Positions 1 to 64,000 of a stretch of 64,000 nt of DNA are shown piece after piece. The notes below the pieces were generated by a model, which saw only the letters and a program-made list of their open reading frames with translations, ran no database searches and had not been told where the DNA came from. The DNA is taken from the IMG/VR virus record IMGVR_UViG_3300032287_002972, positions 103,991 through 167,990 of that record; one strand, written 5' to 3'. Source of the stretch: a virus. A program made the position numbers and the translations under genes. How positions within the stretch are numbered: position 1 is the stretch's first letter; each line of letters starts with the position of its first letter.

Positions 1-18
1 AATTTAAAACGTATTACA

Positions 19-270
19 ATGAACCCACCAAAAGGTTATTACAGAAATTTGATTAGTGATTCTAACATCAGAATTGCGTTTACTCATACACCGATTCATG
101 GGTGTACAATCGTTGACAAATCTAAAACCTTAGAGGAGTTAGAGAAGTCAAATGACCAATATTCACAATACTATATTGACGGTTTGAAGTCGGGTAATAT
201 GGTTACGATTGTGGAGAACAGTGTTCATGATAGGTACTTTAGAACGGGTGAACTTTATTTCAGTAACTAA
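19..270 (+). CDS. Hypothetical protein, possibly 5'-truncated
   Basis: 83 codons from the ATG at 19. The frame stays open to the window edge, so the true start may lie outside. Composition is soluble and mixed-charge, with no domain or membrane segment that I recognise. It is followed eight bases later by a strong hairpin terminator, so it is the last gene of its transcript. Coding potential is supported by that terminator and by the next promoter cassette starting downstream. Confidence 0.6.
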   Translation: MNPPKGYYRNLISDSNIRIAFTHTPIHGCTIVDKSKTLEELEKSNDQYSQYYIDGLKSGNMVTIVENSVHDRYFRTGELYFSN

Positions 271-277
271 AAAATTA

Positions 278-303
278 GGTGGGGAGAAATCCTCACCTTT
301 TTT
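278..303 (+). terminator. Intrinsic terminator
   Basis: GGTGGGG pairs with CCTCACC (one G-T pair) around a 6-base loop and is followed by a T run. Confidence 0.8.
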
Positions 304-316
304 ATTGTTGGAAATG

Positions 317-360
317 AATTTAGTGGGGCAAGGAATGGTTAGGTCGTTGCCCCACTAATT
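317..360. repeat. Intergenic palindrome, copy 1
   Basis: AATTTAGTGGGGCAA (317-331) is mirrored by TTGCCCCACTAATT (347-360) around a 15-base spacer. It belongs to a family of near-identical inverted repeats that sit between a terminator and the next promoter in this part of the window. Confidence 0.85.
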
Positions 361-413
361 CGAAATATGCACACGCTGTGGTAAAAAATGAATTAAAAAT
401 AATATAAAATAAA

Positions 414-445
414 TTTGGTTATATGAAATTATTGTTTTATCTTTG
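414..445 (+). promoter_or_regulatory. Bacteroidota-type promoter
   Basis: TTTG at 414-417 and TATCTTTG at 438-445, 20 bases apart. The ATG at 466 follows after an A-rich leader with no Shine-Dalgarno. Confidence 0.85.
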
Positions 446-465
446 TCTAAACAAAAACAATAACG

Positions 466-690
466 ATGTATAACAAACACATTTGGGAAGGGTGGACTGT
501 TCGAGACTTTATTAACGACCTCGAACCAACATTTAATTTAATCATGGAGGGTCAATCTCACATGAAACCTTTTAACAATGATAATGAACTAAAAGAGTGG
601 TGTAAAGATAACCAACCTTATTACAAAAAACACATTCCCGAAGTTTTCAATTATTTTAAAGGTAAAATAATAAATTACAGAGGTCTTTAA
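466..690 (+). CDS. Hypothetical small protein (74 aa)
   Basis: First gene after the promoter at 414-445. It has aromatic clusters (HIWEGWTVRDF at the N-terminus) and a basic C-terminus. I do not recognise the family. It is separated by 11 bases from the next ORF, so the two form a two-gene unit. Confidence 0.75.
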   Translation: MYNKHIWEGWTVRDFINDLEPTFNLIMEGQSHMKPFNNDNELKEWCKDNQPYYKKHIPEVFNYFKGKIINYRGL

Positions 691-701
691 AACTATTTAA
701 A

Positions 702-977
702 ATGAGTAACCAAAAAATTGTTCGTGATTTATCTAAAGAGTTTATTAGTAAAATAGACAACTACAATATAAGGGGGTGTTTTATTGATTTTAAAAAACCA
801 TTTAAAATATACGTTGAACAAGGTAGTGAAAACGTGAAACACTCTTATGTTGTTTATGGTATGGACGAAAAAGGTCTTTATACAAGTGATTTTGATATTC
901 CATTAAGTGATATTGAAGTTGAAACACTTGGGTATATTCTCGATGTTCTTGAATCAAATGAATTTATTATCGGTTAA
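702..977 (+). CDS. Hypothetical protein (91 aa)
   Basis: Second gene of the promoter 414 unit, ending just before a hairpin terminator. Predicted mixed alpha/beta soluble protein with no recognised domain. Start chosen at the ATG after an A-rich spacer, as in the neighbours. Confidence 0.75.
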   Translation: MSNQKIVRDLSKEFISKIDNYNIRGCFIDFKKPFKIYVEQGSENVKHSYVVYGMDEKGLYTSDFDIPLSDIEVETLGYILDVLESNEFIIG

Positions 978-980
978 ACT

Positions 981-1014
981 AAAATCCCCTTACGAAAGTT
1001 TGGGGAATTTTTTT
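981..1014 (+). terminator. Intrinsic terminator
   Basis: AAATCCCC and GGGGAATTT flank a 12-base loop, followed by a T run. Confidence 0.7.
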
Positions 1015-1025
1015 GGGTCAAATCC

Positions 1026-1069
1026 AATTTAGTGGGGCAAGGAATGGTTAGGTCGTTGCCTCACTAATT
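1026..1069. repeat. Intergenic palindrome, copy 2
   Basis: Same element as at 317-360, with a single C-to-T change in the right arm (TTGCCTCACTAATT). The downstream flank, including TGCACACGCTGTGG, also matches copy 1. Confidence 0.85.
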
Positions 1070-1122
1070 CGAAATATGCACACGCTGTGGTAAAAAATGA
1101 ATTAAAAATAGTATAAAATAAA

Positions 1123-1154
1123 TTTGGTTATATGAAAACTTTGTTTTATCTTTG
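1123..1154 (+). promoter_or_regulatory. Bacteroidota-type promoter
   Basis: TTTG 1123-1126 and TATCTTTG 1147-1154 with a 20-base spacer, upstream of the ATG at 1178. Confidence 0.85.
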
Positions 1155-1177
1155 TCTAAACAAAAACAATAACAATT

Positions 1178-1636
1178 ATGGGATTTTTTTCATGGAAAAC
1201 GAGTGATACTAATAAAAGTATCCCAAGTAATTACAGTAACAGAAGTACCTTTACTGTACACTTAATTACAAAAGACCGTCAAATTTTCACTGAATCCGAT
1301 TATGAAGGTTATGGTGTGTTTGGTGGTAAAGATTTTTACGAACTTGTTGCGGAACTGAATGGAATTACAGAAGGAACTACTGACGAAAAAAGAAGTGAAG
1401 GGATTGATATTTGTTTCAAAGATAATCCAAGTGGTGAGTTTAACGGAACATTTGAATATCCAAAATTGGTTGAGGAACTACCAAGTGAATCTCGTTGGGA
1501 AGAACAATGGGAAAGATTACCTTATCCTGAAAATTGTGAACATCAGGGATTTTTTTACGGTGATGAGGAAGAAGAAGAAGAAGAAGAAGAAGAATATGAA
1601 TTTGAGGAAGAAGAAGAAGAATTTGAGGAAAAGTAA
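1178..1636 (+). CDS. Conserved phage protein with acidic tail
   Basis: 152 aa. The N-terminus MGFFSWKTSDTNKSI resembles a family of phage hypothetical proteins that I recognise by sequence but cannot name. The last 30 residues are almost entirely Glu with a few Tyr and Phe, encoded by a GAA/GAG tract, which gives a highly acidic tail. Such tails can act as DNA mimics or charge buffers, but nothing here proves that. Single-gene cassette with its own promoter and terminator. Confidence 0.85.
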   Translation: MGFFSWKTSDTNKSIPSNYSNRSTFTVHLITKDRQIFTESDYEGYGVFGGKDFYELVAELNGITEGTTDEKRSEGIDICFKDNPSGEFNGTFEYPKLVEELPSESRWEEQWERLPYPENCEHQGFFYGDEEEEEEEEEEYEFEEEEEEFEEK

Positions 1637-1646
1637 TTAAATTAGT

Positions 1647-1677
1647 CCCGTATCATTTATTTGATACGGGATTTTTT
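1647..1677 (+). terminator. Intrinsic terminator
   Basis: CCCGTATCA and TGATACGGG (9 bp, 6-base loop), then a T-rich run. Confidence 0.85.
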
Positions 1678-1690
1678 ATGATCGAAAATG

Positions 1691-1780
1691 AATTTAGTGA
1701 GGCAAACAAAACGTATGACATTGCCCCACTAAATTCGGACTTGCTGTTGCACACTATTAATCTTTTGCCTCACTAAATTT
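1691..1780. repeat. Intergenic palindrome, copy 3 plus extra half arm
   Basis: Left arm AATTTAGTGAGGCAA (1691-1705), right arm TTGCCCCACTAAATT (1721-1735), then a further right arm TTGCCTCACTAAATTT at 1765-1780. The whole block recurs almost unchanged at 2472-2561. Confidence 0.8.
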
Positions 1781-1832
1781 GAACTCAGCACACGCTGTGG
1801 TAAAAAATGAATTAAAAATAATATAAAATAAA

Positions 1833-1864
1833 TTTGGTTATATGGAATTATTGTTTTATCTTTG
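1833..1864 (+). promoter_or_regulatory. Bacteroidota-type promoter
   Basis: TTTG 1833-1836 and TATCTTTG 1857-1864. Its position shows that the gene starts at 1885, because an upstream in-frame ATG at 1834 lies inside the promoter. Confidence 0.85.
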
Positions 1865-1884
1865 ACGAAACAAAAACAGACAAG

Positions 1885-2091
1885 ATGAAAAAACAAAAAG
1901 GTGTTCAAGTATTATCCCCTGACGGGATAACAATCGAGTTTGGGTCTTTCTATTATGAGAATATGAAAGAAGCGAAAAGGGGTTTTGAACGGTGGAAAAA
2001 AAGATTTGAAAATCAGGGTTTTTACAGTTCAAATAACGGTAGAATCCCTTTAGATGAATTAGAAAAACATTGTCAATTTAAACCTATTTAA
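1885..2091 (+). CDS. Conserved small phage/Bacteroidota protein (68 aa)
   Basis: Begins MKKQKGVQVLSPDG. The C-terminal half (GFYSSNNGRIPLDELEKHC) matches a motif that I recall from small proteins of Bacteroidota and their phages (WKKRxxxQGYYSS and NxGRI). Function unknown. Start set by the promoter at 1833-1864. Three bases separate it from the next gene. Confidence 0.8.
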   Translation: MKKQKGVQVLSPDGITIEFGSFYYENMKEAKRGFERWKKRFENQGFYSSNNGRIPLDELEKHCQFKPI

Positions 2092-2094
2092 AAA

Positions 2095-2415
2095 ATGGAA
2101 AAGTTTAATCAAGTATGTGTTTGGGAAGGTACTACTGTTGGTGTTGGGTCTGAACAAGAATTTGTTGATTGGTTAAAACAAGTGTTTGGTGTGAGAGGTA
2201 AATATTTGGAAGAGGTGGAAACTTTACCTACACGAAATGAACCAAACACGGGTGGTAGAATTGATTTATTCTTTAGTGTACATGATGATGACATACCTAA
2301 ATTTGCGGTATCGAGGATTCTTTATGGTATTAGGTGGTGGGAAGACGTTTTAGGAAACGGTGGTGGTCAACTGTACGATGATACCGTATTACATAGGTAT
2401 CCTAAGAGTTGGTAA
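2095..2415 (+). CDS. Conserved phage protein (106 aa)
   Basis: Tightly linked second gene of the 1833 promoter unit. Motifs VCVWEGTTVG, GGRIDLFFSVHDDDIPKF and YGIRWWEDVL are typical of a widespread small phage protein family without known function. Full length, ending just before a terminator. Confidence 0.85.
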   Translation: MEKFNQVCVWEGTTVGVGSEQEFVDWLKQVFGVRGKYLEEVETLPTRNEPNTGGRIDLFFSVHDDDIPKFAVSRILYGIRWWEDVLGNGGGQLYDDTVLHRYPKSW

Positions 2416-2429
2416 TTAATCCCAAAAGT

Positions 2430-2459
2430 CCGTATCATTTATTTGATACGGATTTTTTA
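2430..2459 (+). terminator. Intrinsic terminator
   Basis: CCGTATCA and TGATACGG with a 6-base loop, then a T run. Nearly the same hairpin as at 1647. Confidence 0.85.
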
Positions 2460-2471
2460 TGATCGAAAATG

Positions 2472-2561
2472 AATTTAGTGAGGCAAACAAAACGTATGAC
2501 ATTGCCCCACTAAATTCGGACTTGCTGTTGCTCACTATTAATCTTTTGCCCCACTAAATTT
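2472..2561. repeat. Intergenic palindrome, copy 4 plus extra half arm
   Basis: Arms at 2472-2486 and 2502-2516 with an extra right arm at 2546-2561. A near-identical copy of the 1691-1780 block. Confidence 0.8.
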
Positions 2562-2609
2562 GAACTCTGCACGTGCTGTACTACAAAATAAAAAAAAGTA
2601 TAAAATAAA

Positions 2610-2641
2610 TTTGGTATAATGAAAACTTTGTTATATATTTG
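2610..2641 (+). promoter_or_regulatory. Bacteroidota-type promoter
   Basis: TTTG 2610-2613 and TATATTTG 2634-2641, 20-base spacer. It places the start of the next gene at 2663 rather than at the in-frame ATG at 2639. Confidence 0.8.
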
Positions 2642-2662
2642 TGGTATCAAAAAACAAACAAG

Positions 2663-2917
2663 ATGAAAGATGGAAAAATCACCTTATTAAAAGGTGAAGG
2701 AGCTCACCAACATACTTTGTATGGTAGGTTTGAGGTCAAAAAAGATTTTACCGATTTTACAGAAGTTGACGTACTCGAATGTCAATTAAGACATGAACTA
2801 CCAAACGGTACATTTGGTGAACACAATACACTAAATGTAGAAAGTGGTGAATGGGTCATGGGTAAACAAGTTGAGTATAATCCTTTGAGTAAAAAGGTTA
2901 CAAGAATTTGGGATTAA
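2663..2917 (+). CDS. Hypothetical protein (84 aa)
   Basis: Begins MKDGKITLLKGEGAHQHTLY. The LKGEGxHQHTLYG stretch looks like a conserved motif of small phage proteins, but I cannot assign a function. Single-gene cassette between its own promoter and a long inverted repeat. Confidence 0.75.
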   Translation: MKDGKITLLKGEGAHQHTLYGRFEVKKDFTDFTEVDVLECQLRHELPNGTFGEHNTLNVESGEWVMGKQVEYNPLSKKVTRIWD

Positions 2918-2921
2918 TCAA

Positions 2922-2973
2922 AAAAAGACTATCTACCTTTACTATATCTTAAATAATGGTAGATAGTCTTTTT
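2922..2973. terminator. Long perfect inverted repeat, probable terminator
   Basis: AAAAAGACTATCTACC (2922-2937) and GGTAGATAGTCTTTTT (2958-2973) form a 16-bp stem with a 20-base loop. The stem ends in a T run on the plus strand. Confidence 0.8.
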
Positions 2974-3006
2974 ATCTTTTTCATTATATTTATAATAAAA
3001 AGTATA

Positions 3007-3606
3007 ATGAAAAAGATAAGAGAAGTTTTAGCACCAAACCAAAAAATTTTTACAACTAAAGGTGAAGAAACATCGTGGTCATTTTTACATGATGTTGAAT
3101 ACAAAAAATACGGTAAAACCGTGAGAAGAATAATTAAAGTTAAATGTGAATGTGGTAGAATTAAAGATGTTCAATATAACAACATTCGTGGAGGTCATTC
3201 AAAATGTTGTGGTTTTGATCCTTGTCGAATACCATATAATAAACATAGAAGAAATCCTGAAACCACATATAATGTACTTTATTATACATACAAAAAAGGT
3301 GCGTTAAAAAGACATTTACCTTTTGAATTAAGTATAGACCAATTTAAAACATTTTTAGATAAAAATTGTTTTTATTGTGATGAAATACCTTCAAGTGTAT
3401 ATGAAATTAGAAACAGTCAAACAGGTAGAATTAGGGCTGGTTTACCATTAACATATAATGGTATTGATAGAATGGATAATAATATTGGATACACGATGGA
3501 TAATTCCGTAACTTGTTGTATTACTTGTAATAGAATGAAACTGGCGTTAGGTTATCAAGATTTTTTAAATCATGTTGAAAAAATATACAAAAAAATGTAC
3601 AAATAA
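3007..3606 (+). CDS. HNH endonuclease
   Basis: 199 aa. Zinc-type HNH nuclease: CFYC at 121-124, the NGIDRMDNN block at 151-159 and CCITCN at 170-175 give the beta-beta-metal fold with paired Cys ligands. An N-terminal CECG (47-50) with further Cys near 67-73 suggests an added zinc DNA-binding element. Such free-standing HNH genes in phages usually act as homing endonucleases. An upstream in-frame ATG (2956) lies in the preceding hairpin, so 3007 is preferred. Confidence 0.9.
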   Translation: MKKIREVLAPNQKIFTTKGEETSWSFLHDVEYKKYGKTVRRIIKVKCECGRIKDVQYNNIRGGHSKCCGFDPCRIPYNKHRRNPETTYNVLYYTYKKGALKRHLPFELSIDQFKTFLDKNCFYCDEIPSSVYEIRNSQTGRIRAGLPLTYNGIDRMDNNIGYTMDNSVTCCITCNRMKLALGYQDFLNHVEKIYKKMYK

Positions 3607-3607
3607 A

Positions 3608-3640
3608 TTTGAAAATATAAAATTTATATTTGTATATTTG
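3608..3640 (+). promoter_or_regulatory. Bacteroidota-type promoter
   Basis: TTTG 3608-3611 and TATATTTG 3633-3640 (21-base spacer). A second -7-like box lies at 3625-3632. It precedes the gene at 3677. Confidence 0.7.
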
Positions 3641-3676
3641 TGTTGTTATTTACTTATTAACTCAAAAAAATTCATA

Positions 3677-4084
3677 ATGAATCCTGAAGTACATTCAAAA
3701 AGTTCAGTAAAAAGATGGGGTGGTAAAATTTCTGATTATTTGGACATACATATTCTTTTAGATAGTCCAAAATCAACAATGAACAATAATAGTTCAAGGT
3801 TACTCACTCACAATACATGGTTTGCGTATCACATTATACCCAAAATATTTGGTTACAATATAACCAATAGTGACGGAAAAAGTGTTGATACTGTTGACGT
3901 GGCGATGTTACACATAGCCGAAGACTTTAGAATGAAATTTGTACCTACCCCACAAGATTATTTAAAACATTTAGATGTTCAACCGTGGATGTGTAATGGT
4001 ATAAAAGATTTAGGTAGTAAAGAAGGAACTGAAATTGTTAAAAACTTAAACCAAAAACTAAAAGATGAAAACTCAAACAGTTGA
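3677..4084 (+). CDS. DUF6915-like phage protein
   Basis: 135 aa. The pattern HSKSSVKRWGGKISDYLDIH, then a central His/Phe-rich segment (HIIPKIFGYNITNSDGK) and a C-terminal LxxLxVQPWM matches the DUF6915 type of phage proteins. I recall these as HHAKSSVKKWGG...ITNSDGK...PWM. Function unknown. The start at 3677 is set by the promoter at 3608-3640. The 3' end overlaps the next gene by 20 bases. Confidence 0.85.
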   Translation: MNPEVHSKSSVKRWGGKISDYLDIHILLDSPKSTMNNNSSRLLTHNTWFAYHIIPKIFGYNITNSDGKSVDTVDVAMLHIAEDFRMKFVPTPQDYLKHLDVQPWMCNGIKDLGSKEGTEIVKNLNQKLKDENSNS

Positions 4085-4721
4085 ATTAGAAGAAAGTTTA
4101 AAACTATGGAAAAAATCAATGATTGACCATTGTATTATGGATTTTTCATGTGGTGGTGATTCTATGAATGAATTTACTTTTGTATTTTATGATGAAAATA
4201 AAAATGTATTACGTTCTGAAGACATTGAAACCATTGATAAATTTTTTGAAGAAGAAGTTTTTGATAAGGTAGATTTTTATGTAAATTCTGACGGTCACTA
4301 CTTGGGTGAATTTGGAACGGTACATATTGAATTGAATAATGATGGTGATGATTTTGAATATTCAAAAGATTCTTCATCTGAATATTCTGAATCCGTTACC
4401 GAAGAATTTATATTCCAATTAACTGATGATGAGTATGACTTACTTAGTGAAAAAATTTCAGATTTTAATGGTGATACTTCGGGACTTGTTGTAAACTACA
4501 ATTTGGATTGTATTATTACCGATAAAGAAATAATCACTATGAATGATTTTGAAAAGAAAATTATTAACTTTGTTCTTGATGTTGAATTTGAACATGGTTT
4601 TGAGGAGGCTCAAGAAGAAAGTGAAACTTTTGAATGTAATGTTCAAGATGTATTAAACGAAAATAAGACGATAGAACTTATTATAACTAGGTCGTATTAC
4701 GTCACTGTTACTAATGATTAA
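4065..4721 (+). CDS. Conserved acidic phage protein (218 aa)
   Basis: The motifs MDFSCGGDSMNEFTF, FYVNSDGHYLGEFGTV and SKDSSSEYSE fit a family of acidic phage proteins of unknown function. Very rich in Asp and Glu. Overlaps the 3' end of the DUF6915-like gene by 20 bases, so the two are cotranscribed. Confidence 0.85.
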   Translation: MKTQTVELEESLKLWKKSMIDHCIMDFSCGGDSMNEFTFVFYDENKNVLRSEDIETIDKFFEEEVFDKVDFYVNSDGHYLGEFGTVHIELNNDGDDFEYSKDSSSEYSESVTEEFIFQLTDDEYDLLSEKISDFNGDTSGLVVNYNLDCIITDKEIITMNDFEKKIINFVLDVEFEHGFEEAQEESETFECNVQDVLNENKTIELIITRSYYVTVTND

Positions 4722-4734
4722 TAAATCTATTTAA

Positions 4735-4762
4735 GAATCCCTAACTATTTTGTTAGGGATTC
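4735..4762 (+). promoter_or_regulatory. Perfect hairpin without a T run
   Basis: GAATCCCTAAC and GTTAGGGATTC form an 11-bp stem with a 6-base loop. It is followed by an A-rich leader rather than by T residues, 24 bases before the next ATG. It may be a leader hairpin or processing site rather than an intrinsic terminator. Confidence 0.55.
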
Positions 4763-4786
4763 AAAAACAAAACAAAAACAAACAAG

Positions 4787-5494
4787 ATGAAAATAGTTAT
4801 TGATAATGTTGAGTTTCCTTTCAATGAAGGTTGTAAACTCCTCAAACTAAAACATGGTTCAAATACTGAAAGTCCTTTTAAAGAGATTGAAGACTTTTGG
4901 AACGAAATTGAACCATTAACATTTAAAGAAATTATTACCACATTTAATAACGTGGAACAAAGGAGAATAGCCTTATCCTATTTAGGTTTAGAAAATCTTT
5001 CAAAAGAAATCAATTCTAAATTGGTTTCAAGTGAAACAATTTCAAAAGAAACTACATGGGTCAATAAAGAAGGTGTTACCGAAACAATTAAGTTTGAAGA
5101 CAAATATGAATTATATTCTGTTGACCCAAAAGAATTAGGGTATCATGAACAACACGTTTGGTATAATGGGAGTATCAATATGGGAAATTACCATTACCTT
5201 AAATTTAAAGATACGTCAACCGATAGAGAATATTTACTTTGGGTGGATTGTGGAAACATAATTAGAACGAAATCCGAAGGAAAAAATAATGATACACATT
5301 TACGCACAATTCATGTTGACGCCATTGACGCCATCGCATGGACAATTCAAACTAATCTAAAAAAGGGTGACATTGAAAAAATTATCCGTCAAGGTGATTG
5401 TATCTTACTGAAAAGAAAAAAAGGTGTTGAAACTGATGTTGTAAGACATTTAACAAGTGACGAATATCGTTCTTTACTTGTATTGGAAAGTTAA
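4787..5494 (+). CDS. Conserved phage protein (235 aa)
   Basis: Motifs TFKEIITTFNNVEQRRIALS, YLKFKDTSTDREYLLWVD, AIDAIAWTIQTNL and EKIIRQGDCILLK match a phage protein family that I recognise from similar genomes but cannot name. Full length. No promoter box is visible directly upstream, so it may be read through from the 3608 promoter. Confidence 0.85.
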   Translation: MKIVIDNVEFPFNEGCKLLKLKHGSNTESPFKEIEDFWNEIEPLTFKEIITTFNNVEQRRIALSYLGLENLSKEINSKLVSSETISKETTWVNKEGVTETIKFEDKYELYSVDPKELGYHEQHVWYNGSINMGNYHYLKFKDTSTDREYLLWVDCGNIIRTKSEGKNNDTHLRTIHVDAIDAIAWTIQTNLKKGDIEKIIRQGDCILLKRKKGVETDVVRHLTSDEYRSLLVLES

Positions 5495-5517
5495 ATTTTC
5501 ATTCTTGATTTTTGTTT

Positions 5518-5546
5518 AAAATCCCTGACTAATTTGTCGGGGATTT
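5518..5546 (+). terminator. Intrinsic terminator
   Basis: AAATCCCTGAC and GTCGGGGATTT (one G-T pair) around a 7-base loop, then a T-rich run. Confidence 0.75.
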
Positions 5547-5550
5547 TTCT

Positions 5551-5558
5551 TATCTTTG
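5551..5558 (+). promoter_or_regulatory. -7 box of a Bacteroidota-type promoter
   Basis: TATCTTTG lies 25 bases before the methyltransferase start. No TTTG is found at the usual 20-base spacing, because the terminator hairpin occupies that space. Confidence 0.55.
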
Positions 5559-5583
5559 TTTAAACTTTAAAAAACCAAAACGT

Positions 5584-6474
5584 ATGACAAAAAATGTAGT
5601 ATCCTTATTCGATGGAATGAGTAGTTTACAAATATCCTTGAGAAACTTGGGTATTGAAATTGATAACTATTATGCTTCTGAAATTGAACCCGACCCAATT
5701 AAAGTAACATTATCCAATTTCCCTAAAACAAAATATCTTGGTGATGTTAGATATATTGATACGTCAACCCTATACAATATATGGTTGTTAGGTGCAGGGT
5801 CACCATGTACAGATTTTTCTTTAATGGGTTTGAGAAAAGGTTTATTAGATATTCATACTTTAGATGAATATCTTAGATTGAAACATGAAGGTTTTGATTT
5901 CGGGAATACTCAATCTATTTTGTTCTTTGAGTTTCTAAGAATCTTAAAAGAATTAAACCCAACGTACTTTTTTTTGGAGAACGTGGTATTAAAAGGAGAA
6001 TTTAAAAAGTACGAGAAAATGATTTCTGAATACTTAGGGGTTGAACCAATGATTATAAATAGTTCTTTGGTTTCATCACAAAATAGAGAAAGATGTTATT
6101 GGACAAATATCCCGAATGTAAGTGTTCCAAAAGATAGAAAGATTTATTCTTTTGATGTTATTCCTAATTCAATTAGTTGTGGTGTTAGAGGTGTAATGAA
6201 TAAAGATGAAGGTAAGTATATTCAAAAATTAACCTTTAGAAAAGATGATAAATTTAACTGTTTGGTTACGAATCCCCATTCAACAAATTTAGTTAAGGTT
6301 GGGAATGAGGATATAAGAAAAATAACTATCGAAGAATCTGAAAGAATCCAAACAGTTCCCGTTGGTTATACTAATGTTGAAGGTGTTTCCGATTCAAGTA
6401 AATATAAAATGATTGGTAATGGTTGGACAATTAATGTTATTGACCATTTGTTAGAACCATTAATTAATGAATAG
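5584..6474 (+). CDS. DNA (cytosine-5) methyltransferase
   Basis: 296 aa. Motif I VVSLFDGMSSLQ (5-16), motif IV GAGSPCTDFS with catalytic Cys75, motif VI ENV (132-134), motif VIII QNRERCYW (166-173), and C-terminal motifs IX/X RIQTVPVGYT and MIGNGWTINVI. It transfers a methyl group from SAM to cytosine C5. No cognate restriction gene is seen, so it is probably a solitary phage methylase protecting against host restriction. The target-recognition region between motifs VIII and IX is short, about 75 residues. Confidence 0.95.
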   Translation: MTKNVVSLFDGMSSLQISLRNLGIEIDNYYASEIEPDPIKVTLSNFPKTKYLGDVRYIDTSTLYNIWLLGAGSPCTDFSLMGLRKGLLDIHTLDEYLRLKHEGFDFGNTQSILFFEFLRILKELNPTYFFLENVVLKGEFKKYEKMISEYLGVEPMIINSSLVSSQNRERCYWTNIPNVSVPKDRKIYSFDVIPNSISCGVRGVMNKDEGKYIQKLTFRKDDKFNCLVTNPHSTNLVKVGNEDIRKITIEESERIQTVPVGYTNVEGVSDSSKYKMIGNGWTINVIDHLLEPLINE

Positions 6475-6543
6475 TTTACTTTCTATTTGGTTTTGTGTAT
6501 AATTACCATTATTGTGTTATCACAAAATTTATCTTTGGTTTGA

Positions 6544-6571
6544 GGGTGGAATTTTTTTCACCCTTTTTTTT
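6544..6571 (+). terminator. Intrinsic terminator
   Basis: GGGTG and CACCC with a T-rich loop, followed by at least eight T residues. Confidence 0.65.
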
Positions 6572-6584
6572 ATACCTGAAAATG

Positions 6585-6680
6585 AATTTAGTGGGGCAAG
6601 TTGTAACAAATAAATGCTTAATTTGTTACAACACAAATTTAGTGGGGCAAGGATTGGAAACGGGGTTGCCCCACTAAATT
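6585..6680. repeat. Intergenic palindrome, copy 5, with nested hairpin
   Basis: A left arm AATTTAGTGGGGCAA at 6585-6599 is followed by a separate inverted repeat (TTGTAACAAAT and ATTTGTTACAA, within 6600-6632). A complete palindrome then follows: left arm 6636-6650, right arm TTGCCCCACTAAATT 6666-6680. Confidence 0.8.
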
Positions 6681-6731
6681 CAAAATTTACGCACGGAGTA
6701 AAAAATAATTATAAAAAAAGTATAAAAAACA

Positions 6732-6763
6732 TTTGGTTATATCAAATATTCTTTTTATCTTTG
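6732..6763 (+). promoter_or_regulatory. Bacteroidota-type promoter
   Basis: TTTG 6732-6735 and TATCTTTG 6756-6763, 20-base spacer. Confidence 0.85.
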
Positions 6764-6792
6764 TATTATTAAATAACTAAAACAATAACATC

Positions 6793-7098
6793 ATGGCATT
6801 TTACGGCGACGGGAAACACAATGAGAACATGGAAAAAACAACTCCAGTTTTAAGAGAGTTTATTTTTAATTTAGACCAAAAGGTCACTACATGGATGAGA
6901 ACAGAATTTACGATTGAAGCGGAAACATTGACTGAAGCAAAAGAACTTGCAATTAAGTTTCATTTAGATGGAGAAACAGAAGAAATTGAATGGAAACAAA
7001 TTGAGGGGTGTTATGAAAAATTAGACATAGAAGATAACTTTAATGACCCTACGGAAGAAATTTTCTTTAACGGTCTTATTGTATATTCTAACAAGTAA
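6793..7098 (+). CDS. Hypothetical protein (101 aa)
   Basis: Acidic soluble protein with a single-gene cassette layout (promoter, ORF, terminator). An internal ATG at 6829 is an alternative start. 6793 is preferred because it follows the promoter at the distance seen in neighbouring cassettes. Family not recognised. Confidence 0.75.
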   Translation: MAFYGDGKHNENMEKTTPVLREFIFNLDQKVTTWMRTEFTIEAETLTEAKELAIKFHLDGETEEIEWKQIEGCYEKLDIEDNFNDPTEEIFFNGLIVYSNK

Positions 7099-7106
7099 TA
7101 AAAAAG

Positions 7107-7133
7107 GGTGGGAAGAAATTTCCACCTTTTTTT
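7107..7133 (+). terminator. Intrinsic terminator
   Basis: GGTGGGAA and TTTCCACC with a GAAA tetraloop and a T run. Confidence 0.85.
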
Positions 7134-7203
7134 GTTTATGTGTATTACGTCACCAACTTACATTCGTGTATTACCTGAGCGGTAAAAAAAAGTATAAAAA
7201 ATA

Positions 7204-7235
7204 TTTGGTTATATGAAATTATTGTTTTATCTTTG
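7204..7235 (+). promoter_or_regulatory. Bacteroidota-type promoter
   Basis: TTTG 7204-7207 and TATCTTTG 7228-7235. It makes 7257 the likely start of the next gene. Confidence 0.85.
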
Positions 7236-7256
7236 TGGAAACAAAAACGAACAACT

Positions 7257-7481
7257 ATGAGGTATCAAATTAAAAGAGAATGTTGGAACGAAAAAACGTT
7301 CAACGGTTATCAAGACAATCCATATTGGAGAATTGATTTTCAAGATATGGGGTATGTTTTATTAGATGATGGTAGAGTATGGTGTACTAATGGTATGGAA
7401 ATTTCAGACCCTGTTTTAGATGATATTAGGACAATTATTAAGGAATGTAAACTTAATATTGAATCACTAATAAAACTATAA
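7257..7481 (+). CDS. Hypothetical protein (74 aa)
   Basis: Starts MRYQIKRECWNEKTFNGY. Rich in Trp and Tyr in the first half. An in-frame ATG at 7233 overlaps the -7 box and is discarded. Three bases precede the next ORF. Family not recognised. Confidence 0.75.
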   Translation: MRYQIKRECWNEKTFNGYQDNPYWRIDFQDMGYVLLDDGRVWCTNGMEISDPVLDDIRTIIKECKLNIESLIKL

Positions 7482-7484
7482 ACA

Positions 7485-7763
7485 ATGAAAAAAACAGAAT
7501 TGATTAATTACATTCAAGGGGTTGTTAAAACGTATGGTGAATTTTCAACCGCTGACGTTGAAGCAGATTCAAGTCCCGTTATTAAATCATTACGGAACAC
7601 ACACTTATTAGCAGAAGTTTTTGGTGAAGAAAAAGTAACGGCGGTTTTATATGTCGATGACAATGATGTTGATGAGGAATATATTAGTTATGATGAGTTA
7701 AGTAAAGATGTGTTGAAAGAAATTTCTTTACTATGTAAACAATGGGAATTACAGGAAAAATAA
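7485..7763 (+). CDS. Conserved phage protein (92 aa)
   Basis: The motif GEFSTADVEADSSPVIKSL and the downstream VTAVLYVDDNDVDEEYISY are characteristic of a small acidic phage protein family without known function. Second gene of the 7204 promoter unit. Confidence 0.85.
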   Translation: MKKTELINYIQGVVKTYGEFSTADVEADSSPVIKSLRNTHLLAEVFGEEKVTAVLYVDDNDVDEEYISYDELSKDVLKEISLLCKQWELQEK

Positions 7764-7775
7764 ATATAAAAAATG

Positions 7776-7807
7776 TTTGGTTATTTCAAATATTCTTTTT
7801 ATCTTTG
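7776..7807 (+). promoter_or_regulatory. Bacteroidota-type promoter
   Basis: TTTG 7776-7779 and TATCTTTG 7800-7807. It starts 12 bases after the preceding stop and probably drives both the zinc-ribbon gene and the tRNA-like genes behind it. Confidence 0.8.
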
Positions 7808-7828
7808 ACGAAACAAAAACGGTAAATT

Positions 7829-8023
7829 ATGAAACTAAAGTTTGAAGTAAAATGTAATTGGTGTGATTGGGAAGGTTACGAAGACGATTTGACATTAGAA
7901 GTAGATTTGTCCGATAACTTAATTTCACACGACGTACAGTATAGGAAAGTTTGTCCTGAATGTTTATCAGAGGATCATTTAATGGATATTGAATCTGATG
8001 AATTAACATCTAAAATAGATTAA
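7829..8023 (+). CDS. Small zinc-ribbon protein (64 aa)
   Basis: CNWC near residues 10-13 and CPEC near 44-47 form a two-CxxC zinc-ribbon pattern, separated by an acidic stretch. Such proteins bind zinc and often act as nucleic-acid or protein adaptors; the partner is unknown. Followed immediately by tRNA-like sequence. Confidence 0.8.
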   Translation: MKLKFEVKCNWCDWEGYEDDLTLEVDLSDNLISHDVQYRKVCPECLSEDHLMDIESDELTSKID

Positions 8024-8026
8024 ATT

Positions 8027-8205
8027 GGTAAGGTGGCGGAATGTTTAAACAACCCCGTTCCAGACGGGAAAATAACGTGGTTCGAATCCACTACGGGGTT
8101 AATGTTTAAACTTGGTTAGACGCACCATAATAATAATATTTGGAAGGAGATAAGAATGGCGCTTACCCTAAACCAAATTTTACGGGTTCGAATCCCGTCC
8201 TTACC
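8027..8205 (+). tRNA. Leu-type tRNA-like gene with insert in the D loop
   Basis: Acceptor GGTAAGG (8027-8033) pairs fully with CCTTACC (8199-8205). T arm is ACGGG-TTCGAAT-CCCGT (8182-8198). D stem is GCG (8036-8038) with CGC (8121-8123). The D loop is split after GGCGGAAT by about 70 bases (8043-8111). The anticodon region (8124-8181) does not give a normal 5-bp stem with a 7-base loop, and the best candidate loop is AT-only. No CCA is encoded. Either an unusual tRNA needing processing or a derived tRNA-like RNA. Confidence 0.5.
8043..8111 (+). ncRNA. Nested tRNA-like hairpin inside a D loop
   Basis: Flanked by two GTTTAAAC palindromes (8043-8050, 8104-8111). AACCCCGT (8051-8058) pairs with ACGGGGTT (8093-8100). 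Inside lie a T-arm-like GTGG-TTCGAAT-CCAC (8077-8091) and an anticodon-arm-like CCCG-TTCCAGA-CGGG with CCA (Trp) in the anticodon position. The D arm is absent. It looks like a D-armless tRNA-Trp remnant. Confidence 0.5.
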
Positions 8206-8396
8206 GCGACAGTTAGCGGATTATACTTGGTAGTTCTTGTAAAGTCTGACTATACGTGAGGTGGTTTTTTTAACTTTCCACCAGTAGTGTTCAAAACTAA
8301 AAGTTAATGCAGGTTAATAAAGGGGTAAGGGAAAGTCTAACTATCGAGTACCTTACAACCTACTGTATAAAATGTACATATTTAAAATTGATTATT
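8206..8396 (+). other. Spacer between tRNA-like gene and ORF
   Basis: Contains a GGTGG/CCACC hairpin near 8261-8283 and two AAAGTCT-ACTAT motifs. No promoter box and no convincing intron core were seen. Confidence 0.4.
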
Positions 8397-8780
8397 ATGG
8401 AAACCAATTTCAAAATTCCTAAATTTATAAATAATAACAATTCATTTGAAAAGATTGGATATGATGAATATTGTATTACATATCTTAAAGGACTTAAAGT
8501 CCATCAATTAAGGATTGTTGTGAATGGATATTTAACCAAACAATCAATAAACATTATTGATTTTAGTTCAGGATATAAAAACAAAATATTAATTGGTATT
8601 AAAGAATATCTTACAAACGGTAAGGATAGTAAAAATAAAGTCACTAAAAAAGTTACACTGTATTACTTAGAAACTTTTTATTCAAAAAAAATAATTCATA
8701 ATGTTAAATCATTCTTATTACCTATTAATAAAGAAGAGTCAAGAGATAAATTAACTGAATTTGGATTAATCAATTTATAG
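8397..8780 (+). CDS. Hypothetical basic protein between tRNA-like genes (127 aa)
   Basis: Lys-, Ile- and Asn-rich protein with no recognised domain, with base composition more AT-rich than its neighbours. An in-frame ATG at 8307 exists, but 8397 follows a better A/T-rich leader. The stop codon overlaps the first two bases of the next tRNA-like acceptor stem. Its position between two tRNA-like genes resembles that of tRNA-associated mobile ORFs, but no nuclease motif is visible. Confidence 0.6.
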   Translation: METNFKIPKFINNNNSFEKIGYDEYCITYLKGLKVHQLRIVVNGYLTKQSINIIDFSSGYKNKILIGIKEYLTNGKDSKNKVTKKVTLYYLETFYSKKIIHNVKSFLLPINKEESRDKLTEFGLINL

Positions 8781-8875
8781 TAAGGTGGTGGAATTGGTTA
8801 GACACACCGAAAGGTAGGTACGGTATGGATCCCGATTAAATAATCCTAAATACGGGTTCGAATCCCGTCCTTACT
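8779..8875 (+). tRNA. Leu-type tRNA-like gene
   Basis: Acceptor AGTAAGG pairs with CCTTACT (8869-8875). D arm is GTG-GAATTGGTTAGA-CAC. T arm ACGGG-TTCGAAT-CCCGT is at 8852-8868. A GGAT/ATCC variable-arm stem is possible. The anticodon arm cannot be drawn with U33 and a 7-base loop; the nearest candidate contains TAG. Isotype therefore unassigned. Confidence 0.5.
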
Positions 8876-8926
8876 ACATATTCTCGATTTCTGTTTATAG
8901 TTGTTGTAATTACGTTTTTGGTTTGA

Positions 8927-8956
8927 GGGTAGGAAGAAAAATCCTACCCTTTTTTT
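8927..8956 (+). terminator. Intrinsic terminator
   Basis: GGGTAGGA and TCCTACCC with a 7-base loop and seven T residues. Ends the tRNA-like transcript. Confidence 0.85.
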
Positions 8957-8967
8957 ATGCTTAATTG

Positions 8968-9012
8968 AATTTAGTGGGGCAAGGATTGGAACGGAGGTTG
9001 CCCCACTAAATT
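8968..9012. repeat. Intergenic palindrome, copy 6
   Basis: AATTTAGTGGGGCAA 8968-8982 and TTGCCCCACTAAATT 8998-9012. Confidence 0.85.
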
Positions 9013-9067
9013 CAAACTATATTGTTACCTGGTTCAAAAAAATACTTATAAAAAACTATAAAAAACA

Positions 9068-9099
9068 TTTGGTTATATGGGATTTTATTTTTATCTTTG
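9068..9099 (+). promoter_or_regulatory. Bacteroidota-type promoter
   Basis: TTTG 9068-9071 and TATCTTTG 9092-9099, 20-base spacer. Confidence 0.85.
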
Positions 9100-9128
9100 T
9101 TAAGTATTTATAACTAAAAAACTTTGAC

Positions 9129-10052
9129 ATGAATAAACAAATTAGAGAAGACATTAATCGAGTGATTGAACTAAATAAAATTTTAGAATCACAATCAGAA
9201 ATGGGAGAAAGTGGATTTAGTTCTGTTGGGAGACAACTTAGGGGTCTTAATCCTAAAGTCCAAACAATTGCAATTCTTACGGGTGAAAATCCTTGTGCAG
9301 TAAAGTTAACACCACAAGAGAATACTGAACTAAATAGAAAATTAACCGACTATTTAGGGAAGGAATATTACGATTTTATTAACGGTAAACGTATAGGTTA
9401 TAGACCCGTAAAAGGTATGTATGGTTCACCAGAAAATAGTTATATTGTAAATAATATTACTAAAGATGATGCAATGAAAATTGGTAGTGATTTTGAACAA
9501 GAAAGTATTGTCTATGGTGAAAGATATGAAGAAGGTGATGAATATGGAATGAAATTCCAATTAATTGTAAGTCACCCATGTCCTACAACAGAAGATCCCG
9601 TTGGTACTGTATGGGGTGAAACAAAAGTTTTTATTAATGTAAGAAAAAATGCAGATGATTTTTACACCGAAGTTAAGGGTCGTAAATTTTCAATACCTTT
9701 CTTTGGTGCAGATAAGTACGACAAAGATTTAGATACTGATGGAAAAGAACAGAAAGACCAAGACGGAGAAATTAAATTAAAAAAAGTTGGGTATAGTGAT
9801 TATAGTAAAGCCGGTTGGGAAAAAGATAGTGGTAAAATAAAAGATATTGATTTTACTCCCGAACCTATTAATGAAACTTTTGACTATAAGGGAACTGTAT
9901 ATAAACCGAACCAAAATTATAAAAATATCCCTAATGAATTAAACGAACAAATTGATAGGGCTCTACGTGGTAGTTTAAATTCTCCAAATCCTCCAAGTAG
10001 AAAAATAAGAAGGGCGTTTGTTATGACTAAATTAAGAAAGTATAAAGATTAA
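9129..10052 (+). CDS. DUF3293-like phage protein with N-terminal helical tag
   Basis: 307 aa. Residues 45-135 (AILTGENPCAVKLTPQENTE, then YRPVKGMYGSPENSYIVNN and an ExxIVYGE-like end) resemble the DUF3293-type fold: an ENP motif after a first strand, a helix, then RPVxGxYGxxExSFIV. The N-terminus MNKQIREDINRVIELNKILE is an amphipathic helix shared with other proteins of this phage (17424, 40883). The C-terminal half is charged and unrecognised. Single-gene cassette. Confidence 0.75.
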   Translation: MNKQIREDINRVIELNKILESQSEMGESGFSSVGRQLRGLNPKVQTIAILTGENPCAVKLTPQENTELNRKLTDYLGKEYYDFINGKRIGYRPVKGMYGSPENSYIVNNITKDDAMKIGSDFEQESIVYGERYEEGDEYGMKFQLIVSHPCPTTEDPVGTVWGETKVFINVRKNADDFYTEVKGRKFSIPFFGADKYDKDLDTDGKEQKDQDGEIKLKKVGYSDYSKAGWEKDSGKIKDIDFTPEPINETFDYKGTVYKPNQNYKNIPNELNEQIDRALRGSLNSPNPPSRKIRRAFVMTKLRKYKD

Positions 10053-10070
10053 AATAAAACAAAATAAAAA

Positions 10071-10103
10071 AAATCCCCGTATTAAAAACACGGGGATTTT
10101 TTT
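10071..10103 (+). terminator. Intrinsic terminator
   Basis: AAATCCCCGT and ACGGGGATTT with a 9-base loop and T run. Confidence 0.85.
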
Positions 10104-10114
10104 ATGCTTAATTG

Positions 10115-10159
10115 AATTTAGTGGGGCAAGGATTGGAACGGGGGTTGCCCCACTAATTT
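10115..10159. repeat. Intergenic palindrome, copy 7
   Basis: AATTTAGTGGGGCAA 10115-10129 and TTGCCCCACTAATTT 10145-10159. The spacer is nearly identical to copy 6. Confidence 0.85.
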
Positions 10160-10215
10160 CAAACTACGCAGTTACCTGTATCAAAAAAATACTTATAAAA
10201 AAAATATAAAAAATA

Positions 10216-10247
10216 TTTGGTTATATCAAATATTTGTTTTATCTTTG
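10216..10247 (+). promoter_or_regulatory. Bacteroidota-type promoter
   Basis: TTTG 10216-10219 and TATCTTTG 10240-10247. Confidence 0.85.
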
Positions 10248-10269
10248 TCGAAACAAAAAACGATAAACA

Positions 10270-11025
10270 ATGAATTATTTGAATCGACCCAACGCAAAGA
10301 AATTAACGGGACTAAATTATTTAGGTTCTATTAATCTAACAACGAAACACGCTAAGGCGTACGACTACAATGAACTAACCTATTCACTTTATTTGGCACC
10401 CGCTAAAATGAGTGGTTATGAGGTTTGTCCTAAAAGGAATGAGGAGTGTACCTCTTTATGTTTAAACGAATCGGGAATGAATCGTATTGACGTAAAGAAA
10501 AACAGAATCAATGAATCGAGGATTAAAAAAACAAAACTATTTTTTGAAGAAAGGGAATTTTTTGTAAATTGGTTAATCGATGAAATTTCCATTGCGAAAA
10601 GGAAATCTGAAATTGTGGGTTATAAATTTAGTGTTAGGTTAAATAACACGTCGGATATTTCACCCGAATTATTTTACACTATGATTGACGGTAAAAAGAA
10701 AAACATATTGGAAATATTTCCTGATGTTCAATTCTACGATTATACGAAAGTATATAACAGAATTAAACTAACTAAAAAATATCCTAATTACGACCTCACA
10801 TTTTCATTCAGTGGTTATAATTTTGATGAGTGTATTGAATCCTTAAATAATGACGTTCGTGTTGCCGTGGTCTTTAAAAAAGTACCTGAAAAATTTTGGG
10901 GTTATGAAGTCATTGACGGTGACAAATATGACATGAGGTACAAAGATGGAAAAAATGTTATTGTGGGTTTGAAATTTAAAACAGTTAGAAATAAAATTAA
11001 AGAAAATTATAAATTCGTTGTTTAA
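10270..11025 (+). CDS. GP88-family phage protein
   Basis: 251 aa. Matches the pattern that I know for the phage gene product 88 family: SLYLAPAKMSGYEVCPKR, CTSLCL with paired Cys, RIKKTKLFF, RLNNTSDI, IFPDVQFYDYTK, LTFSFSGYN, VAVVF, VIDGDKYDMRYKD and VIVGLKFK. The conserved Cys near residues 54, 61 and 65 suggest a metal or Fe-S site, which is inference. Molecular function is unknown to me. Single-gene cassette with promoter and terminator. Confidence 0.9.
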   Translation: MNYLNRPNAKKLTGLNYLGSINLTTKHAKAYDYNELTYSLYLAPAKMSGYEVCPKRNEECTSLCLNESGMNRIDVKKNRINESRIKKTKLFFEEREFFVNWLIDEISIAKRKSEIVGYKFSVRLNNTSDISPELFYTMIDGKKKNILEIFPDVQFYDYTKVYNRIKLTKKYPNYDLTFSFSGYNFDECIESLNNDVRVAVVFKKVPEKFWGYEVIDGDKYDMRYKDGKNVIVGLKFKTVRNKIKENYKFVV

Positions 11026-11040
11026 TCTTTTTGTTTTATT

Positions 11041-11069
11041 CCGTACCATTTATTTGGTACGGATTTTTT
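11041..11069 (+). terminator. Intrinsic terminator
   Basis: CCGTACCA and TGGTACGG, 6-base loop, T run. Confidence 0.85.
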
Positions 11070-11133
11070 ATAATCTAATTTAGATTTAATTTGGTAAGGA
11101 CTGTCATACAACACAAAAAAAATATAAAATATA

Positions 11134-11165
11134 TTTGGTTATATGGATTATTCTTTTTATCTTTG
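11134..11165 (+). promoter_or_regulatory. Bacteroidota-type promoter
   Basis: TTTG 11134-11137 and TATCTTTG 11158-11165. Confidence 0.85.
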
Positions 11166-11186
11166 TCTTAATAAAAAAACATAAAC

Positions 11187-11468
11187 ATGAATGAAGTAAC
11201 GAGAGCAAAAGAAGTTTTAAAAAACGCAGGTTATTTTGTGGATAACCTTTGGTGTAATGATGACATTGAATCTTTTTTTACTAATGTATCTAAAGAAGAC
11301 TGTCAAAAAGTATTAAACAGAGCGTTAACCAATGATGCAACAATGGAACAAATTTGGTACGCAATCGAATCTGTTGGTGAAGACATGGGGTTAAAACGTA
11401 CTGACTATGAGGAGGACGACAACACTTGTTCGTACTGTGGAAGAAAGGATTGTGTGAAACATGATTAA
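11187..11468 (+). CDS. Conserved small protein with CxxC tail (93 aa)
   Basis: The motifs NAGYFVDNLWCNDDI and ALTNDATMEQIWYAIESVGEDMGL match a small conserved family of Bacteroidota and their phages. The C-terminus CSYCGRKDCVKHD is a possible zinc knuckle. Function unknown. Single-gene cassette. Confidence 0.85.
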   Translation: MNEVTRAKEVLKNAGYFVDNLWCNDDIESFFTNVSKEDCQKVLNRALTNDATMEQIWYAIESVGEDMGLKRTDYEEDDNTCSYCGRKDCVKHD

Positions 11469-11475
11469 TTTATTT

Positions 11476-11503
11476 GGGTAGGATAATTTTCCTACCCTTT
11501 TTT
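11476..11503 (+). terminator. Intrinsic terminator
   Basis: GGGTAGG and CCTACCC with an 8-base loop and a T run. Confidence 0.85.
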
Positions 11504-11560
11504 ATTGTTCGATTTGAATTTATGTATTACCTACATTACAAAAAATAATTATAAAAAATG

Positions 11561-11592
11561 TTTGGTTATATGGAAAAGTATGTTTATCTTTG
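11561..11592 (+). promoter_or_regulatory. Bacteroidota-type promoter
   Basis: TTTG 11561-11564 and TATCTTTG 11585-11592. An in-frame ATG at 11590 overlaps the -7 box, so 11614 is the start. Confidence 0.85.
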
Positions 11593-11613
11593 TCTAAACA
11601 AAAAACAATTACT

Positions 11614-11982
11614 ATGAAAAATGAATTTATCCCGTTTCAACAAGCGTTGGAACTAAAAGAATTAGGATTTGATGAACCCTGTTTAGGTAAATTTTACTAT
11701 AATCATTTAGAAATTGGAGGAAATTGGCGTAATGATGATTTTAAAGAAGACCCTGATATTTTTATTTCGGCGCCACTATACCAACAAACATTTAGGTGGT
11801 TTAGGGAAAAACATAGTTTATTTCATTCAATAGACCCACTTGGATATAATATGTGTTTAGGACTTGTAGGTCAATTAGGGAAATTAAAATCTTGTAATGT
11901 ACCTAATTATGGTACTTATGAAGAGGCGGAACTTGAATGTACTAAAGAATTAATCTCAATAGTGAAAACAAAAAAGAACTAA
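11614..11982 (+). CDS. FDEPC-family phage protein, paralogue 1
   Basis: 122 aa. The pattern FIPFQQALELKELGFDEPC, then APLYQQTFRWFREKH and a C-terminal TYEEAELECTKELISIVK defines a small family common in phages of this kind; function unknown. About 65 bases at the 5' end are identical to the next gene, and the 3' ends also match, so the pair arose by recent tandem duplication. Confidence 0.85.
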   Translation: MKNEFIPFQQALELKELGFDEPCLGKFYYNHLEIGGNWRNDDFKEDPDIFISAPLYQQTFRWFREKHSLFHSIDPLGYNMCLGLVGQLGKLKSCNVPNYGTYEEAELECTKELISIVKTKKN

Positions 11983-11983
11983 A

Positions 11984-12391
11984 ATGGAAAATGAATTTAT
12001 CCCGTTTCAACAAGCGTTGGAACTAAAAGAATTAGGATTTGATGAACCCTGTTTTGGTAAAATCTATGCTGATGGTGGAAGTGAACAATTATCGTACCCT
12101 TATAAAAATAGTGACCAAATAGGGAAAGTAACAAGTTGTTCCGCACCACTATACCAACAAGTATTTAGATGGTTTCGGGAGAAGTACAATTTGAGAGGAT
12201 TTATAGGGTTTAGACCAAATATAAAACAATTTGATTATCATATCTATGATATGTCTTTGTCAGGTAAGGAATATGTTAAACAAAGAACTTATGAAGAGTT
12301 TCAGAAAGACCCTAAATTCGGAACTTACGAAGAAGCAGAACTCGAATGTACTAAAGAATTAATCTCAATAGTGAAAAATAAATATAAATAA
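11984..12391 (+). CDS. FDEPC-family phage protein, paralogue 2
   Basis: 135 aa. Same N- and C-terminal motifs as the preceding gene but with a diverged middle (GFRPNIKQFDYHIYDM). Starts two bases after the stop of paralogue 1, so the pair is translationally linked. The 3' end runs into the promoter of the next gene. Confidence 0.85.
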   Translation: MENEFIPFQQALELKELGFDEPCFGKIYADGGSEQLSYPYKNSDQIGKVTSCSAPLYQQVFRWFREKYNLRGFIGFRPNIKQFDYHIYDMSLSGKEYVKQRTYEEFQKDPKFGTYEEAELECTKELISIVKNKYK

Positions 12392-12393
12392 TA

Positions 12394-12425
12394 TTTGGTT
12401 ATATGGAAAAGTATGTTTATCTTTG
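12394..12425 (+). promoter_or_regulatory. Bacteroidota-type promoter
   Basis: TTTG 12394-12397 and TATCTTTG 12418-12425. It begins three bases after the preceding stop and sets the next start at 12447. Confidence 0.8.
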
Positions 12426-12446
12426 TCTAAACAAAAAATAATAACA

Positions 12447-12857
12447 ATGAGAAGAATTAAAGTTAGATTTTCCTTACAACGTGGGGAGAATTACATGAAG
12501 TGGAAAGTAGTTGATAGTGACGGAACTGTTACTTATTATTCACCATGTGATACACAACTAATCATGCGGGGGTGTACTTTGAAAAACAATACAAAACTAT
12601 CTGAAAAGATTTTCAATGGTACGTCAACTAAGAACATATGTGGTTGGATTTTATGTGAAAGTATTGAGATTAACCATTCCGATTTTATTAAAGAATCGGA
12701 TTTTAAAATCAAATACAACCCTAAAATTGCACCGTACTGGATGTTCTTAGGTGAGAATGTTGACAATAGAGAAATTTCATATATTGTTTCTGTTGACTAC
12801 AAACTATGTATTGACTTAATTCCCGACGCGATGAAATTAGGGGGCTACAAAGGTTAA
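12447..12857 (+). CDS. Conserved phage protein (136 aa)
   Basis: Motifs FSLQRGENYMKWKV, CTLKNNTKLSEKIFNG, CGWILCESIEI and YNPKIAPYWMFLGENVDN fit a family of phage proteins that I recognise without a function. Single-gene cassette, start fixed by the promoter. Confidence 0.85.
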   Translation: MRRIKVRFSLQRGENYMKWKVVDSDGTVTYYSPCDTQLIMRGCTLKNNTKLSEKIFNGTSTKNICGWILCESIEINHSDFIKESDFKIKYNPKIAPYWMFLGENVDNREISYIVSVDYKLCIDLIPDAMKLGGYKG

Positions 12858-12868
12858 TATCGGTATCA

Positions 12869-12913
12869 CAAACTTTTATTCAATTATGTAAAAAATAGTT
12901 GAATAAAAGTTTG
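12869..12913 (+). promoter_or_regulatory. Inverted repeat overlapping a -33 box
   Basis: CAAACTTTTATTCAA (12869-12883) and TTGAATAAAAGTTTG (12899-12913). The right arm contains the TTTG -33 element of the next promoter. A similar, less perfect copy lies at 13939-13979. Confidence 0.7.
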
Positions 12914-12941
12914 GAAAATAAAAACATTAACTTTATATTTG
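12910..12941 (+). promoter_or_regulatory. Bacteroidota-type promoter
   Basis: TTTG 12910-12913 and TATATTTG 12934-12941. Confidence 0.8.
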
Positions 12942-12973
12942 TATATTATTTATAACCAAAAAAAATTAGAACA

Positions 12974-13519
12974 ATGGGATTAGACATGTATTTGTACAAA
13001 AAATCGTATGTACAAAATTGGGATCATCATGAACCAAAAGAAAAACATACAATTACTGTTAAACTTGGTGAAAATATCCGAGAGGATATTAAACCAGAAC
13101 GTATTACCTACATAGTTGAAGAAGTTGGGTATTGGAGAAAGTTCAATGCGTTACACTATTGGTTTGTTGAAAATTGTCAAGATGGGGTCGATGATGGAAG
13201 AGAACATTATGTTACAATGAATCAAATGAAAGAATTATTGGACACTCTTAATGAGGTTAAGAACTTATTAGATAAATCTAAATTAGTTTCTAAAGTTTCA
13301 AAAGATTGGCAAGGTAATGAAATTACTGTTGAATGTTTCGAGTGTGAAAACGAAGTTATGGATATTCTACCCCCAATGGAAGGGTTTTTCTTTGGTGGAA
13401 CTGATATAGACCAATACTACAAAAACCAAATTGAAAGAAGTATCGATATTATTCAAGAGTTGATTAATGAAACAGATAACGGAAAAAGTTCTGAATTTCA
13501 TTATCACGCATCATGGTAA
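12974..13519 (+). CDS. Conserved phage protein, MGLDMYLY family (181 aa)
   Basis: Starts MGLDMYLYKKSYV. Further motifs are EVGYWRKFNALHYWFVENCQ, GVDDGREHYVT, GFFFGGTDIDQYY and a C-terminal HYHASW. This is a widespread phage protein family of unknown function. Own promoter and terminator. Confidence 0.9.
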   Translation: MGLDMYLYKKSYVQNWDHHEPKEKHTITVKLGENIREDIKPERITYIVEEVGYWRKFNALHYWFVENCQDGVDDGREHYVTMNQMKELLDTLNEVKNLLDKSKLVSKVSKDWQGNEITVECFECENEVMDILPPMEGFFFGGTDIDQYYKNQIERSIDIIQELINETDNGKSSEFHYHASW

Positions 13520-13529
13520 AATGATTTAT

Positions 13530-13559
13530 GGTACGGTCTTCATTGACCGTACCTTTCTT
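13530..13559 (+). terminator. Intrinsic terminator
   Basis: GGTACGGTC and GACCGTACC (9 bp, 6-base loop), then TTTCTTT. Confidence 0.8.
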
Positions 13560-13579
13560 TAAAAACAAAATAGATTAAT

Positions 13580-13921
13580 ATGGAAAAGGAATTTGTAAGT
13601 TATGAAATAGCGTTAGAACTTAAACAGTTGGATTTTGACGAACCATGTTTAGCGTCTTGGAATTTTCGAACAAAAGATTTTTATTACAACGGTCAACCGT
13701 CAAAATTTAGTAGTGAAGACGTAATACAATTACCATTGTACCAACAAGTGTTTACATGGTTTAGAGAAAAGTACGGTATTTATGGGTCTCCAGAAAAATT
13801 TGACGAAAAAACATGGTGGATCGAATGGGGGGGTTGGAATAGTTCTATTTGTGAAACTTATAAAGAAGCTGAAAACGAATGGTTATTGAAATTGATTGAA
13901 GCCGTAAAAGAATCTATTTGA
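13580..13921 (+). CDS. FDEPC-family phage protein, paralogue 3
   Basis: 113 aa. Diverged relative of the 11614 and 11984 genes: ALELKQLDFDEPC, LPLYQQVFTWFREKYG and a C-terminal YKEAENEWLLKLIEAVK. No promoter box is visible between the 13530 terminator and the start. Confidence 0.85.
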   Translation: MEKEFVSYEIALELKQLDFDEPCLASWNFRTKDFYYNGQPSKFSSEDVIQLPLYQQVFTWFREKYGIYGSPEKFDEKTWWIEWGGWNSSICETYKEAENEWLLKLIEAVKESI

Positions 13922-13975
13922 GATTAAAGAGTGTAGTACAAACTTTCATTCACATAAAAAATAATTGAACAAAAG

Positions 13976-14007
13976 TTTGGAAATTAAAAATATTAACTTT
14001 ATATTTG
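13976..14007 (+). promoter_or_regulatory. Bacteroidota-type promoter
   Basis: TTTG 13976-13979 and TATATTTG 14000-14007. It resembles the 12910 promoter, including the hairpin over the -33 box. Confidence 0.8.
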
Positions 14008-14044
14008 TATATTATTTATAACCAAAAAAACAAAACAGGTTAAA

Positions 14045-14353
14045 ATGAAAAAGACAACATTATCTGCTGGTGGGACATCTTATCATGGTGTAAACATTAC
14101 AACAACAGTTCAACAATTAATTGATATTCTTGGTGAACCAACTCATGTTGAAAACACGGGAGAAGACAAAACTAATTTTGATTGGAACTGTATTACAAAT
14201 AATGGTGACGTTGTTACCATTTATGACTGGAAAGAATATAGACCGATTAGTGAAGATGAAGTAATTGAATTTCATATTGGTGGATATACTTTAAGTCCCA
14301 CATTAGATGCACAAAAAGAATTATTAGAAATGATCTCAAATAGATTAAAATGA
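14045..14353 (+). CDS. Conserved phage protein (102 aa)
   Basis: Motifs GTSYHGVNITTTVQQLIDIL, NTGEDKTNFDWNC, TIYDWKEYRPISEDE and FHIGGYTLSPT mark a phage family without known function. The stop overlaps the next start by 4 bases (ATGA), so translation is coupled. Confidence 0.85.
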   Translation: MKKTTLSAGGTSYHGVNITTTVQQLIDILGEPTHVENTGEDKTNFDWNCITNNGDVVTIYDWKEYRPISEDEVIEFHIGGYTLSPTLDAQKELLEMISNRLK

Positions 14354-14661
14354 TAAATGAACTTAATGACAAAATTACAGAAGAATTTGGTTTAGATTTC
14401 GATCAATTGTTAGATACTAACAATATGATTGAAGACTCTTACAAAAAACATAGAAGAGATTCAACTTTTTGGAAACAAACTATCATTGGAATTAATGTGA
14501 ATAATTATCCACATATTAATAAAGAACTATATGGTTTTTGGGAAACTAATATATATGTTTGGAGTGATGAATATGGTTTCGACAAAAGAGATATTATTAC
14601 TTTAAACAGGGTAGAACCAAAAGAAAGAACTATTATTCAAAAATATTGGGAAGAGGTGTAA
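14350..14661 (+). CDS. Hypothetical protein (103 aa)
   Basis: Coupled by ATGA overlap to the preceding gene. Soluble mixed-charge protein, family not recognised. Ends eight bases before a tRNA-like gene. Confidence 0.75.
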   Translation: MINELNDKITEEFGLDFDQLLDTNNMIEDSYKKHRRDSTFWKQTIIGINVNNYPHINKELYGFWETNIYVWSDEYGFDKRDIITLNRVEPKERTIIQKYWEEV

Positions 14662-14668
14662 AAAGATT

Positions 14669-14744
14669 AGTCAGGTGGCTGAATTGGAGACAGAGGCACT
14701 CCGTTAGATGACGGGTGGATACAGGTTCGAATCCTGTCCTGACT
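14669..14744 (+). tRNA. Leu-type tRNA-like gene, short form
   Basis: Acceptor AGTCAGG with CCTGACT (14738-14744). D arm is CTG-AATTGGAGA-CAG. T arm ACAGG-TTCGAAT-CCTGT is at 14721-14737. The stretch between D and T arms is 26 bases, with CCGT/ACGG closing a 6-base loop. A TAG triplet preceded by T suggests Leu(CUA), but the stem register is off by one. Confidence 0.55.
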
Positions 14745-14769
14745 ACAAAAACAAACAAAATAAATTAAT

Positions 14770-15111
14770 ATGAGTGGAGGATTTTTTAACTACGACCAAT
14801 CTCGGATACGGAATATAATTGATTCCATTGAAGATTTGATTGAAAATAATGGTAGACCTAAAACAGAACAAGAACTAAAAGATGGTTCTTGGGGTTATGC
14901 TAATTACAAGGAGTATTACGAAATATATCCTGGAGAAAGGTTTTGGCATAGGTATCCTGATGAAGTCATTGAAGAGTTTAAAAAAGGATTAACTTATTTA
15001 AAAATTAGTTATGTCTATGCTAAACGGATCGATTGGTTAGTGTCAGGTGACGATGGTAATGAATCTTTTCTAAAAAGATTAGAAAAAGAATTAAGTGACC
15101 TTGAAAAATAG
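14770..15111 (+). CDS. Conserved phage protein, MSGGFFNY family (113 aa)
   Basis: Starts MSGGFFNYDQSRI and ends with YAKRIDWLVSGDDGNESFLK. This is the pattern of a common phage protein family (MSGGAFDY...RIDWLxSGDDGEESF) of unknown function. Full length. Confidence 0.9.
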   Translation: MSGGFFNYDQSRIRNIIDSIEDLIENNGRPKTEQELKDGSWGYANYKEYYEIYPGERFWHRYPDEVIEEFKKGLTYLKISYVYAKRIDWLVSGDDGNESFLKRLEKELSDLEK

Positions 15112-15117
15112 ATTAAT

Positions 15118-15288
15118 ATGAATGAAACAAAAATGGTTGAACAACCTGTTGTAACTATCGACAACTTTTATCATGGTGAAAATGTACTTGTAGTACACTC
15201 ACACATTAACTCAAAAGGAAAGATGATATTGAACAAAGTCGAGGCGTCTTTGTTATTATTGGAACTTTACAAGTTTATTAAATCTTAA
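15118..15288 (+). CDS. Hypothetical small protein (56 aa)
   Basis: Starts MNETKMVEQPVVTIDN and ends in a hydrophobic helix (EASLLLLELYKFI). Shares the GATTAATATG start context with its neighbours. Family not recognised. Confidence 0.65.
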   Translation: MNETKMVEQPVVTIDNFYHGENVLVVHSHINSKGKMILNKVEASLLLLELYKFIKS

Positions 15289-15300
15289 AAAACAAATAAG

Positions 15301-15522
15301 ATGGAATTTACATTAGAAGAAAAAATGAAGGCAATCTTCAACTCAGGAAATGTTGTTAAGGTTGAAAAAGTAATAAGAACAAAAAGTGGGGGTACGTATT
15401 ACAAATATGTTTGGGACGTTGATGGAACAAAATCAAGAAATTGGTTTGGGTTCGACACTCTCGATGAGTGCGTTGAGGATTGTTTAACATATTTAACTAT
15501 AATTAACTATAAATTAAAATGA
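15301..15522 (+). CDS. Hypothetical protein (73 aa)
   Basis: Small soluble protein. Overlaps the next start by 4 bases (ATGA). Same operon as 15118 and 15519. No domain recognised. Confidence 0.7.
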   Translation: MEFTLEEKMKAIFNSGNVVKVEKVIRTKSGGTYYKYVWDVDGTKSRNWFGFDTLDECVEDCLTYLTIINYKLK

Positions 15523-15722
15523 ACGAACAATTAATTACCGAATTAATTAAAATCAAATCTGATGCTGGTGTACAATTAACCGATAGGGAACTGGCCATTA
15601 GATGGTGGGGTAGATTATCCACAACTGAACAAGAAGAAGTTCTCAGTAATTCTAATATGGTAATACGTCCAATTGATGATTATGATATAATGTATTGGTT
15701 ATGGTTAAACCAACAAAAATGA
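15519..15722 (+). CDS. Hypothetical protein (67 aa)
   Basis: Translationally coupled to 15301. The motif ELAIRWWGRLSTTEQEEV suggests a short helical protein; function unknown. Confidence 0.7.
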   Translation: MNEQLITELIKIKSDAGVQLTDRELAIRWWGRLSTTEQEEVLSNSNMVIRPIDDYDIMYWLWLNQQK

Positions 15723-15763
15723 AAGAAAGAAATTTTATTAACTAAAATAAAAACTTTAAAATT

Positions 15764-15883
15764 ATGATAGTAAAAATTATTTATTTATTGTTTACAATTT
15801 TCATTATATTTGCATTAGGATTTGAAGTTGGTAGAAGTGTTGGTATTCATCAAGTTAAGAAAATAATAGATAAGTGGAGTTAA
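15764..15883 (+). CDS. Single-pass membrane peptide (39 aa)
   Basis: Starts MIVKIIYLLFTIFIIFALG, a membrane segment of about 18 residues, then a short basic tail. Inner-membrane location inferred. Too short for family assignment. Confidence 0.55.
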   Translation: MIVKIIYLLFTIFIIFALGFEVGRSVGIHQVKKIIDKWS

Positions 15884-15885
15884 TC

Positions 15886-15917
15886 GTAAGGTGAAAATCG
15901 AATCCTGTCCTGACTAC
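15886..15917 (+). pseudogene. Chimeric tRNA-like remnant
   Basis: GTAAGGTG, the 5' end type of the 8-kb tRNA-like genes, is followed after a few bases by ATCGAATCCTGTCCTGACTAC. That is the T-arm half and acceptor of the 14.7 and 16.1 kb copies. Looks like a deletion joining two paralogous genes. Confidence 0.6.
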
Positions 15918-15935
15918 AAATAAATAAATAAATAA

Positions 15936-16067
15936 ATGAAAAATTTAAAATCAAAAGAATCTAAGGTTGGAACTTTGTCAACTTGTAAATGTAATTATAT
16001 TTTGACAACGGAACAAGGACATAGAGTGATTAAATGTTTAAAATGTGGTGATGTAAAACCTATTTAA
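15936..16067 (+). CDS. Small zinc-ribbon peptide (43 aa)
   Basis: CKC near residue 17 and CLKCG near 34 form a compact zinc-binding pattern in a basic peptide. It lies between two tRNA-like genes. Function unknown. Confidence 0.55.
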   Translation: MKNLKSKESKVGTLSTCKCNYILTTEQGHRVIKCLKCGDVKPI

Positions 16068-16072
16068 TAAAT

Positions 16073-16200
16073 AGTCAGGTGGCGGAATTGGTAGACGCAA
16101 GAAGGAGTAACTTTAGAGTGAGAAGTAATCAGCCTCATTGATGGGTGAAAGTTCCAAGTGCCGGTGATTTGGAGATACAGGTTCGAATCCTGTCCTGACT
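16073..16200 (+). tRNA. Leu-type tRNA-like gene with enlarged anticodon region
   Basis: Acceptor AGTCAGG with CCTGACT (16194-16200). D arm is GCG-GAATTGGTAGA-CGC. T arm ACAGG-TTCGAAT-CCTGT is at 16177-16193. GGA-gt-AACTTT pairs with AAAGTTCC, as a Leu anticodon stem would, but encloses a loop of about 33 bases (16115-16147) instead of 7. This could be a short intron-like insert in the anticodon loop, or a derived RNA. Confidence 0.5.
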
Positions 16201-16221
16201 ACAAAAACAAAATAGATTAAT

Positions 16222-16317
16222 ATGATAAGTGAAATAATACTACTCATTCAGATGTTCATATTAGGTTTTCTACTTGGTATATTGAGTGTCATTAAAAAGA
16301 ATTCAGAAAAAGATTGA
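16222..16317 (+). CDS. Single-pass membrane peptide (31 aa)
   Basis: MISEIILLIQMFILGFLLGI followed by a short charged tail. Same GATTAATATG context as other starts here. No family assigned. Confidence 0.5.
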   Translation: MISEIILLIQMFILGFLLGILSVIKKNSEKD

Positions 16318-16323
16318 ATCTTT

Positions 16324-16503
16324 ATGAAAAACAAACGTGTAACTATCGACAAGATAATAGATAACGATGTAAAAAGAAAGATGGTTAAAGAAATAAGGGA
16401 CAGGGGTATCACAAATCATATGTATATTCACAGTCGATTATATTTACCGATCTTAAATCGTCTTAGACAAATGGTCGACTTCAACAGTCTCTTAAAATTT
16501 TAA
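16324..16503 (+). CDS. Hypothetical basic protein (59 aa)
   Basis: Arg- and Lys-rich helical protein starting MKNKRVTIDKIIDNDVKRK. Seven bases follow the preceding stop. Possibly nucleic-acid binding by charge alone. Confidence 0.55.
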   Translation: MKNKRVTIDKIIDNDVKRKMVKEIRDRGITNHMYIHSRLYLPILNRLRQMVDFNSLLKF

Positions 16504-16519
16504 AACAAATTAGTGCGGC

Positions 16520-16978
16520 ATGAAAAAAATTACAAATGGTGTTTTTACACCAATTATTGAAACCTCAAGTAGAAAGAGTTCTTTTGAATGTTTTATTACT
16601 AACATTGGAAATGAAAATGGTCCTTTGTTGAACTCATTGTTAGAACAATATAAAGAACATATTTATGAACATGAAGAATTGTTCAATCAACTAGCTTACC
16701 TCGAAGAACTTATTATCCAAATTAAAATTCGGGAGAACATGGATGAGATTAAATTATTTATTGTTCGTGATTATATCTACGCAAGAACAACATTCTTTAC
16801 TAAGGAAAAAGAAAGATCCGAAATTAGAACAATCGTAGATAGATTGGATAAGTATCCATATAAAACAATCGAAGATTTAAATAAGGACACTTTCTTTATG
16901 TCTATGGTTTCCAAGAAACTCAAAGCAATGATGGATATCGAAATAGAAAAAAATGTAAAAGTCGTTTCTGAAGTATGA
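16520..16978 (+). CDS. Hypothetical helical protein (152 aa)
   Basis: Long helical segments with Glu/Lys patterning (residues 40-75 and 90-145), no domain recognised. The stop overlaps the next start by 4 bases. Confidence 0.75.
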   Translation: MKKITNGVFTPIIETSSRKSSFECFITNIGNENGPLLNSLLEQYKEHIYEHEELFNQLAYLEELIIQIKIRENMDEIKLFIVRDYIYARTTFFTKEKERSEIRTIVDRLDKYPYKTIEDLNKDTFFMSMVSKKLKAMMDIEIEKNVKVVSEV

Positions 16979-17415
16979 AAAAAAATAATTTTATTAAAAC
17001 AATCAAACCATCACAGTTAACAAACATAGTATGGTTTGTATTACCTTTCGTATCTTTAATTTTCCCTCCACTGGTAGTCCCCGCACTGATATTTGCTTGG
17101 TACAAATTTTTCGACGTGGATACTTGGTCATATAATTTCTATGAGAGAACCATAGAAGAACGTAGAGGTGTGTTCAATGTATCACAAGAAGAAGTTCAGT
17201 ACTATAGGATTAAATCCATAATGGTAGAAGAACCATTGTGGATGAGATTGTTCGGTCTGTGTGTGATTCACATAATAACCTCAGAACAGTTTAAACCACG
17301 TATGACAATCTATGCTGTGTATGACGGAGAATATATTAGAGAAATGATCTCCGGTCTAACCTATGACTGGAGATTGAAAATGAACATTAGAGATCACGAT
17401 ATTTATAATATATAA
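16975..17415 (+). CDS. Bacterial-PH (DUF304-like) membrane protein
   Basis: 146 aa. A hydrophobic hairpin at 17-45 (WFVLPFVSLIFPPLVVPALI) is followed by a PH-like domain: YNFYERTIEERRGVFNVSQE, YYRIKSIMVEEPLWMRLFG, then strands IHIITSE and MTIYAVYDGEYI. This is the layout of YdbS/DUF304 membrane-flanked proteins of unknown role. It may alter the host inner membrane. Coupled to the gene before it by ATGA. Confidence 0.85.
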   Translation: MKKNNFIKTIKPSQLTNIVWFVLPFVSLIFPPLVVPALIFAWYKFFDVDTWSYNFYERTIEERRGVFNVSQEEVQYYRIKSIMVEEPLWMRLFGLCVIHIITSEQFKPRMTIYAVYDGEYIREMISGLTYDWRLKMNIRDHDIYNI

Positions 17416-17423
17416 TATATTAC

Positions 17424-18005
17424 ATGAGTAAAGACATTAGAAAAATAATCGATAAGGTCAGGAACTTTACAATTAATGAAAGTGAAAAAACACTTGAGGA
17501 TTTTTATGTGGAAAATAATATTGACCCCGAAGAATTATCCTACTTAGGTAAGGGTGACTTCGGGGTCGCCTATTCCACAAATGATGGTCGTGTCCTGAAA
17601 CGGACAACCAGTAAAAGTGAATTTAGTGCGGCAAAGGAAATGGAACAATCCGATTCCCCCGTTTTAAATTCATTTGTAAAAATATATAAAACAGAAATCA
17701 TTAAAGGTGAAATGTATATTCTTCAGGAAGAACTCATAGAAGATTCCCACATAGAAAATCTTTACTATGAACTAAAATCTTATTTAGATGACCAAGGTTT
17801 ACCCATACAATATCTTCACTATCTAGATACCGATGATCTAGAAATCTCAGATGAACTACAAAAATTTATGGATGATATCGATGATATAAATAGAGCATAC
17901 CGATACCTAGGAATAGAAGCGTCAGATATTAGACCCGAAAATTTAGGTTACTCCGAAGATGGGAAACTTAAAGCGTTCGATATAGATAACAATCAAAGAA
18001 ACTAA
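17424..18005 (+). CDS. Protein-kinase-like protein
   Basis: 193 aa. Gly-rich loop LGKGDFGVAY (41-50), Lys at 59 in VLKR, catalytic loop ASDIRPENLG with Asp168 and Asn173, and an AFDID segment in place of DFG with Asp186. It is much shorter than a full kinase domain, so it is a minimal Fam20/HipA-like or phage Ser/Thr kinase-like protein. The N-terminus MSKDIRKIIDKVRNFTINES resembles the tag of 9129 and 40883, suggesting delivery with the virion. Last plus-strand gene before the convergent region. Confidence 0.75.
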   Translation: MSKDIRKIIDKVRNFTINESEKTLEDFYVENNIDPEELSYLGKGDFGVAYSTNDGRVLKRTTSKSEFSAAKEMEQSDSPVLNSFVKIYKTEIIKGEMYILQEELIEDSHIENLYYELKSYLDDQGLPIQYLHYLDTDDLEISDELQKFMDDIDDINRAYRYLGIEASDIRPENLGYSEDGKLKAFDIDNNQRN

Positions 18006-18509
18006 TCTATTTTAAATCGGAGATTTATTTATTTACCCCCCTTAGATAGACTTTTCATATTAATCTATTCTATTGTCCCACTCGGTCCATGTATCACAAC
18101 CATACATGTATGACAGGTTATATTATATATATAACATATATATAATTATATCTATAATGTTCCACGTGGAACATTAATTTAATATAACAGTTTAAAAATT
18201 ATAGAGTTATATCGATGAGTGGGACATGGGACAATCTCCAGTGTACTGGACCCAGTGTAATAGTAGTGTTATTATTTCCTGATCCATGTATTCCCAGACG
18301 GAAAAACGAACCATATATACGAATATAAAATCACAATTTGTAATACGACAATACTTCCTATTTTTTAACCCAAAAAAACCACATTATATACTGTTTTTAC
18401 CCCTACGTATGACACAATATTTTTGGTTTAAAAAACCATTAGGGGTGTCTCTTTTCTTCCGAGTAGAGAACCCCAACATAATGTTTTTATGTATGACAGT
18501 AAGGTGATA
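18006..18509. other. Convergent intergenic region
   Basis: About 500 bases between the plus-strand block and the minus-strand array. It contains GTCCCACTC (18075-18083) and its inverse GAGTGGGAC (18217-18225) around a TATA-rich stretch with a parS-like site. An ACCCCTA/TAGGGGT hairpin lies near 18400-18450. A 73-codon plus-strand ORF at 18286-18507 has poor composition and is not called. Confidence 0.55.
18158..18173. promoter_or_regulatory. parS-like palindrome
   Basis: TGTTCCACGTGGAACA is a perfect 16-bp palindrome identical to the ParB-binding parS sequence that I know from Pseudomonas-type chromosomes. It extends three more paired bases on each side. Confidence 0.7.
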
Positions 18510-19250
18510 TTATTTATTTAAAGTTAGTCTAATCTTTTTTTTACCTTTAGTTAATTCACTAATTTTTCTTCTTGTTTCTTCAGAATGTTTTTTACCTTTA
18601 GCAGATTCACTTAATTTTCTCTTATGTTCTTCTGAAAATATTTTACCTTTAGCAGCTTCACTCATTCTTCTTTTTGTTTCATCAGACATATTCTGTTTTG
18701 CTTCACTCATTCTTCTTTTCGTTTCTTCGGATATGTTCTGTTTAATTTCACACATCTTTTTTCTTGTTTCTTCAGAATGTTTTTTACCTATAAGGGACAA
18801 ACTTATATTTCTCTTATGTTCTTCTGAATGTAATTTACCTTTACGAGATTCACTCATGTTTCTCTTATGTTCTTCAGAAAATGGTTTACGAGAGTTAGAC
18901 TCCTTTTTACTTTCAGGTATGAGTCCAAATATTCTTCCAAACACTTTCCTATCCTCAATAGATTTTCTATTGTTAACAGATTTTATTATCTTATTAATTT
19001 CAAGAACATTTATATTTTCAGTTTCACTTAGAATGGTTTCAGGTATCCCCATTATAAAACATGAAGTATATAGATACATGTCTCTACATTCAACATGTAA
19101 ACTATTATAGGATTTTATTCCAATGTTATGATATTCTTTATATTCTACATCGAAAATATCTTTAATAATTCGTTTAGAAATACTTAATGAAATCACATAT
19201 TCATCCATTGTGGTATTAGATGAAAAATTCATACAATTTAATCCTTTCAT
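18510..19250 (-). CDS. NUMOD3-repeat DNA-binding protein
   Basis: 246 aa. Seven tandem NUMOD3-like units from about residue 120 ([15 protein letters not shown] type, with SEExK/R and MSEA/S) form a DNA-binding rod as in the C-termini of GIY-YIG homing endonucleases. The N-terminal 110 residues show no GIY-YIG or HNH motif, so a nuclease is absent or unrecognised. The start overlaps the stop of the first array ORF (ATGA), so it is the last gene of the array operon. Confidence 0.8.
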
Positions 19251-19453
19251 ATTAATGTGTTTTGTTTTATTTTGAAATGAAATTCTATTTGACTATATAG
19301 TTGGACACGTAATCTATCACGTGATTCAATAAAAAAATGAACACCTATTTGATTACGTACTTCATTATATAAATGAACACCTATTTGATTACGTACTTCA
19401 TTATATAATATATTAATTATTTGGTTACGTATTTGGTCACTAATTATCTTCAT
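19247..19453 (-). CDS. QV-array ORF 1 (68 aa)
   Basis: [12 protein letters not shown] start. Contains [12 protein letters not shown] twice in tandem (about residues 16-39), a recent 36-base duplication. The stop overlaps the NUMOD3 gene start by 4 bases. Confidence 0.75.
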
Positions 19454-19632
19454 ATGTTTTGTTTTACTTTAGTATATAGAGGTACGCGTACATCCATATG
19501 TATTTTAAGTTGTACATCATCATACACTTGGTCACGTACTCTACCAATCACTTGTCTTACAGCTTTTCTAAATAAATTTTCTAATATAGTTTCTTCTAAA
19601 CTATGGTTTATTTTTTCACTTATTGGTCTCAT
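19450..19632 (-). CDS. QV-array ORF 2 (60 aa)
   Basis: MRPISEKINHSLEE start, tetrads in the second half (GRVRDQVYDDVQLKI). ATGA overlap with ORF 1. Confidence 0.75.
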   Translation of the reverse strand: MRPISEKINHSLEETILENLFRKAVRQVIGRVRDQVYDDVQLKIHMDVRVPLYTKVKQNI

Positions 19633-19649
19633 GTTAATATATTGTTTGG

Positions 19650-19853
19650 TTAATCATTTGAGGTTGATATATATATGTTATTACATAAATCATTATTTAC
19701 TTTAGATGTTACTTGGGTGCGTATTTCATTATATAATTGAACATTTATTTGTTTATGTAATTTAAAATTTACCTCTTGATGTATCCGATTATTTGTTTGG
19801 CCATATAATTTATTACTTATATGTCTACATATTTGTTTATGTGTCTTATTCAT
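19650..19853 (-). CDS. QV-array ORF 3 (67 aa)
   Basis: MNKTHKQICRHISNKLYGQ start. Ends in a non-standard STSND tail 17 bases before ORF 2. Confidence 0.7.
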   Translation of the reverse strand: MNKTHKQICRHISNKLYGQTNNRIHQEVNFKLHKQINVQLYNEIRTQVTSKVNNDLCNNIYISTSND

Positions 19854-19960
19854 ACATATTGTTTTAGTTGAAGGGTTATTCGTATAGTTACTTGACTATA
19901 TACGTTATTATGTAATTGAACATTTATTTGTTTACATACTTGATTACTTTCTGATTTCAT
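19850..19960 (-). CDS. QV-array ORF 4 (36 aa), internally deleted
   Basis: MKSESNQVCKQIN joined directly to VQLHNNVYSQVTIRITLQ. It equals ORF 6 minus 24 residues lying between two KQIN repeats. ATGA overlap with ORF 3. Confidence 0.7.
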   Translation of the reverse strand: MKSESNQVCKQINVQLHNNVYSQVTIRITLQLKQYV

Positions 19961-20132
19961 GAATAATATTATGTTTTAATTGAACATTTACCTCATCACT
20001 TATTTGTGCCCATAATTTATTACTTATTTGAAGATGTAGATGAACAATTACGTTATCAAATACATGTTTATTTAATTGACCACGTATTTGATTTAATAGT
20101 TGGTCACGTACTTGGTTATTTAGTGATTTCAT
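19944..20132 (-). CDS. QV-array ORF 5 (62 aa)
   Basis: MKSLNNQVRDQLLNQIRGQL start, regular tetrads throughout. Overlaps ORF 4 by 17 bases. Confidence 0.75.
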   Translation of the reverse strand: MKSLNNQVRDQLLNQIRGQLNKHVFDNVIVHLHLQISNKLWAQISDEVNVQLKHNIIHEIRK

Positions 20133-20311
20133 ATTAATCTATTTTGTTTTAGTTGAAGGGTTATTCGTATAGTTATTTGACTATATACGTTATTATGTAA
20201 TTGAACATTTATTTGTTTACGTACATTTATATGTACGTTAGACCTTACTCTCGCATTATTATGAACTTTTTCATTTATTTGTTTACATACTTGATTACTT
20301 ACTGATTTCAT
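20129..20311 (-). CDS. QV-array ORF 6 (60 aa)
   Basis: MKSVSNQVCKQINEKVHNNA start, second KQINVQLHNNVYSQ block, tail LKQNRLI. Parent-like form of ORF 4. ATGA overlap with ORF 5. Confidence 0.75.
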   Translation of the reverse strand: MKSVSNQVCKQINEKVHNNARVRSNVHINVRKQINVQLHNNVYSQITIRITLQLKQNRLI

Positions 20312-20502
20312 ATTTTTTCCCTGAATTTAAATTCTATTTGATTACATACTTGACCATGTATTCGGTCACGACCAACGGGAAGTTTTTCCAGTATTTTATT
20401 ATATAATTTAGTACTTACTCTCGAAGGGATTTTTTTATACATTTCAATATAAAATATTTTAATAAAAAATAGAAAATATATTTTGTAATATACTTGTTTC
20501 AT
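20308..20502 (-). CDS. QV-array ORF 7 (64 aa)
   Basis: Start at MKQVYYKI, preceded by the usual CTATAAGAAAACAC leader; an in-frame ATG at 20526 is upstream. Contains a hydrophobic FLFFIKIFYIEM segment, atypical for the array. Confidence 0.6.
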   Translation of the reverse strand: MKQVYYKIYFLFFIKIFYIEMYKKIPSRVSTKLYNKILEKLPVGRDRIHGQVCNQIEFKFREKI

Positions 20503-20510
20503 GTGTTTTC

Positions 20511-20705
20511 TTATAGTTGTTCCCATACTTTATTACTTATTTGTAACCATATTTGACCCCATACTTGGCCACTTACTCGATTAGATACTTGACCACCTAC
20601 TTGTTCATATAATCCGTTATCTACATTATTATTTACTTGTTTATGTAGTTTCTTACGTATTTGATTAGATACCTGTTCATATACTTGGTTATCTACCGGT
20701 CCCAT
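20511..20705 (-). CDS. QV-array ORF 8 (64 aa)
   Basis: Start at MGPVDNQVYEQV, with an in-frame ATG at 20735 upstream. Very regular tetrads, ending VWGQIWLQISNKVWEQL. Confidence 0.7.
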   Translation of the reverse strand: MGPVDNQVYEQVSNQIRKKLHKQVNNNVDNGLYEQVGGQVSNRVSGQVWGQIWLQISNKVWEQL

Positions 20706-20866
20706 ATTAATCTGTTTTGTTTTATTTGTTCCCATATTTGATTACTAACTCTAATACTTACTCCATCACGTACATCATTATTTACCTGTTTATATAATAG
20801 ATTATGTACTTGATGATTTAATTTAAAACATACTTGTTCATATATTTGGTTTCTTACTTTTTTCAT
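20693..20866 (-). CDS. QV-array ORF 9 (57 aa)
   Basis: MKKVRNQIYEQVCFKLNHQV start, tail IKQNRLIWDR. Overlaps ORF 8 by 13 bases. Confidence 0.7.
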   Translation of the reverse strand: MKKVRNQIYEQVCFKLNHQVHNLLYKQVNNDVRDGVSIRVSNQIWEQIKQNRLIWDR

Positions 20867-21111
20867 ATTACTTTGTTTTGTTTATGTGGATTCGACAATT
20901 GTCTATGTAATTGGTCACTTAATTGTATCCATACTTGTCTATTTACTTGACCCCATATTTGTATTTGTAATTGGTTAGTTACTTGACCCCATATTTGTAT
21001 TTGTACTTGATGACGTACATTAGTATTTACTTGGTCATCAAGTACAAGACCAATTTGATTACGCATCTGAATACGTACTCGTTCATCAATTTTTTTACTT
21101 ACTGATTTCAT
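20863..21111 (-). CDS. QV-array ORF 10 (82 aa)
   Basis: MKSVSKKIDERVRIQ start. QIQIWGQV occurs twice in near-identical copies (DNA near 20950-21010), a tandem expansion. ATGA overlap with ORF 9. Confidence 0.75.
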   Translation of the reverse strand: MKSVSKKIDERVRIQMRNQIGLVLDDQVNTNVRHQVQIQIWGQVTNQLQIQIWGQVNRQVWIQLSDQLHRQLSNPHKQNKVI

Positions 21112-21304
21112 ATGTTTCTACACTTACTTGGTCATATAATTTATCACTTATCTGATTACTTACTTGGTTATATATTTGTTCAAATGTTTCACCATTTACT
21201 TGATTACCTACTTCAGTATATACTTCACCATATACTTGAATATGAAATCTATTATTTACTTTATCCCATACTTGATTACATATTTTGTTATTTACTGTTT
21301 CCAT
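21095..21304 (-). CDS. QV-array ORF 11 (69 aa)
   Basis: METVNNKICNQVWDKVNN start, tail SVETYEISK instead of LKQNI. Overlaps ORF 10 by 17 bases. Confidence 0.7.
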   Translation of the reverse strand: METVNNKICNQVWDKVNNRFHIQVYGEVYTEVGNQVNGETFEQIYNQVSNQISDKLYDQVSVETYEISK

Positions 21305-21504
21305 ATGTTTCGTTTTAATTGATTACTTGTTTGCGCACGTATTTGATTAAAAATCTCATAACCTATGTGGCCCATTATTTGTATCCATAATTGTTTATGG
21401 ATATGGTCATATACTTGTTTATCTAATCGACCACGTATATTATATGATACTATCTCACTTATATGAGAACTTACTGACCCCATTTTATTTTCTACTAAGT
21501 TCAT
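21292..21504 (-). CDS. QV-array ORF 12 (70 aa)
   Basis: MNLVENKMGSVSSHI start; MGSVSSH may be the real start. Tail NQLKRNIWKQ. Overlaps ORF 11 by 13 bases. Confidence 0.7.
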   Translation of the reverse strand: MNLVENKMGSVSSHISEIVSYNIRGRLDKQVYDHIHKQLWIQIMGHIGYEIFNQIRAQTSNQLKRNIWKQ

Positions 21505-21510
21505 ATTAAT

Positions 21511-21693
21511 CTACAATTGTTTTAACAATTCACTGTACATTTTATTCCATATTTGGTTAATTAGATGAAGACGTACTTGATTACCCACTTGATCAGATAC
21601 TTGAACACTTATTTTATCACGTACTTCAATATATGCCTGAACAACTATTTGGTTATGTATTTGTTTAGTCATTTTATTACTTACTGTTTTCAT
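21511..21693 (-). CDS. QV-array ORF 13 (60 aa)
   Basis: MKTVSNKMTKQIHNQIVVQA start, regular tetrads such as VSDQVGNQVRLHL. Six bases before ORF 12. Confidence 0.75.
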   Translation of the reverse strand: MKTVSNKMTKQIHNQIVVQAYIEVRDKISVQVSDQVGNQVRLHLINQIWNKMYSELLKQL

Positions 21694-21901
21694 ATGTTTT
21701 TAGGTTTCTTACTTGATTTCTTACTTGGTACTTTAATTCACTATAATTTTGACCATATACTTGATTATCTACCGGTTCTCTAATTTGTTTACTTACTTGA
21801 CTATATATTTGGATACTCACTTGGTCCCATGCTCGATTATTCATTTTTAACCTCAATTGAGTATGTATTTCTTTACGTATTTTTTTTCTTACCGATTTCA
21901 T
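21677..21901 (-). CDS. QV-array ORF 14 (74 aa)
   Basis: MKSVRKKIRKEIHTQL start, tail VRNLKTYENSK. Overlaps ORF 13 by 17 bases. Confidence 0.7.
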   Translation of the reverse strand: MKSVRKKIRKEIHTQLRLKMNNRAWDQVSIQIYSQVSKQIREPVDNQVYGQNYSELKYQVRNQVRNLKTYENSK

Positions 21902-22092
21902 ATCTTTCCAAATATTTGATTACTCATTTGTCCCCTTATTTGACTACTTACTTGATTATATACTTGAATAGTAATCTGATTACTTACTTTATCAACTACT
22001 TGGTCACATATTTTATTATTTACGTGACTATATATTTGGATAGTTAAATAATCACGTAATTGTGTCTGTTGATTAAACAATCTAATATTCAT
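21898..22092 (-). CDS. QV-array ORF 15 (64 aa)
   Basis: MNIRLFNQQTQLRDYLTIQI start, then dense tetrads to NQIFGKI. Its TQLRDxLxIQIYS stretch recurs in ORF 16. ATGA overlap. Confidence 0.75.
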   Translation of the reverse strand: MNIRLFNQQTQLRDYLTIQIYSHVNNKICDQVVDKVSNQITIQVYNQVSSQIRGQMSNQIFGKI

Positions 22093-22274
22093 ATGTTTAT
22101 TTTAGTTTGAAAACCTATTTGTCTACCACGTTCTTGCTCATATAGTTTATCATATACTTGGTCATATATTTTTTTATTTACTTGGTTAAATATTTGGTGA
22201 TATATTTTTTTATTTACTTGACTATATATTTGGATAATTAGTCCATCACGTAGTTGTGTCTGTCCCAGTTTCAT
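22089..22274 (-). CDS. QV-array ORF 16 (61 aa)
   Basis: MKLGQTQLRDGLIIQIYS start. KKIYDQ/KKIYHQ units show a 36-base duplication (22150-22230). The tail YEQERGRQIGFQTK resembles ORF 39. ATGA overlap. Confidence 0.75.
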   Translation of the reverse strand: MKLGQTQLRDGLIIQIYSQVNKKIYHQIFNQVNKKIYDQVYDKLYEQERGRQIGFQTKINI

Positions 22275-22435
22275 AACGTTATGTTTTGTTCTATTTGGGA
22301 ATATAATTGATTACGTAATTGAATCCATATTTGTGAACGTAAATTAATATGAAAAGGTTCACTTAACTTATCCTGTATTTTATCATATACATGATAATAT
22401 ATGTGGTAATTAATATCTTTACTTACTTTTTTCAT
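22271..22435 (-). CDS. QV-array ORF 17 (54 aa)
   Basis: MKKVSKDINYHIYYHV start, tail YSQIEQNITL. Paralogue of ORF 45. ATGA overlap with ORF 16. Confidence 0.7.
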   Translation of the reverse strand: MKKVSKDINYHIYYHVYDKIQDKLSEPFHINLRSQIWIQLRNQLYSQIEQNITL

Positions 22436-22634
22436 AATGATTTATTCGTTCACTTACAATTTCATGTACTGGGTCGACAAATTGAATATCAACTTGTTCA
22501 TTTACTTTTTCGTACACTTCTCCAACGACTATGTTACATATATTAAACGGTACTTCAACTATCATTTGTGCATACATTTGGTCAAATACCCCACGAGATA
22601 TTTTATGATATACTTGTCCATCAATCGATTTCAT
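22419..22634 (-). CDS. QV-array ORF 18 (71 aa)
   Basis: MKSIDGQVYHKISRGVFDQM start, with NEQVDIQFVDPVHEIV near the C-terminus. Clear paralogue of ORF 47. Confidence 0.75.
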   Translation of the reverse strand: MKSIDGQVYHKISRGVFDQMYAQMIVEVPFNICNIVVGEVYEKVNEQVDIQFVDPVHEIVSERINHYEKSK

Positions 22635-22849
22635 AATGTGTTCTGTTTTATTTCCTTATGTATTTGTACTTGTTCACGTACATTAGAAGATATTTGTACT
22701 TGAACTTGGTCACATATCTCATCATATATTTGGGTTTTTATTTGTTTAAATAATTGAATGTCCAATTGATTAAAAAACACCTCATCATTTAAACGTAAAC
22801 GTATATCAATACGAATTTGTTTACATATTTTATCTTTTACTGATTCCAT
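22631..22849 (-). CDS. QV-array ORF 19 (72 aa)
   Basis: MESVKDKICKQIRIDIRL start, FFNQLDIQLFKQIKTQIYDE core, paralogue of ORF 48. ATGA overlap with ORF 18. Confidence 0.75.
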   Translation of the reverse strand: MESVKDKICKQIRIDIRLRLNDEVFFNQLDIQLFKQIKTQIYDEICDQVQVQISSNVREQVQIHKEIKQNTL

Positions 22850-22854
22850 ATGTT

Positions 22855-23106
22855 TTAATTGAATATATAGTTGAGAAACCTATCAATTAAATCCCAAATT
22901 GGTGTCTTTTTTTTCCTTTGAAGTTCTACTTGAATAATAACTGGACTATTCATTTTACCACATACTTGACTCCATACTTGGCTACTCATTATCCTAACTA
23001 TATCATAACGTATATGGTTATATATGTGTCCATGTACTCGTTTATATAATTTATCACGTACTTGATTATCTACATGTTCAAGTATTTGTCCTCTTACTGA
23101 TTTCAT
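22855..23106 (-). CDS. QV-array ORF 20 (83 aa)
   Basis: MKSVRGQILEHVDNQV start. The C-terminus reads past the usual end into a KKKTPIWDLIDRFLNYIFN extension. Confidence 0.7.
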   Translation of the reverse strand: MKSVRGQILEHVDNQVRDKLYKRVHGHIYNHIRYDIVRIMSSQVWSQVCGKMNSPVIIQVELQRKKKTPIWDLIDRFLNYIFN

Positions 23107-23297
23107 ATCGTTTGTTTTATGTGAATATGTACTTGTTCAGATACTTGAGTTTCAACATTATCATATAACCCTTTACTTACTTGTTCACCTACTTGATAAT
23201 ATATATCATTATTCATTTTACTCCATACTTGGTTTTGTAATTGATTATGTACTTGATTACGTACTTGGTCATTTACAATATTTTTTACTTGTTTCAT
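23103..23297 (-). CDS. QV-array ORF 21 (64 aa)
   Basis: MKQVKNIVNDQVRNQVHNQL start, regular tetrads to SEQVHIHIKQTI. ATGA overlap with ORF 20. Confidence 0.75.
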   Translation of the reverse strand: MKQVKNIVNDQVRNQVHNQLQNQVWSKMNNDIYYQVGEQVSKGLYDNVETQVSEQVHIHIKQTI

Positions 23298-23512
23298 ATG
23301 TTTTCTTTAAATTGAGATTCCACATTTTCTAAAACTATATAAAATTGACCATATACCAACCCACTAATATATTTAAATATTTCAGAGTCTCTGAAATATA
23401 GATCACGTATAGAATATGTATGATGACCTATTTGGGGATATGATCTACTATTTATTAGACGAATTAATTCTTTATCTAATCGTTTGGTTATTTGTTCAGA
23501 TACTCCCTTCAT
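23294..23512 (-). CDS. QV-array ORF 22 (72 aa), repeat-poor
   Basis: Start at MKGVSEQITKRLDKEL, with an in-frame ATG at 23539 upstream. The middle lacks tetrads (SYPQIGHHTYSIRDLYF). ATGA overlap with ORF 21. Confidence 0.65.
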   Translation of the reverse strand: MKGVSEQITKRLDKELIRLINSRSYPQIGHHTYSIRDLYFRDSEIFKYISGLVYGQFYIVLENVESQFKENI

Positions 23513-23684
23513 ATGTTTCTTTAACTTGCACTTCCACATTGTTTAATCGATTAATTACCATATCACTAATATGATTGTATAGTTTAATACGTGATTTATT
23601 ATACGCTTCTCTATGTGGTCCATATACTTCCTTACGTACAATTTTATATAATACAATACGTATTTCTTCACTAACTCGTTTCAT
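23496..23684 (-). CDS. QV-array ORF 23 (62 aa)
   Basis: MKRVSEEIRIVLYKIV start, diverged tetrads, tail VQVKETYEGSI. Overlaps ORF 22 by 17 bases. Confidence 0.7.
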   Translation of the reverse strand: MKRVSEEIRIVLYKIVRKEVYGPHREAYNKSRIKLYNHISDMVINRLNNVEVQVKETYEGSI

Positions 23685-23851
23685 ATGTTTTGTTTTAGTT
23701 GTTTAGTTACTTGTTCACGTAATTGATTATCAATTTGACCCCATACTATATTATACATTTGATAACGTACTTCGTCACTTACTGTGCAATATATTCGACC
23801 ATTTATTTGTCCACATAATCTTTCATATACTTCATGATTTATTATCCTCAT
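23681..23851 (-). CDS. QV-array ORF 24 (56 aa)
   Basis: MRIINHEVYERLCGQI start, tail REQVTKQLKQNI. ATGA overlaps on both sides. Confidence 0.7.
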   Translation of the reverse strand: MRIINHEVYERLCGQINGRIYCTVSDEVRYQMYNIVWGQIDNQLREQVTKQLKQNI

Positions 23852-24060
23852 AGTACAATGTAGTCTTTTAGTTGATTATTTATTTGTTCCTGTATTTTAA
23901 GAATCGTACCTACAAATATTTGTTCATTTACTATTTCATATATTTCACTAGACACTTGCTCACTTAATCGGTAACGTACTTGTTCCTTTGTTTGCTCACG
24001 TAATTTACCATGTAATTTATAATATACTTGTTTACTTACTTGTTCACGTACTATCCTCAT
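23848..24060 (-). CDS. QV-array ORF 25 (70 aa)
   Basis: MRIVREQVSKQVYYKLHGKL start, paralogous to ORF 29. Tail NNQLKDYIVL. Confidence 0.75.
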   Translation of the reverse strand: MRIVREQVSKQVYYKLHGKLREQTKEQVRYRLSEQVSSEIYEIVNEQIFVGTILKIQEQINNQLKDYIVL

Positions 24061-24257
24061 AATGACATGTTTTGTTTTAGTTGATTAGTTATGTGTTTAT
24101 ACAATTCATCAAATATATCATCACGTAATTGATAGTGTATTTGATTAAGTACTTGTTCACTTGTAAAAATATGTACCTGTAGATATATTTTATCAGGTAC
24201 TTTTTTATACACTTGTTTACATACTTGGTTACTTACTTGAGTGTATATTGTCCTCAT
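24057..24257 (-). CDS. QV-array ORF 26 (66 aa)
   Basis: MRTIYTQVSNQVCKQVYKKV start, same N-terminal block as ORFs 27 and 28. Tail TNQLKQNMSL. ATGA overlaps. Confidence 0.75.
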   Translation of the reverse strand: MRTIYTQVSNQVCKQVYKKVPDKIYLQVHIFTSEQVLNQIHYQLRDDIFDELYKHITNQLKQNMSL

Positions 24258-24454
24258 GGTATAACGTTTTCTTCTACTTGGAAACTCATTTGTCTATATA
24301 CTTGTTGACTTACTTGTTCATTTACTCGACTACTTACTTGTTCATTTACTTGTTCATTTACTCGGTTACTTACTTGTTCATTTACTTGTTCACGTAATTG
24401 GTCACGCACTTGTGAACATACTTGGTTACTTACTTGAGTGTATATTAATTTCAT
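24254..24454 (-). CDS. QV-array ORF 27 (66 aa), most regular member
   Basis: MKLIYTQVSNQVCSQVRDQL start, followed by an almost perfect run of REQV, NEQV and NRV tetrads. DNA shows 24-base tandem repeats at 24320-24400. Confidence 0.8.
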   Translation of the reverse strand: MKLIYTQVSNQVCSQVRDQLREQVNEQVSNRVNEQVNEQVSSRVNEQVSQQVYRQMSFQVEENVIP

Positions 24455-24494
24455 AATACTACGTATTGTTTTAGTTGATTACTTACTTGTTCAT

Positions 24495-24701
24495 TTACTT
24501 GGTCACGTAAACGTTTTGTTCTACTTTGAAACTCAGTTGTCCATATACTGGTTGACTTACTTGTTCCCATATTTCATTATTTACTTTTTCCCATACTTCA
24601 TCATGTACTTGTTCATTTACTTGTTCACGTACTTTTCCATATACTTCTTCACGTACTTGTTTACATACTTGGTTACTTACTTGAGTGTATATTAATTTCA
24701 T
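24495..24701 (-). CDS. QV-array ORF 28 (68 aa)
   Basis: MKLIYTQVSNQVCKQVREEV start. About 40 bases follow that still encode an out-of-frame QV fragment, a decayed C-terminus. Confidence 0.75.
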   Translation of the reverse strand: MKLIYTQVSNQVCKQVREEVYGKVREQVNEQVHDEVWEKVNNEIWEQVSQPVYGQLSFKVEQNVYVTK

Positions 24702-24886
24702 AATACTACGTATTGTTTTAGTTGATTACTTATTTGTTCATTTACTTTTCCATATACTTGTTCACGTACTTGTGCGTGGTAATATAACCGAGATGGTTTA
24801 CGTACTTGTTCACGCACTTTGATATATAATTGTTCATGTACTTGATCATATATTTGTCTACGTATTTGTTCACGTACTATTCTCAT
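24698..24886 (-). CDS. QV-array ORF 29 (62 aa)
   Basis: MRIVREQIRRQIYDQVHEQL start, paralogue of ORF 25. Tail SNQLKQYVVL. ATGA overlap. Confidence 0.75.
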   Translation of the reverse strand: MRIVREQIRRQIYDQVHEQLYIKVREQVRKPSRLYYHAQVREQVYGKVNEQISNQLKQYVVL

Positions 24887-25095
24887 AACGATATGTTTTG
24901 TTTTAGTTGATTACCTATTTGTTCCTGTACTTGATCACGTATTGGACCCCATATATTATCATATAATTGTTTATGTATATGAATACGTATTTGGGTATGT
25001 ACTTGTTCACGTAACTTACGATGTAATTTATAATATATTTTAGACCATATTTCAGTCTGTACTTGGTTACATGATTGATGATATATTATCCACAT
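24883..25095 (-). CDS. QV-array ORF 30 (70 aa)
   Basis: Start at MWIIYHQSCNQVQTEI, with an in-frame ATG at 25125 upstream. Tail GNQLKQNISL. ATGA overlap with ORF 29. Confidence 0.7.
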   Translation of the reverse strand: MWIIYHQSCNQVQTEIWSKIYYKLHRKLREQVHTQIRIHIHKQLYDNIWGPIRDQVQEQIGNQLKQNISL

Positions 25096-25292
25096 AATAA
25101 AATGTTTTGTTTTAGTTGAAAACATATTTGTTCAAGTATTTGTTCACGTATTTGAACAAATACTTCATCACATACTTTGTCATTTACTTGTTCATATACT
25201 TGACCTGATATTTGTTTACCTAATTGGTTACGTGCTTGATCCCATATTTTATTAGTTACTTGTTTACTTATTTGAACGTATACTGATTTCAT
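25086..25292 (-). CDS. QV-array ORF 31 (68 aa)
   Basis: MKSVYVQISKQVTNKIWDQA start, tail CFQLKQNILLCG. Overlaps ORF 30 by 10 bases. Confidence 0.75.
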   Translation of the reverse strand: MKSVYVQISKQVTNKIWDQARNQLGKQISGQVYEQVNDKVCDEVFVQIREQILEQICFQLKQNILLCG

Positions 25293-25489
25293 AATGTAAT
25301 GTTTTGTTTTAGTTGATTACTTACTTGTTCATTTACTTGGAAATATAAATGTTCACGTACTTGTTCATTCACTTCGTCACGTAATTGTTCACATACCTGA
25401 GACCATACCTGAGACCATACCTCAACATCTATTTGGTTACGTACTTTAATACGTATCTTTTCATTTACTTCTTTATATACTAATTTCAT
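25289..25489 (-). CDS. QV-array ORF 32 (66 aa)
   Basis: MKLVYKEVNEKIRIKV start. EVWSQVWSQV reflects a 12-base direct repeat in the DNA near 25400. Tail SNQLKQNITL. Confidence 0.75.
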   Translation of the reverse strand: MKLVYKEVNEKIRIKVRNQIDVEVWSQVWSQVCEQLRDEVNEQVREHLYFQVNEQVSNQLKQNITL

Positions 25490-25710
25490 ATTGAAATGTT
25501 TTCATTTATTTGGGTACATATTTGTTCACGTACCATTCTCGTAATTGTTGGGGTACTTAATCGCCTAAACACTTGATCCCATAGTAAAAAATGACGTACA
25601 TTATTATTTACTTGTTCACGTAATTCACTATGTAATTTATAATATACTACACGATATATTTGAGCACTTGCACTTGTTTGATTAAGTAAATGGTTACTTA
25701 CTGATTTCAT
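25486..25710 (-). CDS. QV-array ORF 33 (74 aa)
   Basis: MKSVSNHLLNQTSASAQIYR start; the centre is less regular (VRHFLLWDQVFRRLSTPT). ATGA overlap. Confidence 0.7.
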   Translation of the reverse strand: MKSVSNHLLNQTSASAQIYRVVYYKLHSELREQVNNNVRHFLLWDQVFRRLSTPTITRMVREQICTQINENISI

Positions 25711-25955
25711 ATTGTGATGTTTTGTTTTAGTTGACGTGTCATTTTTTTAGATATACGAACCAATACTTGGTCATATATTTGATTACATACTGAGACATAT
25801 GTTTTGTTAGGTAATTGGGTAGAGTTTCTCTTACCTATTTTACCATATACTTGTCTACGTACTTGGACTTGTAATTGAGTATGTATTTGTTCATTTACTT
25901 GATTATACACATGTCTACGTACTTCGTCACGTACTTGAATATATACTGTTTTCAT
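25707..25955 (-). CDS. QV-array ORF 34 (82 aa)
   Basis: Start at MKTVYIQVRDEVRRHV, which overlaps ORF 35 in ATGA; an in-frame ATG at 26009 is discarded. Tail TRQLKQNITI. Confidence 0.75.
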   Translation of the reverse strand: MKTVYIQVRDEVRRHVYNQVNEQIHTQLQVQVRRQVYGKIGKRNSTQLPNKTYVSVCNQIYDQVLVRISKKMTRQLKQNITI

Positions 25956-26140
25956 ATTGAAACGTTTTCTTTTATTTGGAGTGTCATTTGTCCACTTACT
26001 TGATTCCATATTCTTTCAAGTATATGATCACATACATGTCCACGTACTTCATACCACATTTGTTTACGTATTTCTTCATGTAGTTGTTCCTCCACTCGAT
26101 TAAATAGTTGTTTACGTACTTGCATAGATATTGACTTCAT
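25952..26140 (-). CDS. QV-array ORF 35 (62 aa)
   Basis: MKSISMQVRKQLFNRVEEQL start, tail TLQIKENVSI. ATGA overlap with ORF 34. Confidence 0.75.
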   Translation of the reverse strand: MKSISMQVRKQLFNRVEEQLHEEIRKQMWYEVRGHVCDHILERIWNQVSGQMTLQIKENVSI

Positions 26141-26144
26141 ATAT

Positions 26145-26327
26145 TTAAATGTTTTGTTTTATTTGGAGTGTCATTTGTCTATATACCTGACCCAATATTA
26201 TATTACGTAAGTGAACAGTTACTTTCTCACTCGCTTGATTAAGTAAATGGTTACTTATTTGGGCATATAATTGATTATGTACTTGTTTATGTACTTGTTT
26301 AAATACTTGGTTATGTATTTGTTTCAT
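26145..26327 (-). CDS. QV-array ORF 36 (60 aa)
   Basis: MKQIHNQVFKQVHKQVHNQL start, tail YRQMTLQIKQNI. Its last third resembles ORF 35. Confidence 0.75.
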   Translation of the reverse strand: MKQIHNQVFKQVHKQVHNQLYAQISNHLLNQASEKVTVHLRNIILGQVYRQMTLQIKQNI

Positions 26328-26497
26328 ATTGAGATATTTTCTTTTAGTTTAACACTAATTTGTCTACGTACTTGAGTATGTATAGTTTGTACTTGAATAC
26401 TGACATGATTAAATACTTTAGTACTTACATGGTTAAATACTTGATTACTTAGACCCAAATATACAACTTCGAATTTTTGATTACACATCGAATTCAT
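26324..26497 (-). CDS. QV-array ORF 37 (57 aa)
   Basis: MNSMCNQKFEVVYLGLSNQV start. VFNHVSTKVFNHVS shows internal duplication. Tail KLKENISI, ATGA overlap. Confidence 0.7.
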   Translation of the reverse strand: MNSMCNQKFEVVYLGLSNQVFNHVSTKVFNHVSIQVQTIHTQVRRQISVKLKENISI

Positions 26498-26506
26498 ATT
26501 GATGAC

Positions 26507-26689
26507 TTATTTGATTTCGTAATTATATAAAACCTTTATAATCGTTTGATCACGACCTACTGGGTATTTTACATTATCGTACAATTGGTTAAGTACTATG
26601 TTTATTACGGTACCATGCACTTGACCATATGCTGGATTATATATTTTATGGAATATCTGAGTACGAATTTGTTCATGCACTAATTTCAT
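26507..26689 (-). CDS. QV-array ORF 38 (60 aa)
   Basis: MKLVHEQIRTQIFHKIYNPA start, diverged C-terminus containing PVGRDQTI, which also occurs in ORF 7 as PVGRDRIH. Confidence 0.7.
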   Translation of the reverse strand: MKLVHEQIRTQIFHKIYNPAYGQVHGTVINIVLNQLYDNVKYPVGRDQTIIKVLYNYEIK

Positions 26690-26865
26690 AATAATAGGTT
26701 ATGTTTGGTTTGAAAACTTATTTGTCCACCACGTACTTGTTCATATAGTTGGTCATATATTTGATTCCTTACTTCCCCACTTAATTGGTTACGTACATGG
26801 TAATTCACAATATCACGTAATTGTTTATGTATATGAATACGTATTTGGGTATGTACTGGTCTCAT
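26686..26865 (-). CDS. QV-array ORF 39 (59 aa)
   Basis: MRPVHTQIRIHIHKQL start. The tail LYEQVRGGQISFQTKHN is shared with ORF 16. ATGA overlap with ORF 38. Confidence 0.7.
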   Translation of the reverse strand: MRPVHTQIRIHIHKQLRDIVNYHVRNQLSGEVRNQIYDQLYEQVRGGQISFQTKHNLLL

Positions 26866-27062
26866 ATAATTATATGGTTATGAACATGTCTAAGTAATTG
26901 ACTAAACACTTGAAAATGTATATAGTCACGCACATCACCATATACATTATTATATAATTGAATATGTACTTGTTTAGATATTTGACAACGTAATTTATAA
27001 TGTATATTATTACGTAATCGATCATTTATATGAGTACGTATTTGGTTATTAACCCTTTTCAT
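26862..27062 (-). CDS. QV-array ORF 40 (66 aa)
   Basis: MKRVNNQIRTHINDRL start, tail LLRHVHNHIII. ATGA overlap with ORF 39. Confidence 0.75.
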   Translation of the reverse strand: MKRVNNQIRTHINDRLRNNIHYKLRCQISKQVHIQLYNNVYGDVRDYIHFQVFSQLLRHVHNHIII

Positions 27063-27274
27063 ATCAGTATCTTTTTTATGTGGAAAACTAATCCTATTTC
27101 TCTACGTACTTGGCCACGTACTTGAAATAAAAAAAAACTACGACGGTAATCACTTACATGGTCACTCACTCGGTTACGTACTTCTTCACTCACTTCGCCA
27201 CGTAATTGCTCACGTAACCGGTTACGTAACTGGTTAAGTATTTGTTCATTTACTTGTGTGTATGTTGATTTCAT
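27059..27274 (-). CDS. QV-array ORF 41 (71 aa)
   Basis: MKSTYTQVNEQILNQLRNRL start. Tetrads are broken by DYRRSFFLF. Tail GLVFHIKKILI. Confidence 0.75.
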   Translation of the reverse strand: MKSTYTQVNEQILNQLRNRLREQLRGEVSEEVRNRVSDHVSDYRRSFFLFQVRGQVRREIGLVFHIKKILI

Positions 27275-27468
27275 GATATTTCTTCTGATACTTGATAACG
27301 TACTTTATCGTACATTTGTCGAAATATTTGAGTATATACTTGAAAACGTATTTGCTTAATTATTTCTACATGTATTGGTATATTTGTACACGCACTCAAT
27401 TCACCATATATTTTATTATTTACTTGGTTACATACATGAGTACGTATTTGTTTATCGACCGATATCAT
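27271..27468 (-). CDS. QV-array ORF 42 (65 aa)
   Basis: MISVDKQIRTHVCNQV start, tail VRYQVSEEIS. ATGA overlap with ORF 41. Confidence 0.7.
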   Translation of the reverse strand: MISVDKQIRTHVCNQVNNKIYGELSACTNIPIHVEIIKQIRFQVYTQIFRQMYDKVRYQVSEEIS

Positions 27469-27469
27469 A

Positions 27470-27700
27470 TCAGTATGTTTTTTTTATGTGAAAAACTAAA
27501 CCTTTTACGTATTGATAACGTACTTTATCGTACACTTGTTCACGTATTTGAAAAGATACTTGAAAACGTATTTGAAAAGATACTTGAAAACGTACTTCGC
27601 TAAGTATTTTGTTATATATTTGACTCTCTACTTGATTATACAGTTTGTCACGTATATCAAAACCAATATCATAAGTAATTTTATCACTTACTGATTTCAT
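27470..27700 (-). CDS. QV-array ORF 43 (76 aa)
   Basis: MKSVSDKITYDIGFDI start. VRFQVSFQIRFQVSFQIR is a perfect 24-base tandem duplication. The tail GLVFHIKKTY resembles ORF 41. Confidence 0.75.
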   Translation of the reverse strand: MKSVSDKITYDIGFDIRDKLYNQVESQIYNKILSEVRFQVSFQIRFQVSFQIREQVYDKVRYQYVKGLVFHIKKTY

Positions 27701-27855
27701 AATATGTTTCGTTTTACTTCGAGATATACTTGTTGAAATATTTTGTCATATACTTTATGATATACTTCGTCACGTAATTTATTACGTAATTTACCATATA
27801 CTATACCAACACGGTATTCTATTTGAGTATTAATATGATTACCAACCTGTTTCAT
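27697..27855 (-). CDS. QV-array ORF 44 (52 aa)
   Basis: MKQVGNHINTQIEYRV start, tail YLEVKRNIL. ATGA overlaps on both sides. Confidence 0.7.
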   Translation of the reverse strand: MKQVGNHINTQIEYRVGIVYGKLRNKLRDEVYHKVYDKIFQQVYLEVKRNIL

Positions 27856-28013
27856 AATATCTCCTGTTTTATTTGAGAATATATTAAATTACGGATTTCA
27901 TTCCATATTTTAAAACGTAATTTAATATGTAATTGTTCACTTAACTTATCATGTACTTTACCATACATGTGAGAATCTAATCGAGTGTTAATATAATCAC
28001 TTACTGATTTCAT
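27852..28013 (-). CDS. QV-array ORF 45 (53 aa)
   Basis: MKSVSDYINTRLDSHMYGKV start, DKLSEQLHIKLRFKIW core shared with ORF 17. ATGA overlaps. Confidence 0.7.
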   Translation of the reverse strand: MKSVSDYINTRLDSHMYGKVHDKLSEQLHIKLRFKIWNEIRNLIYSQIKQEIL

Positions 28014-28171
28014 AACGTGTTTTGTTTTATTTGTTTATAAATTTGTATTTGTACTTGATTCCATATTTGATCACGTACCTTGTTATTCACTTGGTGAATT
28101 AACTTATCATGTTTTAAAACATATAAAAAACCATCTAATCGAGTGTTAATGTGATTACTTAATTTTTTCAT
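28010..28171 (-). CDS. QV-array ORF 46 (53 aa)
   Basis: MKKLSNHINTRLDGFLYVL start, tail YKQIKQNTL. Shares the INTRLD segment with ORF 45. ATGA overlap. Confidence 0.7.
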   Translation of the reverse strand: MKKLSNHINTRLDGFLYVLKHDKLIHQVNNKVRDQIWNQVQIQIYKQIKQNTL

Positions 28172-28373
28172 ATTGATTTATATATTTTTCCATTACGATT
28201 TCACGTACAGGATCAACCAATTGAATATCCACTTGTTCATTTACATTATCGTACAGTTGTTCAACTACTTGGTTACATATTTTAAAATGTATTTGTAATA
28301 TCATTCGTACATACATTTCGTCATATACCCTACCGGATATTTTATCGTACACTTGTTTGTCAACCGATTTCAT
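28155..28373 (-). CDS. QV-array ORF 47 (72 aa)
   Basis: MKSVDKQVYDKISGRVYDEM start, NEQVDIQLVDPVREIV near the end. Paralogue of ORF 18. Confidence 0.75.
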   Translation of the reverse strand: MKSVDKQVYDKISGRVYDEMYVRMILQIHFKICNQVVEQLYDNVNEQVDIQLVDPVREIVMEKYINQYEKIK

Positions 28374-28394
28374 AATAAGTTTTGTTTTAGTCGA

Positions 28395-28625
28395 TTACCT
28401 AATGATACGTAATAAGTCAGGAACACGTAATTGAATACTCGTTTTATATGTGTTGTTTTTTATTTCCCTATATATCTGTACTTGCACTTGATTACGCATC
28501 TCATGATATATTTTGGTTTTTATTTGTTTAAATGGTTGAACATCAAATTGATTAAAAAAAACATCATCATGTAAACGTATATCGTGACGAATTTGTTTAT
28601 AAATCTTATCTTTTACAGGATTCAT
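28395..28625 (-). CDS. QV-array ORF 48 (76 aa)
   Basis: MNPVKDKIYKQIRHDIRL start, FFNQFDVQPFKQIKTKIYHE core. Paralogue of ORF 19 with a different C-terminus. Confidence 0.75.
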   Translation of the reverse strand: MNPVKDKIYKQIRHDIRLHDDVFFNQFDVQPFKQIKTKIYHEMRNQVQVQIYREIKNNTYKTSIQLRVPDLLRIIR

Positions 28626-28821
28626 ATGTTTCTGTTTGTTTTATTACTTCAATATATACTTGAGCATGTAATTGACTAAATACTTGTAGACGTATCTGTT
28701 CATGAACTATATTACCCATATACATATATACTTTCTGACTCACTCGATTATATATTTTCTCGTCCCCTATGTTACGTACTTTATATACTCGACGTGAAAT
28801 TCTATCTTTTACCGAATTCAT
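28606..28821 (-). CDS. QV-array ORF 49 (71 aa)
   Basis: MNSVKDRISRRVYKVRNIG start, tail IKQTETYESCKR. Overlaps ORF 48 by 20 bases. Confidence 0.7.
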   Translation of the reverse strand: MNSVKDRISRRVYKVRNIGDEKIYNRVSQKVYMYMGNIVHEQIRLQVFSQLHAQVYIEVIKQTETYESCKR

Positions 28822-29023
28822 GTGTACGTCTTTTATTACGTAATAAAGAAGAAATTACCTGAATATATATTGTAATCTCCACTTGACGAAGCATTAAAAC
28901 ACGTATTTGGTTCTCTACTTGATATTCTATTGAACTATCCACTTGTCTCCGTATTTGGTTATACAGTTTGTCACGTATATGAAAACGGATTTTATTACCA
29001 ATGTTATCACTTAGTGCTTTCAT
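28802..29023 (-). CDS. QV-array ORF 50 (73 aa)
   Basis: MKALSDNIGNKIRFHIRDKL start, tail RNKRRTHEFGKR. Overlaps ORF 49 by 20 bases. Confidence 0.7.
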   Translation of the reverse strand: MKALSDNIGNKIRFHIRDKLYNQIRRQVDSSIEYQVENQIRVLMLRQVEITIYIQVISSLLRNKRRTHEFGKR

Positions 29024-29232
29024 ATTGAAATGTTTTGTTCTACGTTCCTAAATACTTGTCTATATGTTTGTAGACGAGATTCTCTTTCTATTTCTTCATT
29101 CATATGGTCAAACAATTCTTGTGATATTTCGTCACCAACACTATCCTGTATTTGATTTAAGAATTTATCACGTACTTGATAACTTATTTGGTGACTTAGT
29201 TTTACATAATTTTTTTTACATACTGATTTCAT
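29020..29232 (-). CDS. QV-array ORF 51 (70 aa)
   Basis: MKSVCKKNYVKLSHQISYQV start, tail FRNVEQNISI. ATGA overlap with ORF 50. Confidence 0.75.
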   Translation of the reverse strand: MKSVCKKNYVKLSHQISYQVRDKFLNQIQDSVGDEISQELFDHMNEEIERESRLQTYRQVFRNVEQNISI

Positions 29233-29417
29233 ATGGATATATTTTGTTTTAGTGGTAAAGTCATTTGACTAAATAGTTGATTATCTATTATACTATATAG
29301 TTTTTCAGACACATTATTACTTACTTGTCGAGATACATTACCCTGTATTTCTTCAATCATTTGATCCCATACTTTTTGTATTGGTGATTCAAGAGTTTTT
29401 TTATTCACTCCATTCAT
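29229..29417 (-). CDS. QV-array ORF 52 (62 aa)
   Basis: MNGVNKKTLESPIQKVWDQM start, tail MTLPLKQNISI. ATGA overlap with ORF 51. Confidence 0.75.
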   Translation of the reverse strand: MNGVNKKTLESPIQKVWDQMIEEIQGNVSRQVSNNVSEKLYSIIDNQLFSQMTLPLKQNISI

Positions 29418-29419
29418 AT

Positions 29420-29506
29420 CTATCCGTTTCGTCTTATTTGAGAATTTACTTGGGTGATTACTTGGTCATGTATTTTTCTTAATGGTTTACTATATGTTGA
29501 TTTCAT
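29420..29506 (-). CDS. QV-array ORF 53 (28 aa), shortest member
   Basis: MKSTYSKPLRKIHDQVITQV then an RRNG stop. Keeps the array start and ATGA overlap with ORF 54, but only a few tetrads remain. Likely a deletion derivative. Confidence 0.55.
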   Translation of the reverse strand: MKSTYSKPLRKIHDQVITQVNSQIRRNG

Positions 29507-29721
29507 AAAAAAAATCTATAAGACGATAAATCAGTTACACATACTTGGTTCAGTACTTGACGAAACACTTGTTCATATACTTGACCCGACATTTCTTCAC
29601 CTACTTGTTTACGTACTTGTTCACTTACTTCAAGTTTTACTTTATCACATATTTGGTTACTTACTTGATTAGTTACTCTACGACCTATTCTATTTTTTAT
29701 TTTAAGATTTACTAATTTCAT
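29503..29721 (-). CDS. QV-array ORF 54 (72 aa)
   Basis: Start at MKLVNLKIKNRIGRRV, which overlaps ORF 55 in ATGA; an in-frame ATG at 29745 is discarded. Regular core SEQVRKQVGEEMSGQV. Confidence 0.75.
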   Translation of the reverse strand: MKLVNLKIKNRIGRRVTNQVSNQICDKVKLEVSEQVRKQVGEEMSGQVYEQVFRQVLNQVCVTDLSSYRFFL

Positions 29722-29900
29722 ATGTTTTGTTTTGTCTGATTCCATACTTGTTCACTCACTTGTTCGAACACCTCACGATATATTTGACCGTATGACTGTG
29801 TAACTACTTTCTCACATGCACGTATACGTACTTCATAATACATGTCATTATGTAATATTTTATGTAATGGATTAATAACTTGGTCACTCACTGGTTTCAT
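29718..29900 (-). CDS. QV-array ORF 55 (60 aa)
   Basis: Start at MKPVSDQVINPLHKIL. Tail EQVWNQTKQNI. Confidence 0.75.
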   Translation of the reverse strand: MKPVSDQVINPLHKILHNDMYYEVRIRACEKVVTQSYGQIYREVFEQVSEQVWNQTKQNI

Positions 29901-30081
29901 ATACATAAAAATATGTGTTTAATTTTAATTGGTTAGTTACTTGTTCCTGTACTTGGTCATTTATTTCATCATATACTTTTCTAATTACTTGAAAATTTAC
30001 ATCAACATCTATATGGTCATGTAGTTTTTCGTTTAGTTTATCAAGTACTTTCTCACTAATTTCTTTATTTGCTAAATTCAT
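29884..30081 (-). CDS. QV-array ORF 56 (65 aa)
   Basis: Start at MNLANKEISEKVLDKL, with an in-frame ATG at 30111 upstream. Tail TNQLKLNTYFYVYETSE. Confidence 0.7.
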   Translation of the reverse strand: MNLANKEISEKVLDKLNEKLHDHIDVDVNFQVIRKVYDEINDQVQEQVTNQLKLNTYFYVYETSE

Positions 30082-30316
30082 ATAAATTTTTTTTATGGTC
30101 ACGTACTTCATTACTTACCTTAAAAAATATTTGACCCCACACTTGGTCAAGTATTTTATTACGTACCTGATTATGTACTTGGTCATATAATTGAATACAT
30201 ACTTGTTCAGATGTTTGAACCTCTACCTTACATATATAATCACGTACTTTTTCATATACTTGGACACGTACATGTTTACATACTTCGTTATGTAGTTGGT
30301 GACTTAATGGTTTCAT
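30065..30316 (-). CDS. QV-array ORF 57 (83 aa)
   Basis: MKPLSHQLHNEVCKHVRVQV start, regular tetrads YDQVHNQVRNKILDQV. The tail HKKNLYEFSK is non-standard. Confidence 0.75.
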   Translation of the reverse strand: MKPLSHQLHNEVCKHVRVQVYEKVRDYICKVEVQTSEQVCIQLYDQVHNQVRNKILDQVWGQIFFKVSNEVRDHKKNLYEFSK

Positions 30317-30572
30317 ATATGTATGTTTTACTTATTTGGGATCGTAATTGATTACGTAAATGTTCATATATATTAGTACGTGGTCCCATATATATGTTAT
30401 CACGTAAATTATTATTTACTCGACCACATACTTTAGTGAACACTTCATCATGTAATTGGTTACGTACATCAATATGCGTTGTATAACCTATTTCTTTCCA
30501 TAATTGTTCATATACTCGATTAATTATGTGATAATATGTTTGTTCAGATATTCGATCACGTACCGATTTCAT
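30288..30572 (-). CDS. QV-array ORF 58 (94 aa), longest member
   Basis: Start at MKSVRDRISEQTYYHI, with an in-frame ATG at 30608 upstream. Irregular tail YIYETIKSPTT. Overlaps ORF 57 by 29 bases. Confidence 0.7.
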   Translation of the reverse strand: MKSVRDRISEQTYYHIINRVYEQLWKEIGYTTHIDVRNQLHDEVFTKVCGRVNNNLRDNIYMGPRTNIYEHLRNQLRSQISKTYIYETIKSPTT

Positions 30573-30741
30573 ATGATTGGTTATGTATTTGAATACGTAG
30601 ATTATCACGTATTTGTTGATGTGTTTCTAAACTATACCTTCGATGTAATCTATTCCATACTAAATAATCCATTTTGAAAAATATTTTATTAAGTACCTGT
30701 TCACGTACTTTAGTATTTATTCGATCACGTACCGATTTCAT
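30556..30741 (-). CDS. QV-array ORF 59 (61 aa)
   Basis: MKSVRDRINTKVREQV start, same opening as ORF 58, tail IHNQSYEIGT. Confidence 0.75.
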   Translation of the reverse strand: MKSVRDRINTKVREQVLNKIFFKMDYLVWNRLHRRYSLETHQQIRDNLRIQIHNQSYEIGT

Positions 30742-30959
30742 ATCGATTGGTTTTTATACATCTTACGTACATCATACCATAATCGATTAGTTATTTGGTC
30801 ATATACTTGATTATACACTTCATTACATATTCGAACTCGGATTCGACTATTCACTTGATTCCATACATTAGTACGTAATTCTTTACCTAATGATTCTTCT
30901 AATGTATCAACAATTTCATCACGTACTCGATTATACATCAATAGACTTACTGATTTCAT
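30738..30959 (-). CDS. QV-array ORF 60 (73 aa)
   Basis: MKSVSLLMYNRVRDEI start, VRICNEVYNQVYDQI core. First ORF behind the internal promoter at 30985-31016. Confidence 0.75.
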   Translation of the reverse strand: MKSVSLLMYNRVRDEIVDTLEESLGKELRTNVWNQVNSRIRVRICNEVYNQVYDQITNRLWYDVRKMYKNQSI

Positions 30960-30984
30960 ATTAAAATGTTTTTTTTTATTATCA

Positions 30985-31016
30985 CAAATGTAATAATAAA
31001 ATCTTAATTATCCAAA
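30985..31016 (-). promoter_or_regulatory. Promoter inside the array
   Basis: On the minus strand TTTG (31016-31013) and TACATTTG (30992-30985) are 20 bases apart, 26 bases before the ORF 60 start, in one of the few real gaps of the array. Confidence 0.75.
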
Positions 31017-31032
31017 CTTATTTTTTTTAATT

Positions 31033-31263
31033 TTACAAATGATGTATTGATATGTTTTGTAGTATATTAGTATGTAATTGAACTTCAGTTTGTTTAATTA
31101 AAATTTGGTTTAGTTTGTCATATACTTTTCTACGTACTTGGTCGTCTATTTGAATATCCGATAGAGTACGTGAGTGTTCATCCATGTTTTCGGTCAATTG
31201 GTCATTCAATCGTTCCCATATTTTACTAACATGTTTAAGTAGTTGTTCGTTCACTGTTTTCAT
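31033..31263 (-). CDS. QV-array ORF 61 (76 aa)
   Basis: MKTVNEQLLKHVSKIWERL start, diverged tetrads, ends just upstream of the internal promoter. Confidence 0.7.
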   Translation of the reverse strand: MKTVNEQLLKHVSKIWERLNDQLTENMDEHSRTLSDIQIDDQVRRKVYDKLNQILIKQTEVQLHTNILQNISIHHL

Positions 31264-31480
31264 TTGATATACTTTGTTTTACAATAGATATTTGTCCCCA
31301 TATTTGTTTACGTATTCTATCACGTATTCTGTCGTATAGTTGATCTTCCACTTTGTCATTTATTTGGTCATATAACCTATCACGTATTTGTCTAAATATA
31401 TTATCATGTAGTTTAATATCGACCCGTTTATCTATTCGATTATACACTTGGTCGTATATTACTTTACTCACCGATTTCAT
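31235..31480 (-). CDS. QV-array ORF 62 (81 aa)
   Basis: MKSVSKVIYDQVYNRIDKRV start. The core alternates RDRLYDQI and RDRIRKQI. Tail ISNENSERTTT. Confidence 0.75.
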   Translation of the reverse strand: MKSVSKVIYDQVYNRIDKRVDIKLHDNIFRQIRDRLYDQINDKVEDQLYDRIRDRIRKQIWGQISIVKQSISNENSERTTT

Positions 31481-31653
31481 AATTTTATGTTTTCCTTTAC
31501 AGTGTTACTTATTCTGTCAGTTGATCGAAACCACATTTTTTTCGATACTTGATTCCACACATGAGTATATAATTGATTAGCCAATTTATTATATACGTCA
31601 TTAGTTAGTTTATCAATTATCATATCACTTATTTTAATATTTACTCGTTTCAT
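31477..31653 (-). CDS. QV-array ORF 63 (58 aa)
   Basis: MKRVNIKISDMIIDKL start, HVWNQVSKKMWFRSTDRI core. Near-copy of ORF 65, same length. ATGA overlap with ORF 62. Confidence 0.75.
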   Translation of the reverse strand: MKRVNIKISDMIIDKLTNDVYNKLANQLYTHVWNQVSKKMWFRSTDRISNTVKENIKL

Positions 31654-31856
31654 AATGTTACCCTTTCTTCTATTTCCATTTGTTCTTCTAATGGTATCAT
31701 TAATTGGTCAGATATTTGTAATAGTACTTCACGCTCAATTTGTTCTTCTACTTGAATACGTACTTTGTAATGTACCGAATTATGTACTAAGTTACGAAAT
31801 TTATAACGTATTTGGTCACGAATATTAAGCATAACTTCACTAGACGCCATTTTCAT
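31650..31856 (-). CDS. QV-array ORF 64 (68 aa)
   Basis: MKMASSEVMLNIRDQIRYKF start, tail LEEQMEIEERVTL, more acidic than other members. ATGA overlaps. Confidence 0.7.
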   Translation of the reverse strand: MKMASSEVMLNIRDQIRYKFRNLVHNSVHYKVRIQVEEQIEREVLLQISDQLMIPLEEQMEIEERVTL

Positions 31857-32029
31857 AATTTTATATTTTCATTTACAGTATTACTTATTCTGTCAGATGG
31901 TCGAAACCACATTTTATTCGATACTTGATTCCACACATGAGTATTTATTTGATTAACCAATTTATTATATACACCATTAGTTAGTTTATCAATTATCATA
32001 TCACTTATTTTAATCTTTACTCGTTCCAT
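31853..32029 (-). CDS. QV-array ORF 65 (58 aa)
   Basis: Start at MERVKIKISDMIIDKL. Duplicate of ORF 63; the two DNA copies (31501-31653, 31876-32029) are nearly identical. Confidence 0.75.
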   Translation of the reverse strand: MERVKIKISDMIIDKLTNGVYNKLVNQINTHVWNQVSNKMWFRPSDRISNTVNENIKL

Positions 32030-32217
32030 AATGATAAATCTAATTGAGTAATTATTTGACCCCATATTTGGTCAGTTATTTGAACACGTACTCGATTTTC
32101 TGTCTCCTTCCATATTTGGTCATATACTTGGACATTCATTACATTATATGCACGTTTAGTTATTTCTCTACGTTCAGGTATTCGTTTATATATTATTTCA
32201 TTTGATACTGATTTCAT
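32017..32217 (-). CDS. QV-array ORF 66 (66 aa)
   Basis: MKSVSNEIIYKRIPERREIT start, later VRVQITDQIWGQIITQL. Overlaps ORF 65 by 13 bases. Confidence 0.7.
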   Translation of the reverse strand: MKSVSNEIIYKRIPERREITKRAYNVMNVQVYDQIWKETENRVRVQITDQIWGQIITQLDLSLWNE

Positions 32218-32414
32218 AATGGTAAATTTAGTTTTATTTGAAAAACCCCTAGGTCATGTACATTTCTCCGTAATTGATTATGCGTTCCATTAAACACTTC
32301 CATAACCAAATCACTACTAAATTTATTACTTACATGGTCAAACATACCAATACATACTTTACAATATATATGTTGATATGTTTTATCTCTTACTCGTATT
32401 TTTCTTATTTTCAT
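32214..32414 (-). CDS. QV-array ORF 67 (66 aa)
   Basis: MKIRKIRVRDKTYQHIYCKV start, weak periodicity, tail FQIKLNLPL. ATGA overlap. Confidence 0.7.
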   Translation of the reverse strand: MKIRKIRVRDKTYQHIYCKVCIGMFDHVSNKFSSDLVMEVFNGTHNQLRRNVHDLGVFQIKLNLPL

Positions 32415-32617
32415 AGTGATATGTTTCGGGTTACTTGTTGAAATAATTGTTCACTTACCTGACCCCATATAACCTCATTTAATCTTTTACGAACATCCTT
32501 AAGTACTTGACTACTCACTTCATCATACACTCTTTGTTTAAACCTTAGATTATTCCACATTTTCAAATGTATTTCTTCTTGTGTTTTATTTTTTTTTTTC
32601 GTTTCATATTGATCCAT
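32411..32617 (-). CDS. QV-array ORF 68 (68 aa)
   Basis: MDQYETKKKNKTQEEIHLK start (alternative MWNNLRFK at codon 20), tail QQVTRNISL. Confidence 0.65.
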   Translation of the reverse strand: MDQYETKKKNKTQEEIHLKMWNNLRFKQRVYDEVSSQVLKDVRKRLNEVIWGQVSEQLFQQVTRNISL

Positions 32618-32801
32618 TTTGTTTAAAATGAGTTTTCATTTGATGATACATTTGACCTCTTAGTTGGCTAATTCCTCTAACCATTAATTCGTTACGAATT
32701 CGATTATATGTTTCATCACCTATTTGAGTTTCGACTTCAAACAAGAATTGATTTAGTGTTTTGGAACACTTACTAAATATTTTATTCCTTACTCTTTTCA
32801 T
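32604..32801 (-). CDS. QV-array ORF 69 (65 aa)
   Basis: MKRVRNKIFSKCSKTLNQFL start, weak periodicity, tail HFKQNGSI. Confidence 0.7.
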   Translation of the reverse strand: MKRVRNKIFSKCSKTLNQFLFEVETQIGDETYNRIRNELMVRGISQLRGQMYHQMKTHFKQNGSI

Positions 32802-32817
32802 GTGTGTCGTTTATTCT

Positions 32818-33009
32818 CTATCTGGAACGTATTTGTATAAGTATGTTACCATAAACTTGATTATGTATTTTAAACCATAATTCAGCAAATAAAGTACCAC
32901 GTACTTGATGATATATTCGTTCACTTAAATGTTTTACTGTTTTATTATGTGACCAATTATACATTTTATAGTGTATTTGTTCATACATTTCTCTACTTAC
33001 AGATTTCAT
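32818..33009 (-). CDS. QV-array ORF 70 (63 aa)
   Basis: MKSVSREMYEQIHYKMYNW start, partial tetrads, tail NILIQIRSR. Confidence 0.7.
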   Translation of the reverse strand: MKSVSREMYEQIHYKMYNWSHNKTVKHLSERIYHQVRGTLFAELWFKIHNQVYGNILIQIRSR

Positions 33010-33194
33010 ATTTTTATATTTTCAATTAATATATTTCGTAACCCAATAATATGTTCGTGAGTTATTGGAACCACTATATTACTACGTACATGTGCCCATA
33101 CAGCATAACTTAATTTATCGTACACAGTTTTGTGTGCGTCATAAGAATAACATACTTTAACTCGATTATATATTTGTTCTTCAACTGACTTCAT
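33006..33194 (-). CDS. QV-array ORF 71 (62 aa)
   Basis: MKSVEEQIYNRVKVCYSYD start. Diverged core, tail LIENIKI. ATGA overlap. Confidence 0.7.
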   Translation of the reverse strand: MKSVEEQIYNRVKVCYSYDAHKTVYDKLSYAVWAHVRSNIVVPITHEHIIGLRNILIENIKI

Positions 33195-33379
33195 AATTTT
33201 ATGTTTTCCGCTACAATACCTACCATTTGAATCATTACTTGGTCAAATATTTTTTTCTCTGTTTGGTGACACATATCATTATATACATGTCTATTTATTT
33301 TACCGTATATTTTATTACACATTTTAGATGCACAATAATCATATACTTTTTTTTTAATTAAATATTTCGTATCATTCAT
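33191..33379 (-). CDS. QV-array ORF 72 (62 aa)
   Basis: MNDTKYLIKKKVYDYCASKM start, few tetrads, tail IVAENIKL. ATGA overlap. Confidence 0.7.
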   Translation of the reverse strand: MNDTKYLIKKKVYDYCASKMCNKIYGKINRHVYNDMCHQTEKKIFDQVMIQMVGIVAENIKL

Positions 33380-33573
33380 AATTTAATGTTACTTTTTACT
33401 CGGTTAAAAAATCTACTATGTACTTGATTTGATATTTTACTACCTACTCGTTCATCTACTTGGTCAAATACATTACCACTAATTTTTCCATATACTTGTT
33501 CATGTACTTCGTCATATAATAGAAACCACACTTTATGTACTTGAATACCTAATCTAACACTTACTTGTTTCAT
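33376..33573 (-). CDS. QV-array ORF 73 (65 aa)
   Basis: MKQVSVRLGIQVHKVWFLLY start, NVFDQVDERVGSKISNQV core, tail VKSNIKL. Confidence 0.7.
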   Translation of the reverse strand: MKQVSVRLGIQVHKVWFLLYDEVHEQVYGKISGNVFDQVDERVGSKISNQVHSRFFNRVKSNIKL

Positions 33574-33755
33574 TATTTTATATTGTTTTTTATATCAATT
33601 GTAATATTAGGGACATTATTGTCAAATAAAACAATGAGTGTATGGAAATATATCTGACCATTTACACCACATAACAATGTGGTGCTCATTTTATTACGAG
33701 AACCACCACTAAAGAACCCTAATTTTTCATTCACTTGAGATTCAATATTTTTCAT
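33573..33755 (-). CDS. QV-array ORF 74 (60 aa), degenerate
   Basis: Start at MKNIESQVNEKLGFFSGG, which overlaps ORF 75 in ATGA; an in-frame ATG at 33770 is upstream. Tetrads mostly lost. Confidence 0.65.
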   Translation of the reverse strand: MKNIESQVNEKLGFFSGGSRNKMSTTLLCGVNGQIYFHTLIVLFDNNVPNITIDIKNNIK

Positions 33756-33940
33756 ACTTTCAGATTCCATTTTATTTGACGAAATATTTGGTTGTGTAAT
33801 TGGTTATTTATACATATAGTAATATTATTTTCTACATGTATACATACAACAAAAGGCACATGTTTGTTTACAATTGAAATGAGTGGTTTCTGTACTTCAC
33901 TCCATATGATTCTTTGAGGTACTTCTAAAGATGTTATCAT
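33752..33940 (-). CDS. QV-array ORF 75 (62 aa), degenerate
   Basis: MITSLEVPQRIIWSEV start, with hydrophobic/valine content but few Q. First ORF after the strong promoter at 33964-33995. Confidence 0.65.
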   Translation of the reverse strand: MITSLEVPQRIIWSEVQKPLISIVNKHVPFVVCIHVENNITICINNQLHNQIFRQIKWNLKV

Positions 33941-33963
33941 GATATATTATCGTTTTGTTAAGA

Positions 33964-33995
33964 CAAAGATAGGTCGAATGTTTCACATAACCAAA
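33964..33995 (-). promoter_or_regulatory. Strong promoter for the array
   Basis: On the minus strand TTTGGTTATG (TTTG at 33995-33992) and TATCTTTG (33971-33964) with a 20-base spacer, the same sequence type as the plus-strand cassettes. The ATG at 33940 lies 23 bases downstream. Confidence 0.85.
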
Positions 33996-34013
33996 TTAAT
34001 AACTTGAACCTTA

Positions 34014-34214
34014 TCATTTTTTTTGTTGTTCATTCTTAATTTGGTCAAGTATGGGTCTATATAATTGTTCACTTACTTGGGTATTCACGTAAATATGTAC
34101 ATCAGAAACTAACTTACCTTGTATCCTTATAGAGACACTATTAAACAAATCCTCATATATTTTGTGACGTATAGAACTAATATCTTTACGTAGTGATTCG
34201 TTAAAGTTCTTCAT
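34014..34214 (-). CDS. QV-array ORF 76 (66 aa), degenerate
   Basis: MKNFNESLRKDISSIRHKIY start, some alternation (VHIYVNTQVSEQLY). Lies upstream of the strong promoter. Confidence 0.65.
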   Translation of the reverse strand: MKNFNESLRKDISSIRHKIYEDLFNSVSIRIQGKLVSDVHIYVNTQVSEQLYRPILDQIKNEQQKK

Positions 34215-34282
34215 AATGTTTTATTTACAACCATATTAATAATAACTTGGTTACGTATTTGATTATACAATAAATGATATGA

Positions 34283-34471
34283 CTAATCTTCTTTTTCATA
34301 TTCTTTATATAATGAAACAAGAGATAAATTATAATTCCTATTAGGGATAAATAATTTAGTCTGAATAGTGTCTCTTACATGATAATTAACATTAGAACAT
34401 ATCGCTTTACTGTGAATATACATTATTTTATTCACCAAAATGTCGCTAATTATTTTTTGAAAATTATTCAT
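34283..34471 (-). CDS. QV-array ORF 77 (62 aa), degenerate
   Basis: MNNFQKIISDILVNKIMYIH start, no clear tetrads. The 68 bases downstream still encode a QV fragment (YNQIRNQVIINMV). Confidence 0.55.
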   Translation of the reverse strand: MNNFQKIISDILVNKIMYIHSKAICSNVNYHVRDTIQTKLFIPNRNYNLSLVSLYKEYEKED

Positions 34472-34476
34472 ATTAT

Positions 34477-34713
34477 TTATGGTTTAATATTTTTTAACGA
34501 ATAAATATTTTCACTTTCAACCTTATTTGGGTAAATATTATTCACATCTTTCCATACTGTGTCCATATGTATACTCACGTCAATCATTACATCATTACAA
34601 ACTTTTTCTCTAGATAATAAAATAATATCAGATAGAAATTTATGCATCTTGTTATCAATAACCTTCTCAATCTTTTTCATTTTTTTATCAATCTTGTTTA
34701 TAACACTTTTCAT
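34477..34713 (-). CDS. QV-array ORF 78 (78 aa), degenerate
   Basis: MKSVINKIDKKMKKIEKVID start, Lys-rich, weak periodicity. Confidence 0.6.
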   Translation of the reverse strand: MKSVINKIDKKMKKIEKVIDNKMHKFLSDIILLSREKVCNDVMIDVSIHMDTVWKDVNNIYPNKVESENIYSLKNIKP

Positions 34714-34898
34714 GGTTTAACATTTTGTTTTACTTGAACATATGATTTATCACTAACCTGTTCAAATACTTCTCCATGAATATCATCATATATTTGTGTA
34801 TGTAATTTATCAGAAAATTTCTTATCTAATAATTTATGTATATGTCTATACACACTTTTAATTAACCGATTACGTATTTTAGTTCTCAAATTCTTCAT
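34710..34898 (-). CDS. QV-array ORF 79 (62 aa)
   Basis: MKNLRTKIRNRLIKSVYRHI start, tail SYVQVKQNVKP. Moderate tetrads, ATGA overlap with ORF 78. Confidence 0.65.
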   Translation of the reverse strand: MKNLRTKIRNRLIKSVYRHIHKLLDKKFSDKLHTQIYDDIHGEVFEQVSDKSYVQVKQNVKP

Positions 34899-35089
34899 CG
34901 TTCATATTTTTTTCTAAATTTAATATCATAATAAACTCTATTCTTAGTTAAATTGGATATGCTATTAATCACAGTTTTATTATTCACTTTATTATAGATT
35001 TTACTACCCACAGTTTCAAAAAATTCTGCATGGTTAGGTTTAATTTTAAGTCCGATGATATCTGATATTTTAATTCTTATATTATTCAT
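34895..35089 (-). CDS. QV-array ORF 80 (64 aa), first in transcription order
   Basis: MNNIRIKISDIIGLKIKPN start, little periodicity remains. ATGA overlap with ORF 79. Marks the promoter-distal edge of recognisable array sequence. Confidence 0.6.
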   Translation of the reverse strand: MNNIRIKISDIIGLKIKPNHAEFFETVGSKIYNKVNNKTVINSISNLTKNRVYYDIKFRKKYER

Positions 35090-35093
35090 AATG

Positions 35094-35321
35094 TTATTTT
35101 TTTTTTAATAGATTTAATTTATTTGTTTTTAAGAAATAAAAAACATGTAAAATTAACACTATTGTATTAACAACAATTATCGGAAATTCTTGTTTATAAA
35201 GACCATAAAATACCCAAACAACACACGCCATCGCGTTAATAAATCTTATCTTGTTCTCACCTTTTGGGATAAAAGAAATTATTGTTAATGAAGTTGCTAA
35301 CCAACCAATGTAATTAATCAT
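35094..35321 (-). CDS. SemiSWEET/PQ-loop-like membrane protein
   Basis: 75 aa from MINYIGWLATSLTIISFIPK. Three hydrophobic segments with IGWxAT, an FIPK loop, RxxNAMACVVWVxYG and a third helix, matching the three-helix SemiSWEET sugar-transporter layout. Works as a dimer in known members. 35321 is chosen over 35351 because the longer form overlaps the preceding gene. Unusual for a phage; it may alter host sugar flux. Confidence 0.75.
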   Translation of the reverse strand: MINYIGWLATSLTIISFIPKGENKIRFINAMACVVWVFYGLYKQEFPIIVVNTIVLILHVFYFLKTNKLNLLKKK

Positions 35322-35328
35322 AATTAAT

Positions 35329-35778
35329 TTATATACTGTTAAAAAAATCATTGTTTTTAAAAATCAAGACAATAAAATCTAAGACAGAATCATCTAAAGG
35401 TTTATAGATATCACCTTGTATTGTCTGAAATAATAATATAACACATTCCTTGTCCCCCATTTCAGATAGAACATCGTATGGAACAGTTTCAATACCTTTT
35501 CTTTTTAAAATAACATTTATATCGAAAGAACACTTTGGTTGAATGTAATTTACAGGTATGTCAAGTTTCATCTTAAACAACTGATCACATTTCTCATAGT
35601 CCTCAATTTTTTCAAACTCTTTGATTAATACAGATAACCCTGAATTATATGTAATCATATTAAATTTACTAACACCATCGGTTATATATTTATAGTACAT
35701 ATATTCCACATTATCCATTTCTTTAGATAATGTTAAGTACATTGAATTATTTGTAAATAGTTCATCCATGAAACTCAT
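35329..35778 (-). CDS. Hypothetical protein (149 aa)
   Basis: Helical soluble protein starting MSFMDELFTNNSMYLTLSKE, with one short Cys pair but no known motif. Overlaps the gene upstream by 17 bases, so it is in the same operon. Confidence 0.7.
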   Translation of the reverse strand: MSFMDELFTNNSMYLTLSKEMDNVEYMYYKYITDGVSKFNMITYNSGLSVLIKEFEKIEDYEKCDQLFKMKLDIPVNYIQPKCSFDINVILKRKGIETVPYDVLSEMGDKECVILLFQTIQGDIYKPLDDSVLDFIVLIFKNNDFFNSI

Positions 35779-36109
35779 TGTTTTCCTTTTTTTTCTTGTA
35801 ATATTGTCGTTGTCTCTCCAATATTTTTTCTCTATTATTTTGATAATATTTTTTTTGTGTATCCTTTTTTTTACTTTTCTTTAAAATAATACTCTCTTTG
35901 TTTTTCTCATAATACTCTTTTTGTCTTTCCAAGAATTTTTCCTTATTCTCCAAATAATATAAACGTCTTTTGTTTTTCAATTTCTCTTTAGAATATTGAG
36001 ACATATTATGATAATACTCTAACCTATCTTTCTTGTGTTTTTCCTTCTCCTCCTCATTCATACTGAGATATCTTTCTCTAAAGTATTGTTTTCTTTCTTC
36101 AGTTTTCAT
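35762..36109 (-). CDS. Charged helical repeat protein (115 aa)
   Basis: Lys/Glu/Tyr-rich with repeated LERQKEYYEKNKE and LERQRQYYKKKKE units, predicted as a continuous helix. Similar YY-x-KNKE repeats occur in phage proteins next to HNH domains and may bind nucleic acid; no HNH domain is present here. Confidence 0.75.
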   Translation of the reverse strand: MKTEERKQYFRERYLSMNEEEKEKHKKDRLEYYHNMSQYSKEKLKNKRRLYYLENKEKFLERQKEYYEKNKESIILKKSKKKDTQKKYYQNNREKILERQRQYYKKKKENNEFHG

Positions 36110-36120
36110 ATTAATCTATT

Positions 36121-36158
36121 TAAAATAAAAAAAGGGACATATAAAAATTATATGTCCC
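36121..36158 (-). terminator. Intrinsic terminator (minus strand)
   Basis: GGGACATATA and TATATGTCCC (10 bp) followed on the minus strand by a run of T. Ends the 36176 gene. Confidence 0.85.
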
Positions 36159-36175
36159 ATGTAAGAAGAAAGATA

Positions 36176-36565
36176 TTAATCAATCACTCTCTTCTTAACA
36201 TTTTCCAAGGGGTCGAACCTTGTTTGAATGTCCACGTAGTATTTACCCGGTGGTACAATCGTGTGACGGTGGTCCTTCTTTGTTGTCACAACAGGTTTAT
36301 CCAATGTGATTCCAAGACCTTGTAACTCGGACTGTAAAGAGTGATTTAAAATACACTCCTCATGTGCTTCGATTACGAAACCACCGTTATCGTACTCGTA
36401 GATATCGTAGTTACCGAACAGAGCGTGGAAGCTACCAGATCTCTCTGACGCTGCAATGTACTGCTTTGTAACTTTTTTAATACCTTTGGGGAGTTCCTTC
36501 ACTTTGAAGAACTGAACATCACCCTGATGAAAACTAACGTTTTCGAACTTTAATTTGTTTTTCAT
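36176..36565 (-). CDS. Conserved phage protein (129 aa)
   Basis: The pattern GDVQFFKVKELPKGIKK, YIAASERSGSFHALFGNYD, DHRHTIVPPGKYYVDIQTRF and DPLENVKKRVID matches a conserved family in phages and bacteria, with unknown function and a probable beta-rich fold. Own terminator. Confidence 0.85.
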   Translation of the reverse strand: MKNKLKFENVSFHQGDVQFFKVKELPKGIKKVTKQYIAASERSGSFHALFGNYDIYEYDNGGFVIEAHEECILNHSLQSELQGLGITLDKPVVTTKKDHRHTIVPPGKYYVDIQTRFDPLENVKKRVID

Positions 36566-36590
36566 GAAAAACGGTTTTATATATAAATAT

Positions 36591-37544
36591 TTAGTTTGCT
36601 GAATACCAAGTATAATCTACAGAATCAGGTACATTACTTGGTCTGTGCCATTTAGCACATTCAATAGCATCTGTAAATGTTGGACATGTATCAATCAGAT
36701 ATACTGACTTCGTACTTGGACAAGTAAACTCAATCCAAGCGTATGGTTGATCTAACTCTCCTTTACTATTCTGTAAGAATGAATACTTTGTTTTACTTCT
36801 ATAAATTCTAATCGTCTCTTCGTAACCATTTTCGTGTTTAACATTCTTCTCATCAACAATTTCAGCGTCCAACATTTCTAATAAACCTTGATTACCAAAA
36901 TTCTCTTTAATGATTGTGATGATAGCCGCTCTGATATCCTCATTTGTATTTTTATGGAAACAAATCTTAGCGTTAATCAAAGAATCACATTCGTTAAAAA
37001 TATCTTCTTCGATAAATCTACCATTAACATAATGTTGTCCATAACCATCATCAAATTGAATAGCGTGTCCTGTGGTACAGTGAAGGTCGTTATTAGCGTT
37101 TCTAGAAATCTTGTTTGGATATTTAGACACTAAACAAACTTTATCCATTTGGATTTGAAGATATGAATTAGAAACACACTCACTAATCAGATTAAAATTT
37201 TCTCTGTGTTCTTCCATGAAATCGAAGTTATCAAGAAAATATTCATAAAAAGATAACCACGAAGTGTCGTCAGCGTTTATGTAAGCCGAAAACGGTTCAT
37301 ATACTCTCTTTTCATTACCTAATAACCTGTTAATCTCAACTTGACAAGCCATAGGACTATCTAACAAAAACACTTCAGGTTCATCTAATTCACAGAACTT
37401 ATACAATTTCTTCATTGCAATTTCTGTTTTCTTTTGGTCATGGTTTTTGTAAAACTCATAATTGAAAATTTTAGATAACCACTTTTCCCTTTGGGAATCT
37501 AATTTACCTTCTTGTTCTGGTGTTAATTTCTCAATTTTAGACAT
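36591..37544 (-). CDS. DUF6745-like protein without QV repeats
   Basis: 317 aa. Features that I associate with DUF6745: FLLDSPMACQVEINRLLG, then DTSWLSFYEYFLDN, VCLVSKYPNKISRNANNDLH, GHAIQFDDGYGQHYVNGRF and a helix with NEDIRAAIITIIKENFG. In relatives that I recall, QVxxQV repeats lie between the DSPLA and WLSFYDYF motifs. Here that linker is short and repeat-free, while the 80-ORF QV array lies a few genes downstream on the same strand. Function unknown. Confidence 0.75.
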   Translation of the reverse strand: MSKIEKLTPEQEGKLDSQREKWLSKIFNYEFYKNHDQKKTEIAMKKLYKFCELDEPEVFLLDSPMACQVEINRLLGNEKRVYEPFSAYINADDTSWLSFYEYFLDNFDFMEEHRENFNLISECVSNSYLQIQMDKVCLVSKYPNKISRNANNDLHCTTGHAIQFDDGYGQHYVNGRFIEEDIFNECDSLINAKICFHKNTNEDIRAAIITIIKENFGNQGLLEMLDAEIVDEKNVKHENGYEETIRIYRSKTKYSFLQNSKGELDQPYAWIEFTCPSTKSVYLIDTCPTFTDAIECAKWHRPSNVPDSVDYTWYSAN

Positions 37545-37578
37545 GATTTTTTTTATTTAGTTATAAAATCTAACGACA

Positions 37579-37586
37579 CAAAGATA
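37579..37586 (-). promoter_or_regulatory. -7 box (TATCTTTG)
   Basis: Exact -7 element on the minus strand 35 bases before the DUF6745-like start. No clear -33 box. Confidence 0.55.
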
Positions 37587-37704
37587 CAAATAAAAAACGA
37601 AAAAAAAAATATTTTATACAATTTTATTATTTTTTTTATCTGTACCCTCTTGTTTCATATTTCGATGTAAAGATAAGTTATCTTTTTCATATTTCAAAAT
37701 TTTT

Positions 37705-37899
37705 TTATAAAATTTTTAAAATAATTATATCTCTTAATAATTTTGTAGTTCTAATCCATACAGACATGTAAATTTGAGAACTAACATTTTCAGTTACCAA
37801 TTTATCAACATTAAAATCTAATAATCTTTTACATTTAATTCTAGATAAACTTTGTATTGATTTAATTCTATTTCCTATTTCTTTTTCTATATTTTTCAT
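37705..37899 (-). CDS. Small protein, possible QV-array relic (64 aa)
   Basis: MKNIEKEIGNRIKSIQ start, array-like length and opening, but tetrads are lost. Six bases separate it from the next ORF. Confidence 0.55.
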   Translation of the reverse strand: MKNIEKEIGNRIKSIQSLSRIKCKRLLDFNVDKLVTENVSSQIYMSVWIRTTKLLRDIIILKIL

Positions 37900-37904
37900 T
37901 AACG

Positions 37905-38153
37905 TTAGATTATTAAATTACCCATACTTGTGAATGTCATTTTATGGTCATCAACATCGATTACACCTAATTTTTTTTTCAGATTATCTTTACACATATT
38001 ATCTGAATGTGTTTTTTGTTTTTTTGATATAAACAATTTCTCATCTGCTTCATCAAATAATTTTTCAGATAGGTTTTCCATTGTGACTTTAATTAAATCG
38101 TTTCTTAATTTTTTAGTTATTTTAAAAAATACTTGATACTTTATGTTTTCCAT
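37905..38153 (-). CDS. Small charged protein (82 aa)
   Basis: MENIKYQVFFKITKKLRNDL start, then a Lys/Asp-rich middle. Possibly a diverged relative of the array by its start; no domain recognised. Confidence 0.55.
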   Translation of the reverse strand: MENIKYQVFFKITKKLRNDLIKVTMENLSEKLFDEADEKLFISKKQKTHSDNMCKDNLKKKLGVIDVDDHKMTFTSMGNLII

Positions 38154-38160
38154 TTTATTT

Positions 38161-38343
38161 TTATTTTTTTATGTTCGTTAATAGTTCATGAACAATTATT
38201 AAAAAATCTGTTTCATAGTACATGTTAATAAAATTAAAAAAAATACCATCATCTTTATCGGATAAATTATCATTAATTTTTTTAAACATTTCTGTTTCAA
38301 TTTTATTAACACTATTAATTATGACAGATTCTTTATTTTCCAT
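38161..38343 (-). CDS. Small hypothetical protein (60 aa)
   Basis: MENKESVIINSVNKIETEMF start. Overlaps the upstream gene by 11 bases. No family recognised. Confidence 0.55.
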   Translation of the reverse strand: MENKESVIINSVNKIETEMFKKINDNLSDKDDGIFFNFINMYYETDFLIIVHELLTNIKK

Positions 38344-38674
38344 CGATACGTGTTTTAACTAATAATTCATATAGGTCTTCAGGTGTTATTAATTCGTAAT
38401 GAACGTTATCTAAGATAACATGACCATCTTTATATTTTTTACCAAATTCTAATTCCCATATATAATAATCTATCCAACTATTTTGTTCATCATCTTTTGT
38501 TAATATCTGAAGTATTTTTATTAATTGACTATACAGGTTATTATTATCATATCCAGACACATAATCATTTGGTAATAATTTTTTAAACGCTTTAGAACAT
38601 TCCGAATCAATTTCATATTGTTTTTGAATCATTTTAATCGATTCAATAAATAATTCCTTTGTTATATTTTCCAT
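38333..38674 (-). CDS. Hypothetical acidic protein (113 aa)
   Basis: MENITKELFIESIKMIQKQY start, helical N-terminus and mixed C-terminus (YKDGHVILDNVHYELITPED). Family not recognised. Confidence 0.7.
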   Translation of the reverse strand: MENITKELFIESIKMIQKQYEIDSECSKAFKKLLPNDYVSGYDNNNLYSQLIKILQILTKDDEQNSWIDYYIWELEFGKKYKDGHVILDNVHYELITPEDLYELLVKTRIDGK

Positions 38675-38689
38675 AATATTATTTTTTAA

Positions 38690-39247
38690 TTAATAAATTT
38701 CTAAATGTGGATTAACTAAATTTTCTACTTTTGTTAATTCATCGTAAATCTCTTGAGTAAACCTACCATATACTCTTAAAGTACCATATTTAGTCTTTAT
38801 ATCGTGTATCATTATCCCACCAGTTAATAATTGTTTAACATGAGATAAATGAATATTTCTAATTCTAACAATTGAATTATCTTCACCAAAAAGATGTAAT
38901 AAATTTAATACAAATCTTGGTATCCACCAAGGTTTTGATTTCTTATCAACGAACATAATAAAATTCTCCAAATAATCGTATAGGTCTGTATTTTCATTAA
39001 AAATATTCCAACTTATACCAAGATAATGATATTTGTGATCTCTATGATTCGAGAAACAATTTAAAACATCTTTAAAATTTATTTCACTCAAATAAACCAT
39101 TTTATTTTTGGGTGAATCTGTTATACTATATTTTTTACGAAATTTCATAGAAGAAATTGTAAAAGAAATATAATGTTTAATATAATGAAACATTATATAA
39201 CCAATTAAAAACATAGGGTACGACATTATTAAAAAAAATATTATCAT
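38690..39247 (-). CDS. Membrane-anchored hypothetical protein (185 aa)
   Basis: An N-terminal hydrophobic stretch of about 30 residues (FFLIMSYPMFLIGYIMF) acts as a membrane anchor, followed by a soluble domain of about 150 residues. An internal start at codon 8 is possible. No family recognised. Confidence 0.7.
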   Translation of the reverse strand: MIIFFLIMSYPMFLIGYIMFHYIKHYISFTISSMKFRKKYSITDSPKNKMVYLSEINFKDVLNCFSNHRDHKYHYLGISWNIFNENTDLYDYLENFIMFVDKKSKPWWIPRFVLNLLHLFGEDNSIVRIRNIHLSHVKQLLTGGIMIHDIKTKYGTLRVYGRFTQEIYDELTKVENLVNPHLEIY

Positions 39248-39253
39248 ATTAAT

Positions 39254-39547
39254 TTATTTTAAATTATCTGAAATTAATTTTACCAAAACATCACCATGAC
39301 AAGATTGTGGATGACACCAACAACCAAGTACTTTATCTTTAAGTTCATGAAGGTCATTCATTAAATGTTTTCCATCCCCATTGGTTATCCATTCTTCATA
39401 TGACTTAACCGCCTCGTCCCTACTTCCAACTATATGTTTAGCCATAGTTTTCCCATCTTTTATGTGTGAAAATGGATTACCCCATTTACTTGGTCTACCA
39501 ATATAAACGTCATATAATTCCTTTTTACAATGAACAACTTTGGTCAT
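39254..39547 (-). CDS. DUF4326 protein
   Basis: 97 aa. VYIGRPSKWGNPF, VKSYEEWI, LHELKDKVLGCWCHPQSCHG and DVLVKLI match DUF4326, a small family common in phages. The Cys/His cluster CWCHPQSCH suggests a bound metal. Molecular role unknown. Confidence 0.9.
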   Translation of the reverse strand: MTKVVHCKKELYDVYIGRPSKWGNPFSHIKDGKTMAKHIVGSRDEAVKSYEEWITNGDGKHLMNDLHELKDKVLGCWCHPQSCHGDVLVKLISDNLK

Positions 39548-39548
39548 G

Positions 39549-40031
39549 TTATAATATTTTTGTTATTTTTTCAATCACATTTTCATCCCAAACACATCCA
39601 GACTCAACATCCCATGTACTAATCCAAATATTATATAATGTACTTGAGATAAATGGATTAATTTCTATACCACCTTTAGTTTCACAAAATCTACCCCATT
39701 CTATTAAAGTAAAACAAGTATTAACTATATGTCCTAAAGGTTTATTATATTCAGAAGTAAAATCTCTTAATACTTTACTGTTGTCTATTTTTAGAATTTT
39801 ACTTTCATCAAGTTTTATTTCGAAAATATTATCACATTCCCATCCAGGCATATTTGATCTGACCCAATCTATCCAACTGGTTCCAATACCATACCATAAA
39901 CCAGATGGTTTAAAACCATTTTCTTGTTTTGAGAGTGGTGTTGGTATAAAATTAATTTCACTTTCTTTAGACATTATAATCCTTGAATTAGAATAATTTT
40001 TTGAAATGAAATTATAATCTTTCTGATTCAT
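39549..40031 (-). CDS. Conserved phage protein, possible ADP-ribosyltransferase fold
   Basis: 160 aa. FKPSGLWYGIGTSWIDWVRS, then SKILKIDNSKVLRDFTSEY, IEWGRFCETKGGIEINPF and WDVESGCVW form a family that I have seen in phages and bacteria. The GLWYG opening and GIEI strand recall KptA/ART-type folds, but no catalytic triad can be named with confidence. It could equally be an unrelated beta-rich fold. Confidence 0.65.
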   Translation of the reverse strand: MNQKDYNFISKNYSNSRIIMSKESEINFIPTPLSKQENGFKPSGLWYGIGTSWIDWVRSNMPGWECDNIFEIKLDESKILKIDNSKVLRDFTSEYNKPLGHIVNTCFTLIEWGRFCETKGGIEINPFISSTLYNIWISTWDVESGCVWDENVIEKITKIL

Positions 40032-40102
40032 AATCTTTCTCTCTTTTTTTGTTTACGGAAATATTTTTTAAAAAAATTAGAAATTTTAGAAATTATTTTC
40101 AT
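40028..40102 (-). CDS. Tiny basic peptide (24 aa)
   Basis: MKIISKISNFFKKYFRKQKK start. Linked by ATGA overlaps to the genes on both sides, which is the main reason to call it. Amphipathic and strongly basic. Confidence 0.45.
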   Translation of the reverse strand: MKIISKISNFFKKYFRKQKKRERL

Positions 40103-40821
40103 GATACTACCCCTAAAGATATTTTTTCATCTTGATAAATAAGATACTCACCACTTGTTCCTAATGTATCAATGTAATAATACCTACCACCAGTTGTTTG
40201 TCCTTTGATATCAATTTTATTTTGTGTGGTGTGTCCCACAACCTGAATATATTCTTTTCTAAAAGAATCGTAATTAGATTCTTGTAATGACTTTGGTCTT
40301 ATCCATATAGGTGAAGACTCTACACTATCACCATACGGATCCCATCCGATAAATTTAAATGATTTTAAATTATTTTTAAATAAATCATTAACAATGATAT
40401 CAACTGATTCGTTAATATCCATGTCATATTTTTTTACCCAATATTCAAACCATTTATTACTAATACCTGCATGACTTATCAATATGTTATCTATTTTATG
40501 ACACATCGATAAGTGTTCCATTGTTTCATTCAGTTTTTCCTGAATAACAAAATGATGTTGTCTCTGATGACCACTATATGTTTCGTTCACACCAGGTAAA
40601 TAATGGAAATCATGATTCCCTGTTAATAATACTACCTCAAAATCAGAAGTCTTTTTTAGTGCAACTAATTCTTGGTAATTATATAATTGTTCTGTGAAAC
40701 TAATACTTTCATGAGTATCAAAATAATCACCAACAAAAACAACTTTATCAGGTTGTTCGTTTTTAATGATTTCTCTCCATACACCACGACCGTGTATGTC
40801 ACCAATGATAATTGTTTTCAT
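40099..40821 (-). CDS. Calcineurin-like metallophosphoesterase
   Basis: 240 aa. GDIHGR (7-12), GDYFD (31-35), GNHD (about 68-71), SHAG and GHT supply the two-metal site of PPP-type phosphoesterases. Similar phage enzymes resemble lambda phosphatase. Substrate unknown: phosphoprotein, nucleotide or RNA end. Promoter box at 40850. Confidence 0.92.
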   Translation of the reverse strand: MKTIIIGDIHGRGVWREIIKNEQPDKVVFVGDYFDTHESISFTEQLYNYQELVALKKTSDFEVVLLTGNHDFHYLPGVNETYSGHQRQHHFVIQEKLNETMEHLSMCHKIDNILISHAGISNKWFEYWVKKYDMDINESVDIIVNDLFKNNLKSFKFIGWDPYGDSVESSPIWIRPKSLQESNYDSFRKEYIQVVGHTTQNKIDIKGQTTGGRYYYIDTLGTSGEYLIYQDEKISLGVVS

Positions 40822-40849
40822 TTTAATATTTTAATATTTTAATATAGTA

Positions 40850-40881
40850 CAAATATATGAATAATAAACGATAAAACCAAT
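40850..40881 (-). promoter_or_regulatory. Bacteroidota-type promoter (minus)
   Basis: TATATTTG (40857-40850) with an ATTG -33-like box at 40881-40878, 20-base spacer, 29 bases before the phosphoesterase start. Confidence 0.65.
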
Positions 40882-40882
40882 T

Positions 40883-41947
40883 TTAAACGTATTTTTTATT
40901 TACCGTATCAAATATCCTCTTCATTCTATTAATATCATCATCGTTTATATTATATAAGTCACTACTATCATCCGTAGATATTAAATTATATTCTTTAACG
41001 TAATGTTTTTCTTTAGATATATCTTTTAACATAGATTGACAGTTGTCATAATATTCAAAATCTGTACTAACTTTTTGTGGTACTATTTTTAAATAATATG
41101 TAGATTTTTCACGTAAAATACAATCGTAAAAAATATCATCATTTTGTTTAAGAACTTTTAAAATAAAACAATATAGAAGAAATTCTTTACTAAATTGTTC
41201 ATTAGATTCACCATAATAATATATATTATTTTTCATCACATATGAAATCATGGTTTGGAATGAATTATATATGTCTTCATTTTTTAATGATTTAACTATA
41301 TAATTCTCAATACTCATATTATTTCTAAACATATAAAACAACACATCTAAAAAATAATAATCATATCCAGGTGAAATACTAGATAATAAATTATCTTCTG
41401 TTTTCCAATCTATTAAATTAAATACACAATAATAAATTCCATCTTTAATAACTAAATCATCCCATCTATCTACCATATCTGATAATTCAAGAGAACTATC
41501 TTCATCATCATATTCTTCACTACTTAAAATAAGTACGGGAATATACTTTTGTCCCAAATTGTCTGCCGCAACAACTCTATGTCGACCTTCTTGTTGGTTT
41601 TCAACATAATTTAAATACGGCATGTCAAATTTAACACCCTCCTTCATCTTTTCCATAATCCGTTGTACTTTCCAATCGATAATGTATCTAAATTGATCAG
41701 AATAACTAGTGTTTTGTAGTTTTGAACATTCTTGTAAGTATTTCTCTTTAGTCATCCATTTAATTTCACCTTCCCAATACTCATATTTTTTTGGTAGTTC
41801 ATTATTTTTCCCAAACAATACTTTATCATAATCAGGAATAGATGAAACGGTTTTAAAAAAACCATAACTATTATCTTCGTTTAGGTTTTTTAAACTTTCA
41901 TTTAAATTTTTAACTAAATCAATCTGTTCTCTTATTTGTTTCGACAT
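40883..41947 (-). CDS. ParB/Srx-like domain protein with N-terminal tag
   Basis: 354 aa. Residues about 105-140 (FDMPYLNYVENQQEGRHRVVAADNLGQ, quoted in part, then KYIPVLIL) match the ParB/sulfiredoxin core, where a QEGRHR-type loop binds nucleotide. There is no helix-turn-helix, so it is not a classical ParB. The N-terminus MSKQIREQIDLVKNLNESLK matches the tag seen at 9129 and 17424. The C-terminal 200 residues are unrecognised. It may be a virion-delivered enzyme. Confidence 0.75.
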   Translation of the reverse strand: MSKQIREQIDLVKNLNESLKNLNEDNSYGFFKTVSSIPDYDKVLFGKNNELPKKYEYWEGEIKWMTKEKYLQECSKLQNTSYSDQFRYIIDWKVQRIMEKMKEGVKFDMPYLNYVENQQEGRHRVVAADNLGQKYIPVLILSSEEYDDEDSSLELSDMVDRWDDLVIKDGIYYCVFNLIDWKTEDNLLSSISPGYDYYFLDVLFYMFRNNMSIENYIVKSLKNEDIYNSFQTMISYVMKNNIYYYGESNEQFSKEFLLYCFILKVLKQNDDIFYDCILREKSTYYLKIVPQKVSTDFEYYDNCQSMLKDISKEKHYVKEYNLISTDDSSDLYNINDDDINRMKRIFDTVNKKYV

Positions 41948-41949
41948 GG

Positions 41950-42108
41950 TTATCTTTTTTTTGATTTAAAAACCTTAACCAAAAAGTTTTCACACATATC
42001 GTATCTGGTTAATCTAATATCTCTTCTGATTTCAAACAATCCATTAAGATTTCTTGAGTCTACACGATTATTCATTTTTTCTAACATTTTAAAAGGTGAT
42101 TTTATCAT
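41950..42108 (-). CDS. Small basic protein (52 aa)
   Basis: MIKSPFKMLEKMNNRVDSRN start, Arg/Lys-rich, fills the gap between the ABC-like gene and 40883. Not recognised. Confidence 0.55.
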   Translation of the reverse strand: MIKSPFKMLEKMNNRVDSRNLNGLFEIRRDIRLTRYDMCENFLVKVFKSKKR

Positions 42109-42115
42109 AAATACT

Positions 42116-42949
42116 TTATTTTAATCTTTTTAAAACATCACTCATTCTAGAATACATTTCAGCACCAATTGGTATAGATGATAATGTCATAATAAAATTA
42201 TTGATGTATGAATAAACATAAATAATCTCACCAGATGTTTTTGTTGCGGTACTATTAATATAGACCAATATTGAAATGATAATAAAAGAATATTTTAAAA
42301 CGTTTATCCAAAACCAATTTTTTCCCGATAATGTTGATGAAAATATAATCAATCTTCTACTACGATAGAAAAAGTTTTTTATTCCATCAATATCCGAATT
42401 ACTAATAGTATTAACTCTATTTTCTGAATGATTGTTCATTACGGAAGTAGATTGAGATATTTTTTTGTAAAATATCTTTACTATAAAATAAACAGGAATA
42501 TAACAAAACACCATAATAAATCCAACTGTTTTGTTTTGTGAAAATACGAACGAAACACTACCTATCATAGTAATAATTGTTGCCAAATAATAATGTGCAT
42601 AATTCTCAAGTAAATTTATCACTTGACTAGCTAAATCAACTCTAGCAATTTTAGTTGAAGAATCTTCATTACTTTTTGATATGAAATTGATTACAATATC
42701 GTTATATATCTTTGTATATACTTTAGTATCATATACCATTCTTTTATAAAGAAAGACAATGTATCCAACATATATCCCAATTAATACCAATAGTGGTGAA
42801 TAATTTTTATTAATTATTCCATCAATGGTTTTACCCAAAAAAAATGGTTGAAGTAAAACTAATATTTCAACTAACCCCATAAAGATATATATGGTTATTA
42901 ATTGGAATTTATATTTTTTGTAAAGTTTTTTTAGTAAGTTGTTGTTCAT
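42116..42949 (-). CDS. ABC-exporter transmembrane domain without ATPase
   Basis: 277 aa. Type-1 ABC exporter fold: LLQPFFLGKTIDGIINKNY after the first helix, six predicted membrane segments, an intracellular loop region and a C-terminal helix ending in RMSDVLKRLK. The nucleotide-binding domain that normally follows is absent and no NBD gene is nearby. It could pair with a host ATPase or interfere with a host exporter. Confidence 0.8.
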   Translation of the reverse strand: MNNNLLKKLYKKYKFQLITIYIFMGLVEILVLLQPFFLGKTIDGIINKNYSPLLVLIGIYVGYIVFLYKRMVYDTKVYTKIYNDIVINFISKSNEDSSTKIARVDLASQVINLLENYAHYYLATIITMIGSVSFVFSQNKTVGFIMVFCYIPVYFIVKIFYKKISQSTSVMNNHSENRVNTISNSDIDGIKNFFYRSRRLIIFSSTLSGKNWFWINVLKYSFIIISILVYINSTATKTSGEIIYVYSYINNFIMTLSSIPIGAEMYSRMSDVLKRLK

Positions 42950-42958
42950 TATTTTTTT

Positions 42959-43213
42959 TTAAAAATTATCAAAACACCATATTGGGGTTTTCTCCCCCAC
43001 ATAAGCGTCTTTCATATTGAAATAAAAATATTCTATTGCATCCTCGTAATCCATATCATTCATTAGTATTTCAATACATTTTGATACAGAATAAATAAGT
43101 CTCATGTCATTTTCATCAACACCTATTATGGCATCATCAAAACCATCTACTTTAAGAAAATACTCGCTTGGATATGCATCAAATATTGCATTAACATAGG
43201 GAATGTCATTCAT
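42959..43213 (-). CDS. Conserved phage protein (84 aa)
   Basis: KCIEILMNDMDYEDAIEYFYFN and DAYVGEKTPIW match a common phage protein family of unknown function, here full length. Ten bases before the ABC-like gene. Confidence 0.85.
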   Translation of the reverse strand: MNDIPYVNAIFDAYPSEYFLKVDGFDDAIIGVDENDMRLIYSVSKCIEILMNDMDYEDAIEYFYFNMKDAYVGEKTPIWCFDNF

Positions 43214-43277
43214 AATAAATTATTTTTTTTAAAAATACTATGTTATATCGGAAATATCAACTTCTCTTTTCAGAATT

Positions 43278-44657
43278 TTAATTCCCCATGTATTTTTTAT
43301 ATAACTCATTTGCTTTGTTTGTTGTTGAATTTTCTATTCTCACCAGTACATAGTAAAAAATAGATTCAACAGTTTCTTCAAACTGTTCAACAGTCCTAAA
43401 ATTACCAATATTTGTTATATTTAATTTATCAGATATATTCAAATTTTTTATATCAAATAAGTCTTCTACATGACTTTTATCTAAGGCATAAAAATACTTT
43501 AATATGTTTCTATCTTTATCGAATATGATACCCTTAATAACACTATAAAGTCTTTGTAAACATTCGTATAGAACCTTTTGTACTTGAGCAGATTCTAATG
43601 CGTTATTATATGTTACACCATCTATCTCTATCCAACCTTCAAGGTCTTCATATTGATTGTCAAATTCCTCAAACGCCTCATTTATAAGGTATAAATATAA
43701 ATCTTTTTTGTACTCATCCAAATCTTTAACAGTTTGTTTTCCATATTTCTTTACTTTTACATAATCTTCTATGGATGTTGCCTTATTTTTACGTATGTCT
43801 TTTCTTAACAAATCTAATATGAATCTTGAGTGTTTACTACTGTCTGATTGAATATTAAAAATCTGATTTTTTATGTGTTTAGGTAATTGATCCAAATATA
43901 AACTATCCTTTTTAAAGAATTTATCCTTAAATTCTTTAAAATCATCATCGAAATTTTCAAAACCGTTCATGTCATCAATATATTGTGTGATTGTTTTATA
44001 TAAATCATCATCATTATACATTACCAAATATGCTATTTGTTTGAAAGGATATGTATGATATACATATTTACTAATTAATGTGTCATCTAAATCTGTAGTA
44101 TAGGTATCCTTATATTCAATAGGATTTCTTTGACTATAGAAATTCTGTAATTTATCATATAGAAATATTGGAATATCAACTTTCTTACATAATAATACGA
44201 TTTTTTTCACAAAGTTATTTGGATTTTCCCCTACGTATATATGAACTTCTAAAATATACTTTATAGCATTAGGTATACTAGGCATATCTGTTATTATTCT
44301 GTCCTCTTGTTCTAAACTGTCTATTGAGTTAACATAACTACTTTTATCTTGTTTATCACTTTTTGGTAAGTTCCAATAATCAACAGGAGTAATTGCATAT
44401 CTTTGTTTAAGTTTCCTACCATCCAAAACTATTTTACCATATGTTTTTTTATATCCACTACTCCTACTTCGTGTTGTTGAAAGATAGTAAAATTTTTTTT
44501 TGTTAATTTTATAATCAGTATCACTACCCATTGATGCGACGGTATTTAATCTATTGTTTTCTATTACTTCTAATATGTATTTTGGGTCTATATAATGATA
44601 TAAAATGTCGGAAGAACCTTCATTAATTAAATTTTCTAAAATAGTTATTAAGTTCAT
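43278..44657 (-). CDS. Probable ADP-ribosyltransferase-like phage protein
   Basis: 459 aa. The N-terminal 150 residues read LYHYIDPKYILEVIENNRL, FYYLSTTRSRSSGY, KIVLDGRKLKQRYAITPVDY and QEDRIITDMPSI. This is the H/Y, STTRS and E-containing layout of phage ART-like domains. The remaining 300 residues are helical and unrecognised. A short N-terminal tag-like helix (MNLITILENLINEGS) may direct packaging. Catalysis is inferred from the motif pattern only. Confidence 0.65.
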   Translation of the reverse strand: MNLITILENLINEGSSDILYHYIDPKYILEVIENNRLNTVASMGSDTDYKINKKKFYYLSTTRSRSSGYKKTYGKIVLDGRKLKQRYAITPVDYWNLPKSDKQDKSSYVNSIDSLEQEDRIITDMPSIPNAIKYILEVHIYVGENPNNFVKKIVLLCKKVDIPIFLYDKLQNFYSQRNPIEYKDTYTTDLDDTLISKYVYHTYPFKQIAYLVMYNDDDLYKTITQYIDDMNGFENFDDDFKEFKDKFFKKDSLYLDQLPKHIKNQIFNIQSDSSKHSRFILDLLRKDIRKNKATSIEDYVKVKKYGKQTVKDLDEYKKDLYLYLINEAFEEFDNQYEDLEGWIEIDGVTYNNALESAQVQKVLYECLQRLYSVIKGIIFDKDRNILKYFYALDKSHVEDLFDIKNLNISDKLNITNIGNFRTVEQFEETVESIFYYVLVRIENSTTNKANELYKKYMGN

Positions 44658-44730
44658 AAATTAGTTTATTATAAATATTGTAAGATATATAATGTGTATT
44701 TCTAAAGGATACAGACGAAATAATATATTT

Positions 44731-44946
44731 TTAATACACCTTCTCCCCACATTTCAAAGGTGTACCGTCAGTATTTAACACCTGAATCGTACCATGTCTA
44801 TTATATTTGTAAATAAAACCATTTTCACAAACTATAGTGTAATCCCAATGTGTACCAATCTCATATGGGTCTTTCTGAGATTCACAATATACCCCTAAGA
44901 ATACAAATACAATTGATATTAATATTAAAAATAACATACTTTTCAT
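44731..44946 (-). CDS. Secreted or lipoprotein-like small protein (71 aa)
   Basis: The hydrophobic start SMLFLILISIVFVFLGVYC ends at a Cys near residue 21, so it may be a signal peptide or lipobox-like anchor. Small domain GTHWDYTIVCENGFIYKYN follows. Function unknown. Confidence 0.7.
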   Translation of the reverse strand: MKSMLFLILISIVFVFLGVYCESQKDPYEIGTHWDYTIVCENGFIYKYNRHGTIQVLNTDGTPLKCGEKVY

Positions 44947-44960
44947 GACACATAATTTTT

Positions 44961-45362
44961 TTACAATAAAATTTCAAATCTTCCTCTCATCTTTTCTATT
45001 GTTTCTTTTGGACAATCATGTACGTTCTCACCTCCATGTCTATTCTCCACAATAATAGAAAACACTTGATATCCATAAGTTTTAGCCAAATCAAAATAGG
45101 GTTTCATTTCCCATTCTTGTGTGAATGTATTAGATACCACAATTCTATCAACATTAACTTGTTCACCATTAGTGTTCATCCAAGCCGAAGTTTGTGCCTG
45201 ACAATAATTATGTGCTAATTTGATTTTAGAACTGTCAAATTTATATTCACCATTTTCCATAAAATATTGGTCTGCCTCAATGTGAACACCACCCAATAAT
45301 TTTGACAATGTGCTTTTACCACTCCCTGGTAGTCCTCTTAATAAGAAAAGTGTTTTACTCAT
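44961..45362 (-). CDS. P-loop nucleotide/polynucleotide kinase-like protein
   Basis: 133 aa. Walker A RGLPGSGKSTL (9-19), then HIEADQYF, SNTFTQEWEMKPYFDLA and IIVENRHGGENVHDCPKETI with a lid Arg in RGRFE. It resembles the small AAA_33/N4BP2-type kinases, including 5'-hydroxyl polynucleotide kinases. Together with the RNA ligase at 51329 it may serve RNA end repair. Confidence 0.85.
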   Translation of the reverse strand: MSKTLFLLRGLPGSGKSTLSKLLGGVHIEADQYFMENGEYKFDSSKIKLAHNYCQAQTSAWMNTNGEQVNVDRIVVSNTFTQEWEMKPYFDLAKTYGYQVFSIIVENRHGGENVHDCPKETIEKMRGRFEILL

Positions 45363-45363
45363 T

Positions 45364-45567
45364 CTAACGATATTTAAATGGATTGCCTTTCAAAATTTCT
45401 ATCAGTGCTCCCATAAAACCATATAAACCCATAACAATTAATGAAATTATTAAAGTTAAATAACTTAAAGGGTTGTAAGGATTTAAACGATGTCTTTCGT
45501 ATCCTCTTTCATTTATTATTTTCTGTGTTATTCCTAAAAATAATAAAATTTTTCTAAATTTTTTCAT
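45364..45567 (-). CDS. Small membrane protein (67 aa)
   Basis: Start at MKKFRKILLFLGITQK, placed by the TATATTTG box at 45593-45586 upstream. One membrane helix (YLTLIISLIVMGLYGFMGAL). Not recognised. Confidence 0.7.
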   Translation of the reverse strand: MKKFRKILLFLGITQKIINERGYERHRLNPYNPLSYLTLIISLIVMGLYGFMGALIEILKGNPFKYR

Positions 45568-45585
45568 CGTTATTTTTTTTATACA

Positions 45586-45593
45586 CAAATATA
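45586..45593 (-). promoter_or_regulatory. -7 box (TATATTTG)
   Basis: Nineteen bases before the ATG at 45567. -33 box not clear. Confidence 0.55.
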
Positions 45594-45607
45594 AGAAAAT
45601 AAAATTA

Positions 45608-46156
45608 CTATACAAGTTCTTTCTCTAATCTTTTCAAAACGTCATGACCCGTATGACCATCAAAAGGGAATAATGCCTTTGATGTTTCAGGAACTTTAAA
45701 ACCATTCCATCTGTCTGCAGGATAATGATTGGATATTTGACCACTTGGTAGTTTTGCTACAACAATAAACCAACCTCCGTCAAAACAAGGTTTACCATCA
45801 TTATGATTCCAACTCTTATGTACACTGTACTTGGTGTTATGTGTTACCATGTTCACGTCATGGAATTCTTCATCACCTTTTTGTTTTGACCACTCATTAA
45901 ACAATAAAGCATTGTAAACTGATCTAAAATCGTACAACTCCTTAAAAGTGTGATAACCATCAGAGGTGTTTTCAGTTACTTTATGATGATCCTCTTCCAA
46001 TTCAAATTGTCGAAGTATTTGAATTTCCCCTATTAATTGATTTTCTATTTTTATTGTTTCAATATCAGAGTTTTTAAATACTCCGTTTTTACGAATTTCA
46101 ATTACTTCTTGTAACTGTTTCTTTTTATCTTCAAGTTTTTGTTTCAAATTTTCCAT
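45608..46156 (-). CDS. Conserved phage protein with coiled-coil N-terminus (182 aa)
   Basis: Start at MENLKQKLEDKKKQL, since the promoter at 46171-46178 excludes the earlier ATG. The C-terminal domain SDGYHTFKELYDFR, HNDGKPCFDGGWFIVVAKL, SNHYPADRWNGFKVPE and FDGHTGHDVLKRLEK is a widespread phage family without known function. Confidence 0.88.
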   Translation of the reverse strand: MENLKQKLEDKKKQLQEVIEIRKNGVFKNSDIETIKIENQLIGEIQILRQFELEEDHHKVTENTSDGYHTFKELYDFRSVYNALLFNEWSKQKGDEEFHDVNMVTHNTKYSVHKSWNHNDGKPCFDGGWFIVVAKLPSGQISNHYPADRWNGFKVPETSKALFPFDGHTGHDVLKRLEKELV

Positions 46157-46170
46157 ATTTTTTTTATACA

Positions 46171-46202
46171 CAAATATATAACAAAGTTTTTATAATTCCA
46201 AA
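46171..46202 (-). promoter_or_regulatory. Bacteroidota-type promoter (minus)
   Basis: TTTG (46202-46199) and TATATTTG (46178-46171), 20-base spacer. Confidence 0.75.
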
Positions 46203-46213
46203 TACATTTTTGT

Positions 46214-46291
46214 GGTCAGGGCCGGACTCGAACCGGATAAGTAACCATTTTACTGGACTCGGAAACCATTCCTCATTACACCCACCTGACC
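46214..46291 (-). tRNA. tRNA-like gene
   Basis: Minus strand: acceptor GGTCAGG (46291-46285) pairs with CCTGACC (46220-46214), with a T arm CCGG-TTCGAGT-CCGG. The D and anticodon arms are irregular (GGGTGTAATGAGG, CCAGTAAAATGG), and no standard anticodon can be assigned. Confidence 0.5.
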
Positions 46292-46516
46292 ATTTCCCCA
46301 CCATGAGATTACTGGTGAGTAGATTTTAACGGTTTTGTTTTCTTAAAAACTCTAACCATTAGTGTCTTACCACATGAAATCTAAAATCACACTACTAGGA
46401 GGGATTGTGTTTTCCCTTTATTCCTAAGAGACCGGCGTTTAAGGATGTCCAGTCCAATATCCTACCAAGTTTAAATGAGACATTGGCAAGTCTGCTGAGT
46501 ACCTCTTACTCATTGT
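46292..46516 (-). other. Interior of tRNA-like cluster
   Basis: Contains hairpins (GAGTA/TACTC, GGAT/ATCC, AGGG/CCCT) and a D-arm-like TAATGGTTAGAG stretch on the minus strand, but no complete tRNA fold. Probably decayed or permuted tRNA sequence. Confidence 0.4.
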
Positions 46517-46693
46517 AGTCAGAATAGGGTTCGAACCTATACATACTATAGTATCAACCTGACGTATCCACGCCAGTTAAGGAATTGAACCTTAATATAG
46601 TATCCCACTTTGGGTAAATCGGATTTGCACCGAAGCGTCTACCAATCAGGAATATCAACTTTATCAGTGTTGCCCTTGTTCCGCCATCTGACT
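46517..46693 (-). tRNA. Leu-type tRNA-like gene with large inserts
   Basis: Minus strand: acceptor AGTCAGA (46693-46687) with TCTGACT (46523-46517), and T arm ATAGG-TTCGAAC-CCTAT. The D arm is split: GGCGGAA, about 33 extra bases, then TTGGTAGACGC. The anticodon side is about 90 bases and holds two further T-arm-like hairpins (TCGG-TGCAAAT-CCGA and AAGG-TTCAATT-CCTT). 177 bases in all, close in size and design to the 8027 gene. Confidence 0.5.
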
Positions 46694-46757
46694 GTATTAA
46701 GATTTCTAAAACCCATCTTTTACAAGGTAAGTAAACTCCATCTTATGTTTTTTGCGA

Positions 46758-46858
46758 TGTCAGAATGGGATTTGAACCCATACGAAGTATCTTAATTACA
46801 GGCTCTTTTCACGATACTACCAAGCCATGTGTGTGTCTACCAATTCCACCATCTGACA
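46758..46858 (-). tRNA. Leu-type tRNA-like gene
   Basis: Minus strand: acceptor TGTCAGA (46858-46852) with TCTGACA, D arm GTG-GAATTGGTAGA-CAC, T arm ATGGG-TTCAAAT-CCCAT. GGCTT pairs with GAGCC as an anticodon stem, but the loop has 16 bases instead of 7, and its GTATC can pair with GATAC of the variable arm. Isotype not assigned. Confidence 0.55.
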
Positions 46859-46864
46859 ATTTTG

Positions 46865-47203
46865 TCAGTTCGTAATTAAAAAGAACATTACCGCCGAAAG
46901 TAAATCCTGAAAAGACTTATAAGTTTCTCCATCAAAATTATATCTTTTCTTTTTTGGGTTATATAGTATTTCTCTTTCTTTTCCATTGAATGCCATAATT
47001 ACATTATCACATTCAGGAACCACAAAAGTTAACATATAACCAACACAAATAATAAAGTCTTTCTGTTTACTAACAATGACATATTCATCTTTTTTTTGGT
47101 CAGGAATAAACATTACCGTATTATTCACAACACAGTTAATTTGTTCTTGACCATAAGAAACGAAAGAACAAAATAAGATTAAAACTGAAAAAATTATTTT
47201 CAT
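46865..47203 (-). CDS. Secreted hypothetical protein (112 aa)
   Basis: Classical signal peptide MKIIFSVLILFCSFVSYGQE with a Bacteroidota-style cleavage before QEQ, so the product is exported. Mature part of about 93 residues, unrecognised. Overlaps the next gene upstream by ATGA. Confidence 0.75.
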   Translation of the reverse strand: MKIIFSVLILFCSFVSYGQEQINCVVNNTVMFIPDQKKDEYVIVSKQKDFIICVGYMLTFVVPECDNVIMAFNGKEREILYNPKKKRYNFDGETYKSFQDLLSAVMFFLITN

Positions 47204-47379
47204 ACGTTTTTTTCTAATTGTGATTCTGAAAAGATATGTAACATCCCATTATCATCTAATTCAGCCACAACTCTAACATCACCATTTGTTGTCCTAAAAA
47301 CAGAAACAACAGTACCAGGGAATTTATAACCTTTCGGTTTATGTATCTTATCCCCTACTTCAAATTTTAATTTATTCAT
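47200..47379 (-). CDS. Small SH3/KOW-like phage protein (59 aa)
   Basis: MNKLKFEVGDKIHKPKGYKF followed by PGTVVSVFRTTNGDVRVVAE and HIFSESQLE. This is a compact beta-barrel-like family common in phages. The in-frame upstream extension to 47529 is hydrophobic and atypical and is not included. Confidence 0.85.
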   Translation of the reverse strand: MNKLKFEVGDKIHKPKGYKFPGTVVSVFRTTNGDVRVVAELDDNGMLHIFSESQLEKNV

Positions 47380-47721
47380 ACTTTTGAAATTTTTTACTGT
47401 AAAATATTGATATAATTTTTTTAGGTTGTAGAAGTGAGAAGTTGAATAGACAAAATAAAAAATAATGTTAAAATTAAAGACCCAACTTACTTCAAAGACA
47501 AAAACAAAAACCAAGACTTTTTTTATCACATAATTATCGATATACGTAACCTATGTGATGTTTGAGTTCTATCTCAGTTTTATGTTTGTAAATTGGCGAT
47601 ATGGTTTTTACATTTTAGTAAATTGTCAAGGTAATATATTACCATTTTTTTATAAATTACTCCCCACCTCCACATAAAAGTTTTAATATTTAAACTCTTG
47701 TAAAAATATTAAACTAACCTA
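47380..47721 (-). other. Gene-poor stretch
   Basis: About 340 AT-rich bases. Only short ORFs with poor composition are present, and no clear promoter or hairpin was recognised. Confidence 0.4.
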
Positions 47722-48642
47722 TTATTCTTCTTTAAGAAAACTTAAATATTGGTCAATGACTGGTTTAAATCTTGGGTCAACCGAAATTCTTAACGCTGAC
47801 ACCCTACCAATTTCATTTTGAATTTCAGCATTAAATTCCATATTAGCTTTCCTATAATCATTTTGCCATTCATTAATTAAATTAACATAATCTCTTGTTA
47901 ATTTTTTGTTCTCATCATTAATCTTACCTTGAGTGTTAGCATTTTCATTAGCAATTCGAGCATTTTCAATTGTAACCAAATTCTTCACCTTAGCTTTGAA
48001 ATAATTTACTCTTTGTTCATGCTCTCTATGAATAGAAGAAAACTCTTTATGTAAATCACCTAATTGGTCGATATTATGGTGTATCGAAACATTGAGAGGG
48101 GTTTTCTTATCTTTTTCTATTTCGATCCATTCTAATGTTTTTAACTTAGGTAGTTCATTTCTTAGTTTATCTAACTTCCCTCCTTTATGGATAAATTGTC
48201 CATAATGAGAAGCGTATGCCTCAGATTCTAAATATTCGTTATGTTCATCTACTGTAAGTTGTTCCCAACCCCAATCTTCGTCAACAGATTCTCTTTCAAT
48301 GAAATATTCTAAATTTGGTTCTTCAGGTTTAGGAACATTATAAACAAATTTTCTATTTTTTAATTCTTCAATTAAATTTGATTTTGCTTGGATATTCTCC
48401 ATAAGGAAAGCCTGAGTAGCATGTAACGTGGCCTTTTTATGGAGTAATTCCCCAATATTTTCAGGTATAGGAAATCCTTGTGTTTCTACATACACACCAG
48501 TTGGTAACGTCAATGTTTTTTCACAATTGTTGATAGTTTCAATTTTTGATTGAATATCTCTTGATTCCTGAAAACACAAGTTACTTATTGATTGTGCTTG
48601 AGATAAAGATAACCCTTTTGTAGATAGAGAATTTTTTTTCAT
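47722..48642 (-). CDS. Coiled-coil phage/Bacteroidota protein (306 aa)
   Basis: Starts MKKNSLSTKGLSLSQAQSIS, an opening that I recall from conserved proteins of Bacteroidota plasmids and phages. Long helical regions at 15-110 and 190-290 suggest extended coiled coils. Own promoter. Function unknown. Confidence 0.8.
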   Translation of the reverse strand: MKKNSLSTKGLSLSQAQSISNLCFQESRDIQSKIETINNCEKTLTLPTGVYVETQGFPIPENIGELLHKKATLHATQAFLMENIQAKSNLIEELKNRKFVYNVPKPEEPNLEYFIERESVDEDWGWEQLTVDEHNEYLESEAYASHYGQFIHKGGKLDKLRNELPKLKTLEWIEIEKDKKTPLNVSIHHNIDQLGDLHKEFSSIHREHEQRVNYFKAKVKNLVTIENARIANENANTQGKINDENKKLTRDYVNLINEWQNDYRKANMEFNAEIQNEIGRVSALRISVDPRFKPVIDQYLSFLKEE

Positions 48643-48664
48643 AATTTATGTTTTTTTTACGTTA

Positions 48665-48696
48665 CAAAGATAGTCATTATTTATTAATAAACCAAA
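48665..48696 (-). promoter_or_regulatory. Bacteroidota-type promoter (minus)
   Basis: TTTG (48696-48693) and TATCTTTG (48672-48665), 20-base spacer. Confidence 0.8.
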
Positions 48697-48721
48697 AAAA
48701 ATATTAAAAAAAATTTATTTA

Positions 48722-49150
48722 TTATTCGTTATCCAATGTTTTTGTTGTGTGTGGTATATACCATCTAATACAATCTTGTGGTAATTTATTGATGTGTTTA
48801 TAATTATTTATATATCCCATCATATTTGACGCCCCAATAGGGTTAGCTGAATGGATAAATACTTTACACACCGGTTTTCCATTCATCCATTGTTCAACCA
48901 ACCATTTTGTACAATCCATTCCAGTTTTTTCTAAAATGTTTTCGTATTCTATTTTATATTCCTTATGGTTTTTTTTCCATTCTATAAGTGCCGTCTCACC
49001 TAAATCGTGATCTAATGAGATAACATCAATATTTTCTAATCCAATTTCATTTATTTTAGAAATGAAATCGTCATAATTTCTAACAACAACCCAATCCATA
49101 ACTTCATTAGGTGTTCTTATATCATCAAGATAAATATTCTTTTTTTCCAT
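48722..49150 (-). CDS. Cyclic-phosphate-processing receiver-like (cREC) protein
   Basis: 142 aa. IYLDDIRTPNE, WVVVRNYDDFI, ISLDHDLGE, WLVEQW and VFIHSANPIGASNM match the receiver-like cREC domain linked in the literature to processing of RNA 2',3'-cyclic phosphates. Acidic residues in LDD and DHD replace the usual receiver phosphorylation pocket. It may belong with the RNA ligase and kinase in RNA repair, which is inference. Confidence 0.8.
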   Translation of the reverse strand: MEKKNIYLDDIRTPNEVMDWVVVRNYDDFISKINEIGLENIDVISLDHDLGETALIEWKKNHKEYKIEYENILEKTGMDCTKWLVEQWMNGKPVCKVFIHSANPIGASNMMGYINNYKHINKLPQDCIRWYIPHTTKTLDNE

Positions 49151-49177
49151 TTGTTTTATTTTTAAATATTTAAAAAA

Positions 49178-49447
49178 TTAATTACCCATACCCATCAATA
49201 TATGAGGAGCATATACTGTAGGTTTCAATAATACATTATAGTATTTACATGCTTGTCCAATTCCATTACCTGAAAAATCAACAAAAACATATTTTTCATT
49301 AAATGATGTGATTTTACCATATTCGTATGGAACGTATAAATTACGCCACTCATCCTTATACATAACTTCTTTCCCTATAAATGTTTCATCAATACTTTCG
49401 GGAAAGATTCTTTTTGGTGTTAATCCTTCATAATCAAAATTATTCAT
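49178..49447 (-). CDS. Hypothetical protein (89 aa)
   Basis: Small beta-rich protein (GKITSFNEKYVFVDF) of the KOW/SH3-like type often seen in phages. Exact family not recognised. Confidence 0.7.
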   Translation of the reverse strand: MNNFDYEGLTPKRIFPESIDETFIGKEVMYKDEWRNLYVPYEYGKITSFNEKYVFVDFSGNGIGQACKYYNVLLKPTVYAPHILMGMGN

Positions 49448-49458
49448 ACTTAATTTAT

Positions 49459-49929
49459 TTAAAAAGGTAAATCATGAAGAGAATTATAAATCTCATCTAA
49501 ATCATCCCGATGTTTTTTATTTTTTTTACTATATGTTTTTTTAGCAATAATTGCATAATTCACATTCTGTATTTTTATTTTTCTATTTAAAAAAGTAAAA
49601 TTAGAATGTTCTAATTCTTCATCACCAACTTTAAAACAACACACTTTAACATCATTAATCTTCGCACCGACTCTTTGAATTTCTTTACCATTCATATCCG
49701 TAACGGTATCTGATGTCATTTCATCTAAAGCACCAATAGATAAAAACTCTTTAAAATTTTCGTTCATCGAGAGAAATATATCAACATCGTTTATTTTTCT
49801 TGATATTAATCCGACTGCATTTAACGCAATTGAACCACCAAATACAACATGTGGTACTTTTTCTAATATCCTATCAATAGATTCAATTAACTCTTCTGAC
49901 AAGATATATTTGTTTTCTAAGTTATTCAT
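49459..49929 (-). CDS. Nucleotidyltransferase-fold protein
   Basis: 156 aa. VVFGGSIALNAVGLISRKINDVDIF supplies the GGS...DxD signature (quoted span 31-51 in part) of the pol-beta-like superfamily, and a later KxxKHRDDLDEI helix fits the C-terminal part. It could modify RNA ends or proteins (AMPylation). Short length argues against a CCA-adding enzyme. Confidence 0.78.
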   Translation of the reverse strand: MNNLENKYILSEELIESIDRILEKVPHVVFGGSIALNAVGLISRKINDVDIFLSMNENFKEFLSIGALDEMTSDTVTDMNGKEIQRVGAKINDVKVCCFKVGDEELEHSNFTFLNRKIKIQNVNYAIIAKKTYSKKNKKHRDDLDEIYNSLHDLPF

Positions 49930-49954
49930 AATGTTTTTTTTTGTTGTTTAGTAA

Positions 49955-50227
49955 TTAAAATCTATCTGCTATTTTTCTGATGATTTCTTGTTCTTCATCA
50001 GTGAGTTTCCATCCATTATTATGTAATTTTTTTAATACAAAATTAAATTCGTCATCCCTGTCATCATCTTGAATCATTTTTTTACCTTTTAATTGCTCTA
50101 AAATGGATTCATCTTTTTTTAATAAATCAATAAAGTATTCCATTTTTTTAGGTCTACTTTTTAATTCATCCAAAAACTCTTCAAAATCTATCTCCGCTTC
50201 GGCTTCGACCGTCATGCTTATATACAT
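49955..50227 (-). CDS. Hypothetical acidic protein (90 aa)
   Basis: Acidic, helical, starting MYISMTVEAEAEIDFEEFLD. Ends ten bases before thyA in transcription order. Not recognised. Confidence 0.7.
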   Translation of the reverse strand: MYISMTVEAEAEIDFEEFLDELKSRPKKMEYFIDLLKKDESILEQLKGKKMIQDDDRDDEFNFVLKKLHNNGWKLTDEEQEIIRKIADRF

Positions 50228-50237
50228 AATTTTACTT

Positions 50238-51317
50238 TTAGTTTGATAAAGGAATGTTTATTTTACTATGTGATTGATATCCTTCGATAAAGAAATCTTT
50301 TACTGAACAACTATTCAAAAATTCATCAATACCCTCATTTAAATTAATTTTATCGGACATAATTAATTTTGGTAACGGAAATGAATCTCTTGTTAGTTGT
50401 TCCTTAACTCCATCAATTTGATTAGAATATATATGACAATCACCCAAATTACCAATCAATTCATCCGGAACCATATTAACCATTTTAGCAATTATTTCTA
50501 ATAATAAACCATAAGATGCAACATTAAAAGGAGTACCCAATGGTACATCTTGACTTCGGGCATTGAACATTAAAGAGATTGATCTGGTCGGTATATTTGA
50601 GTCATCCAAATCTTTAAAGGTAATCTTTTCTAAAAATCTTTCAACTTTTTTACCTTGCATAAATAAAAGAATTCTCTCATATAAACTTAATTCTCTTGTA
50701 TAAACTTGAAATCCATAATGACAAGGTGGTAGAACCATATTGTCTAACTCACCTACATTCCAAGCGTTAACAATTAATCGTCTTGAATCAGGGTTTGTTC
50801 TAAGGTCGTTGATGAGGTTTTGTATTTGGTCTATAAGTTCTATATTTTCAATCTTAAATGGAGGTATTAATCTTTCATCCCAAACCTCGTCAACTTTTTT
50901 CCATCTTCTCCATTGCTTACCATATATTCTACCCAAGTCTCCCCATACTTCAGCAAATCCATTGTCGGTTTTGATTTTATTAATAAATTCATCCTGAGTG
51001 AGGACATCTATTCCCTGATTAATTTGGAAATTGTGTCTTAGTTTATATAATTTGTACGCATCTCCATTCCAAATGTGACAATCATTATCAAGAAGATACT
51101 TAATATTAGTGTCCCCTTTTAAAAACCATAAAAGTTCAACAAGAATACCTTTAAAGTACATTTTTTTAGTGGTGAGAAGTGGAAATCCTTCACTCATTTT
51201 ATGTCGGATTTGTTTACCAAATAAACTTATAACTTCACCATTACGTGTTTTTTTCTTTGTACCATTCTCTAAAATGTCTTTTAAAAGATTTTGGTAATCT
51301 AAATCTAATTTATTCAT
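50238..51317 (-). CDS. thyA: Thymidylate synthase family protein
   Basis: 359 aa. LPPCHYGFQVY with catalytic Cys199, FNARSQDVPLGTPFNVASYG with Asp257 and Asn265, and GNLGDCHIYSNQ. The retained Asn favours a dUMP substrate (dTMP or hydroxymethyl-dUMP formation) over dCMP hydroxymethylation. It is about 95 residues longer than bacterial ThyA, through an insert near 95-160 and one near 205-245. Confidence 0.93.
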   Translation of the reverse strand: MNKLDLDYQNLLKDILENGTKKKTRNGEVISLFGKQIRHKMSEGFPLLTTKKMYFKGILVELLWFLKGDTNIKYLLDNDCHIWNGDAYKLYKLRHNFQINQGIDVLTQDEFINKIKTDNGFAEVWGDLGRIYGKQWRRWKKVDEVWDERLIPPFKIENIELIDQIQNLINDLRTNPDSRRLIVNAWNVGELDNMVLPPCHYGFQVYTRELSLYERILLFMQGKKVERFLEKITFKDLDDSNIPTRSISLMFNARSQDVPLGTPFNVASYGLLLEIIAKMVNMVPDELIGNLGDCHIYSNQIDGVKEQLTRDSFPLPKLIMSDKINLNEGIDEFLNSCSVKDFFIEGYQSHSKINIPLSN

Positions 51318-51328
51318 CTTTTGTTATT

Positions 51329-52465
51329 TTAATGTGAATCTCCTACATTGTGTTTCTCACTATATATCAAATAGTCAGGATTAATTACTTTAGCAACTTT
51401 TTGTCTGCTTCCAACAACCGTTTTTATCACAACACCTTCATGTGGTACTTTGGTGTTATTTATAAAATTATTAAGTACAAATTTATTTTTCATTTCCTCT
51501 AAATAAAGTCCTTTGTACAATACTTCAACGTAAGGTAGATTTAAACAATCCTCAACAACATATTTACATGCAGTTAAATTTAAATACTTTTTATCTATTT
51601 CGATGTCGAAAATACAAATCTGTATATCATCCAATCCGTACTCATAATTTTTCTGTATTCCTTTCCCGTAGATTTCACCATAGATTATAACCCCACTACC
51701 TATGTTGTCTATATCACCATTCGGTATATTATTTTTAACAAAATACCATAATTTATTCTTAATATCATATTTTTTTTCAATATCGTACCAAACATTAGTA
51801 TCATAGAAACCCTGTGTATCAGAACCCTTTTCTACGTTATGAGAACCTACAACAAATTCATACTCGTCCCAACCTAAATTAAAACCAAAGAACCTTTTAA
51901 TTTTATTCCATAGTGATAATTTACTTTTCTTAACGATTCCGTATCTTGCGTTCGTTCCATGAATTTTTCTGGTGATTTCCACATAATCATTTTCATCAAA
52001 CATGTTCGGAACATTTTTGATGTTAGGGAATTTATAATAAATTAAAAAATTAGGATTCTCATGGTATCTCCTTCTTTTTCCGTTAGATAACCTAACCATT
52101 TTAACTTGAGGTTCGTACTTAAATATTTTAAGCACATCCATTAAATCTTCCCCATCTTTTCTTTTATTCTGTGGAATTAAATCAATTGGCATTAATAAAC
52201 ATTCGCTATAAACACCCCTTAACTTAACCGTCCTAACCCTTTCTTTATTTCTTAGATAATTGGTAACACCCAATTTTTCAGAAATTTCAATAGGGATAAT
52301 AGCGTCAGTAGTTGCACAAATAACCATGTCACCAATAACAAAAGAACCTTTTTTTACAACACAATTCCATCCGTTTACGATGACTAATTCTATGTTGTCA
52401 GAATCAATTATCGGTTTTGTATCATTTACGATAGATACAAAACAAACACTGTTTTCATTTTTCAT
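51329..52465 (-). CDS. RNA ligase, DraRnl/Rnl5-like
   Basis: 378 aa. N-terminal OB-like domain (1-110), then an adenylyltransferase domain with EITRKIHGTN (nucleophile Lys167), YGEIYGKGIQ, IFDIEI, EGVVIK and KVINPDYL. The N-terminal extension is typical of the Deinococcus-type nick-sealing RNA ligase. Likely repairs nicked RNA such as tRNA cut by host anticodon nucleases. The start overlaps the methyltransferase stop by 11 bases. Confidence 0.92.
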   Translation of the reverse strand: MKNENSVCFVSIVNDTKPIIDSDNIELVIVNGWNCVVKKGSFVIGDMVICATTDAIIPIEISEKLGVTNYLRNKERVRTVKLRGVYSECLLMPIDLIPQNKRKDGEDLMDVLKIFKYEPQVKMVRLSNGKRRRYHENPNFLIYYKFPNIKNVPNMFDENDYVEITRKIHGTNARYGIVKKSKLSLWNKIKRFFGFNLGWDEYEFVVGSHNVEKGSDTQGFYDTNVWYDIEKKYDIKNKLWYFVKNNIPNGDIDNIGSGVIIYGEIYGKGIQKNYEYGLDDIQICIFDIEIDKKYLNLTACKYVVEDCLNLPYVEVLYKGLYLEEMKNKFVLNNFINNTKVPHEGVVIKTVVGSRQKVAKVINPDYLIYSEKHNVGDSH

Positions 52466-53156
52466 AAGTTAATAAATTTTTATTGTCAAAGATACGATTT
52501 TTTGAGATATTAAAATACTTTTCGTCATTTTCTATACCAAAAAATTTTCTACCATATTTCATACATGCAATTGCAGTTGTTCCACTACCTAAAAATGGGT
52601 CAATTATAATATATTCTTCTGGTAATATACCAATAATGTTTTCCATTATTTGTAATGGCATTTGACACGGGTGTTCTGTTTTTTCTTTACTCACGTTTTT
52701 AACTTGATTCACATTCCACCAATCGTACAACTTAGCCATCTTCCCCTCTTCAATCCGTTTCATTATTCTCTTATCTTTTAGATTTTTATATTCTTGACCC
52801 ACTTTTTTAAAATCAGGTTTAACACCAAAAAACGCTATTTGTCTATGTTGTCTTGCGGTGTTCGAATTATAAACCCATGGAACTATCTTTTGTGGTATCT
52901 CATTAATTTTAAAAGCGTATTTAAATAAATTTTCAGCATAGTGAATTATAACCTGTTTATTGTTCCCAAATATGGTATATAACCAATCATAGTATTCAGT
53001 TTCCTTCATATTATCACTATATGTTTCATAATGATAACCAATGTTGAACGGAGGGTCACTAACAAAAATACATTTCGAATAATCTAAATTTAGATTATTT
53101 AAAACTTCTAAATTATCCCCGTGATAAATTTTTATATTACCAATACTATATTCCAT
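52455..53156 (-). CDS. DNA N4/N6 (adenine or cytosine) methyltransferase
   Basis: 233 aa. DPPFN-type motif IV at the N-terminus, followed by DPFLGSGTTAIACMKYGRKF (motif I) near the C-terminus, the order of beta-class methylases. No restriction partner is visible, so it is probably protective. Confidence 0.92.
   Translation of the reverse strand: MEYSIGNIKIYHGDNLEVLNNLNLDYSKCIFVSDPPFNIGYHYETYSDNMKETEYYDWLYTIFGNNKQVIIHYAENLFKYAFKINEIPQKIVPWVYNSNTARQHRQIAFFGVKPDFKKVGQEYKNLKDKRIMKRIEEGKMAKLYDWWNVNQVKNVSKEKTEHPCQMPLQIMENIIGILPEEYIIIDPFLGSGTTAIACMKYGRKFFGIENDEKYFNISKNRIFDNKNLLTYEK
52488..52495 (-). promoter_or_regulatory. -7 box (TATCTTTG)
   Basis: Lies inside the 3' end of the methyltransferase gene, 23 bases before the RNA ligase start. 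-33 box not clear. Confidence 0.55.
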
Positions 53157-53159
53157 AAA

Positions 53160-53196
53160 ATAATATTTTTTAAAAAAGGTGCTCGTACTTTCCGAG
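53160..53196 (-). terminator. Intrinsic terminator (minus)
   Basis: GCTCG-GAAAGTA-CGAGC followed by ACC and a T run on the minus strand, between 53293 and the methyltransferase gene. Confidence 0.75.
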
Positions 53197-53292
53197 CCGT
53201 CATATTCATCCGCTAACGCAATCTATTGTAAAGAAATGTTCAAAAGAACCAATAAACCCTGCGGTCTGCAAATAATTCTTTAAACCGTTGGT
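53197..53292 (-). other. Short non-coding spacer
   Basis: About 95 bases, less AT-rich than the surroundings, with AACCAACGGTTT and GCGGTCTGC-type short repeats. It may encode a small RNA ending at the adjacent terminator, but there is no strong evidence. Confidence 0.35.
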
Positions 53293-53640
53293 TTATTTAT
53301 TTTTCTTAATGTCTTCTAATTTCTTTAGAAAAATCTCTTCCTTATTATTAAACATCTTTTTTTTCTGAATAAATTGTTTTGTATCTATAAGAACATCATC
53401 ATAATTTGATACCCCACTATGTGTTACCCCAATATGTGTTAGACCACTATAATTAAAATAATTAGTTGGTGGTATAAAATATGGTGTATTTATTTCATTC
53501 ATAGTTACTGCAGTAATTTGACATGTTGATGTGTAAGTTGGTGGTAAGTTTGGATAAACAACACCTAATTCATTTGTGTTATTTGATTTCCTTGAAAATA
53601 TTTCTCTAATATGTTTAATCATTTTTGATAACTTTTTCAT
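53293..53640 (-). CDS. Hypothetical protein (115 aa)
   Basis: Basic N-terminus, Pro/Thr/Tyr-rich middle (YPNLPPTYTSTCQ), Lys-rich end. ATGA overlap with the upstream gene. Not recognised. Confidence 0.65.
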   Translation of the reverse strand: MKKLSKMIKHIREIFSRKSNNTNELGVVYPNLPPTYTSTCQITAVTMNEINTPYFIPPTNYFNYSGLTHIGVTHSGVSNYDDVLIDTKQFIQKKKMFNNKEEIFLKKLEDIKKNK

Positions 53641-54365
53641 ATATTTGTTTTTATTGGGATATGTTTTTGTTTGTTAACATCAGATGTGGATTCAAACTTT
53701 TTAATTTCACGTATAATTATATCGTACATTTCATTAGTAAACGGTAAATCATATGCATTTGTTTTATTATCGTTTGATAACCATCCTAAAACTTCTTTTG
53801 TTCGTTTTTCAATCGAAATTGCCCATTTTTTATTTTCTTTTTTATTGATCACATAAATTAATTTAAAAGATGGATAATATCTATCCCAATGTACTTTTTG
53901 TGTGGAACACCATTTTGTGTTATAACCATAAACTTTAGATGCTTCAAATGTGAGTGGAATTAATATTAACCAAAATTCAGTATCATATAATTTTACCACA
54001 TCTTTTTCAACCTGTTTAATCTGCACTTGGTGGTCGGCCTTTTCAACCGATTCGATAATATCATTAAAATTCCTATATAAACCAATATCAGTTTTATCTA
54101 TTCGATTATTTCTGATATGATTTTCAAATTCAATCAACTGAATTAAGTTTTCTGCACCAAATAAATATAACCCTATCTTTTTGTAAAAAGATTCATAATC
54201 GTTTTTTAAAATGAATTCATCTTTTAAAACCTTTAAAAGAAGGTCCATATACTTATATGTGTTTGTGGGTTCACAAGCTGCAATAATATCGATAAGGGAA
54301 ACATCTAATTTAGGATTTTGTTTTTTTAGTTTTTCCAGTCTGTTCATAAAAGAAATTAAATCCAT
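53637..54365 (-). CDS. Phage protein with TKWCxT motif (242 aa)
   Basis: KDVVKLYDTEFWLILIPLTF, YGYNTKWCST and FKLIYVINKKENKKWAI match a phage protein family known to me by its VVxLY...TKWCT...LYYIINK pattern. Function unknown; the conserved Cys may be catalytic. Confidence 0.8.
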   Translation of the reverse strand: MDLISFMNRLEKLKKQNPKLDVSLIDIIAACEPTNTYKYMDLLLKVLKDEFILKNDYESFYKKIGLYLFGAENLIQLIEFENHIRNNRIDKTDIGLYRNFNDIIESVEKADHQVQIKQVEKDVVKLYDTEFWLILIPLTFEASKVYGYNTKWCSTQKVHWDRYYPSFKLIYVINKKENKKWAISIEKRTKEVLGWLSNDNKTNAYDLPFTNEMYDIIIREIKKFESTSDVNKQKHIPIKTNI

Positions 54366-54377
54366 TTAAATAATCCA

Positions 54378-54408
54378 CAAATATAAAACATATTTTCGAA
54401 TAAACAAA
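54378..54408 (-). promoter_or_regulatory. Bacteroidota-type promoter (minus)
   Basis: TTTG (54408-54405) and TATATTTG (54385-54378), 19-base spacer, 13 bases before the ATG at 54365. Confidence 0.75.
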
Positions 54409-54411
54409 ATA

Positions 54412-55149
54412 TTAATCCCAATATCCAATATCTTTTTTAAAAAAATCTTTATTATTCCTATTAATAAAGTTTATTATAACTAGTTTAATCATATTAAAAT
54501 AACCCATTTTTTTAAATCTTCTATCGTCTTGACCAACATAGTGATTAAATAATATAAATTTTTGTGGACTATATTGTTTACTTAAACAAAAATCTTCTGA
54601 GTTTTTAATTGTTTCATCAAAACCCCCTAAAGAATTGAAAACGTTTCTATCTGTTAAAAAAAACGTACCTATCGCAAATGGGGTTTTTAAACTCAAAAAT
54701 CTATTAATTAAATTAAATAATTTAAATACTATAACAGTTTTTATTGATCCGTTATCAGACTTCACCTTACAAGTTAAAAGTTCACATTTTTTATTAATAA
54801 TTTCATTCAGTGCATATTGAATTGTGTTTTTATCATATAAAACACTATCACCATCTATGAATAAAACATATTTTGTTGTTGATATTTTAACTCCATTATT
54901 TCTTCCAACACTAACAGAACCTCCGTTAATTATTTCTATATCTATTTTTTCTGAATAAACTTTGGAGAGTAATTTTACCTTTTGTCTTGTTTTATCTGTA
55001 CTATGGTTATCGGATACGATAACTCTAGTACCATTGATACCATTTTGATTATAAATGGAACTAAGTGTATTTGTGATATATTTTTCTTCATTAAATGTCG
55101 GAATAATTATTGTTAAATTTTTACTTATAATGTATTTTGAATTCTCCAT
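54412..55149 (-). CDS. Family 2 glycosyltransferase
   Basis: 245 aa. LTIIIPTFNEEKYI, VIVSDNHSTDKT, VSVGRNNGVK, FIDGDS (DxD-like) and GGFDETIKNSEDF are typical of GT-A family 2 enzymes, with a C-terminal amphipathic helix. Likely adds sugars to host surface glycans. The start overlaps the LpxH-like gene by 29 bases. Confidence 0.9.
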   Translation of the reverse strand: MENSKYIISKNLTIIIPTFNEEKYITNTLSSIYNQNGINGTRVIVSDNHSTDKTRQKVKLLSKVYSEKIDIEIINGGSVSVGRNNGVKISTTKYVLFIDGDSVLYDKNTIQYALNEIINKKCELLTCKVKSDNGSIKTVIVFKLFNLINRFLSLKTPFAIGTFFLTDRNVFNSLGGFDETIKNSEDFCLSKQYSPQKFILFNHYVGQDDRRFKKMGYFNMIKLVIINFINRNNKDFFKKDIGYWD

Positions 55150-55813
55150 CTTGGTATATTATATATGAATTATTTTCAACCCAATCTCCACAATTCAAAT
55201 AGTTAACATCATCTATCATTTTATTTTCGGGGTGATGAATGTGTCCACAAATAACAACATCACAATTCCTTTTTTTTGCCTGATGAACTAATTGTTTTTC
55301 AAAAGAAGTCATAAACTTTATCGCTTCTTTTACTTTATTTTTTAAAAATTTAGATAGTGATCTTTTTAACCCTAGTTTTTTTAGTTTTCTATCTATATAT
55401 ATCGCAAAGTCATAACCAATAGAACCTAATACACCTAACCATTTTAATTTAACCACACCATCATAAAGGTCACCATGTGTTATGAATATATTTTTATAAA
55501 CAAATTCATCATGTATCTCTATATTACCTAAATTAACATCTAAAAATTGTCTTAAAAATTCATCATGATTTCCTGTAATATATATAACTTTAACACCATT
55601 CTTAGAGTATGAAAGAATTTTTCTAACAACATTAGTATATGTTTGTTGCCAATAAAATCTTTTTTTTAATAACCAACCATCTATAATATCACCAACCAAG
55701 AATAAATACTCTGGTTGGTGGTCTTTTAAAACTTCTATTAATTTTTCAGCACCAATACCTCTGGCACCTAAATGTACATCTGAAATAAATAACGCTTCTA
55801 CCTTAATTCCCAT
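55121..55813 (-). CDS. UDP-2,3-diacylglucosamine hydrolase-like phosphoesterase
   Basis: 230 aa. LFISDVHLGARG, LVGDIIDGW, ITGNHDEFLR, ITHGD and CGHIHHPE form the metal site and match LpxH-type phosphoesterases of the lipid A pathway. The lid includes YIDRKLKKLG. With the GT2 and RmlC-like neighbours it points to lipid A or surface-glycan remodelling. Confidence 0.88.
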   Translation of the reverse strand: MGIKVEALFISDVHLGARGIGAEKLIEVLKDHQPEYLFLVGDIIDGWLLKKRFYWQQTYTNVVRKILSYSKNGVKVIYITGNHDEFLRQFLDVNLGNIEIHDEFVYKNIFITHGDLYDGVVKLKWLGVLGSIGYDFAIYIDRKLKKLGLKRSLSKFLKNKVKEAIKFMTSFEKQLVHQAKKRNCDVVICGHIHHPENKMIDDVNYLNCGDWVENNSYIIYQDGEFKIHYK

Positions 55814-55840
55814 TCACATAAATATATGAAAAGGTATTAT

Positions 55841-56302
55841 TTATTTTCCATTATAATCCTTTTCGGATGTGATAACATCATTTTGTTGTGAATACGTTTT
55901 AATAATATTAGAAATAACGACATTCTTCCACCATGGAATAGAATGTTCACTTTCAGGGTTATAACCCCCTTCAACCAAATACGAAATAATTGTATTTGGT
56001 TCTAATGTTAGGAAACCATGTGCCTTTGTATTAGGAATGTAGACTGCCTCATCTTTAGTTAAATGTTCATATTCAACTTCACCTGTTTCTAAATCTAAAG
56101 CGAAATCAATAATCTCACCCTGAATAACTTTTACGTATTTTTTTTGTGACGGATTAGTTTGGTAATGTAATCCTCTAAACGTAAATTCTTTTTCATTAAT
56201 ACTTATAGAACATTGTGTCCAATCGACTGATAGTGTTTTTAAATCAATAGGGGTATATGAACCCCTATTATCTACAAATGTAAGATGTTTAAATTTTTCC
56301 AT
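55841..56302 (-). CDS. RmlC-like dTDP-sugar 3,5-epimerase (cupin)
   Basis: 153 aa. DNRGSYTPI, FRGLHYQTNPSQKKYVKVI, GEIIDFALDL, YIPNTKAHGFLTLEP and YNPESEHSIPW follow the RmlC fold with the catalytic-type His in RGLHYQ. Shorter than typical RmlC (about 180). Possibly a sugar isomerase for surface polysaccharide. Confidence 0.88.
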   Translation of the reverse strand: MEKFKHLTFVDNRGSYTPIDLKTLSVDWTQCSISINEKEFTFRGLHYQTNPSQKKYVKVIQGEIIDFALDLETGEVEYEHLTKDEAVYIPNTKAHGFLTLEPNTIISYLVEGGYNPESEHSIPWWKNVVISNIIKTYSQQNDVITSEKDYNGK

Positions 56303-56304
56303 AA

Positions 56305-58239
56305 TTAATATTGTGATATTTTCCCTATTTTAGTAACATTTTCACTATTAAAAGTTTCGTGAGCGCTTATAATACCATAAAACGAAACTTTTTCTCCAAT
56401 TTTATTAATAACAATTCTGTTATTAAAGTATTTTTTATCTATTTCTCCAAATTTGTATAAAATATTACCATTAGAATCAACTAAATCATGAATGATTGTT
56501 TCACCATATTTTGTATTTATTGTTCTAACACCTGTTATCGTTAGTTCTAAAAACACTTTAGAACCGATAGTCCCCACATGTTTACTATTGGCAATTTTTT
56601 TAACAACTTTAATCTTTTTATTTTCCCAAGCATCATAATCATTAATGAAACCTAATGTTGTTTTTGCTCGAGTATATGCAACATACTTTAAATTATTCTC
56701 TTGTTCAATTTCCCAAGACAAAAAAGCGTTTTTAGATGGTAATAATTCAGGATGTAAAATAAAAACTCTTTCAGATTCTAGCCCTTTTGATTTATGTATT
56801 GTACTTAAAGAAATACCTTGTTTATTATCATCTGAAAATATGTTTTCTATTTTTTTGATAACAATAATGGGATCATCAATTTCATCACTTAACCCTTCAA
56901 TAATATCTACTTTTTCATTAAATAAAATAACATTGTTTTGTTCTAACGCTTCTTGTCTGTTCATACTGTTATTAACCATAACTTTATCAATTAAATTTTC
57001 TTTTTCTTGATGTAGTCTGGCAAAAACGTTTTCCATATTAAATTCTTCATTCTTTCTTTCACATTTATTTATCATGTTTATTAAAGATAAACCAATATCA
57101 GAACCAATAATATATGATTTCTTACCTTTTGATAATAAATGGATACAAAAAGAAACTAATGGAAAGGTATTTCTACATAAAACCATATCCCCATCTTCTA
57201 TGTCTAAATGTGAAAAATCATGAATAACTTTTCCTTTTTTATTTTTTGGATGTGGTAAAATTTCGGAATTAATGTCTTTAACCATGTTAACAATTTCAGG
57301 TGAACATCGATATGTTTCTGATAAGGGTAACTCAATAGTGTTTGGGATTTCTCTTAATTTATTATAAGATTCAGCGTCCGCACCTGCAAAGGCATAAATC
57401 GCTTGTTTAGGATCACCAACGGCAATAAATCTACCTGTTTCTGGTTTTATAGCTTCTTGCATTAATAATCTTTGACAAGTATTCAAGTCTTGACACTCAT
57501 CAATAAAAACAAAATCATATTTAGGGACATTTAATTTTAACACATTTGGTAGAAATATCATGTCTGTATAATCTATCATATCCATGTAATTCATACCCAT
57601 TTTAGTTAAATAAAACGCAATTTCACATTGTTTATCTTCTGTTATAACTGAATGTACATTTGATAAAAATTTTAATTCACTAACACCAACAGAAAATGTA
57701 TTGAAATCAATATAATGAAGTCTACCTAAATTCGATAACTTTAATACATCACTCTTAAATGTAATGTCAAACAAATTTTTATCGTTTATTAAATTTTTTA
57801 TTTCATAAAAATACCCGATATTTATTTGGTCAAAACTATATTTAGTTTTTAATATTGAATAGTCTTTAGTTTTTAAACAGGTAATGATATCCTGATATAA
57901 TAACCTATACTTATTCTGATTAATTTCTGGATTAACTACCGAAGTTAAAATTGTGTAACCAAAAGAATGTACTGTCCTAACCTCTATACATTTGTTTAAC
58001 GGAACTCTCTTTTTTAATTCGTCACTTATGTTTTTATTAAAAGCCAAAAATAGTACAGAATTATCTTTAGGGATAATTTCAAGAGCCTTTATTAATGTTG
58101 TTGTTTTACCACTACCAGCAACCGCAGAAATTAATCCATTTTTTTTATCTTTTGTGATAAACTTAAAAATTTCTTTCTGATATTTACTAGGTGTAAATTT
58201 TTTAACAACTTTTTTTGTTTCCGTTATTTCAGTATTCAT
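56305..58239 (-). CDS. SF1 (UvrD/Rep-like) DNA helicase with C-terminal OB-like extension
   Basis: 644 aa. Walker A AVAGSGKTTTL (39-49), DECQD (motif II), GDPKQAIYAFAGAD (III), LSETYRC (IV), STIHKSKGLESERVF (V) and YVAYTRAK (VI). The last 90 residues (KVFLELTITGVRTINTKYGE) look like an added OB-type domain. Probable role in replication or recombination. Own promoter. Confidence 0.93.
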   Translation of the reverse strand: MNTEITETKKVVKKFTPSKYQKEIFKFITKDKKNGLISAVAGSGKTTTLIKALEIIPKDNSVLFLAFNKNISDELKKRVPLNKCIEVRTVHSFGYTILTSVVNPEINQNKYRLLYQDIITCLKTKDYSILKTKYSFDQINIGYFYEIKNLINDKNLFDITFKSDVLKLSNLGRLHYIDFNTFSVGVSELKFLSNVHSVITEDKQCEIAFYLTKMGMNYMDMIDYTDMIFLPNVLKLNVPKYDFVFIDECQDLNTCQRLLMQEAIKPETGRFIAVGDPKQAIYAFAGADAESYNKLREIPNTIELPLSETYRCSPEIVNMVKDINSEILPHPKNKKGKVIHDFSHLDIEDGDMVLCRNTFPLVSFCIHLLSKGKKSYIIGSDIGLSLINMINKCERKNEEFNMENVFARLHQEKENLIDKVMVNNSMNRQEALEQNNVILFNEKVDIIEGLSDEIDDPIIVIKKIENIFSDDNKQGISLSTIHKSKGLESERVFILHPELLPSKNAFLSWEIEQENNLKYVAYTRAKTTLGFINDYDAWENKKIKVVKKIANSKHVGTIGSKVFLELTITGVRTINTKYGETIIHDLVDSNGNILYKFGEIDKKYFNNRIVINKIGEKVSFYGIISAHETFNSENVTKIGKISQY

Positions 58240-58256
58240 ATGATGATGTTAAGTTA

Positions 58257-58288
58257 CAAAAATAAATAAAAAAAATTAAATAACCAAA
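58257..58288 (-). promoter_or_regulatory. Bacteroidota-type promoter (minus)
   Basis: TTTG (58288-58285) and TATTTTTG (58264-58257), 20-base spacer. Confidence 0.75.
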
Positions 58289-58294
58289 TAATTG

Positions 58295-58813
58295 TTAAAA
58301 TATTTCTCTTAATCTTTCTCGTTTGATTACTTGTTTTAATAATTTAACATAATCTTCAGATTCAGCATAGTTACAGGATAAATATGTGAAGTAGTCATCC
58401 TCTGTTTTAATCCGATGAAGATAAGTCGCTTGTAAAAAAGCGTAATCATAAACAGATTCAGTCCAATTAAAATAATAAGCATATCCGTATAGTAAAGAAT
58501 CTGATGTGGTAACTCTACTAGTTGATCTTTTCATACCAAATAAGTTGTTATTACTAACAAATATTTCACTTCTAAAATGACCAGATTCAACAATACTTTG
58601 TGCCATAACAATATGTGGATACCTTAAGTTTGTTCTTTTTAATAAATTGATAAGTTTTTCTTTGGAAAAATCTCTTTCATGGTGAATAATTTCAATATTA
58701 TTAATCTCCTTCGTAAAGAAAAAATCAGAATAACGAGCACCAAAAAAGAAACTAATTATCATTAGAATATGTAAAAGGAATAATATAATAAATTTACGAA
58801 TTTTAAAATACAT
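58295..58813 (-). CDS. Membrane-anchored glucosaminidase (muramidase)
   Basis: 172 aa. N-terminal membrane anchor (IILFLLHILMIISFFFG), then a FlgJ/LytG-like domain: YPHIVMAQSIVESGHFRSE with the catalytic Glu, and NNNLFGMKR. Cuts peptidoglycan glycan strands. A likely lysis enzyme or virion-linked lysozyme. Confidence 0.9.
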   Translation of the reverse strand: MYFKIRKFIILFLLHILMIISFFFGARYSDFFFTKEINNIEIIHHERDFSKEKLINLLKRTNLRYPHIVMAQSIVESGHFRSEIFVSNNNLFGMKRSTSRVTTSDSLLYGYAYYFNWTESVYDYAFLQATYLHRIKTEDDYFTYLSCNYAESEDYVKLLKQVIKRERLREIF

Positions 58814-58841
58814 AATTATAAGTTTTATATAAATACCCTAC

Positions 58842-59390
58842 TTATACCGATAAGTAGAGTCTATTGAAATTATATGAGGCAACTGCGTTGTTTTTAGCGA
58901 TATCACCGTATCTATTCATTACATGGTTATAAACAACTTGATGATTTTCATTAATTACTTCAGATAATATTTCACTAAATCCATAATTTGATTCATCAAC
59001 TATTTCTTGATTAACATTATGAACACCACAAATATATGCCTCTCCGACTTCTGAAATAAACATACCAGAATAAAATCCTTTTAATTTAAATTTTTCAACA
59101 AACTTATCTGCGTTACACCATATGTAAACTGAATTATTTTTTTTAATTAAAGTAGGTACAAAACTATGGTCAATAATATAACCACCATTATCTTTAAATA
59201 AATTCATATTAAATAAACCAAAGGGCGAACCATGACCCATCATCATAACTCGGTCATATTCTTCCATTTTTTCAATCAATTCTATTTTAGAAACACCACC
59301 ATCAATAACTTTTTTTTCAGGTATTGATTTGTAAATTTTTTCTAAAAAAGTCGTTGTGTTATCCTTTGGATGTACAATTAAAGTTCTCAT
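58842..59390 (-). CDS. Caspase-like fold protein (182 aa)
   Basis: RVMMMGHGSPFGLFN gives a His after a strand and SVYIWCNADKFVEKFKLKGF a Cys after the next strand, followed by GMFISEVGEA. This is the His-Cys dyad order of caspase/CHAT-like peptidases. It has no extra effector domain. Phage role unknown; a protease acting on host factors is possible. Confidence 0.65.
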   Translation of the reverse strand: MRTLIVHPKDNTTTFLEKIYKSIPEKKVIDGGVSKIELIEKMEEYDRVMMMGHGSPFGLFNMNLFKDNGGYIIDHSFVPTLIKKNNSVYIWCNADKFVEKFKLKGFYSGMFISEVGEAYICGVHNVNQEIVDESNYGFSEILSEVINENHQVVYNHVMNRYGDIAKNNAVASYNFNRLYLSV

Positions 59391-59424
59391 GAATTTAAGA
59401 TATTAAAATGTTAACAATATTTCT

Positions 59425-59604
59425 TTACTTTCTAAAAATATCTAAAACAAAAAAGATAAAACTAAAAACACCTGCAATAAAAAATGGTGCCATGACCCAC
59501 CACCAAGATAATGTGATTGACCCGTTTAATTTTAATGTCGTAAACAGTATAATTGTAAAAATAAAAAATTTTACACTGTTTTTTGAAATCTCTATTTTTT
59601 CCAT
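59425..59604 (-). CDS. Two-helix membrane protein (59 aa)
   Basis: MEKIEISKNSVKFFIFTIIL start, then a TLSWWWVMAPFFIAGVFSF second helix, a pattern seen in small phage membrane proteins. Supported by the TATCTTTG box at 59628-59621. The plus-strand ORF in the same place is a shadow. Confidence 0.7.
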   Translation of the reverse strand: MEKIEISKNSVKFFIFTIILFTTLKLNGSITLSWWWVMAPFFIAGVFSFIFFVLDIFRK

Positions 59605-59620
59605 ATTTTTTTTTGAATTG

Positions 59621-59628
59621 CAAAGATA
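59621..59628 (-). promoter_or_regulatory. -7 box (TATCTTTG)
   Basis: Seventeen bases before the ATG at 59604. A GTTG sequence lies at the -33 distance. Confidence 0.6.
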
Positions 59629-59665
59629 TAGAAAAAAAATTAATTATCCAACTTAATTTATTTTT

Positions 59666-59956
59666 TTACCAATTAGTGTCAAATTCGGTTTCATTATCCC
59701 ATTTGTCCATTTCATCTATTTCATCAGATATGTGACTTTCAATTAATGATTCTAAAACCATAATTTCATTTACCCATTCTGGTAAACCTACATCGTTATT
59801 TGACTCAAAATGTACTACTTGAAATAAATCTTCATCCAATGAATTATTATAATCATCAGAAACATAATATGATACATAAACATCAAATTCCTGATCTGTA
59901 TTATCATCATATACAGTTATTACTTTTGTTTGTAACCCTTTTTTGTTGTTATTCAT
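59666..59956 (-). CDS. Hypothetical acidic protein (96 aa)
   Basis: Very acidic (SDEIDEMDKWDNETEFDTNW end). Not recognised. Confidence 0.65.
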   Translation of the reverse strand: MNNNKKGLQTKVITVYDDNTDQEFDVYVSYYVSDDYNNSLDEDLFQVVHFESNNDVGLPEWVNEIMVLESLIESHISDEIDEMDKWDNETEFDTNW

Positions 59957-59991
59957 CTCTTTGTATTTTATTATTTAATATATATCTTATT

Positions 59992-60162
59992 TTATAAAAA
60001 AAATGAAAATGGATATAATATACTTTGAAATAAAATTATCATTATAAAAAATAATAAACAAAACATAGATAATATTACTAATGCAATGAAAAATATTAGT
60101 TTAATTATAAAATTACGGTTCGTAAATGATACAAATAAAAATTTTAAAATATTATTAATCAT
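59992..60162 (-). CDS. Membrane peptide (56 aa)
   Basis: MINNILKFLFVSFTNRNFII start, mostly hydrophobic, two possible helices. Low-complexity coding in AT-rich DNA, so coding status is moderate. Confidence 0.5.
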   Translation of the reverse strand: MINNILKFLFVSFTNRNFIIKLIFFIALVILSMFCLLFFIMIILFQSILYPFSFFL

Positions 60163-60185
60163 AATTAAAGATTTCTATATAAAAA

Positions 60186-60221
60186 AGAAAACCCTCAAAT
60201 ATAAAATTTGAAGGGTTTTCC
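60186..60221 (-). terminator. Intrinsic terminator (minus)
   Basis: AAAACCCTTCAAAT and ATTTGAGGGTTTT with a short loop, then a T run on the minus strand. Ends the 60253 gene. Confidence 0.8.
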
Positions 60222-60252
60222 AAACATAATTATTCAAACAACCAACTATATT

Positions 60253-60489
60253 TTAATAACGAAAAACTTCGTTTGTTTTAGTATTTATAACCATAATTTT
60301 ACGTGTAATTGGATCTTCACCAATCATTATATCAGGTATACTTTCAGTACTGTTTCCAACTAAAAAATCTTCACCGGTACCAATATCAACTGTTTCAGTA
60401 TCAGAAAAATCATCAGATTCCATTTCATTTATTGTATTTTTTACAATTTTTTCAATGTCATTCAAATTTAATTTTATTATTTTTTTCAT
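60253..60489 (-). CDS. Small virion-tag-like protein (78 aa)
   Basis: MKKIIKLNLNDIEKIVKNTI is an amphipathic N-terminal helix like those of other proteins in this window. The C-terminus DPITRKIMVINTKTNEVFRY is a small beta-hairpin motif. Possibly packaged in the virion. Confidence 0.7.
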   Translation of the reverse strand: MKKIIKLNLNDIEKIVKNTINEMESDDFSDTETVDIGTGEDFLVGNSTESIPDIMIGEDPITRKIMVINTKTNEVFRY

Positions 60490-60507
60490 TTTATTATTTG
60501 ATTATAA

Positions 60508-61767
60508 TTATCTTGATTTATTTTTCAATTCTTTAATTACTGAATTAACTAAAAAATTAATTTTCTTATTTTCATTGATTTCTTCAGGACTTGAACTCAT
60601 CATATGTACATCTAAAGTGACTGTTTCTAAAATTTTCTCTTCTGGTACTTCAAGTATTTTGGATTTTAACTCTTGAATACAATCTACAAGACCATTAACT
60701 ATATCGTTATTATTAAATAACGGTTTATTTTCATCATATTCTGTAACATTTACTGTTACCATAGAACTATCTCTAAATATTTTTTTGTAATTACCGACAC
60801 TATAATCATTAAGTTTTTTTACTCTAAAAGAAACATTAATGGACGATTCCCAAGTATAATTATTCTCATCGTCCATAGTTCCCTTTAATGTAAAATCTAA
60901 CCTAACACCAGCTGAAAAATTAAGTTCTCGAAGCCCTACCTTATTTAATTTATATTTCTTAGTAAGACCTTCATATGTATTTGTGAATATCCTATCAATA
61001 TCCCAATTTTTATATTTCTGATTATATTGTCTTGCCTCTTCTGTTGTTCTATCTAATTCATCTTTAACATCGATATCGCCATCTAATCTTGATAATGTTG
61101 TATCAAAAAGTTCTTCTAAACTACCATAAGGTCTGACTGAATGTACATTAATTAAAACATCATCATTTTCTGTCCTACCTTCATATTCATCTAAATTTTT
61201 TTCTTCAAATTTATAAAATGGTATTCCTCTTTTTATTGATTCTTTTAAAAAATCTGTATCATTAATTAAATAATTCCTTAATAATGCGAATATATTTTTT
61301 TTATTAGATAATTCTATACTCTGTTTTTTTCCTGAAGGTGCATATGATGTACCAAGATCAACACTTCTTGGTTTATCTGTTAGTCTAAAAATACTCCCTG
61401 GTGTTAATTTAGCCTTTGGAGTACTACATTTAACAACACTCATTGTTAAACCTCGTTCTTCGAATTCTTTTAAAAGAGTTTGTAGTTCTTCATTACTTCT
61501 GACTTTATCTTCAAAATCCTCACAATCAGAAAACATTATTATAGGCACACCATTTATTTCCCACGCATCTGGAACTCCCTCTATTTCACCTCGTCTATTC
61601 TTGAATGTTGTTTGGTTATCTTTAGAGAATAATGCCTTAAATTTTTTAACTCTATCTTTGTTTTTATCGTCTCTAACCCCTCTTGTAACCCTTGCCATTT
61701 CATCGACATCAGTACTCAAAGATTCTTTAATGATATTTTTTAAATAATATTTTACTTTTTTATCCAT
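60508..61767 (-). CDS. Hypothetical large phage protein with N-terminal tag (419 aa)
   Basis: MDKKVKYYLKNIIKESLSTD start (tag-like), then a mixed soluble protein with a GSIFRLTDKPRSVDLGTS segment and a beta-rich second half. Not recognised. Placed among virion and lysis genes, so structural or injected. Confidence 0.7.
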   Translation of the reverse strand: MDKKVKYYLKNIIKESLSTDVDEMARVTRGVRDDKNKDRVKKFKALFSKDNQTTFKNRRGEIEGVPDAWEINGVPIIMFSDCEDFEDKVRSNEELQTLLKEFEERGLTMSVVKCSTPKAKLTPGSIFRLTDKPRSVDLGTSYAPSGKKQSIELSNKKNIFALLRNYLINDTDFLKESIKRGIPFYKFEEKNLDEYEGRTENDDVLINVHSVRPYGSLEELFDTTLSRLDGDIDVKDELDRTTEEARQYNQKYKNWDIDRIFTNTYEGLTKKYKLNKVGLRELNFSAGVRLDFTLKGTMDDENNYTWESSINVSFRVKKLNDYSVGNYKKIFRDSSMVTVNVTEYDENKPLFNNNDIVNGLVDCIQELKSKILEVPEEKILETVTLDVHMMSSSPEEINENKKINFLVNSVIKELKNKSR

Positions 61768-61819
61768 TTTTAATTTATATTTTAAACTTATATATAAATA
61801 TCAGTTAAATTTAATTTAT

Positions 61820-62047
61820 TCATGAATTGTTTACCATATATCTTATTTTTTCACCTAATTCCATATCATTTGGTGTGTCTTTAACAATTTTTTTTGGTAT
61901 CGTTAGTGTTTCCTCATTTTTTTCACCATTATAACATGGTTGACATAATTGACCCATACCTTCAACATAACCATACCTTAAATGGATATTGGTTTCAAAA
62001 TCATATGGTGTAATATTTCCACACATTACACAAGTATCTTTTGCCAT
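61820..62047 (-). CDS. Small zinc-finger phage protein (75 aa)
   Basis: MAKDTCVMCGNITPYDFETN start, LRYGYVEGMGQLCQPCY, C-terminal ELGEKIRYMVNN. CVMC and CQPC form a zinc site in a family common to phages. The start is fixed by the TATTTTTG box at 62076-62069; the longer frame overlaps the lysin gene. Confidence 0.88.
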   Translation of the reverse strand: MAKDTCVMCGNITPYDFETNIHLRYGYVEGMGQLCQPCYNGEKNEETLTIPKKIVKDTPNDMELGEKIRYMVNNS

Positions 62048-62068
62048 AACTTTTTTTTTATAAAAATA

Positions 62069-62076
62069 CAAAAATA
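62069..62076 (-). promoter_or_regulatory. -7 box (TATTTTTG)
   Basis: Twenty-two bases before the ATG at 62047. -33 box not clear. Confidence 0.5.
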
Positions 62077-62096
62077 GTTGAAAAAAAACAAGTGTT

Positions 62097-63530
62097 TTAT
62101 ACCATCGTTTCAGTTCCTGTGTTCTTTGATATAATGGGTGTTGCAACCCTATTAACATCCATCGCTAATTTATTTAAAATTCTTTCATAGTTGGGGGCAG
62201 TTGCGTATCTGTTCCCACTTTTATTTACAAAATTAGTCAATAGGTCCTTTGCTGATCTCCCTTTACCTAAATAATTTTTTGCTATTAAATCATAGTACGC
62301 GTTAATCCCTAATTGTACATCATTATGAAATATATTTTCACCAGTATCAACATTACCAACATTAAATGGATTTTTGGTACGGATTGGTCTACTATTTAAA
62401 TTCCCATTTTTAATACCCCCTTCAAGTACTAATTGACTTAAAGCTAATTCAGGTGCAACATATTTTTTATATTTATCAAAAGCACCTTTAGCACCTCTCG
62501 CCATCATTTCACCAGTGATACCTAATGGGTTTGGTGTATTTTTACTTATAAAAGCATCACATATTTCAATATAAGTTTCATAACCTTCATTTGTATTTAA
62601 ATCTAAATCAGTAAACCCTTCACCACTTATTTGTATGTCAATAAAAGATTTTAATTCTTCTGGTTTCACACCTCTTGCTCTTAATAACTCAATTAATTTG
62701 TTTAACATTTCTGGCGATGCAGAAATATCCGTTGAAGTTGATGAACTTGTTCCACCATATTGTAAATGAAAATGTCCTCCAGTAGATGCGGATGAAGGGG
62801 TTTTATATTCATCTATAAATGAAAATTTAGAATCTTTTGATTTGTATTTATTTAATATTGTTGTGAAATCATTTGAAGATTCTGTATTGTGTGGGTTTAA
62901 TGTTATGTCTATCGCGTTACCTTCAGTATGTTTACTTTTATATCCTAATCGTTTATGAAAATTATCATTTCCTGAAGTTATGGTAACTTTAACATTAGGA
63001 TTTGATTTTTTAAAATCATTTAATATATTGCTAACAATTGTACTTATCTCGTTTGTGATGTTTCCACCGCTAGTAATTTCTGAACCCTTTTCGGTATAAC
63101 CTAAAGTATCTAACGTTGTTCTTAATTTGTTTGCATCCTCATTTAATTTATTTAAATGATCCGATGTGAATTTCTGTACAACCTCACCTGTTTCTGGTCC
63201 AAATAATCCGTCGATTCCGTATTTTGGTAATTGATAACCTAATAATGTTAAACCAATCTGCATAGATTCAACTGATTTTTGATAACCCATTTCACCTGAT
63301 GATTGTTGTTTTAAACCACCAGAATTTGCTGCGTCCTCAATTGTTTTAAAAAAATCTGAAACATCGGGGCTAACAAAATCTGCCTTCTTTGGATCATCTG
63401 TAGATTTATCAACATCTGATTTTACTCCAATTTTATTTAGAATATTATCAATAAAACTTTCATTGATTATTTTATTACCATAAGTAATTTCATGTATCCT
63501 ATGTAATTCTTCTTTAAGACTTTTTTTCAT
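62097..63530 (-). CDS. Three-domain virion lysin
   Basis: 477 aa. Tag-like N-terminus MKKSLKEELHRIHEITYGNK. Peptidoglycan-binding domain at about 88-122 (GYQLPKYGIDGLFGPETG). M15-type metallopeptidase at about 180-260 (KSKHTEGNAIDITLNP and GGHFHLQY giving His/Asp/His ligands). C-terminal glucosaminidase-like domain at about 360-465 (ELALSQLVLEGG, KNPFNVGNVD, YERILNKL). One protein thus carries binding, peptidase and muramidase modules, as expected of a virion-associated wall-penetrating enzyme. Confidence 0.9.
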   Translation of the reverse strand: MKKSLKEELHRIHEITYGNKIINESFIDNILNKIGVKSDVDKSTDDPKKADFVSPDVSDFFKTIEDAANSGGLKQQSSGEMGYQKSVESMQIGLTLLGYQLPKYGIDGLFGPETGEVVQKFTSDHLNKLNEDANKLRTTLDTLGYTEKGSEITSGGNITNEISTIVSNILNDFKKSNPNVKVTITSGNDNFHKRLGYKSKHTEGNAIDITLNPHNTESSNDFTTILNKYKSKDSKFSFIDEYKTPSSASTGGHFHLQYGGTSSSTSTDISASPEMLNKLIELLRARGVKPEELKSFIDIQISGEGFTDLDLNTNEGYETYIEICDAFISKNTPNPLGITGEMMARGAKGAFDKYKKYVAPELALSQLVLEGGIKNGNLNSRPIRTKNPFNVGNVDTGENIFHNDVQLGINAYYDLIAKNYLGKGRSAKDLLTNFVNKSGNRYATAPNYERILNKLAMDVNRVATPIISKNTGTETMV

Positions 63531-63663
63531 ATCCTGACAAATATTTAAATGTTTTTTTAAAATATATGTAAAATTAATAATTTTACATATATAAATATAA
63601 AATTATTAATTTTTATTTACCAATAAAAAAATTGTTGGTATTTATTATATATAAAAAATAACA
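63531..63663. promoter_or_regulatory. Divergent intergenic region
   Basis: Between the lysin gene (minus) and the fibre gene (plus). Contains an ACCAA/TTGGT hairpin (63618-63641) and TATA-rich stretches, but no clear TANNTTTG box. Confidence 0.45.
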
Positions 63664-64000
63664 ATGGTAATATATGGTGTTGATGTAACAGGATCACTTT
63701 TTGTTTCAGGTTCTTCAAAATTTGACGGTAATATGTTTATAACTGGTTCACAAAACATATCAGGATCGTTAAATGTTTTAGGTTCTATTTTATTAAATGG
63801 TGAGCCATTTACTGGAAATCAGGGTCCACAAGGAAATCAAGGACCAACTGGTCTTCAAGGAACCAATGGAACCGTAGGTACACAAGGAAATCAAGGACCA
63901 ACTGGTCTTCAAGGATTCCAAGGTAGACAAGGAAATCAAGGACCAACTGGTCTTCAAGGAACCAATGGAACCGTAGGTACACAAGGAAATCAAGGACCAA
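63664..64000 (+). CDS. Collagen-like fibre protein, 3' end outside window
   Basis: Open from the ATG at 63664 to the window edge. The N-terminal 50 residues are a GS-rich repeat domain (FVSGSSKFDGNMFITGSQ) like those that start phage fibre or structural proteins. Then come Gly-x-y repeats (GNQGPTGLQGTNGTVGTQ). DNA repeat units are 54, 45 and 54 bases (63832, 63886, 63931). Likely a trimeric virion fibre involved in adsorption. Confidence 0.88.
   Translation, partial: MVIYGVDVTGSLFVSGSSKFDGNMFITGSQNISGSLNVLGSILLNGEPFTGNQGPQGNQGPTGLQGTNGTVGTQGNQGPTGLQGFQGRQGNQGPTGLQGTNGTVGTQGNQGP

What the first reader, a model, noticed from the sequence alone, without database searches (positions are those of the whole stretch)
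8027..8205. tRNA-like hairpin nested in the D loop of another tRNA-like gene
A full acceptor (GGTAAGG/CCTTACC), D stem and T arm enclose a 70-base insert bounded by two GTTTAAAC palindromes. The insert has its own acceptor-like stem, T arm and a Trp-type CCA anticodon arm. Insertion at the palindrome looks like a small mobile tRNA unit or a permuted gene.
Basis: partly seen in the sequence, partly recalled or inferred. Interest (0 to 1): 0.7.

Follow-up and report, generated by a model that had tools for sequence, protein, structure and literature searches.

The report
Phage tRNA shells carrying other RNAs
This virus of bacteria carries RNA genes that look like transfer RNAs at both ends but have the part that reads the genetic code replaced by other folded RNA; the 'nested tRNA' is one of these with a second RNA module inside its D loop, and hundreds of relatives in other viruses suggest a large, apparently undescribed class.

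Summary
The nested feature at 8027-8205 is real. It is a tRNA 'shell': 7-bp acceptor, D stem, G18G19 and T arm. It carries a 69-nt folded insert in the D loop and an unrelated 58-nt stretch where the anticodon arm should be. It is not a tRNA inside a tRNA. Two further distinct versions in other phages (one 86% identical over the insert) show that the two GTTTAAAC copies are the two strands of one helix: both become GTTAAC in one, and one becomes a wobble partner in the other. The 'CCA anticodon' and the nested T-loop are not conserved.

The element belongs to a large family in uncultured phages. I collected 241 distinct members with near-constant ends (AGTCAGG...ACAGGTTCGAATCCTGTCCTGACTA) and very diverse interiors. 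Only 8 of 199 keep an anticodon arm, which is chance level (155 of 211 ordinary tRNA hits do). Some interiors are strongly conserved or compensating between phages while their acceptor stems differ. The window has seven members.

I infer natural tRNA-scaffolded small RNAs, cut out by host RNase P and RNase Z, with the interior as cargo. Processing and cargo function are untested. The D-loop insert is a separable module found on unrelated cargos, so 'mobile unit' is partly right; 'permuted' and 'Trp' are not.

The parts
8027..8206 (+). Whole element: tRNA shell with a D-loop insert and replaced anticodon region; starts 3 nt after the stop codon of ORF 7829-8023
8027..8033 (+). Acceptor stem 5' strand GGTAAGG (pairs with 8199-8205); AGTCAGG or GGCAAGG with matching 3' strands in relatives
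8034..8042 (+). T8, G9, D stem 5' strand GCG (8036-8038) and D-loop start up to the insertion point
8043..8111 (+). D-loop insert (69 nt): closing helix GTTTAAAC(8043-8050)/GTTTAAAC(8104-8111), inner helix 8051-8057/8094-8100, hairpin 8077-8091
8112..8123 (+). Rest of the D loop with G18G19 (8114-8115) and D stem 3' strand CGC (8121-8123)
8124..8181 (+). Interior (cargo) replacing the anticodon arm and variable loop; no 7-nt anticodon loop; contains AAGGAG (8144-8149) and ATG (8156-8158)
8182..8206 (+). T arm (8182-8198), acceptor 3' strand (8199-8205), discriminator G8206, followed by C8207
8207..8370 (+). Second structured RNA directly downstream (about 165 nt); 76% identical homolog, also directly 3' of a family element, in L006
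8779..8876 (+). Sister element (group A): cargo near-invariant in 8 distinct phage sequences while the acceptor stem changes with compensation
14669..14745 (+). Sister element, 77 nt
16073..16201 (+). Sister element, 129 nt
46757..46858 (-). Sister element, acceptor TGTCAGA/TCTGACA
46516..46693 (-). Sister element, acceptor AGTCAGA/TCTGACT, also with a D-loop insert and a nested T-arm-like hairpin
46213..46291 (-). Sister element, acceptor GGTCAGG/CCTGACC; related to an element in L147 and L150

Best explanation
The element is one member of a large family of phage-encoded RNAs that keep the processing half of a tRNA (acceptor stem, T arm, D arm, elbow contacts) and have lost the decoding half. 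The tRNA shell acts as a scaffold. The RNA is made as part of a phage transcript, cut out at the 5' end by host RNase P and at the 3' end by host RNase Z, and protected by its tRNA-like ends. It presents one or two structured cargo RNAs: one in place of the anticodon arm and variable loop, and sometimes a second in the D loop just before G18G19. Different shells carry different cargos, and D-loop modules move between shells by recombination. The cargo presumably acts in trans on host or phage RNA or protein. Shown here: shell architecture, loss of the anticodon, conserved and compensating cargo in some groups, tRNA-like 3' boundary, modularity. Inferred: transcription, RNase P/Z processing, stability, trans action.
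For: Loss of decoding: 8/199 family members have a T33 7-nt loop on a stem at the right place, equal to shuffled interiors (7/199), against 155/211 ordinary tRNA hits in the same loci. Scale: the 3'-end pattern fills the 120-stretch limit of a viral scan, reversed-pattern controls give 0, and 241 distinct members were collected. Shell under tRNA-like constraint: C at position 74 outside the element in 207/211, CCA encoded in 8/211, much as in ordinary tRNAs of these phages; A15-T48 in 158/193; the best fold pairs acceptor positions 3 and 70 in 220/222. Cargo under constraint: group A interior near-invariant while acceptors are AGTAAGG, AGCAAGG, AGTCCTG, GGTCAGG or AGTCAGG with matching 3' strands. 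Group B: 97.5% of cells paired, 11 pairs with double changes against 3.3 in shuffles, 0/500; mean identity 0.955 inside the 3' part of the element and 0.31 in the next 40 nt. Interiors fold better than shuffles (mean z -0.65 vs -0.03). Intergenic (2.8% same-strand ORF overlap) and co-oriented with genes in 223/248, counts that include overlapping copies. Finding's own group.
Against: No transcript data. Of 158 interior clusters 136 are singletons, so conservation is shown only for some groups; others could drift neutrally inside a shell kept only for processing. No target or protein partner is known. A15-T48 is mostly invariant rather than covarying. The cargo of 8124-8181 itself has no detected relative and folds no better than chance (z -1.11).
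Confidence: 0.6

Rival explanations
1. tRNA punctuation of mRNAs: the shells only mark cleavage sites for RNase P and RNase Z between genes of phage operons, and the interiors are filler.
For: Elements lie between tightly packed co-oriented genes (the element starts 3 nt after a stop codon). Few have an own promoter-like site (12/230 within 300 nt). Most interiors are singletons.
Against: Interiors of groups A and B are conserved or compensating across phages while flanks are not. Many elements sit in gene-poor tRNA arrays. D-loop modules are conserved too.
Confidence: 0.2
2. Real tRNAs with introns: interiors are introns removed to give a decoding tRNA.
For: Ordinary tRNA ends; an apparent tRNA-Phe with a D-loop insert exists in L070:7134-7261; the phage encodes an RNA ligase (window 51329-52465).
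Against: Canonical anticodon arms at chance level. Members of 54-72 nt have no room for an intron yet mostly no anticodon loop. No intron family recognised by Rfam.
Confidence: 0.06
3. Anticodon-less tRNAs that are charged (D arm identical to bacterial tRNA-Leu, mostly A73) and act as aminoacylated decoys, for example against tRNA-cutting defences or as tmRNA-like helpers.
For: The consensus D arm GTGGCGGAATTGGTAGACGC is that of tRNA-Leu, and bacterial LeuRS does not read the anticodon (established knowledge, not tested here). Most members collected end in A73.
Against: The long variable arm of tRNA-Leu is not a shared feature, and acceptor stems vary. The finding's own element ends in G, not A. 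Charging cannot be tested here.
Confidence: 0.1
4. Mobile tRNA unit or permuted tRNA gene.
For: The D-loop insert occurs on unrelated cargos and is present or absent on the same cargo.
Against: Flanking palindromes co-vary as a helix; the insert lacks a conserved T-loop and anticodon; gene order is not permuted.
Confidence: 0.04

Closest known systems
T4 stable RNAs rnaC (species 1) and rnaD (species 2)
   Same: Phage-encoded small stable RNAs in a tRNA cluster; rnaC ends in a canonical T arm (CCGGG-TTCGAAT-CCCGG)
   Different: rnaC has at most 5 of 7 acceptor pairs and a different fold; only two RNAs, no hypervariable family, no shared sequence found
tmRNA (RF00023)
   Same: tRNA-like ends with the anticodon domain replaced by other RNA; one phage of the family also encodes a tmRNA (L136:16310-16804)
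   Different: tmRNA carries a tag reading frame and pseudoknots and lacks a D stem (established knowledge); family members keep the D stem, are 54-215 nt and give no RF00023 match in the window
Pseudo-tRNA tRNA-Other of Bacillus cereus (PMC3399842)
   Same: tRNA-like RNA that does not function in translation and may be part of a regulatory RNA
   Different: Single cellular gene with a Trp anticodon beside a genomic island; no cargo modules
'tRNA-Undet' and 'tRNA-Cys' annotations in Tenacibaculum phage pT24 (LC168164) and Flavobacterium phage immuto (MW353177)
   Same: Same architecture; the immuto element has a homolog in L118 with compensating helices
   Different: Annotated as tRNAs, other acceptor sequences; I found no description of them as a family
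Engineered tRNA scaffold for recombinant RNA
   Same: Works like it: cargo RNA carried in a tRNA shell (PMC3753655 is a paper using such scaffolds, listed)
   Different: Laboratory construct; this family is natural

Membership tests
Functional tRNA (RF00005) | Acceptor, D and T arms with tertiary core | tested here: met
   three of the seven window elements pass the Rfam cut-off, 8027 does not
Functional tRNA (RF00005) | Anticodon arm with 7-nt loop and U33 | tested here: not met
   8/199 in the AGTCAGG family against 7/199 in shuffled interiors; ordinary tRNA hits 155/211; none in the fold of 8027-8205
tmRNA (RF00023) | Match to the Rfam tmRNA model | tested here: not met
   No tmRNA match in the window
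T4 rnaC-like RNA | Shared acceptor and D-arm architecture | tested here: not met
   rnaC has 5 of 7 acceptor pairs at best and a different fold
Permuted tRNA gene | 3' half precedes 5' half, acceptor inside the gene | tested here: not met
   Normal order in the window and relatives
AGTCAGG-type tRNA-shell RNA family (defined here) | RGYMAGG-type acceptor, TGGYG D arm, TTCRANY T arm, whole element 54-215 nt, no anticodon arm | tested here: met
AGTCAGG-type tRNA-shell RNA family (defined here) | Discrete processed RNA with tRNA-like ends | not testable with these tools
   needs RNA from infected cells; the C74 constraint is indirect support

The most novel reading that the evidence does not exclude
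Large phages, many probably of Bacteroidota, use the tRNA shell as a general chassis for a hyperdiverse repertoire of small regulatory or decoy RNAs, with two sockets (D loop and anticodon position) into which RNA modules are shuffled: natural tRNA-scaffold RNAs as a major, overlooked class of viral non-coding RNA.
Probability: 0.45. Interest if true: 0.9.

Novelty: new variant of a known kind. Interest (0 to 1): 0.76.

Why it matters
If the RNAs are made and processed as their sequences suggest, phages have long used what laboratories invented as the tRNA scaffold, and genome annotation mislabels or misses these genes: ARAGORN found one of seven in the window. It would add a large class of structured viral RNAs whose cargos are unknown. 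It would also make an old question testable: what stable phage RNAs such as T4 species 1 and 2 do. Isolates with such elements exist (Flavobacterium phage immuto, Tenacibaculum phage pT24).

Tried and rejected
Trp anticodon or tRNA-in-tRNA: rejected, not conserved. Palindrome as target-site duplication: rejected, flanks co-vary. Short reading frame behind AAGGAG...ATG in the interior (25 codons running into the T arm; a similar motif in L136): not pursued, the peptides and the T-arm reading frame differ between the two, and no ribosome-site k-mer is enriched in interiors. Exact search for the nested T arm with its upstream context: no hits. T4 rnaC as the same family: rejected. Elements as cellular genes: the 25-nt 3' end occurs in only 4 contigs of a collection of 84,980 species, all from metagenome-assembled genomes and 7-28 kb long, so this looks like a phage feature. 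Exact AGTCAGG relatives in deposited phage genomes: none found, only variants. Literature searches found no description, but the library lacks most subscription journals. Own promoters for the elements: mostly absent.

Full report
WHAT IS THERE. The window is bases 103,991-167,990 of a 167,990-bp virus record. Portal, terminase and tail-sheath matches make it a T4-like myovirus. Among the best terminase matches is Flavobacterium phage immuto (27% identity); the top one is a Microcystis phage. Bacteroidota-type promoter sites (TTG-N18..23-TAnnTTTG) occur 20 times on the + strand against 9.65 in shuffles, most of them in the first 15 kb. A Bacteroidota host is therefore likely but not shown.

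At 8027-8206 lies a tRNA shell: acceptor GGTAAGG/CCTTACC, T8 G9, D stem GCG/CGC, G18G19, T arm ACGGG-TTCGAAT-CCCGT. Between D-loop base 8042 and the TTGG at 8112 sits a 69-nt insert. Between the D stem and the T arm lies a 58-nt stretch with no anticodon arm. The insert folds into one long branched hairpin of -23.8 kcal/mol, z -3.39. A structural scan of the whole record gives six clear elements, all in the window. A seventh at 46291-46213 has a weaker T stem. ARAGORN reports one of the seven and Rfam's tRNA model three.

RELATIVES OF THE FINDING. BLAST against loci collected with a 3'-end pattern gave a homolog in L136/L070 (86% over 8028-8123). A pattern search added L161 and a copy of the L136 version in L162. 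In L136 both GTTTAAAC copies are GTTAAC. In L161 the pair is GTTTAAAC/GTTTGAAC, which still pairs through a wobble. The acceptor is GGTAAGG, AGTCAGG or GGCAAGG with matching 3' strands. AACCCCG/CGGGGTT and GTGG/CCAC are constant, while the supposed anticodon segment and the T-loop are not. So the palindromes are helix strands, and the insert is a structured RNA module, not a tRNA.

The three elements have unrelated second interiors. The L161 interior (TTAAGGGTTGG...TGTTGCAACGTAAAACAGAGAAAATAACC) also occurs in L147, L149 and L150 in a shell without the insert. A second D-loop hairpin, AGTGTGCCCTGTT..ACGGGAAGTACAT, is likewise shared by L114 and L172, which carry different interiors. D-loop inserts are thus modular. 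Those examined sit before G18G19, the length-variable part of the D loop. Two of the seven window elements have one.

THE FAMILY. A looser pattern finds one to eleven copies per record in 25 records, and the reversed pattern none. In all I collected 241 distinct elements from 129 loci. In many of these phages they coexist with large sets of ordinary tRNAs, so they are not replacements for tRNAs. Counted over collected loci, including overlapping copies, they are intergenic and co-oriented with neighbouring genes in 223 of 248 cases.

They have lost the anticodon arm: 8 of 199 have one, as in shuffled interiors (7), against 155 of 211 other tRNA hits from the same loci. Yet the 3' boundary is tRNA-like: C74 in 207 of 211, CCA rarely encoded, much as in ordinary tRNAs of the same loci. 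Base 15 is A and base 48 is T in 158 of 193.

THE INTERIORS. 193 interiors fall into 158 clusters, 136 of them singletons. On average they fold more stably than shuffles (mean z -0.65 against -0.03). Group A includes the window's 8779-8876. Its interior, with core GRTAGGTACGGTATGGANCCCGATTAAATAAYCCTAA, is near-invariant in eight distinct sequences while five acceptor sequences occur, each with compensation. Its small GNRA hairpin also compensates: ACC/GGT, ATC/GAT. Group B (16 sequences) has 27 pairs, 97.5% of cells paired, 11 pairs with changes on both sides (3.3 in shuffles, 0 of 500 reach it), and sliding the partners drops pairing to 28-38%. Its sequence identity falls from 0.955 to 0.31 past the element end. 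These interiors look selected as RNA.

ISOLATES AND KNOWN THINGS. I found no exact AGTCAGG element in deposited phages, but variants exist. A podovirus record (MW202828) has group B with acceptor AGTGCAG/CTGCACT. Tenacibaculum phage pT24 has two 'tRNA-Undet' whose anticodon loop is replaced by a hairpin. Phage immuto has a 'tRNA-Cys' homologous to an element in L118. T4 rnaC and rnaD are the nearest described phage RNAs in spirit, but rnaC has at most 5 of 7 acceptor pairs. tmRNA is the nearest architecture; one phage of the family also has a true tmRNA. Bacillus cereus tRNA-Other shows that pseudo-tRNAs can act outside translation (PMC3399842).

MECHANISM. Most elements have no own promoter-like site (12 of 230 within 300 nt, 3.4 expected in shuffles) and sit in gene or tRNA arrays. 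I infer that they are released from longer transcripts by RNase P and RNase Z, which read the acceptor-T-arm half that is kept (established knowledge). The kept D arm and elbow suggest that a full tRNA corner is needed. The cargo then acts in trans or as a decoy. The main rival is pure punctuation, which explains the many singleton interiors but not the conserved ones. Both may be true of different members.

LIMITS. Everything is computed from DNA. The cargo at 8124-8181 has no relative I could find. Absence from the literature was tested only in an open-access library.

Noticed in passing
window 8207-8370 (+); L006 minus strand about 5480-5325: A second structured RNA of about 165 nt directly after the element, 76% identical in L006 where it also follows a family element; both fold alike, with a compensating helix (GTAAGG/CCTTAC against GATGAAA/TTTCATC).
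   Followed up: partly
window 46756-46694 (-); L147, L150, L161: Conserved linker CGCAAAAAACATAAGATGGAGTTTACTTACCTTGTAAAAGATGGGTTTTAGAAATCTTAA beside tRNA-shell elements.
   Followed up: no
L003, L011, L029, L058, L070, L080, L137, L138, L144: A hairpin with loop GGAAAGAC and compensating stems (GCTT/AAGC, CCTC/GAGG, GCT/AGC) immediately upstream of family elements.
   Followed up: partly
window 46510-46292 (-); L018, L093: Long linker RNA with GGTAAGAC...AAAATCTACT...GTAATCTCA...GTGGGG before a family element, recurring in other phages.
   Followed up: no
L070:7134-7261 and L122:2184-2273: An apparent ordinary tRNA-Phe(GAA) with about 50 extra bases in the D loop, and another tRNA-like gene with a hairpin in the D loop at the same point.
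   Followed up: no
L013:587-742, L036:5302-5469, L083:836-992, L047:12256-12431: A separate tRNA-shell group with other acceptors (TGTCAGG, TGTAAGG, TGTAGAG, TGACAGG), discriminator G and conserved GGTTGACCAC; compensating helices.
   Followed up: partly
L136:16310-16804: A phage-encoded tmRNA in the same stretch as several family elements.
   Followed up: partly
window 15898-15917 (+): Lone 3' end of a family element (TCGAATCCTGTCCTGACTAC) without a 5' partner: a probable remnant.
   Followed up: no
L135:5547-5617: A 71-nt element with the AGTCAGG shell that has a normal anticodon arm (TTT, Lys): a possible link between ordinary tRNAs and the family.
   Followed up: no
window 270-412, 8960-9010, 10066-10162: Recurring intergenic hairpins (AGTGGGGCAAG...TTGCCCCACT type) between genes of the 1-15 kb region.
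   Followed up: no

Follow-up and report, generated by a model that had tools for sequence, protein, structure and literature searches.

The window, a 64,000-nt stretch that covers positions 103,991-167,990 of a 167,990-bp IMG/VR record, carries on its minus strand a long chain of small open reading frames (ORFs). The terminase of the record is T4-like, and the Flavobacterium phages vB_FspM_immuto are among the nearer records; the carrier of the array is a virus of bacteria. The features considered here are listed below.

18510-19250, minus strand: gene with a NUMOD3 motif, an accessory element of homing endonucleases, directly next to the array at its downstream end
19247-35089, minus strand: the array, 79 tetrapeptide-repeat ORFs in a translationally coupled chain, with the unit x-[N/D/E/K]-[Q/K/E]-[V/I/L]
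19944-20132, minus strand: array ORF, a recently exchanged cassette
24254-24454, minus strand: regular array member, used as AlphaFold2 input
36134-36158, minus strand: strong intrinsic-terminator-like hairpin, 11 pairs followed by TTTTTTT, located after the partner gene
36176-36565, minus strand: partner gene for a QGD-type protein, conserved, with relatives that match phrog_27831
36591-37544, minus strand: gene for a DUF6745-type protein without repeat insert (the trans form), assigned by alignment and tree

The array consists of ATG-initiated ORFs that follow one another back to back from 35089 down to 19247, with lengths of 36-100 amino acids and a median of 66 codons. Because these lengths sum to 16,179 nt, or 102% of the 15,843-nt span, virtually the whole array is coding. 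An exact ATGA overlap (-4) is found at 41 of the 78 junctions, and the others have offsets of -17, -20, -29 and further values, with short gaps at a few. The context of the starts is A-rich (about TAAAACAAAACATNAATATGAAATC), with no evident Shine-Dalgarno sequence. The original prediction had described a contiguous one-strand array of 80 ORFs with ATGA overlaps between neighbours; the layout and the overlaps were correctly recognized, and the count is 79.

Register and constraint in the array proteins

The array ORFs keep a four-residue register. Hydrophobic autocorrelation, computed against within-ORF shuffles, reaches z = 35 at lag 4, z = 31 at lag 8 and z = 28 at lag 12. The best-phase fraction of V/I/L/M/F/W is at least 0.6 in 68 of the 79 ORFs compared with 3.6% of shuffles, and at least 0.5 in 77 of the 79 compared with 28.6% of shuffles; the most degenerate ORFs lie at the 33-35 kb end. 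The earlier claim that all of the ORFs are made of four-residue units is therefore borne out in its periodicity and slightly overstated in its 'all'. Once the units are placed in register, V/I/L occupy the hydrophobic position in about 90% of them, the position before it is Q/K/E/R/N/H, and the position after it (x) is very mixed, with Y, R, S, N and H the commonest residues.

Replacements of Val at the hydrophobic position, counted with the register assigned without the residue under test, comprise 478 changes to I/L/M/F against 14 to A/D/E/G. The neutral expectation is 1:1, because the one-step neighbours of Val codons split equally between the two groups. Differences that create stop codons among close homologues number 3 against about 22 expected, a count that ORF calling biases downward. 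Omega of the array ORFs is 0.4-0.8 by the Nei-Gojobori method, against 0.11-0.19 for genes next to the array in these close strains, and is about 0.87 under a null matched for the transition/transversion ratio (kappa); this last value replaced a more flattering 0.5, and plain dN/dS is indecisive. Selection by tetrad position, assessed by comparing close strains, was not significant (p = 0.25); the longer-term count of residues at the hydrophobic position was. Selection acts on the array proteins, as had been proposed from their open frames; the evidence consists of stop avoidance and of the kind of residue kept, and the dN/dS argument alone is weak. Amino-acid constraint in the array is weak overall, with the pattern kept and the sequence free to drift.

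AlphaFold2 modelled the regular member at 24254-24454 as a single alpha-helix spanning residues 2-64 (mean pLDDT 95), a fold that is easily over-predicted at such length for repeat sequences of this kind. For this one array member the model agrees with the alpha-helix that had been suggested at the outset.

Exchange of whole ORFs between related arrays

Single array ORFs used as homology queries found no relatives, and searches against the Pfam, PHROG, NCBIfam and PADLOC profiles gave no family match over the cut-off. Matches of array ORFs to these collections were rejected as compositional, as is probably the case also for the best of them, to phrog_36210 (E = 4e-6, one ORF, unknown function). 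The upstream gene at 36591-37544, used as query, instead identified eight related contigs, all of which have arrays of equivalent ORFs at the same gene. Further phage lineages also carry arrays, and array size across phages ranges from 2 to 79 ORFs. The phage records searched contained no cultured phage with an array; freshwater Flavobacterium are candidate hosts.

Three of the eight contigs (G003, G005 and G006) are close enough to the window for ORF-by-ORF comparison. Homologues that are 90-100% identical lie in different places, entire ORFs have been gained, lost or replaced, and order is not conserved. The edges of homology blocks inside arrays (n = 40) fall within 25 nt of an ATGA junction in 93% of cases, compared with 29% of random positions. 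The window ORF at 19944-20132 has 97.9% DNA identity over 192 nt to positions 49494-49684 of contig G001, although neither flank is related and identity in the DUF6745 region is just 73%; this marks it as a recently exchanged cassette. Arrays thus evolve by the swap, gain and loss of whole ORFs at ATGA junctions. The mix-and-match character ascribed to the array in the original prediction is literally true at the DNA level, where whole ORF cassettes are exchanged at the junctions.

The repeat as an insert in DUF6745 proteins

A search of IMG/VR with an exact pattern of 41 bases, which encodes four x-N-Q-V units, matched 102 stretches of two classes: additional arrays of small ORFs, and long DUF6745 proteins that contain the repeat (the cis form). 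In these relatives the repeats sit between CQVEINRLLGN and EKRVYEPFSAYIN of the DUF6745 protein, after its N-terminal domain and before the DUF6745 domain, and amount to 11 to about 85 tetrapeptide units. Neither the window DUF6745 protein nor its relatives at this locus have the insert. Against the DUF6745 (PF20530) Pfam profile the window protein reaches 25.4 bits (E = 9.7e-6), just below the gathering score of 27 bits; its relatives reach 29.1 bits (L082), 119.8 bits (L062) and up to 219 bits. The window protein can be aligned over its full length to clear DUF6745 members and falls inside their tree, as sister to the cis protein L082 (support 95/83). Literature searches on DUF6745 found no paper, and no PDB relative was found by sequence or fold, with a Foldseek search of the model giving no match.

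DUF6745 proteins with either form occur across diverse phages (contig GC 22-71%). Variants of the insert in cis include x-[AD]-S-V, x-[DG]-Q-L and S-L types, and two DUF6745 proteins have an A-T-x-[V/A/D] repeat as insert. QL-type repeats are found both in trans, as an array in a 62%-GC phage, and in cis, in gp38 of the Mycobacterium prophage prophiGD102-1. This class of proteins is also present in a Candidatus Dojkabacteria contig. A pattern scan of genome contigs returned almost exclusively simple repeats in other proteins, together with one real DUF6745 match and one that is probable from its N-terminus.

The two forms share an alphabet: W (.25 in cis,.23 in trans) and R (.29 and.21) at x, D/N at position c, Q/S at position d and V at the hydrophobic position. 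Gly at x makes up 25% in cis repeats compared with 7% in trans arrays of other phages. Repeat number and order turn over, with 11 units in L090 and 64 in L242 between flanking gene parts that are 82-87% identical. Across 30 inserts with at least 20 units each, entropy is 1.5 bits at the first x-codon base, compared with 0.05-0.25 at most bases of the d and hydrophobic codons. The cis unit has 10 of its 12 bases nearly fixed and one residue that is limited to a few kinds (aromatic, Arg, Gly/Ser, acidic).

This strong homogeneity and the 12-bp periodicity would fit a DNA- or RNA-level element, such as an array of binding sites or a site for recombination or packaging, with the ORFs as a by-product. 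However, the unit DNA differs wholly between phages while the amino-acid pattern is constant. Most cis inserts encode the x residues W/R/G/E as TGG/AGG/GGG/GAG, L231 encodes R/Y/D/G as CGC/TAC/GAC/GGC, and L120 and L218 use R/W/S; for Ser at position d, L227 uses TCG, and L230 and L236 use AGY. The use of different codons for the same x and Ser residues argues for an amino-acid constraint and not a DNA motif. With the hydrophobic-position test pointing the same way and no Rfam match, the RNA-element idea was dropped, and we disfavour a nucleic acid element of either kind as very improbable.

Because the cis form is indeed one long gene, the array could in principle be such a gene broken by frameshifts, or an assembly artefact. 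This is refuted by the related loci, and we consider it virtually impossible: the DUF6745 gene is intact beside the array, and the same layout, conserved starts and ATGA junctions recur across many samples in independent contigs. A single long gene disrupted by sequencing error, which the original prediction had named as its own potential refutation, is specifically excluded by the equivalent arrays of the eight related contigs.

To survey how the two forms are distributed, we scanned with an alignment made solely of DUF6745 proteins that lack the insert, so that the repeats played no part. Among 55 distinct full-length DUF6745 loci, 18 have only the insert, 24 only an array, 13 neither and none both (Fisher p = 1.5e-6). 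This sample is preferred to a first table (p = 2e-13), which was biased because some of its loci had been found via repeats. The loci with neither form, about a quarter of the sample, count against our best explanation, although they arise partly from contig ends close by. In three of them (L305, L322 and L323) the contig ends less than 2 kb from the gene, in two (L300 and L273) the lineage has repeat ORFs elsewhere, on another contig, and in two (L334 and L336) an A-T-x repeat is present that the filter missed.

A tree of 73 DUF6745 cores with the insert removed has the forms interleaved, with at least 7 cis/trans changes; monophyly of the trans form is rejected (AU p = 7e-85), and the sister of the window clade is a cis protein. 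Phylogenetically independent pairs gave four as expected and none opposed, which is too few for significance (p = 0.125). These sequence comparisons show one repeat common to both forms, mutual exclusion of the forms, several switches between them and a trans core from which precisely the insert is missing. That the repeat domain is equivalent in cis and in trans is the best-supported statement of this analysis, and we consider it likely to be correct. Neither the connection with the adjacent DUF6745 gene nor the existence of a cis form of this repeat was part of the original prediction.

These data also bear on the idea of a selfish or neutral expansion, in which repeats escaped DUF6745 as small translated ORFs, spread by recombination at uniform junctions and now make products that do little, so that the DUF6745 link is historical. 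An omega of about 0.5-0.87, cassette turnover without conserved order and the range of array sizes would all suit it. It accounts poorly for a hydrophobic position kept 478 to 14, for the avoidance of stops (subject to the same ORF-calling bias), and for the exclusivity of insert and array with repeated switching, and we judge it improbable.

A candidate role for the free chains

A QGD protein (95-130 aa) adjoins DUF6745 in many phages, cis and trans alike, and 20 of 85 proteins neighbouring DUF6745 match phrog_27831. Other neighbours are YqaJ/RecE, RecT, UvsX/RecA, Sak4 and DNA methyltransferases. In Microcystis phage Ma-LMM01, gp174 is a DUF6745-type gene and gp175 the QGD gene. The nearby genes gp166, gp169, gp173, gp180 and gp181 belong to the middle (replication) class in its published transcriptome (PMC5780444), the main text of which does not mention gp174 or gp175. 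This recombination and replication gene context, together with the middle-class neighbours in Ma-LMM01, suggests a function inside the cell and not as a component of the virion.

We propose that the array provides the DUF6745 core, in trans, with a repertoire of interchangeable repeat chains. The free chains, of about 60-70 residues and modelled as long helices, would replace the hypervariable domain that relatives carry as the DUF6745 insert. Their docking on the core would be non-covalent, would probably involve the QGD partner and would take place inside the infected cell in the replication phase. ATGA coupling could yield comparable amounts of all chains from one transcript. More speculatively, the residue after each hydrophobic position may form a variable surface diversified against a changing host target; in cis this would happen by unit shuffling, and in trans through the expansion of paralogues and the exchange of cassettes. 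Because we infer both the docking and the diversified binding surface, we give this full explanation about an even chance, below the level at which we hold the cis/trans equivalence.

Besides the loci with neither form, further observations count against the proposal. The terminator-like hairpin at 36134-36158 parts the DUF6745 operon from the array in the window, which suggests that the array is a separate transcript. In the AlphaFold2 model of the cis protein L100, the N- and C-terminal parts are confident and the insert, which lies between two helices, is helical at low confidence (<50); since the cis repeats are moreover Gly-rich and poor helix formers, cis and trans chains may differ in fold.

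The main rival is that low-complexity, self-associating chains assemble a compartment, condensate or matrix inside infected cells, anchored by DUF6745. Trp/Tyr and Arg would act as stickers and Gly/Ser/Asn/Gln as spacers, or the chains would form helix bundles; composition would count and order would not, which would account for the fast turnover. The restricted alphabet of aromatic, Arg and Gly/Ser/acidic residues reached through different codons, the free exchange of chain order and number, and the very high copy number in the window all agree with such a scaffold. The window chains, however, are low in Gly and Trp and are modelled as one stable helix. We regard a scaffold as unlikely, albeit a serious contender.

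A more far-reaching version of the trans-supply proposal, which we put forward tentatively and think rather unlikely, is that the tetrapeptide chain is a novel type of modular recognition polymer in which one variable residue per unit, from a small chemical alphabet, spells specificity. Some phages would then carry the polymer in cis, and others would load a bare DUF6745 protein from a library of dozens of traded chains, an arrangement about which we are equally doubtful. If true, phages would have a combinatorial repertoire for recognition. Should docking on the DUF6745 core occur at all, the chains would be variable subunits that can be swapped, which would suit rapid adaptation and might offer a tool for modular recognition; as scaffolding too, they would open a large unannotated class of phage proteins to direct test.

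Literature searches for the layout and the repeat returned nothing relevant, and the earlier remark that no described system of this layout was known agrees with the papers searched. We know of no other domain that has repeatedly come to be encoded in two ways, as an insert or as many coupled mini-genes in a large array. Integrons hold interchangeable small-gene cassettes joined at a conserved junction, and the array ORFs resemble such cassettes. The array junction, however, is a translation-coupling ATGA start/stop overlap, and the cassettes all belong to one repeat family; the integron idea was dropped on finding no match to the tyrosine integrase (PF00589) in five records, which are possibly incomplete. 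Diversity-generating retroelements target hypervariability to set positions, as is seen in the repeat, and were dropped because no reverse transcriptase (PF00078) match was found in eight records. The multigene families (MGFs) of African swine fever virus are likewise expanded, fast-turnover tandem paralogue arrays of a large virus, whereas the members here are translationally coupled tetrapeptide chains of about 66 aa, which take the place of a domain in an adjacent protein. TALE, PPR and PUF proteins are modular, with near-identical repeats of about 35 residues that differ at one or two residues per unit; TALE-like repeats are helical hairpins that bind nucleic acid. The concentration of differences is similar here, but the unit has 4 residues, and to our knowledge such systems have no counterpart to the supply of repeats in trans. 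A close likeness is also seen to the phage DUF6745 proteins with a tetrapeptide insert, which share the repeat, the partner gene and the genomic niche of the window locus, and from which the window differs in having its repeat domain as 79 separate ORFs rather than within the protein.

Homing-type genes and other features around the arrays

The arrays of small tetrapeptide-repeat ORFs are bordered or split by genes of NUMOD3- or HNH-like type, which suggests that homing elements use the arrays as targets:
window 18510-19250, NUMOD3- or HNH-like
L010:13660-14046 (related locus), NUMOD3- or HNH-like
L016:19302-19661 (related locus), NUMOD3- or HNH-like

Close to the array locus in two related phages lies a second internally repeated region with many cross-matches:
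L034 (contig G008:1408-4361)
L030 (contig G004:36005-36992)

The window itself carries further features, the first of which is also present in the relatives L009 and L010:
11590-13921, three paralogous genes, each opening with a QALELK-LGFDEPC motif
14669-14746 (+), ARAGORN call of a tRNA-like gene whose anticodon has four bases (agat)

Departures from the usual DUF6745 insert

In the DUF6745 proteins of L336 (6984-8609) and L334 (7128-8621), the insert is built from a different tetrapeptide, A-T-x-[V/A/D], where x is N, S, R, H, Y or D. The four-residue period is thus retained but the hydrophobic residue is not. In the DUF6745 proteins of L286/L349 and L288/L346, the insert occupies the same insertion place but is non-repetitive and unrelated; no array was found with them.

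DUF6745 loci on bacterial plasmids

On Nocardia farcinica plasmid 3 (NZ_LN868940.1, L292), the annotated DUF6745 CDS begins 3′ of its N-terminal part, which lies in another frame. The intervening repeat is read out of frame, locating the frame change within it.

In a Deinococcus psychrotolerans plasmid (NZ_CP034185.1, 135908-136258), a DUF6745 gene lies beside or overlaps a radical SAM gene of the STM4011 family. This arrangement may hint at what DUF6745 does in the cell.
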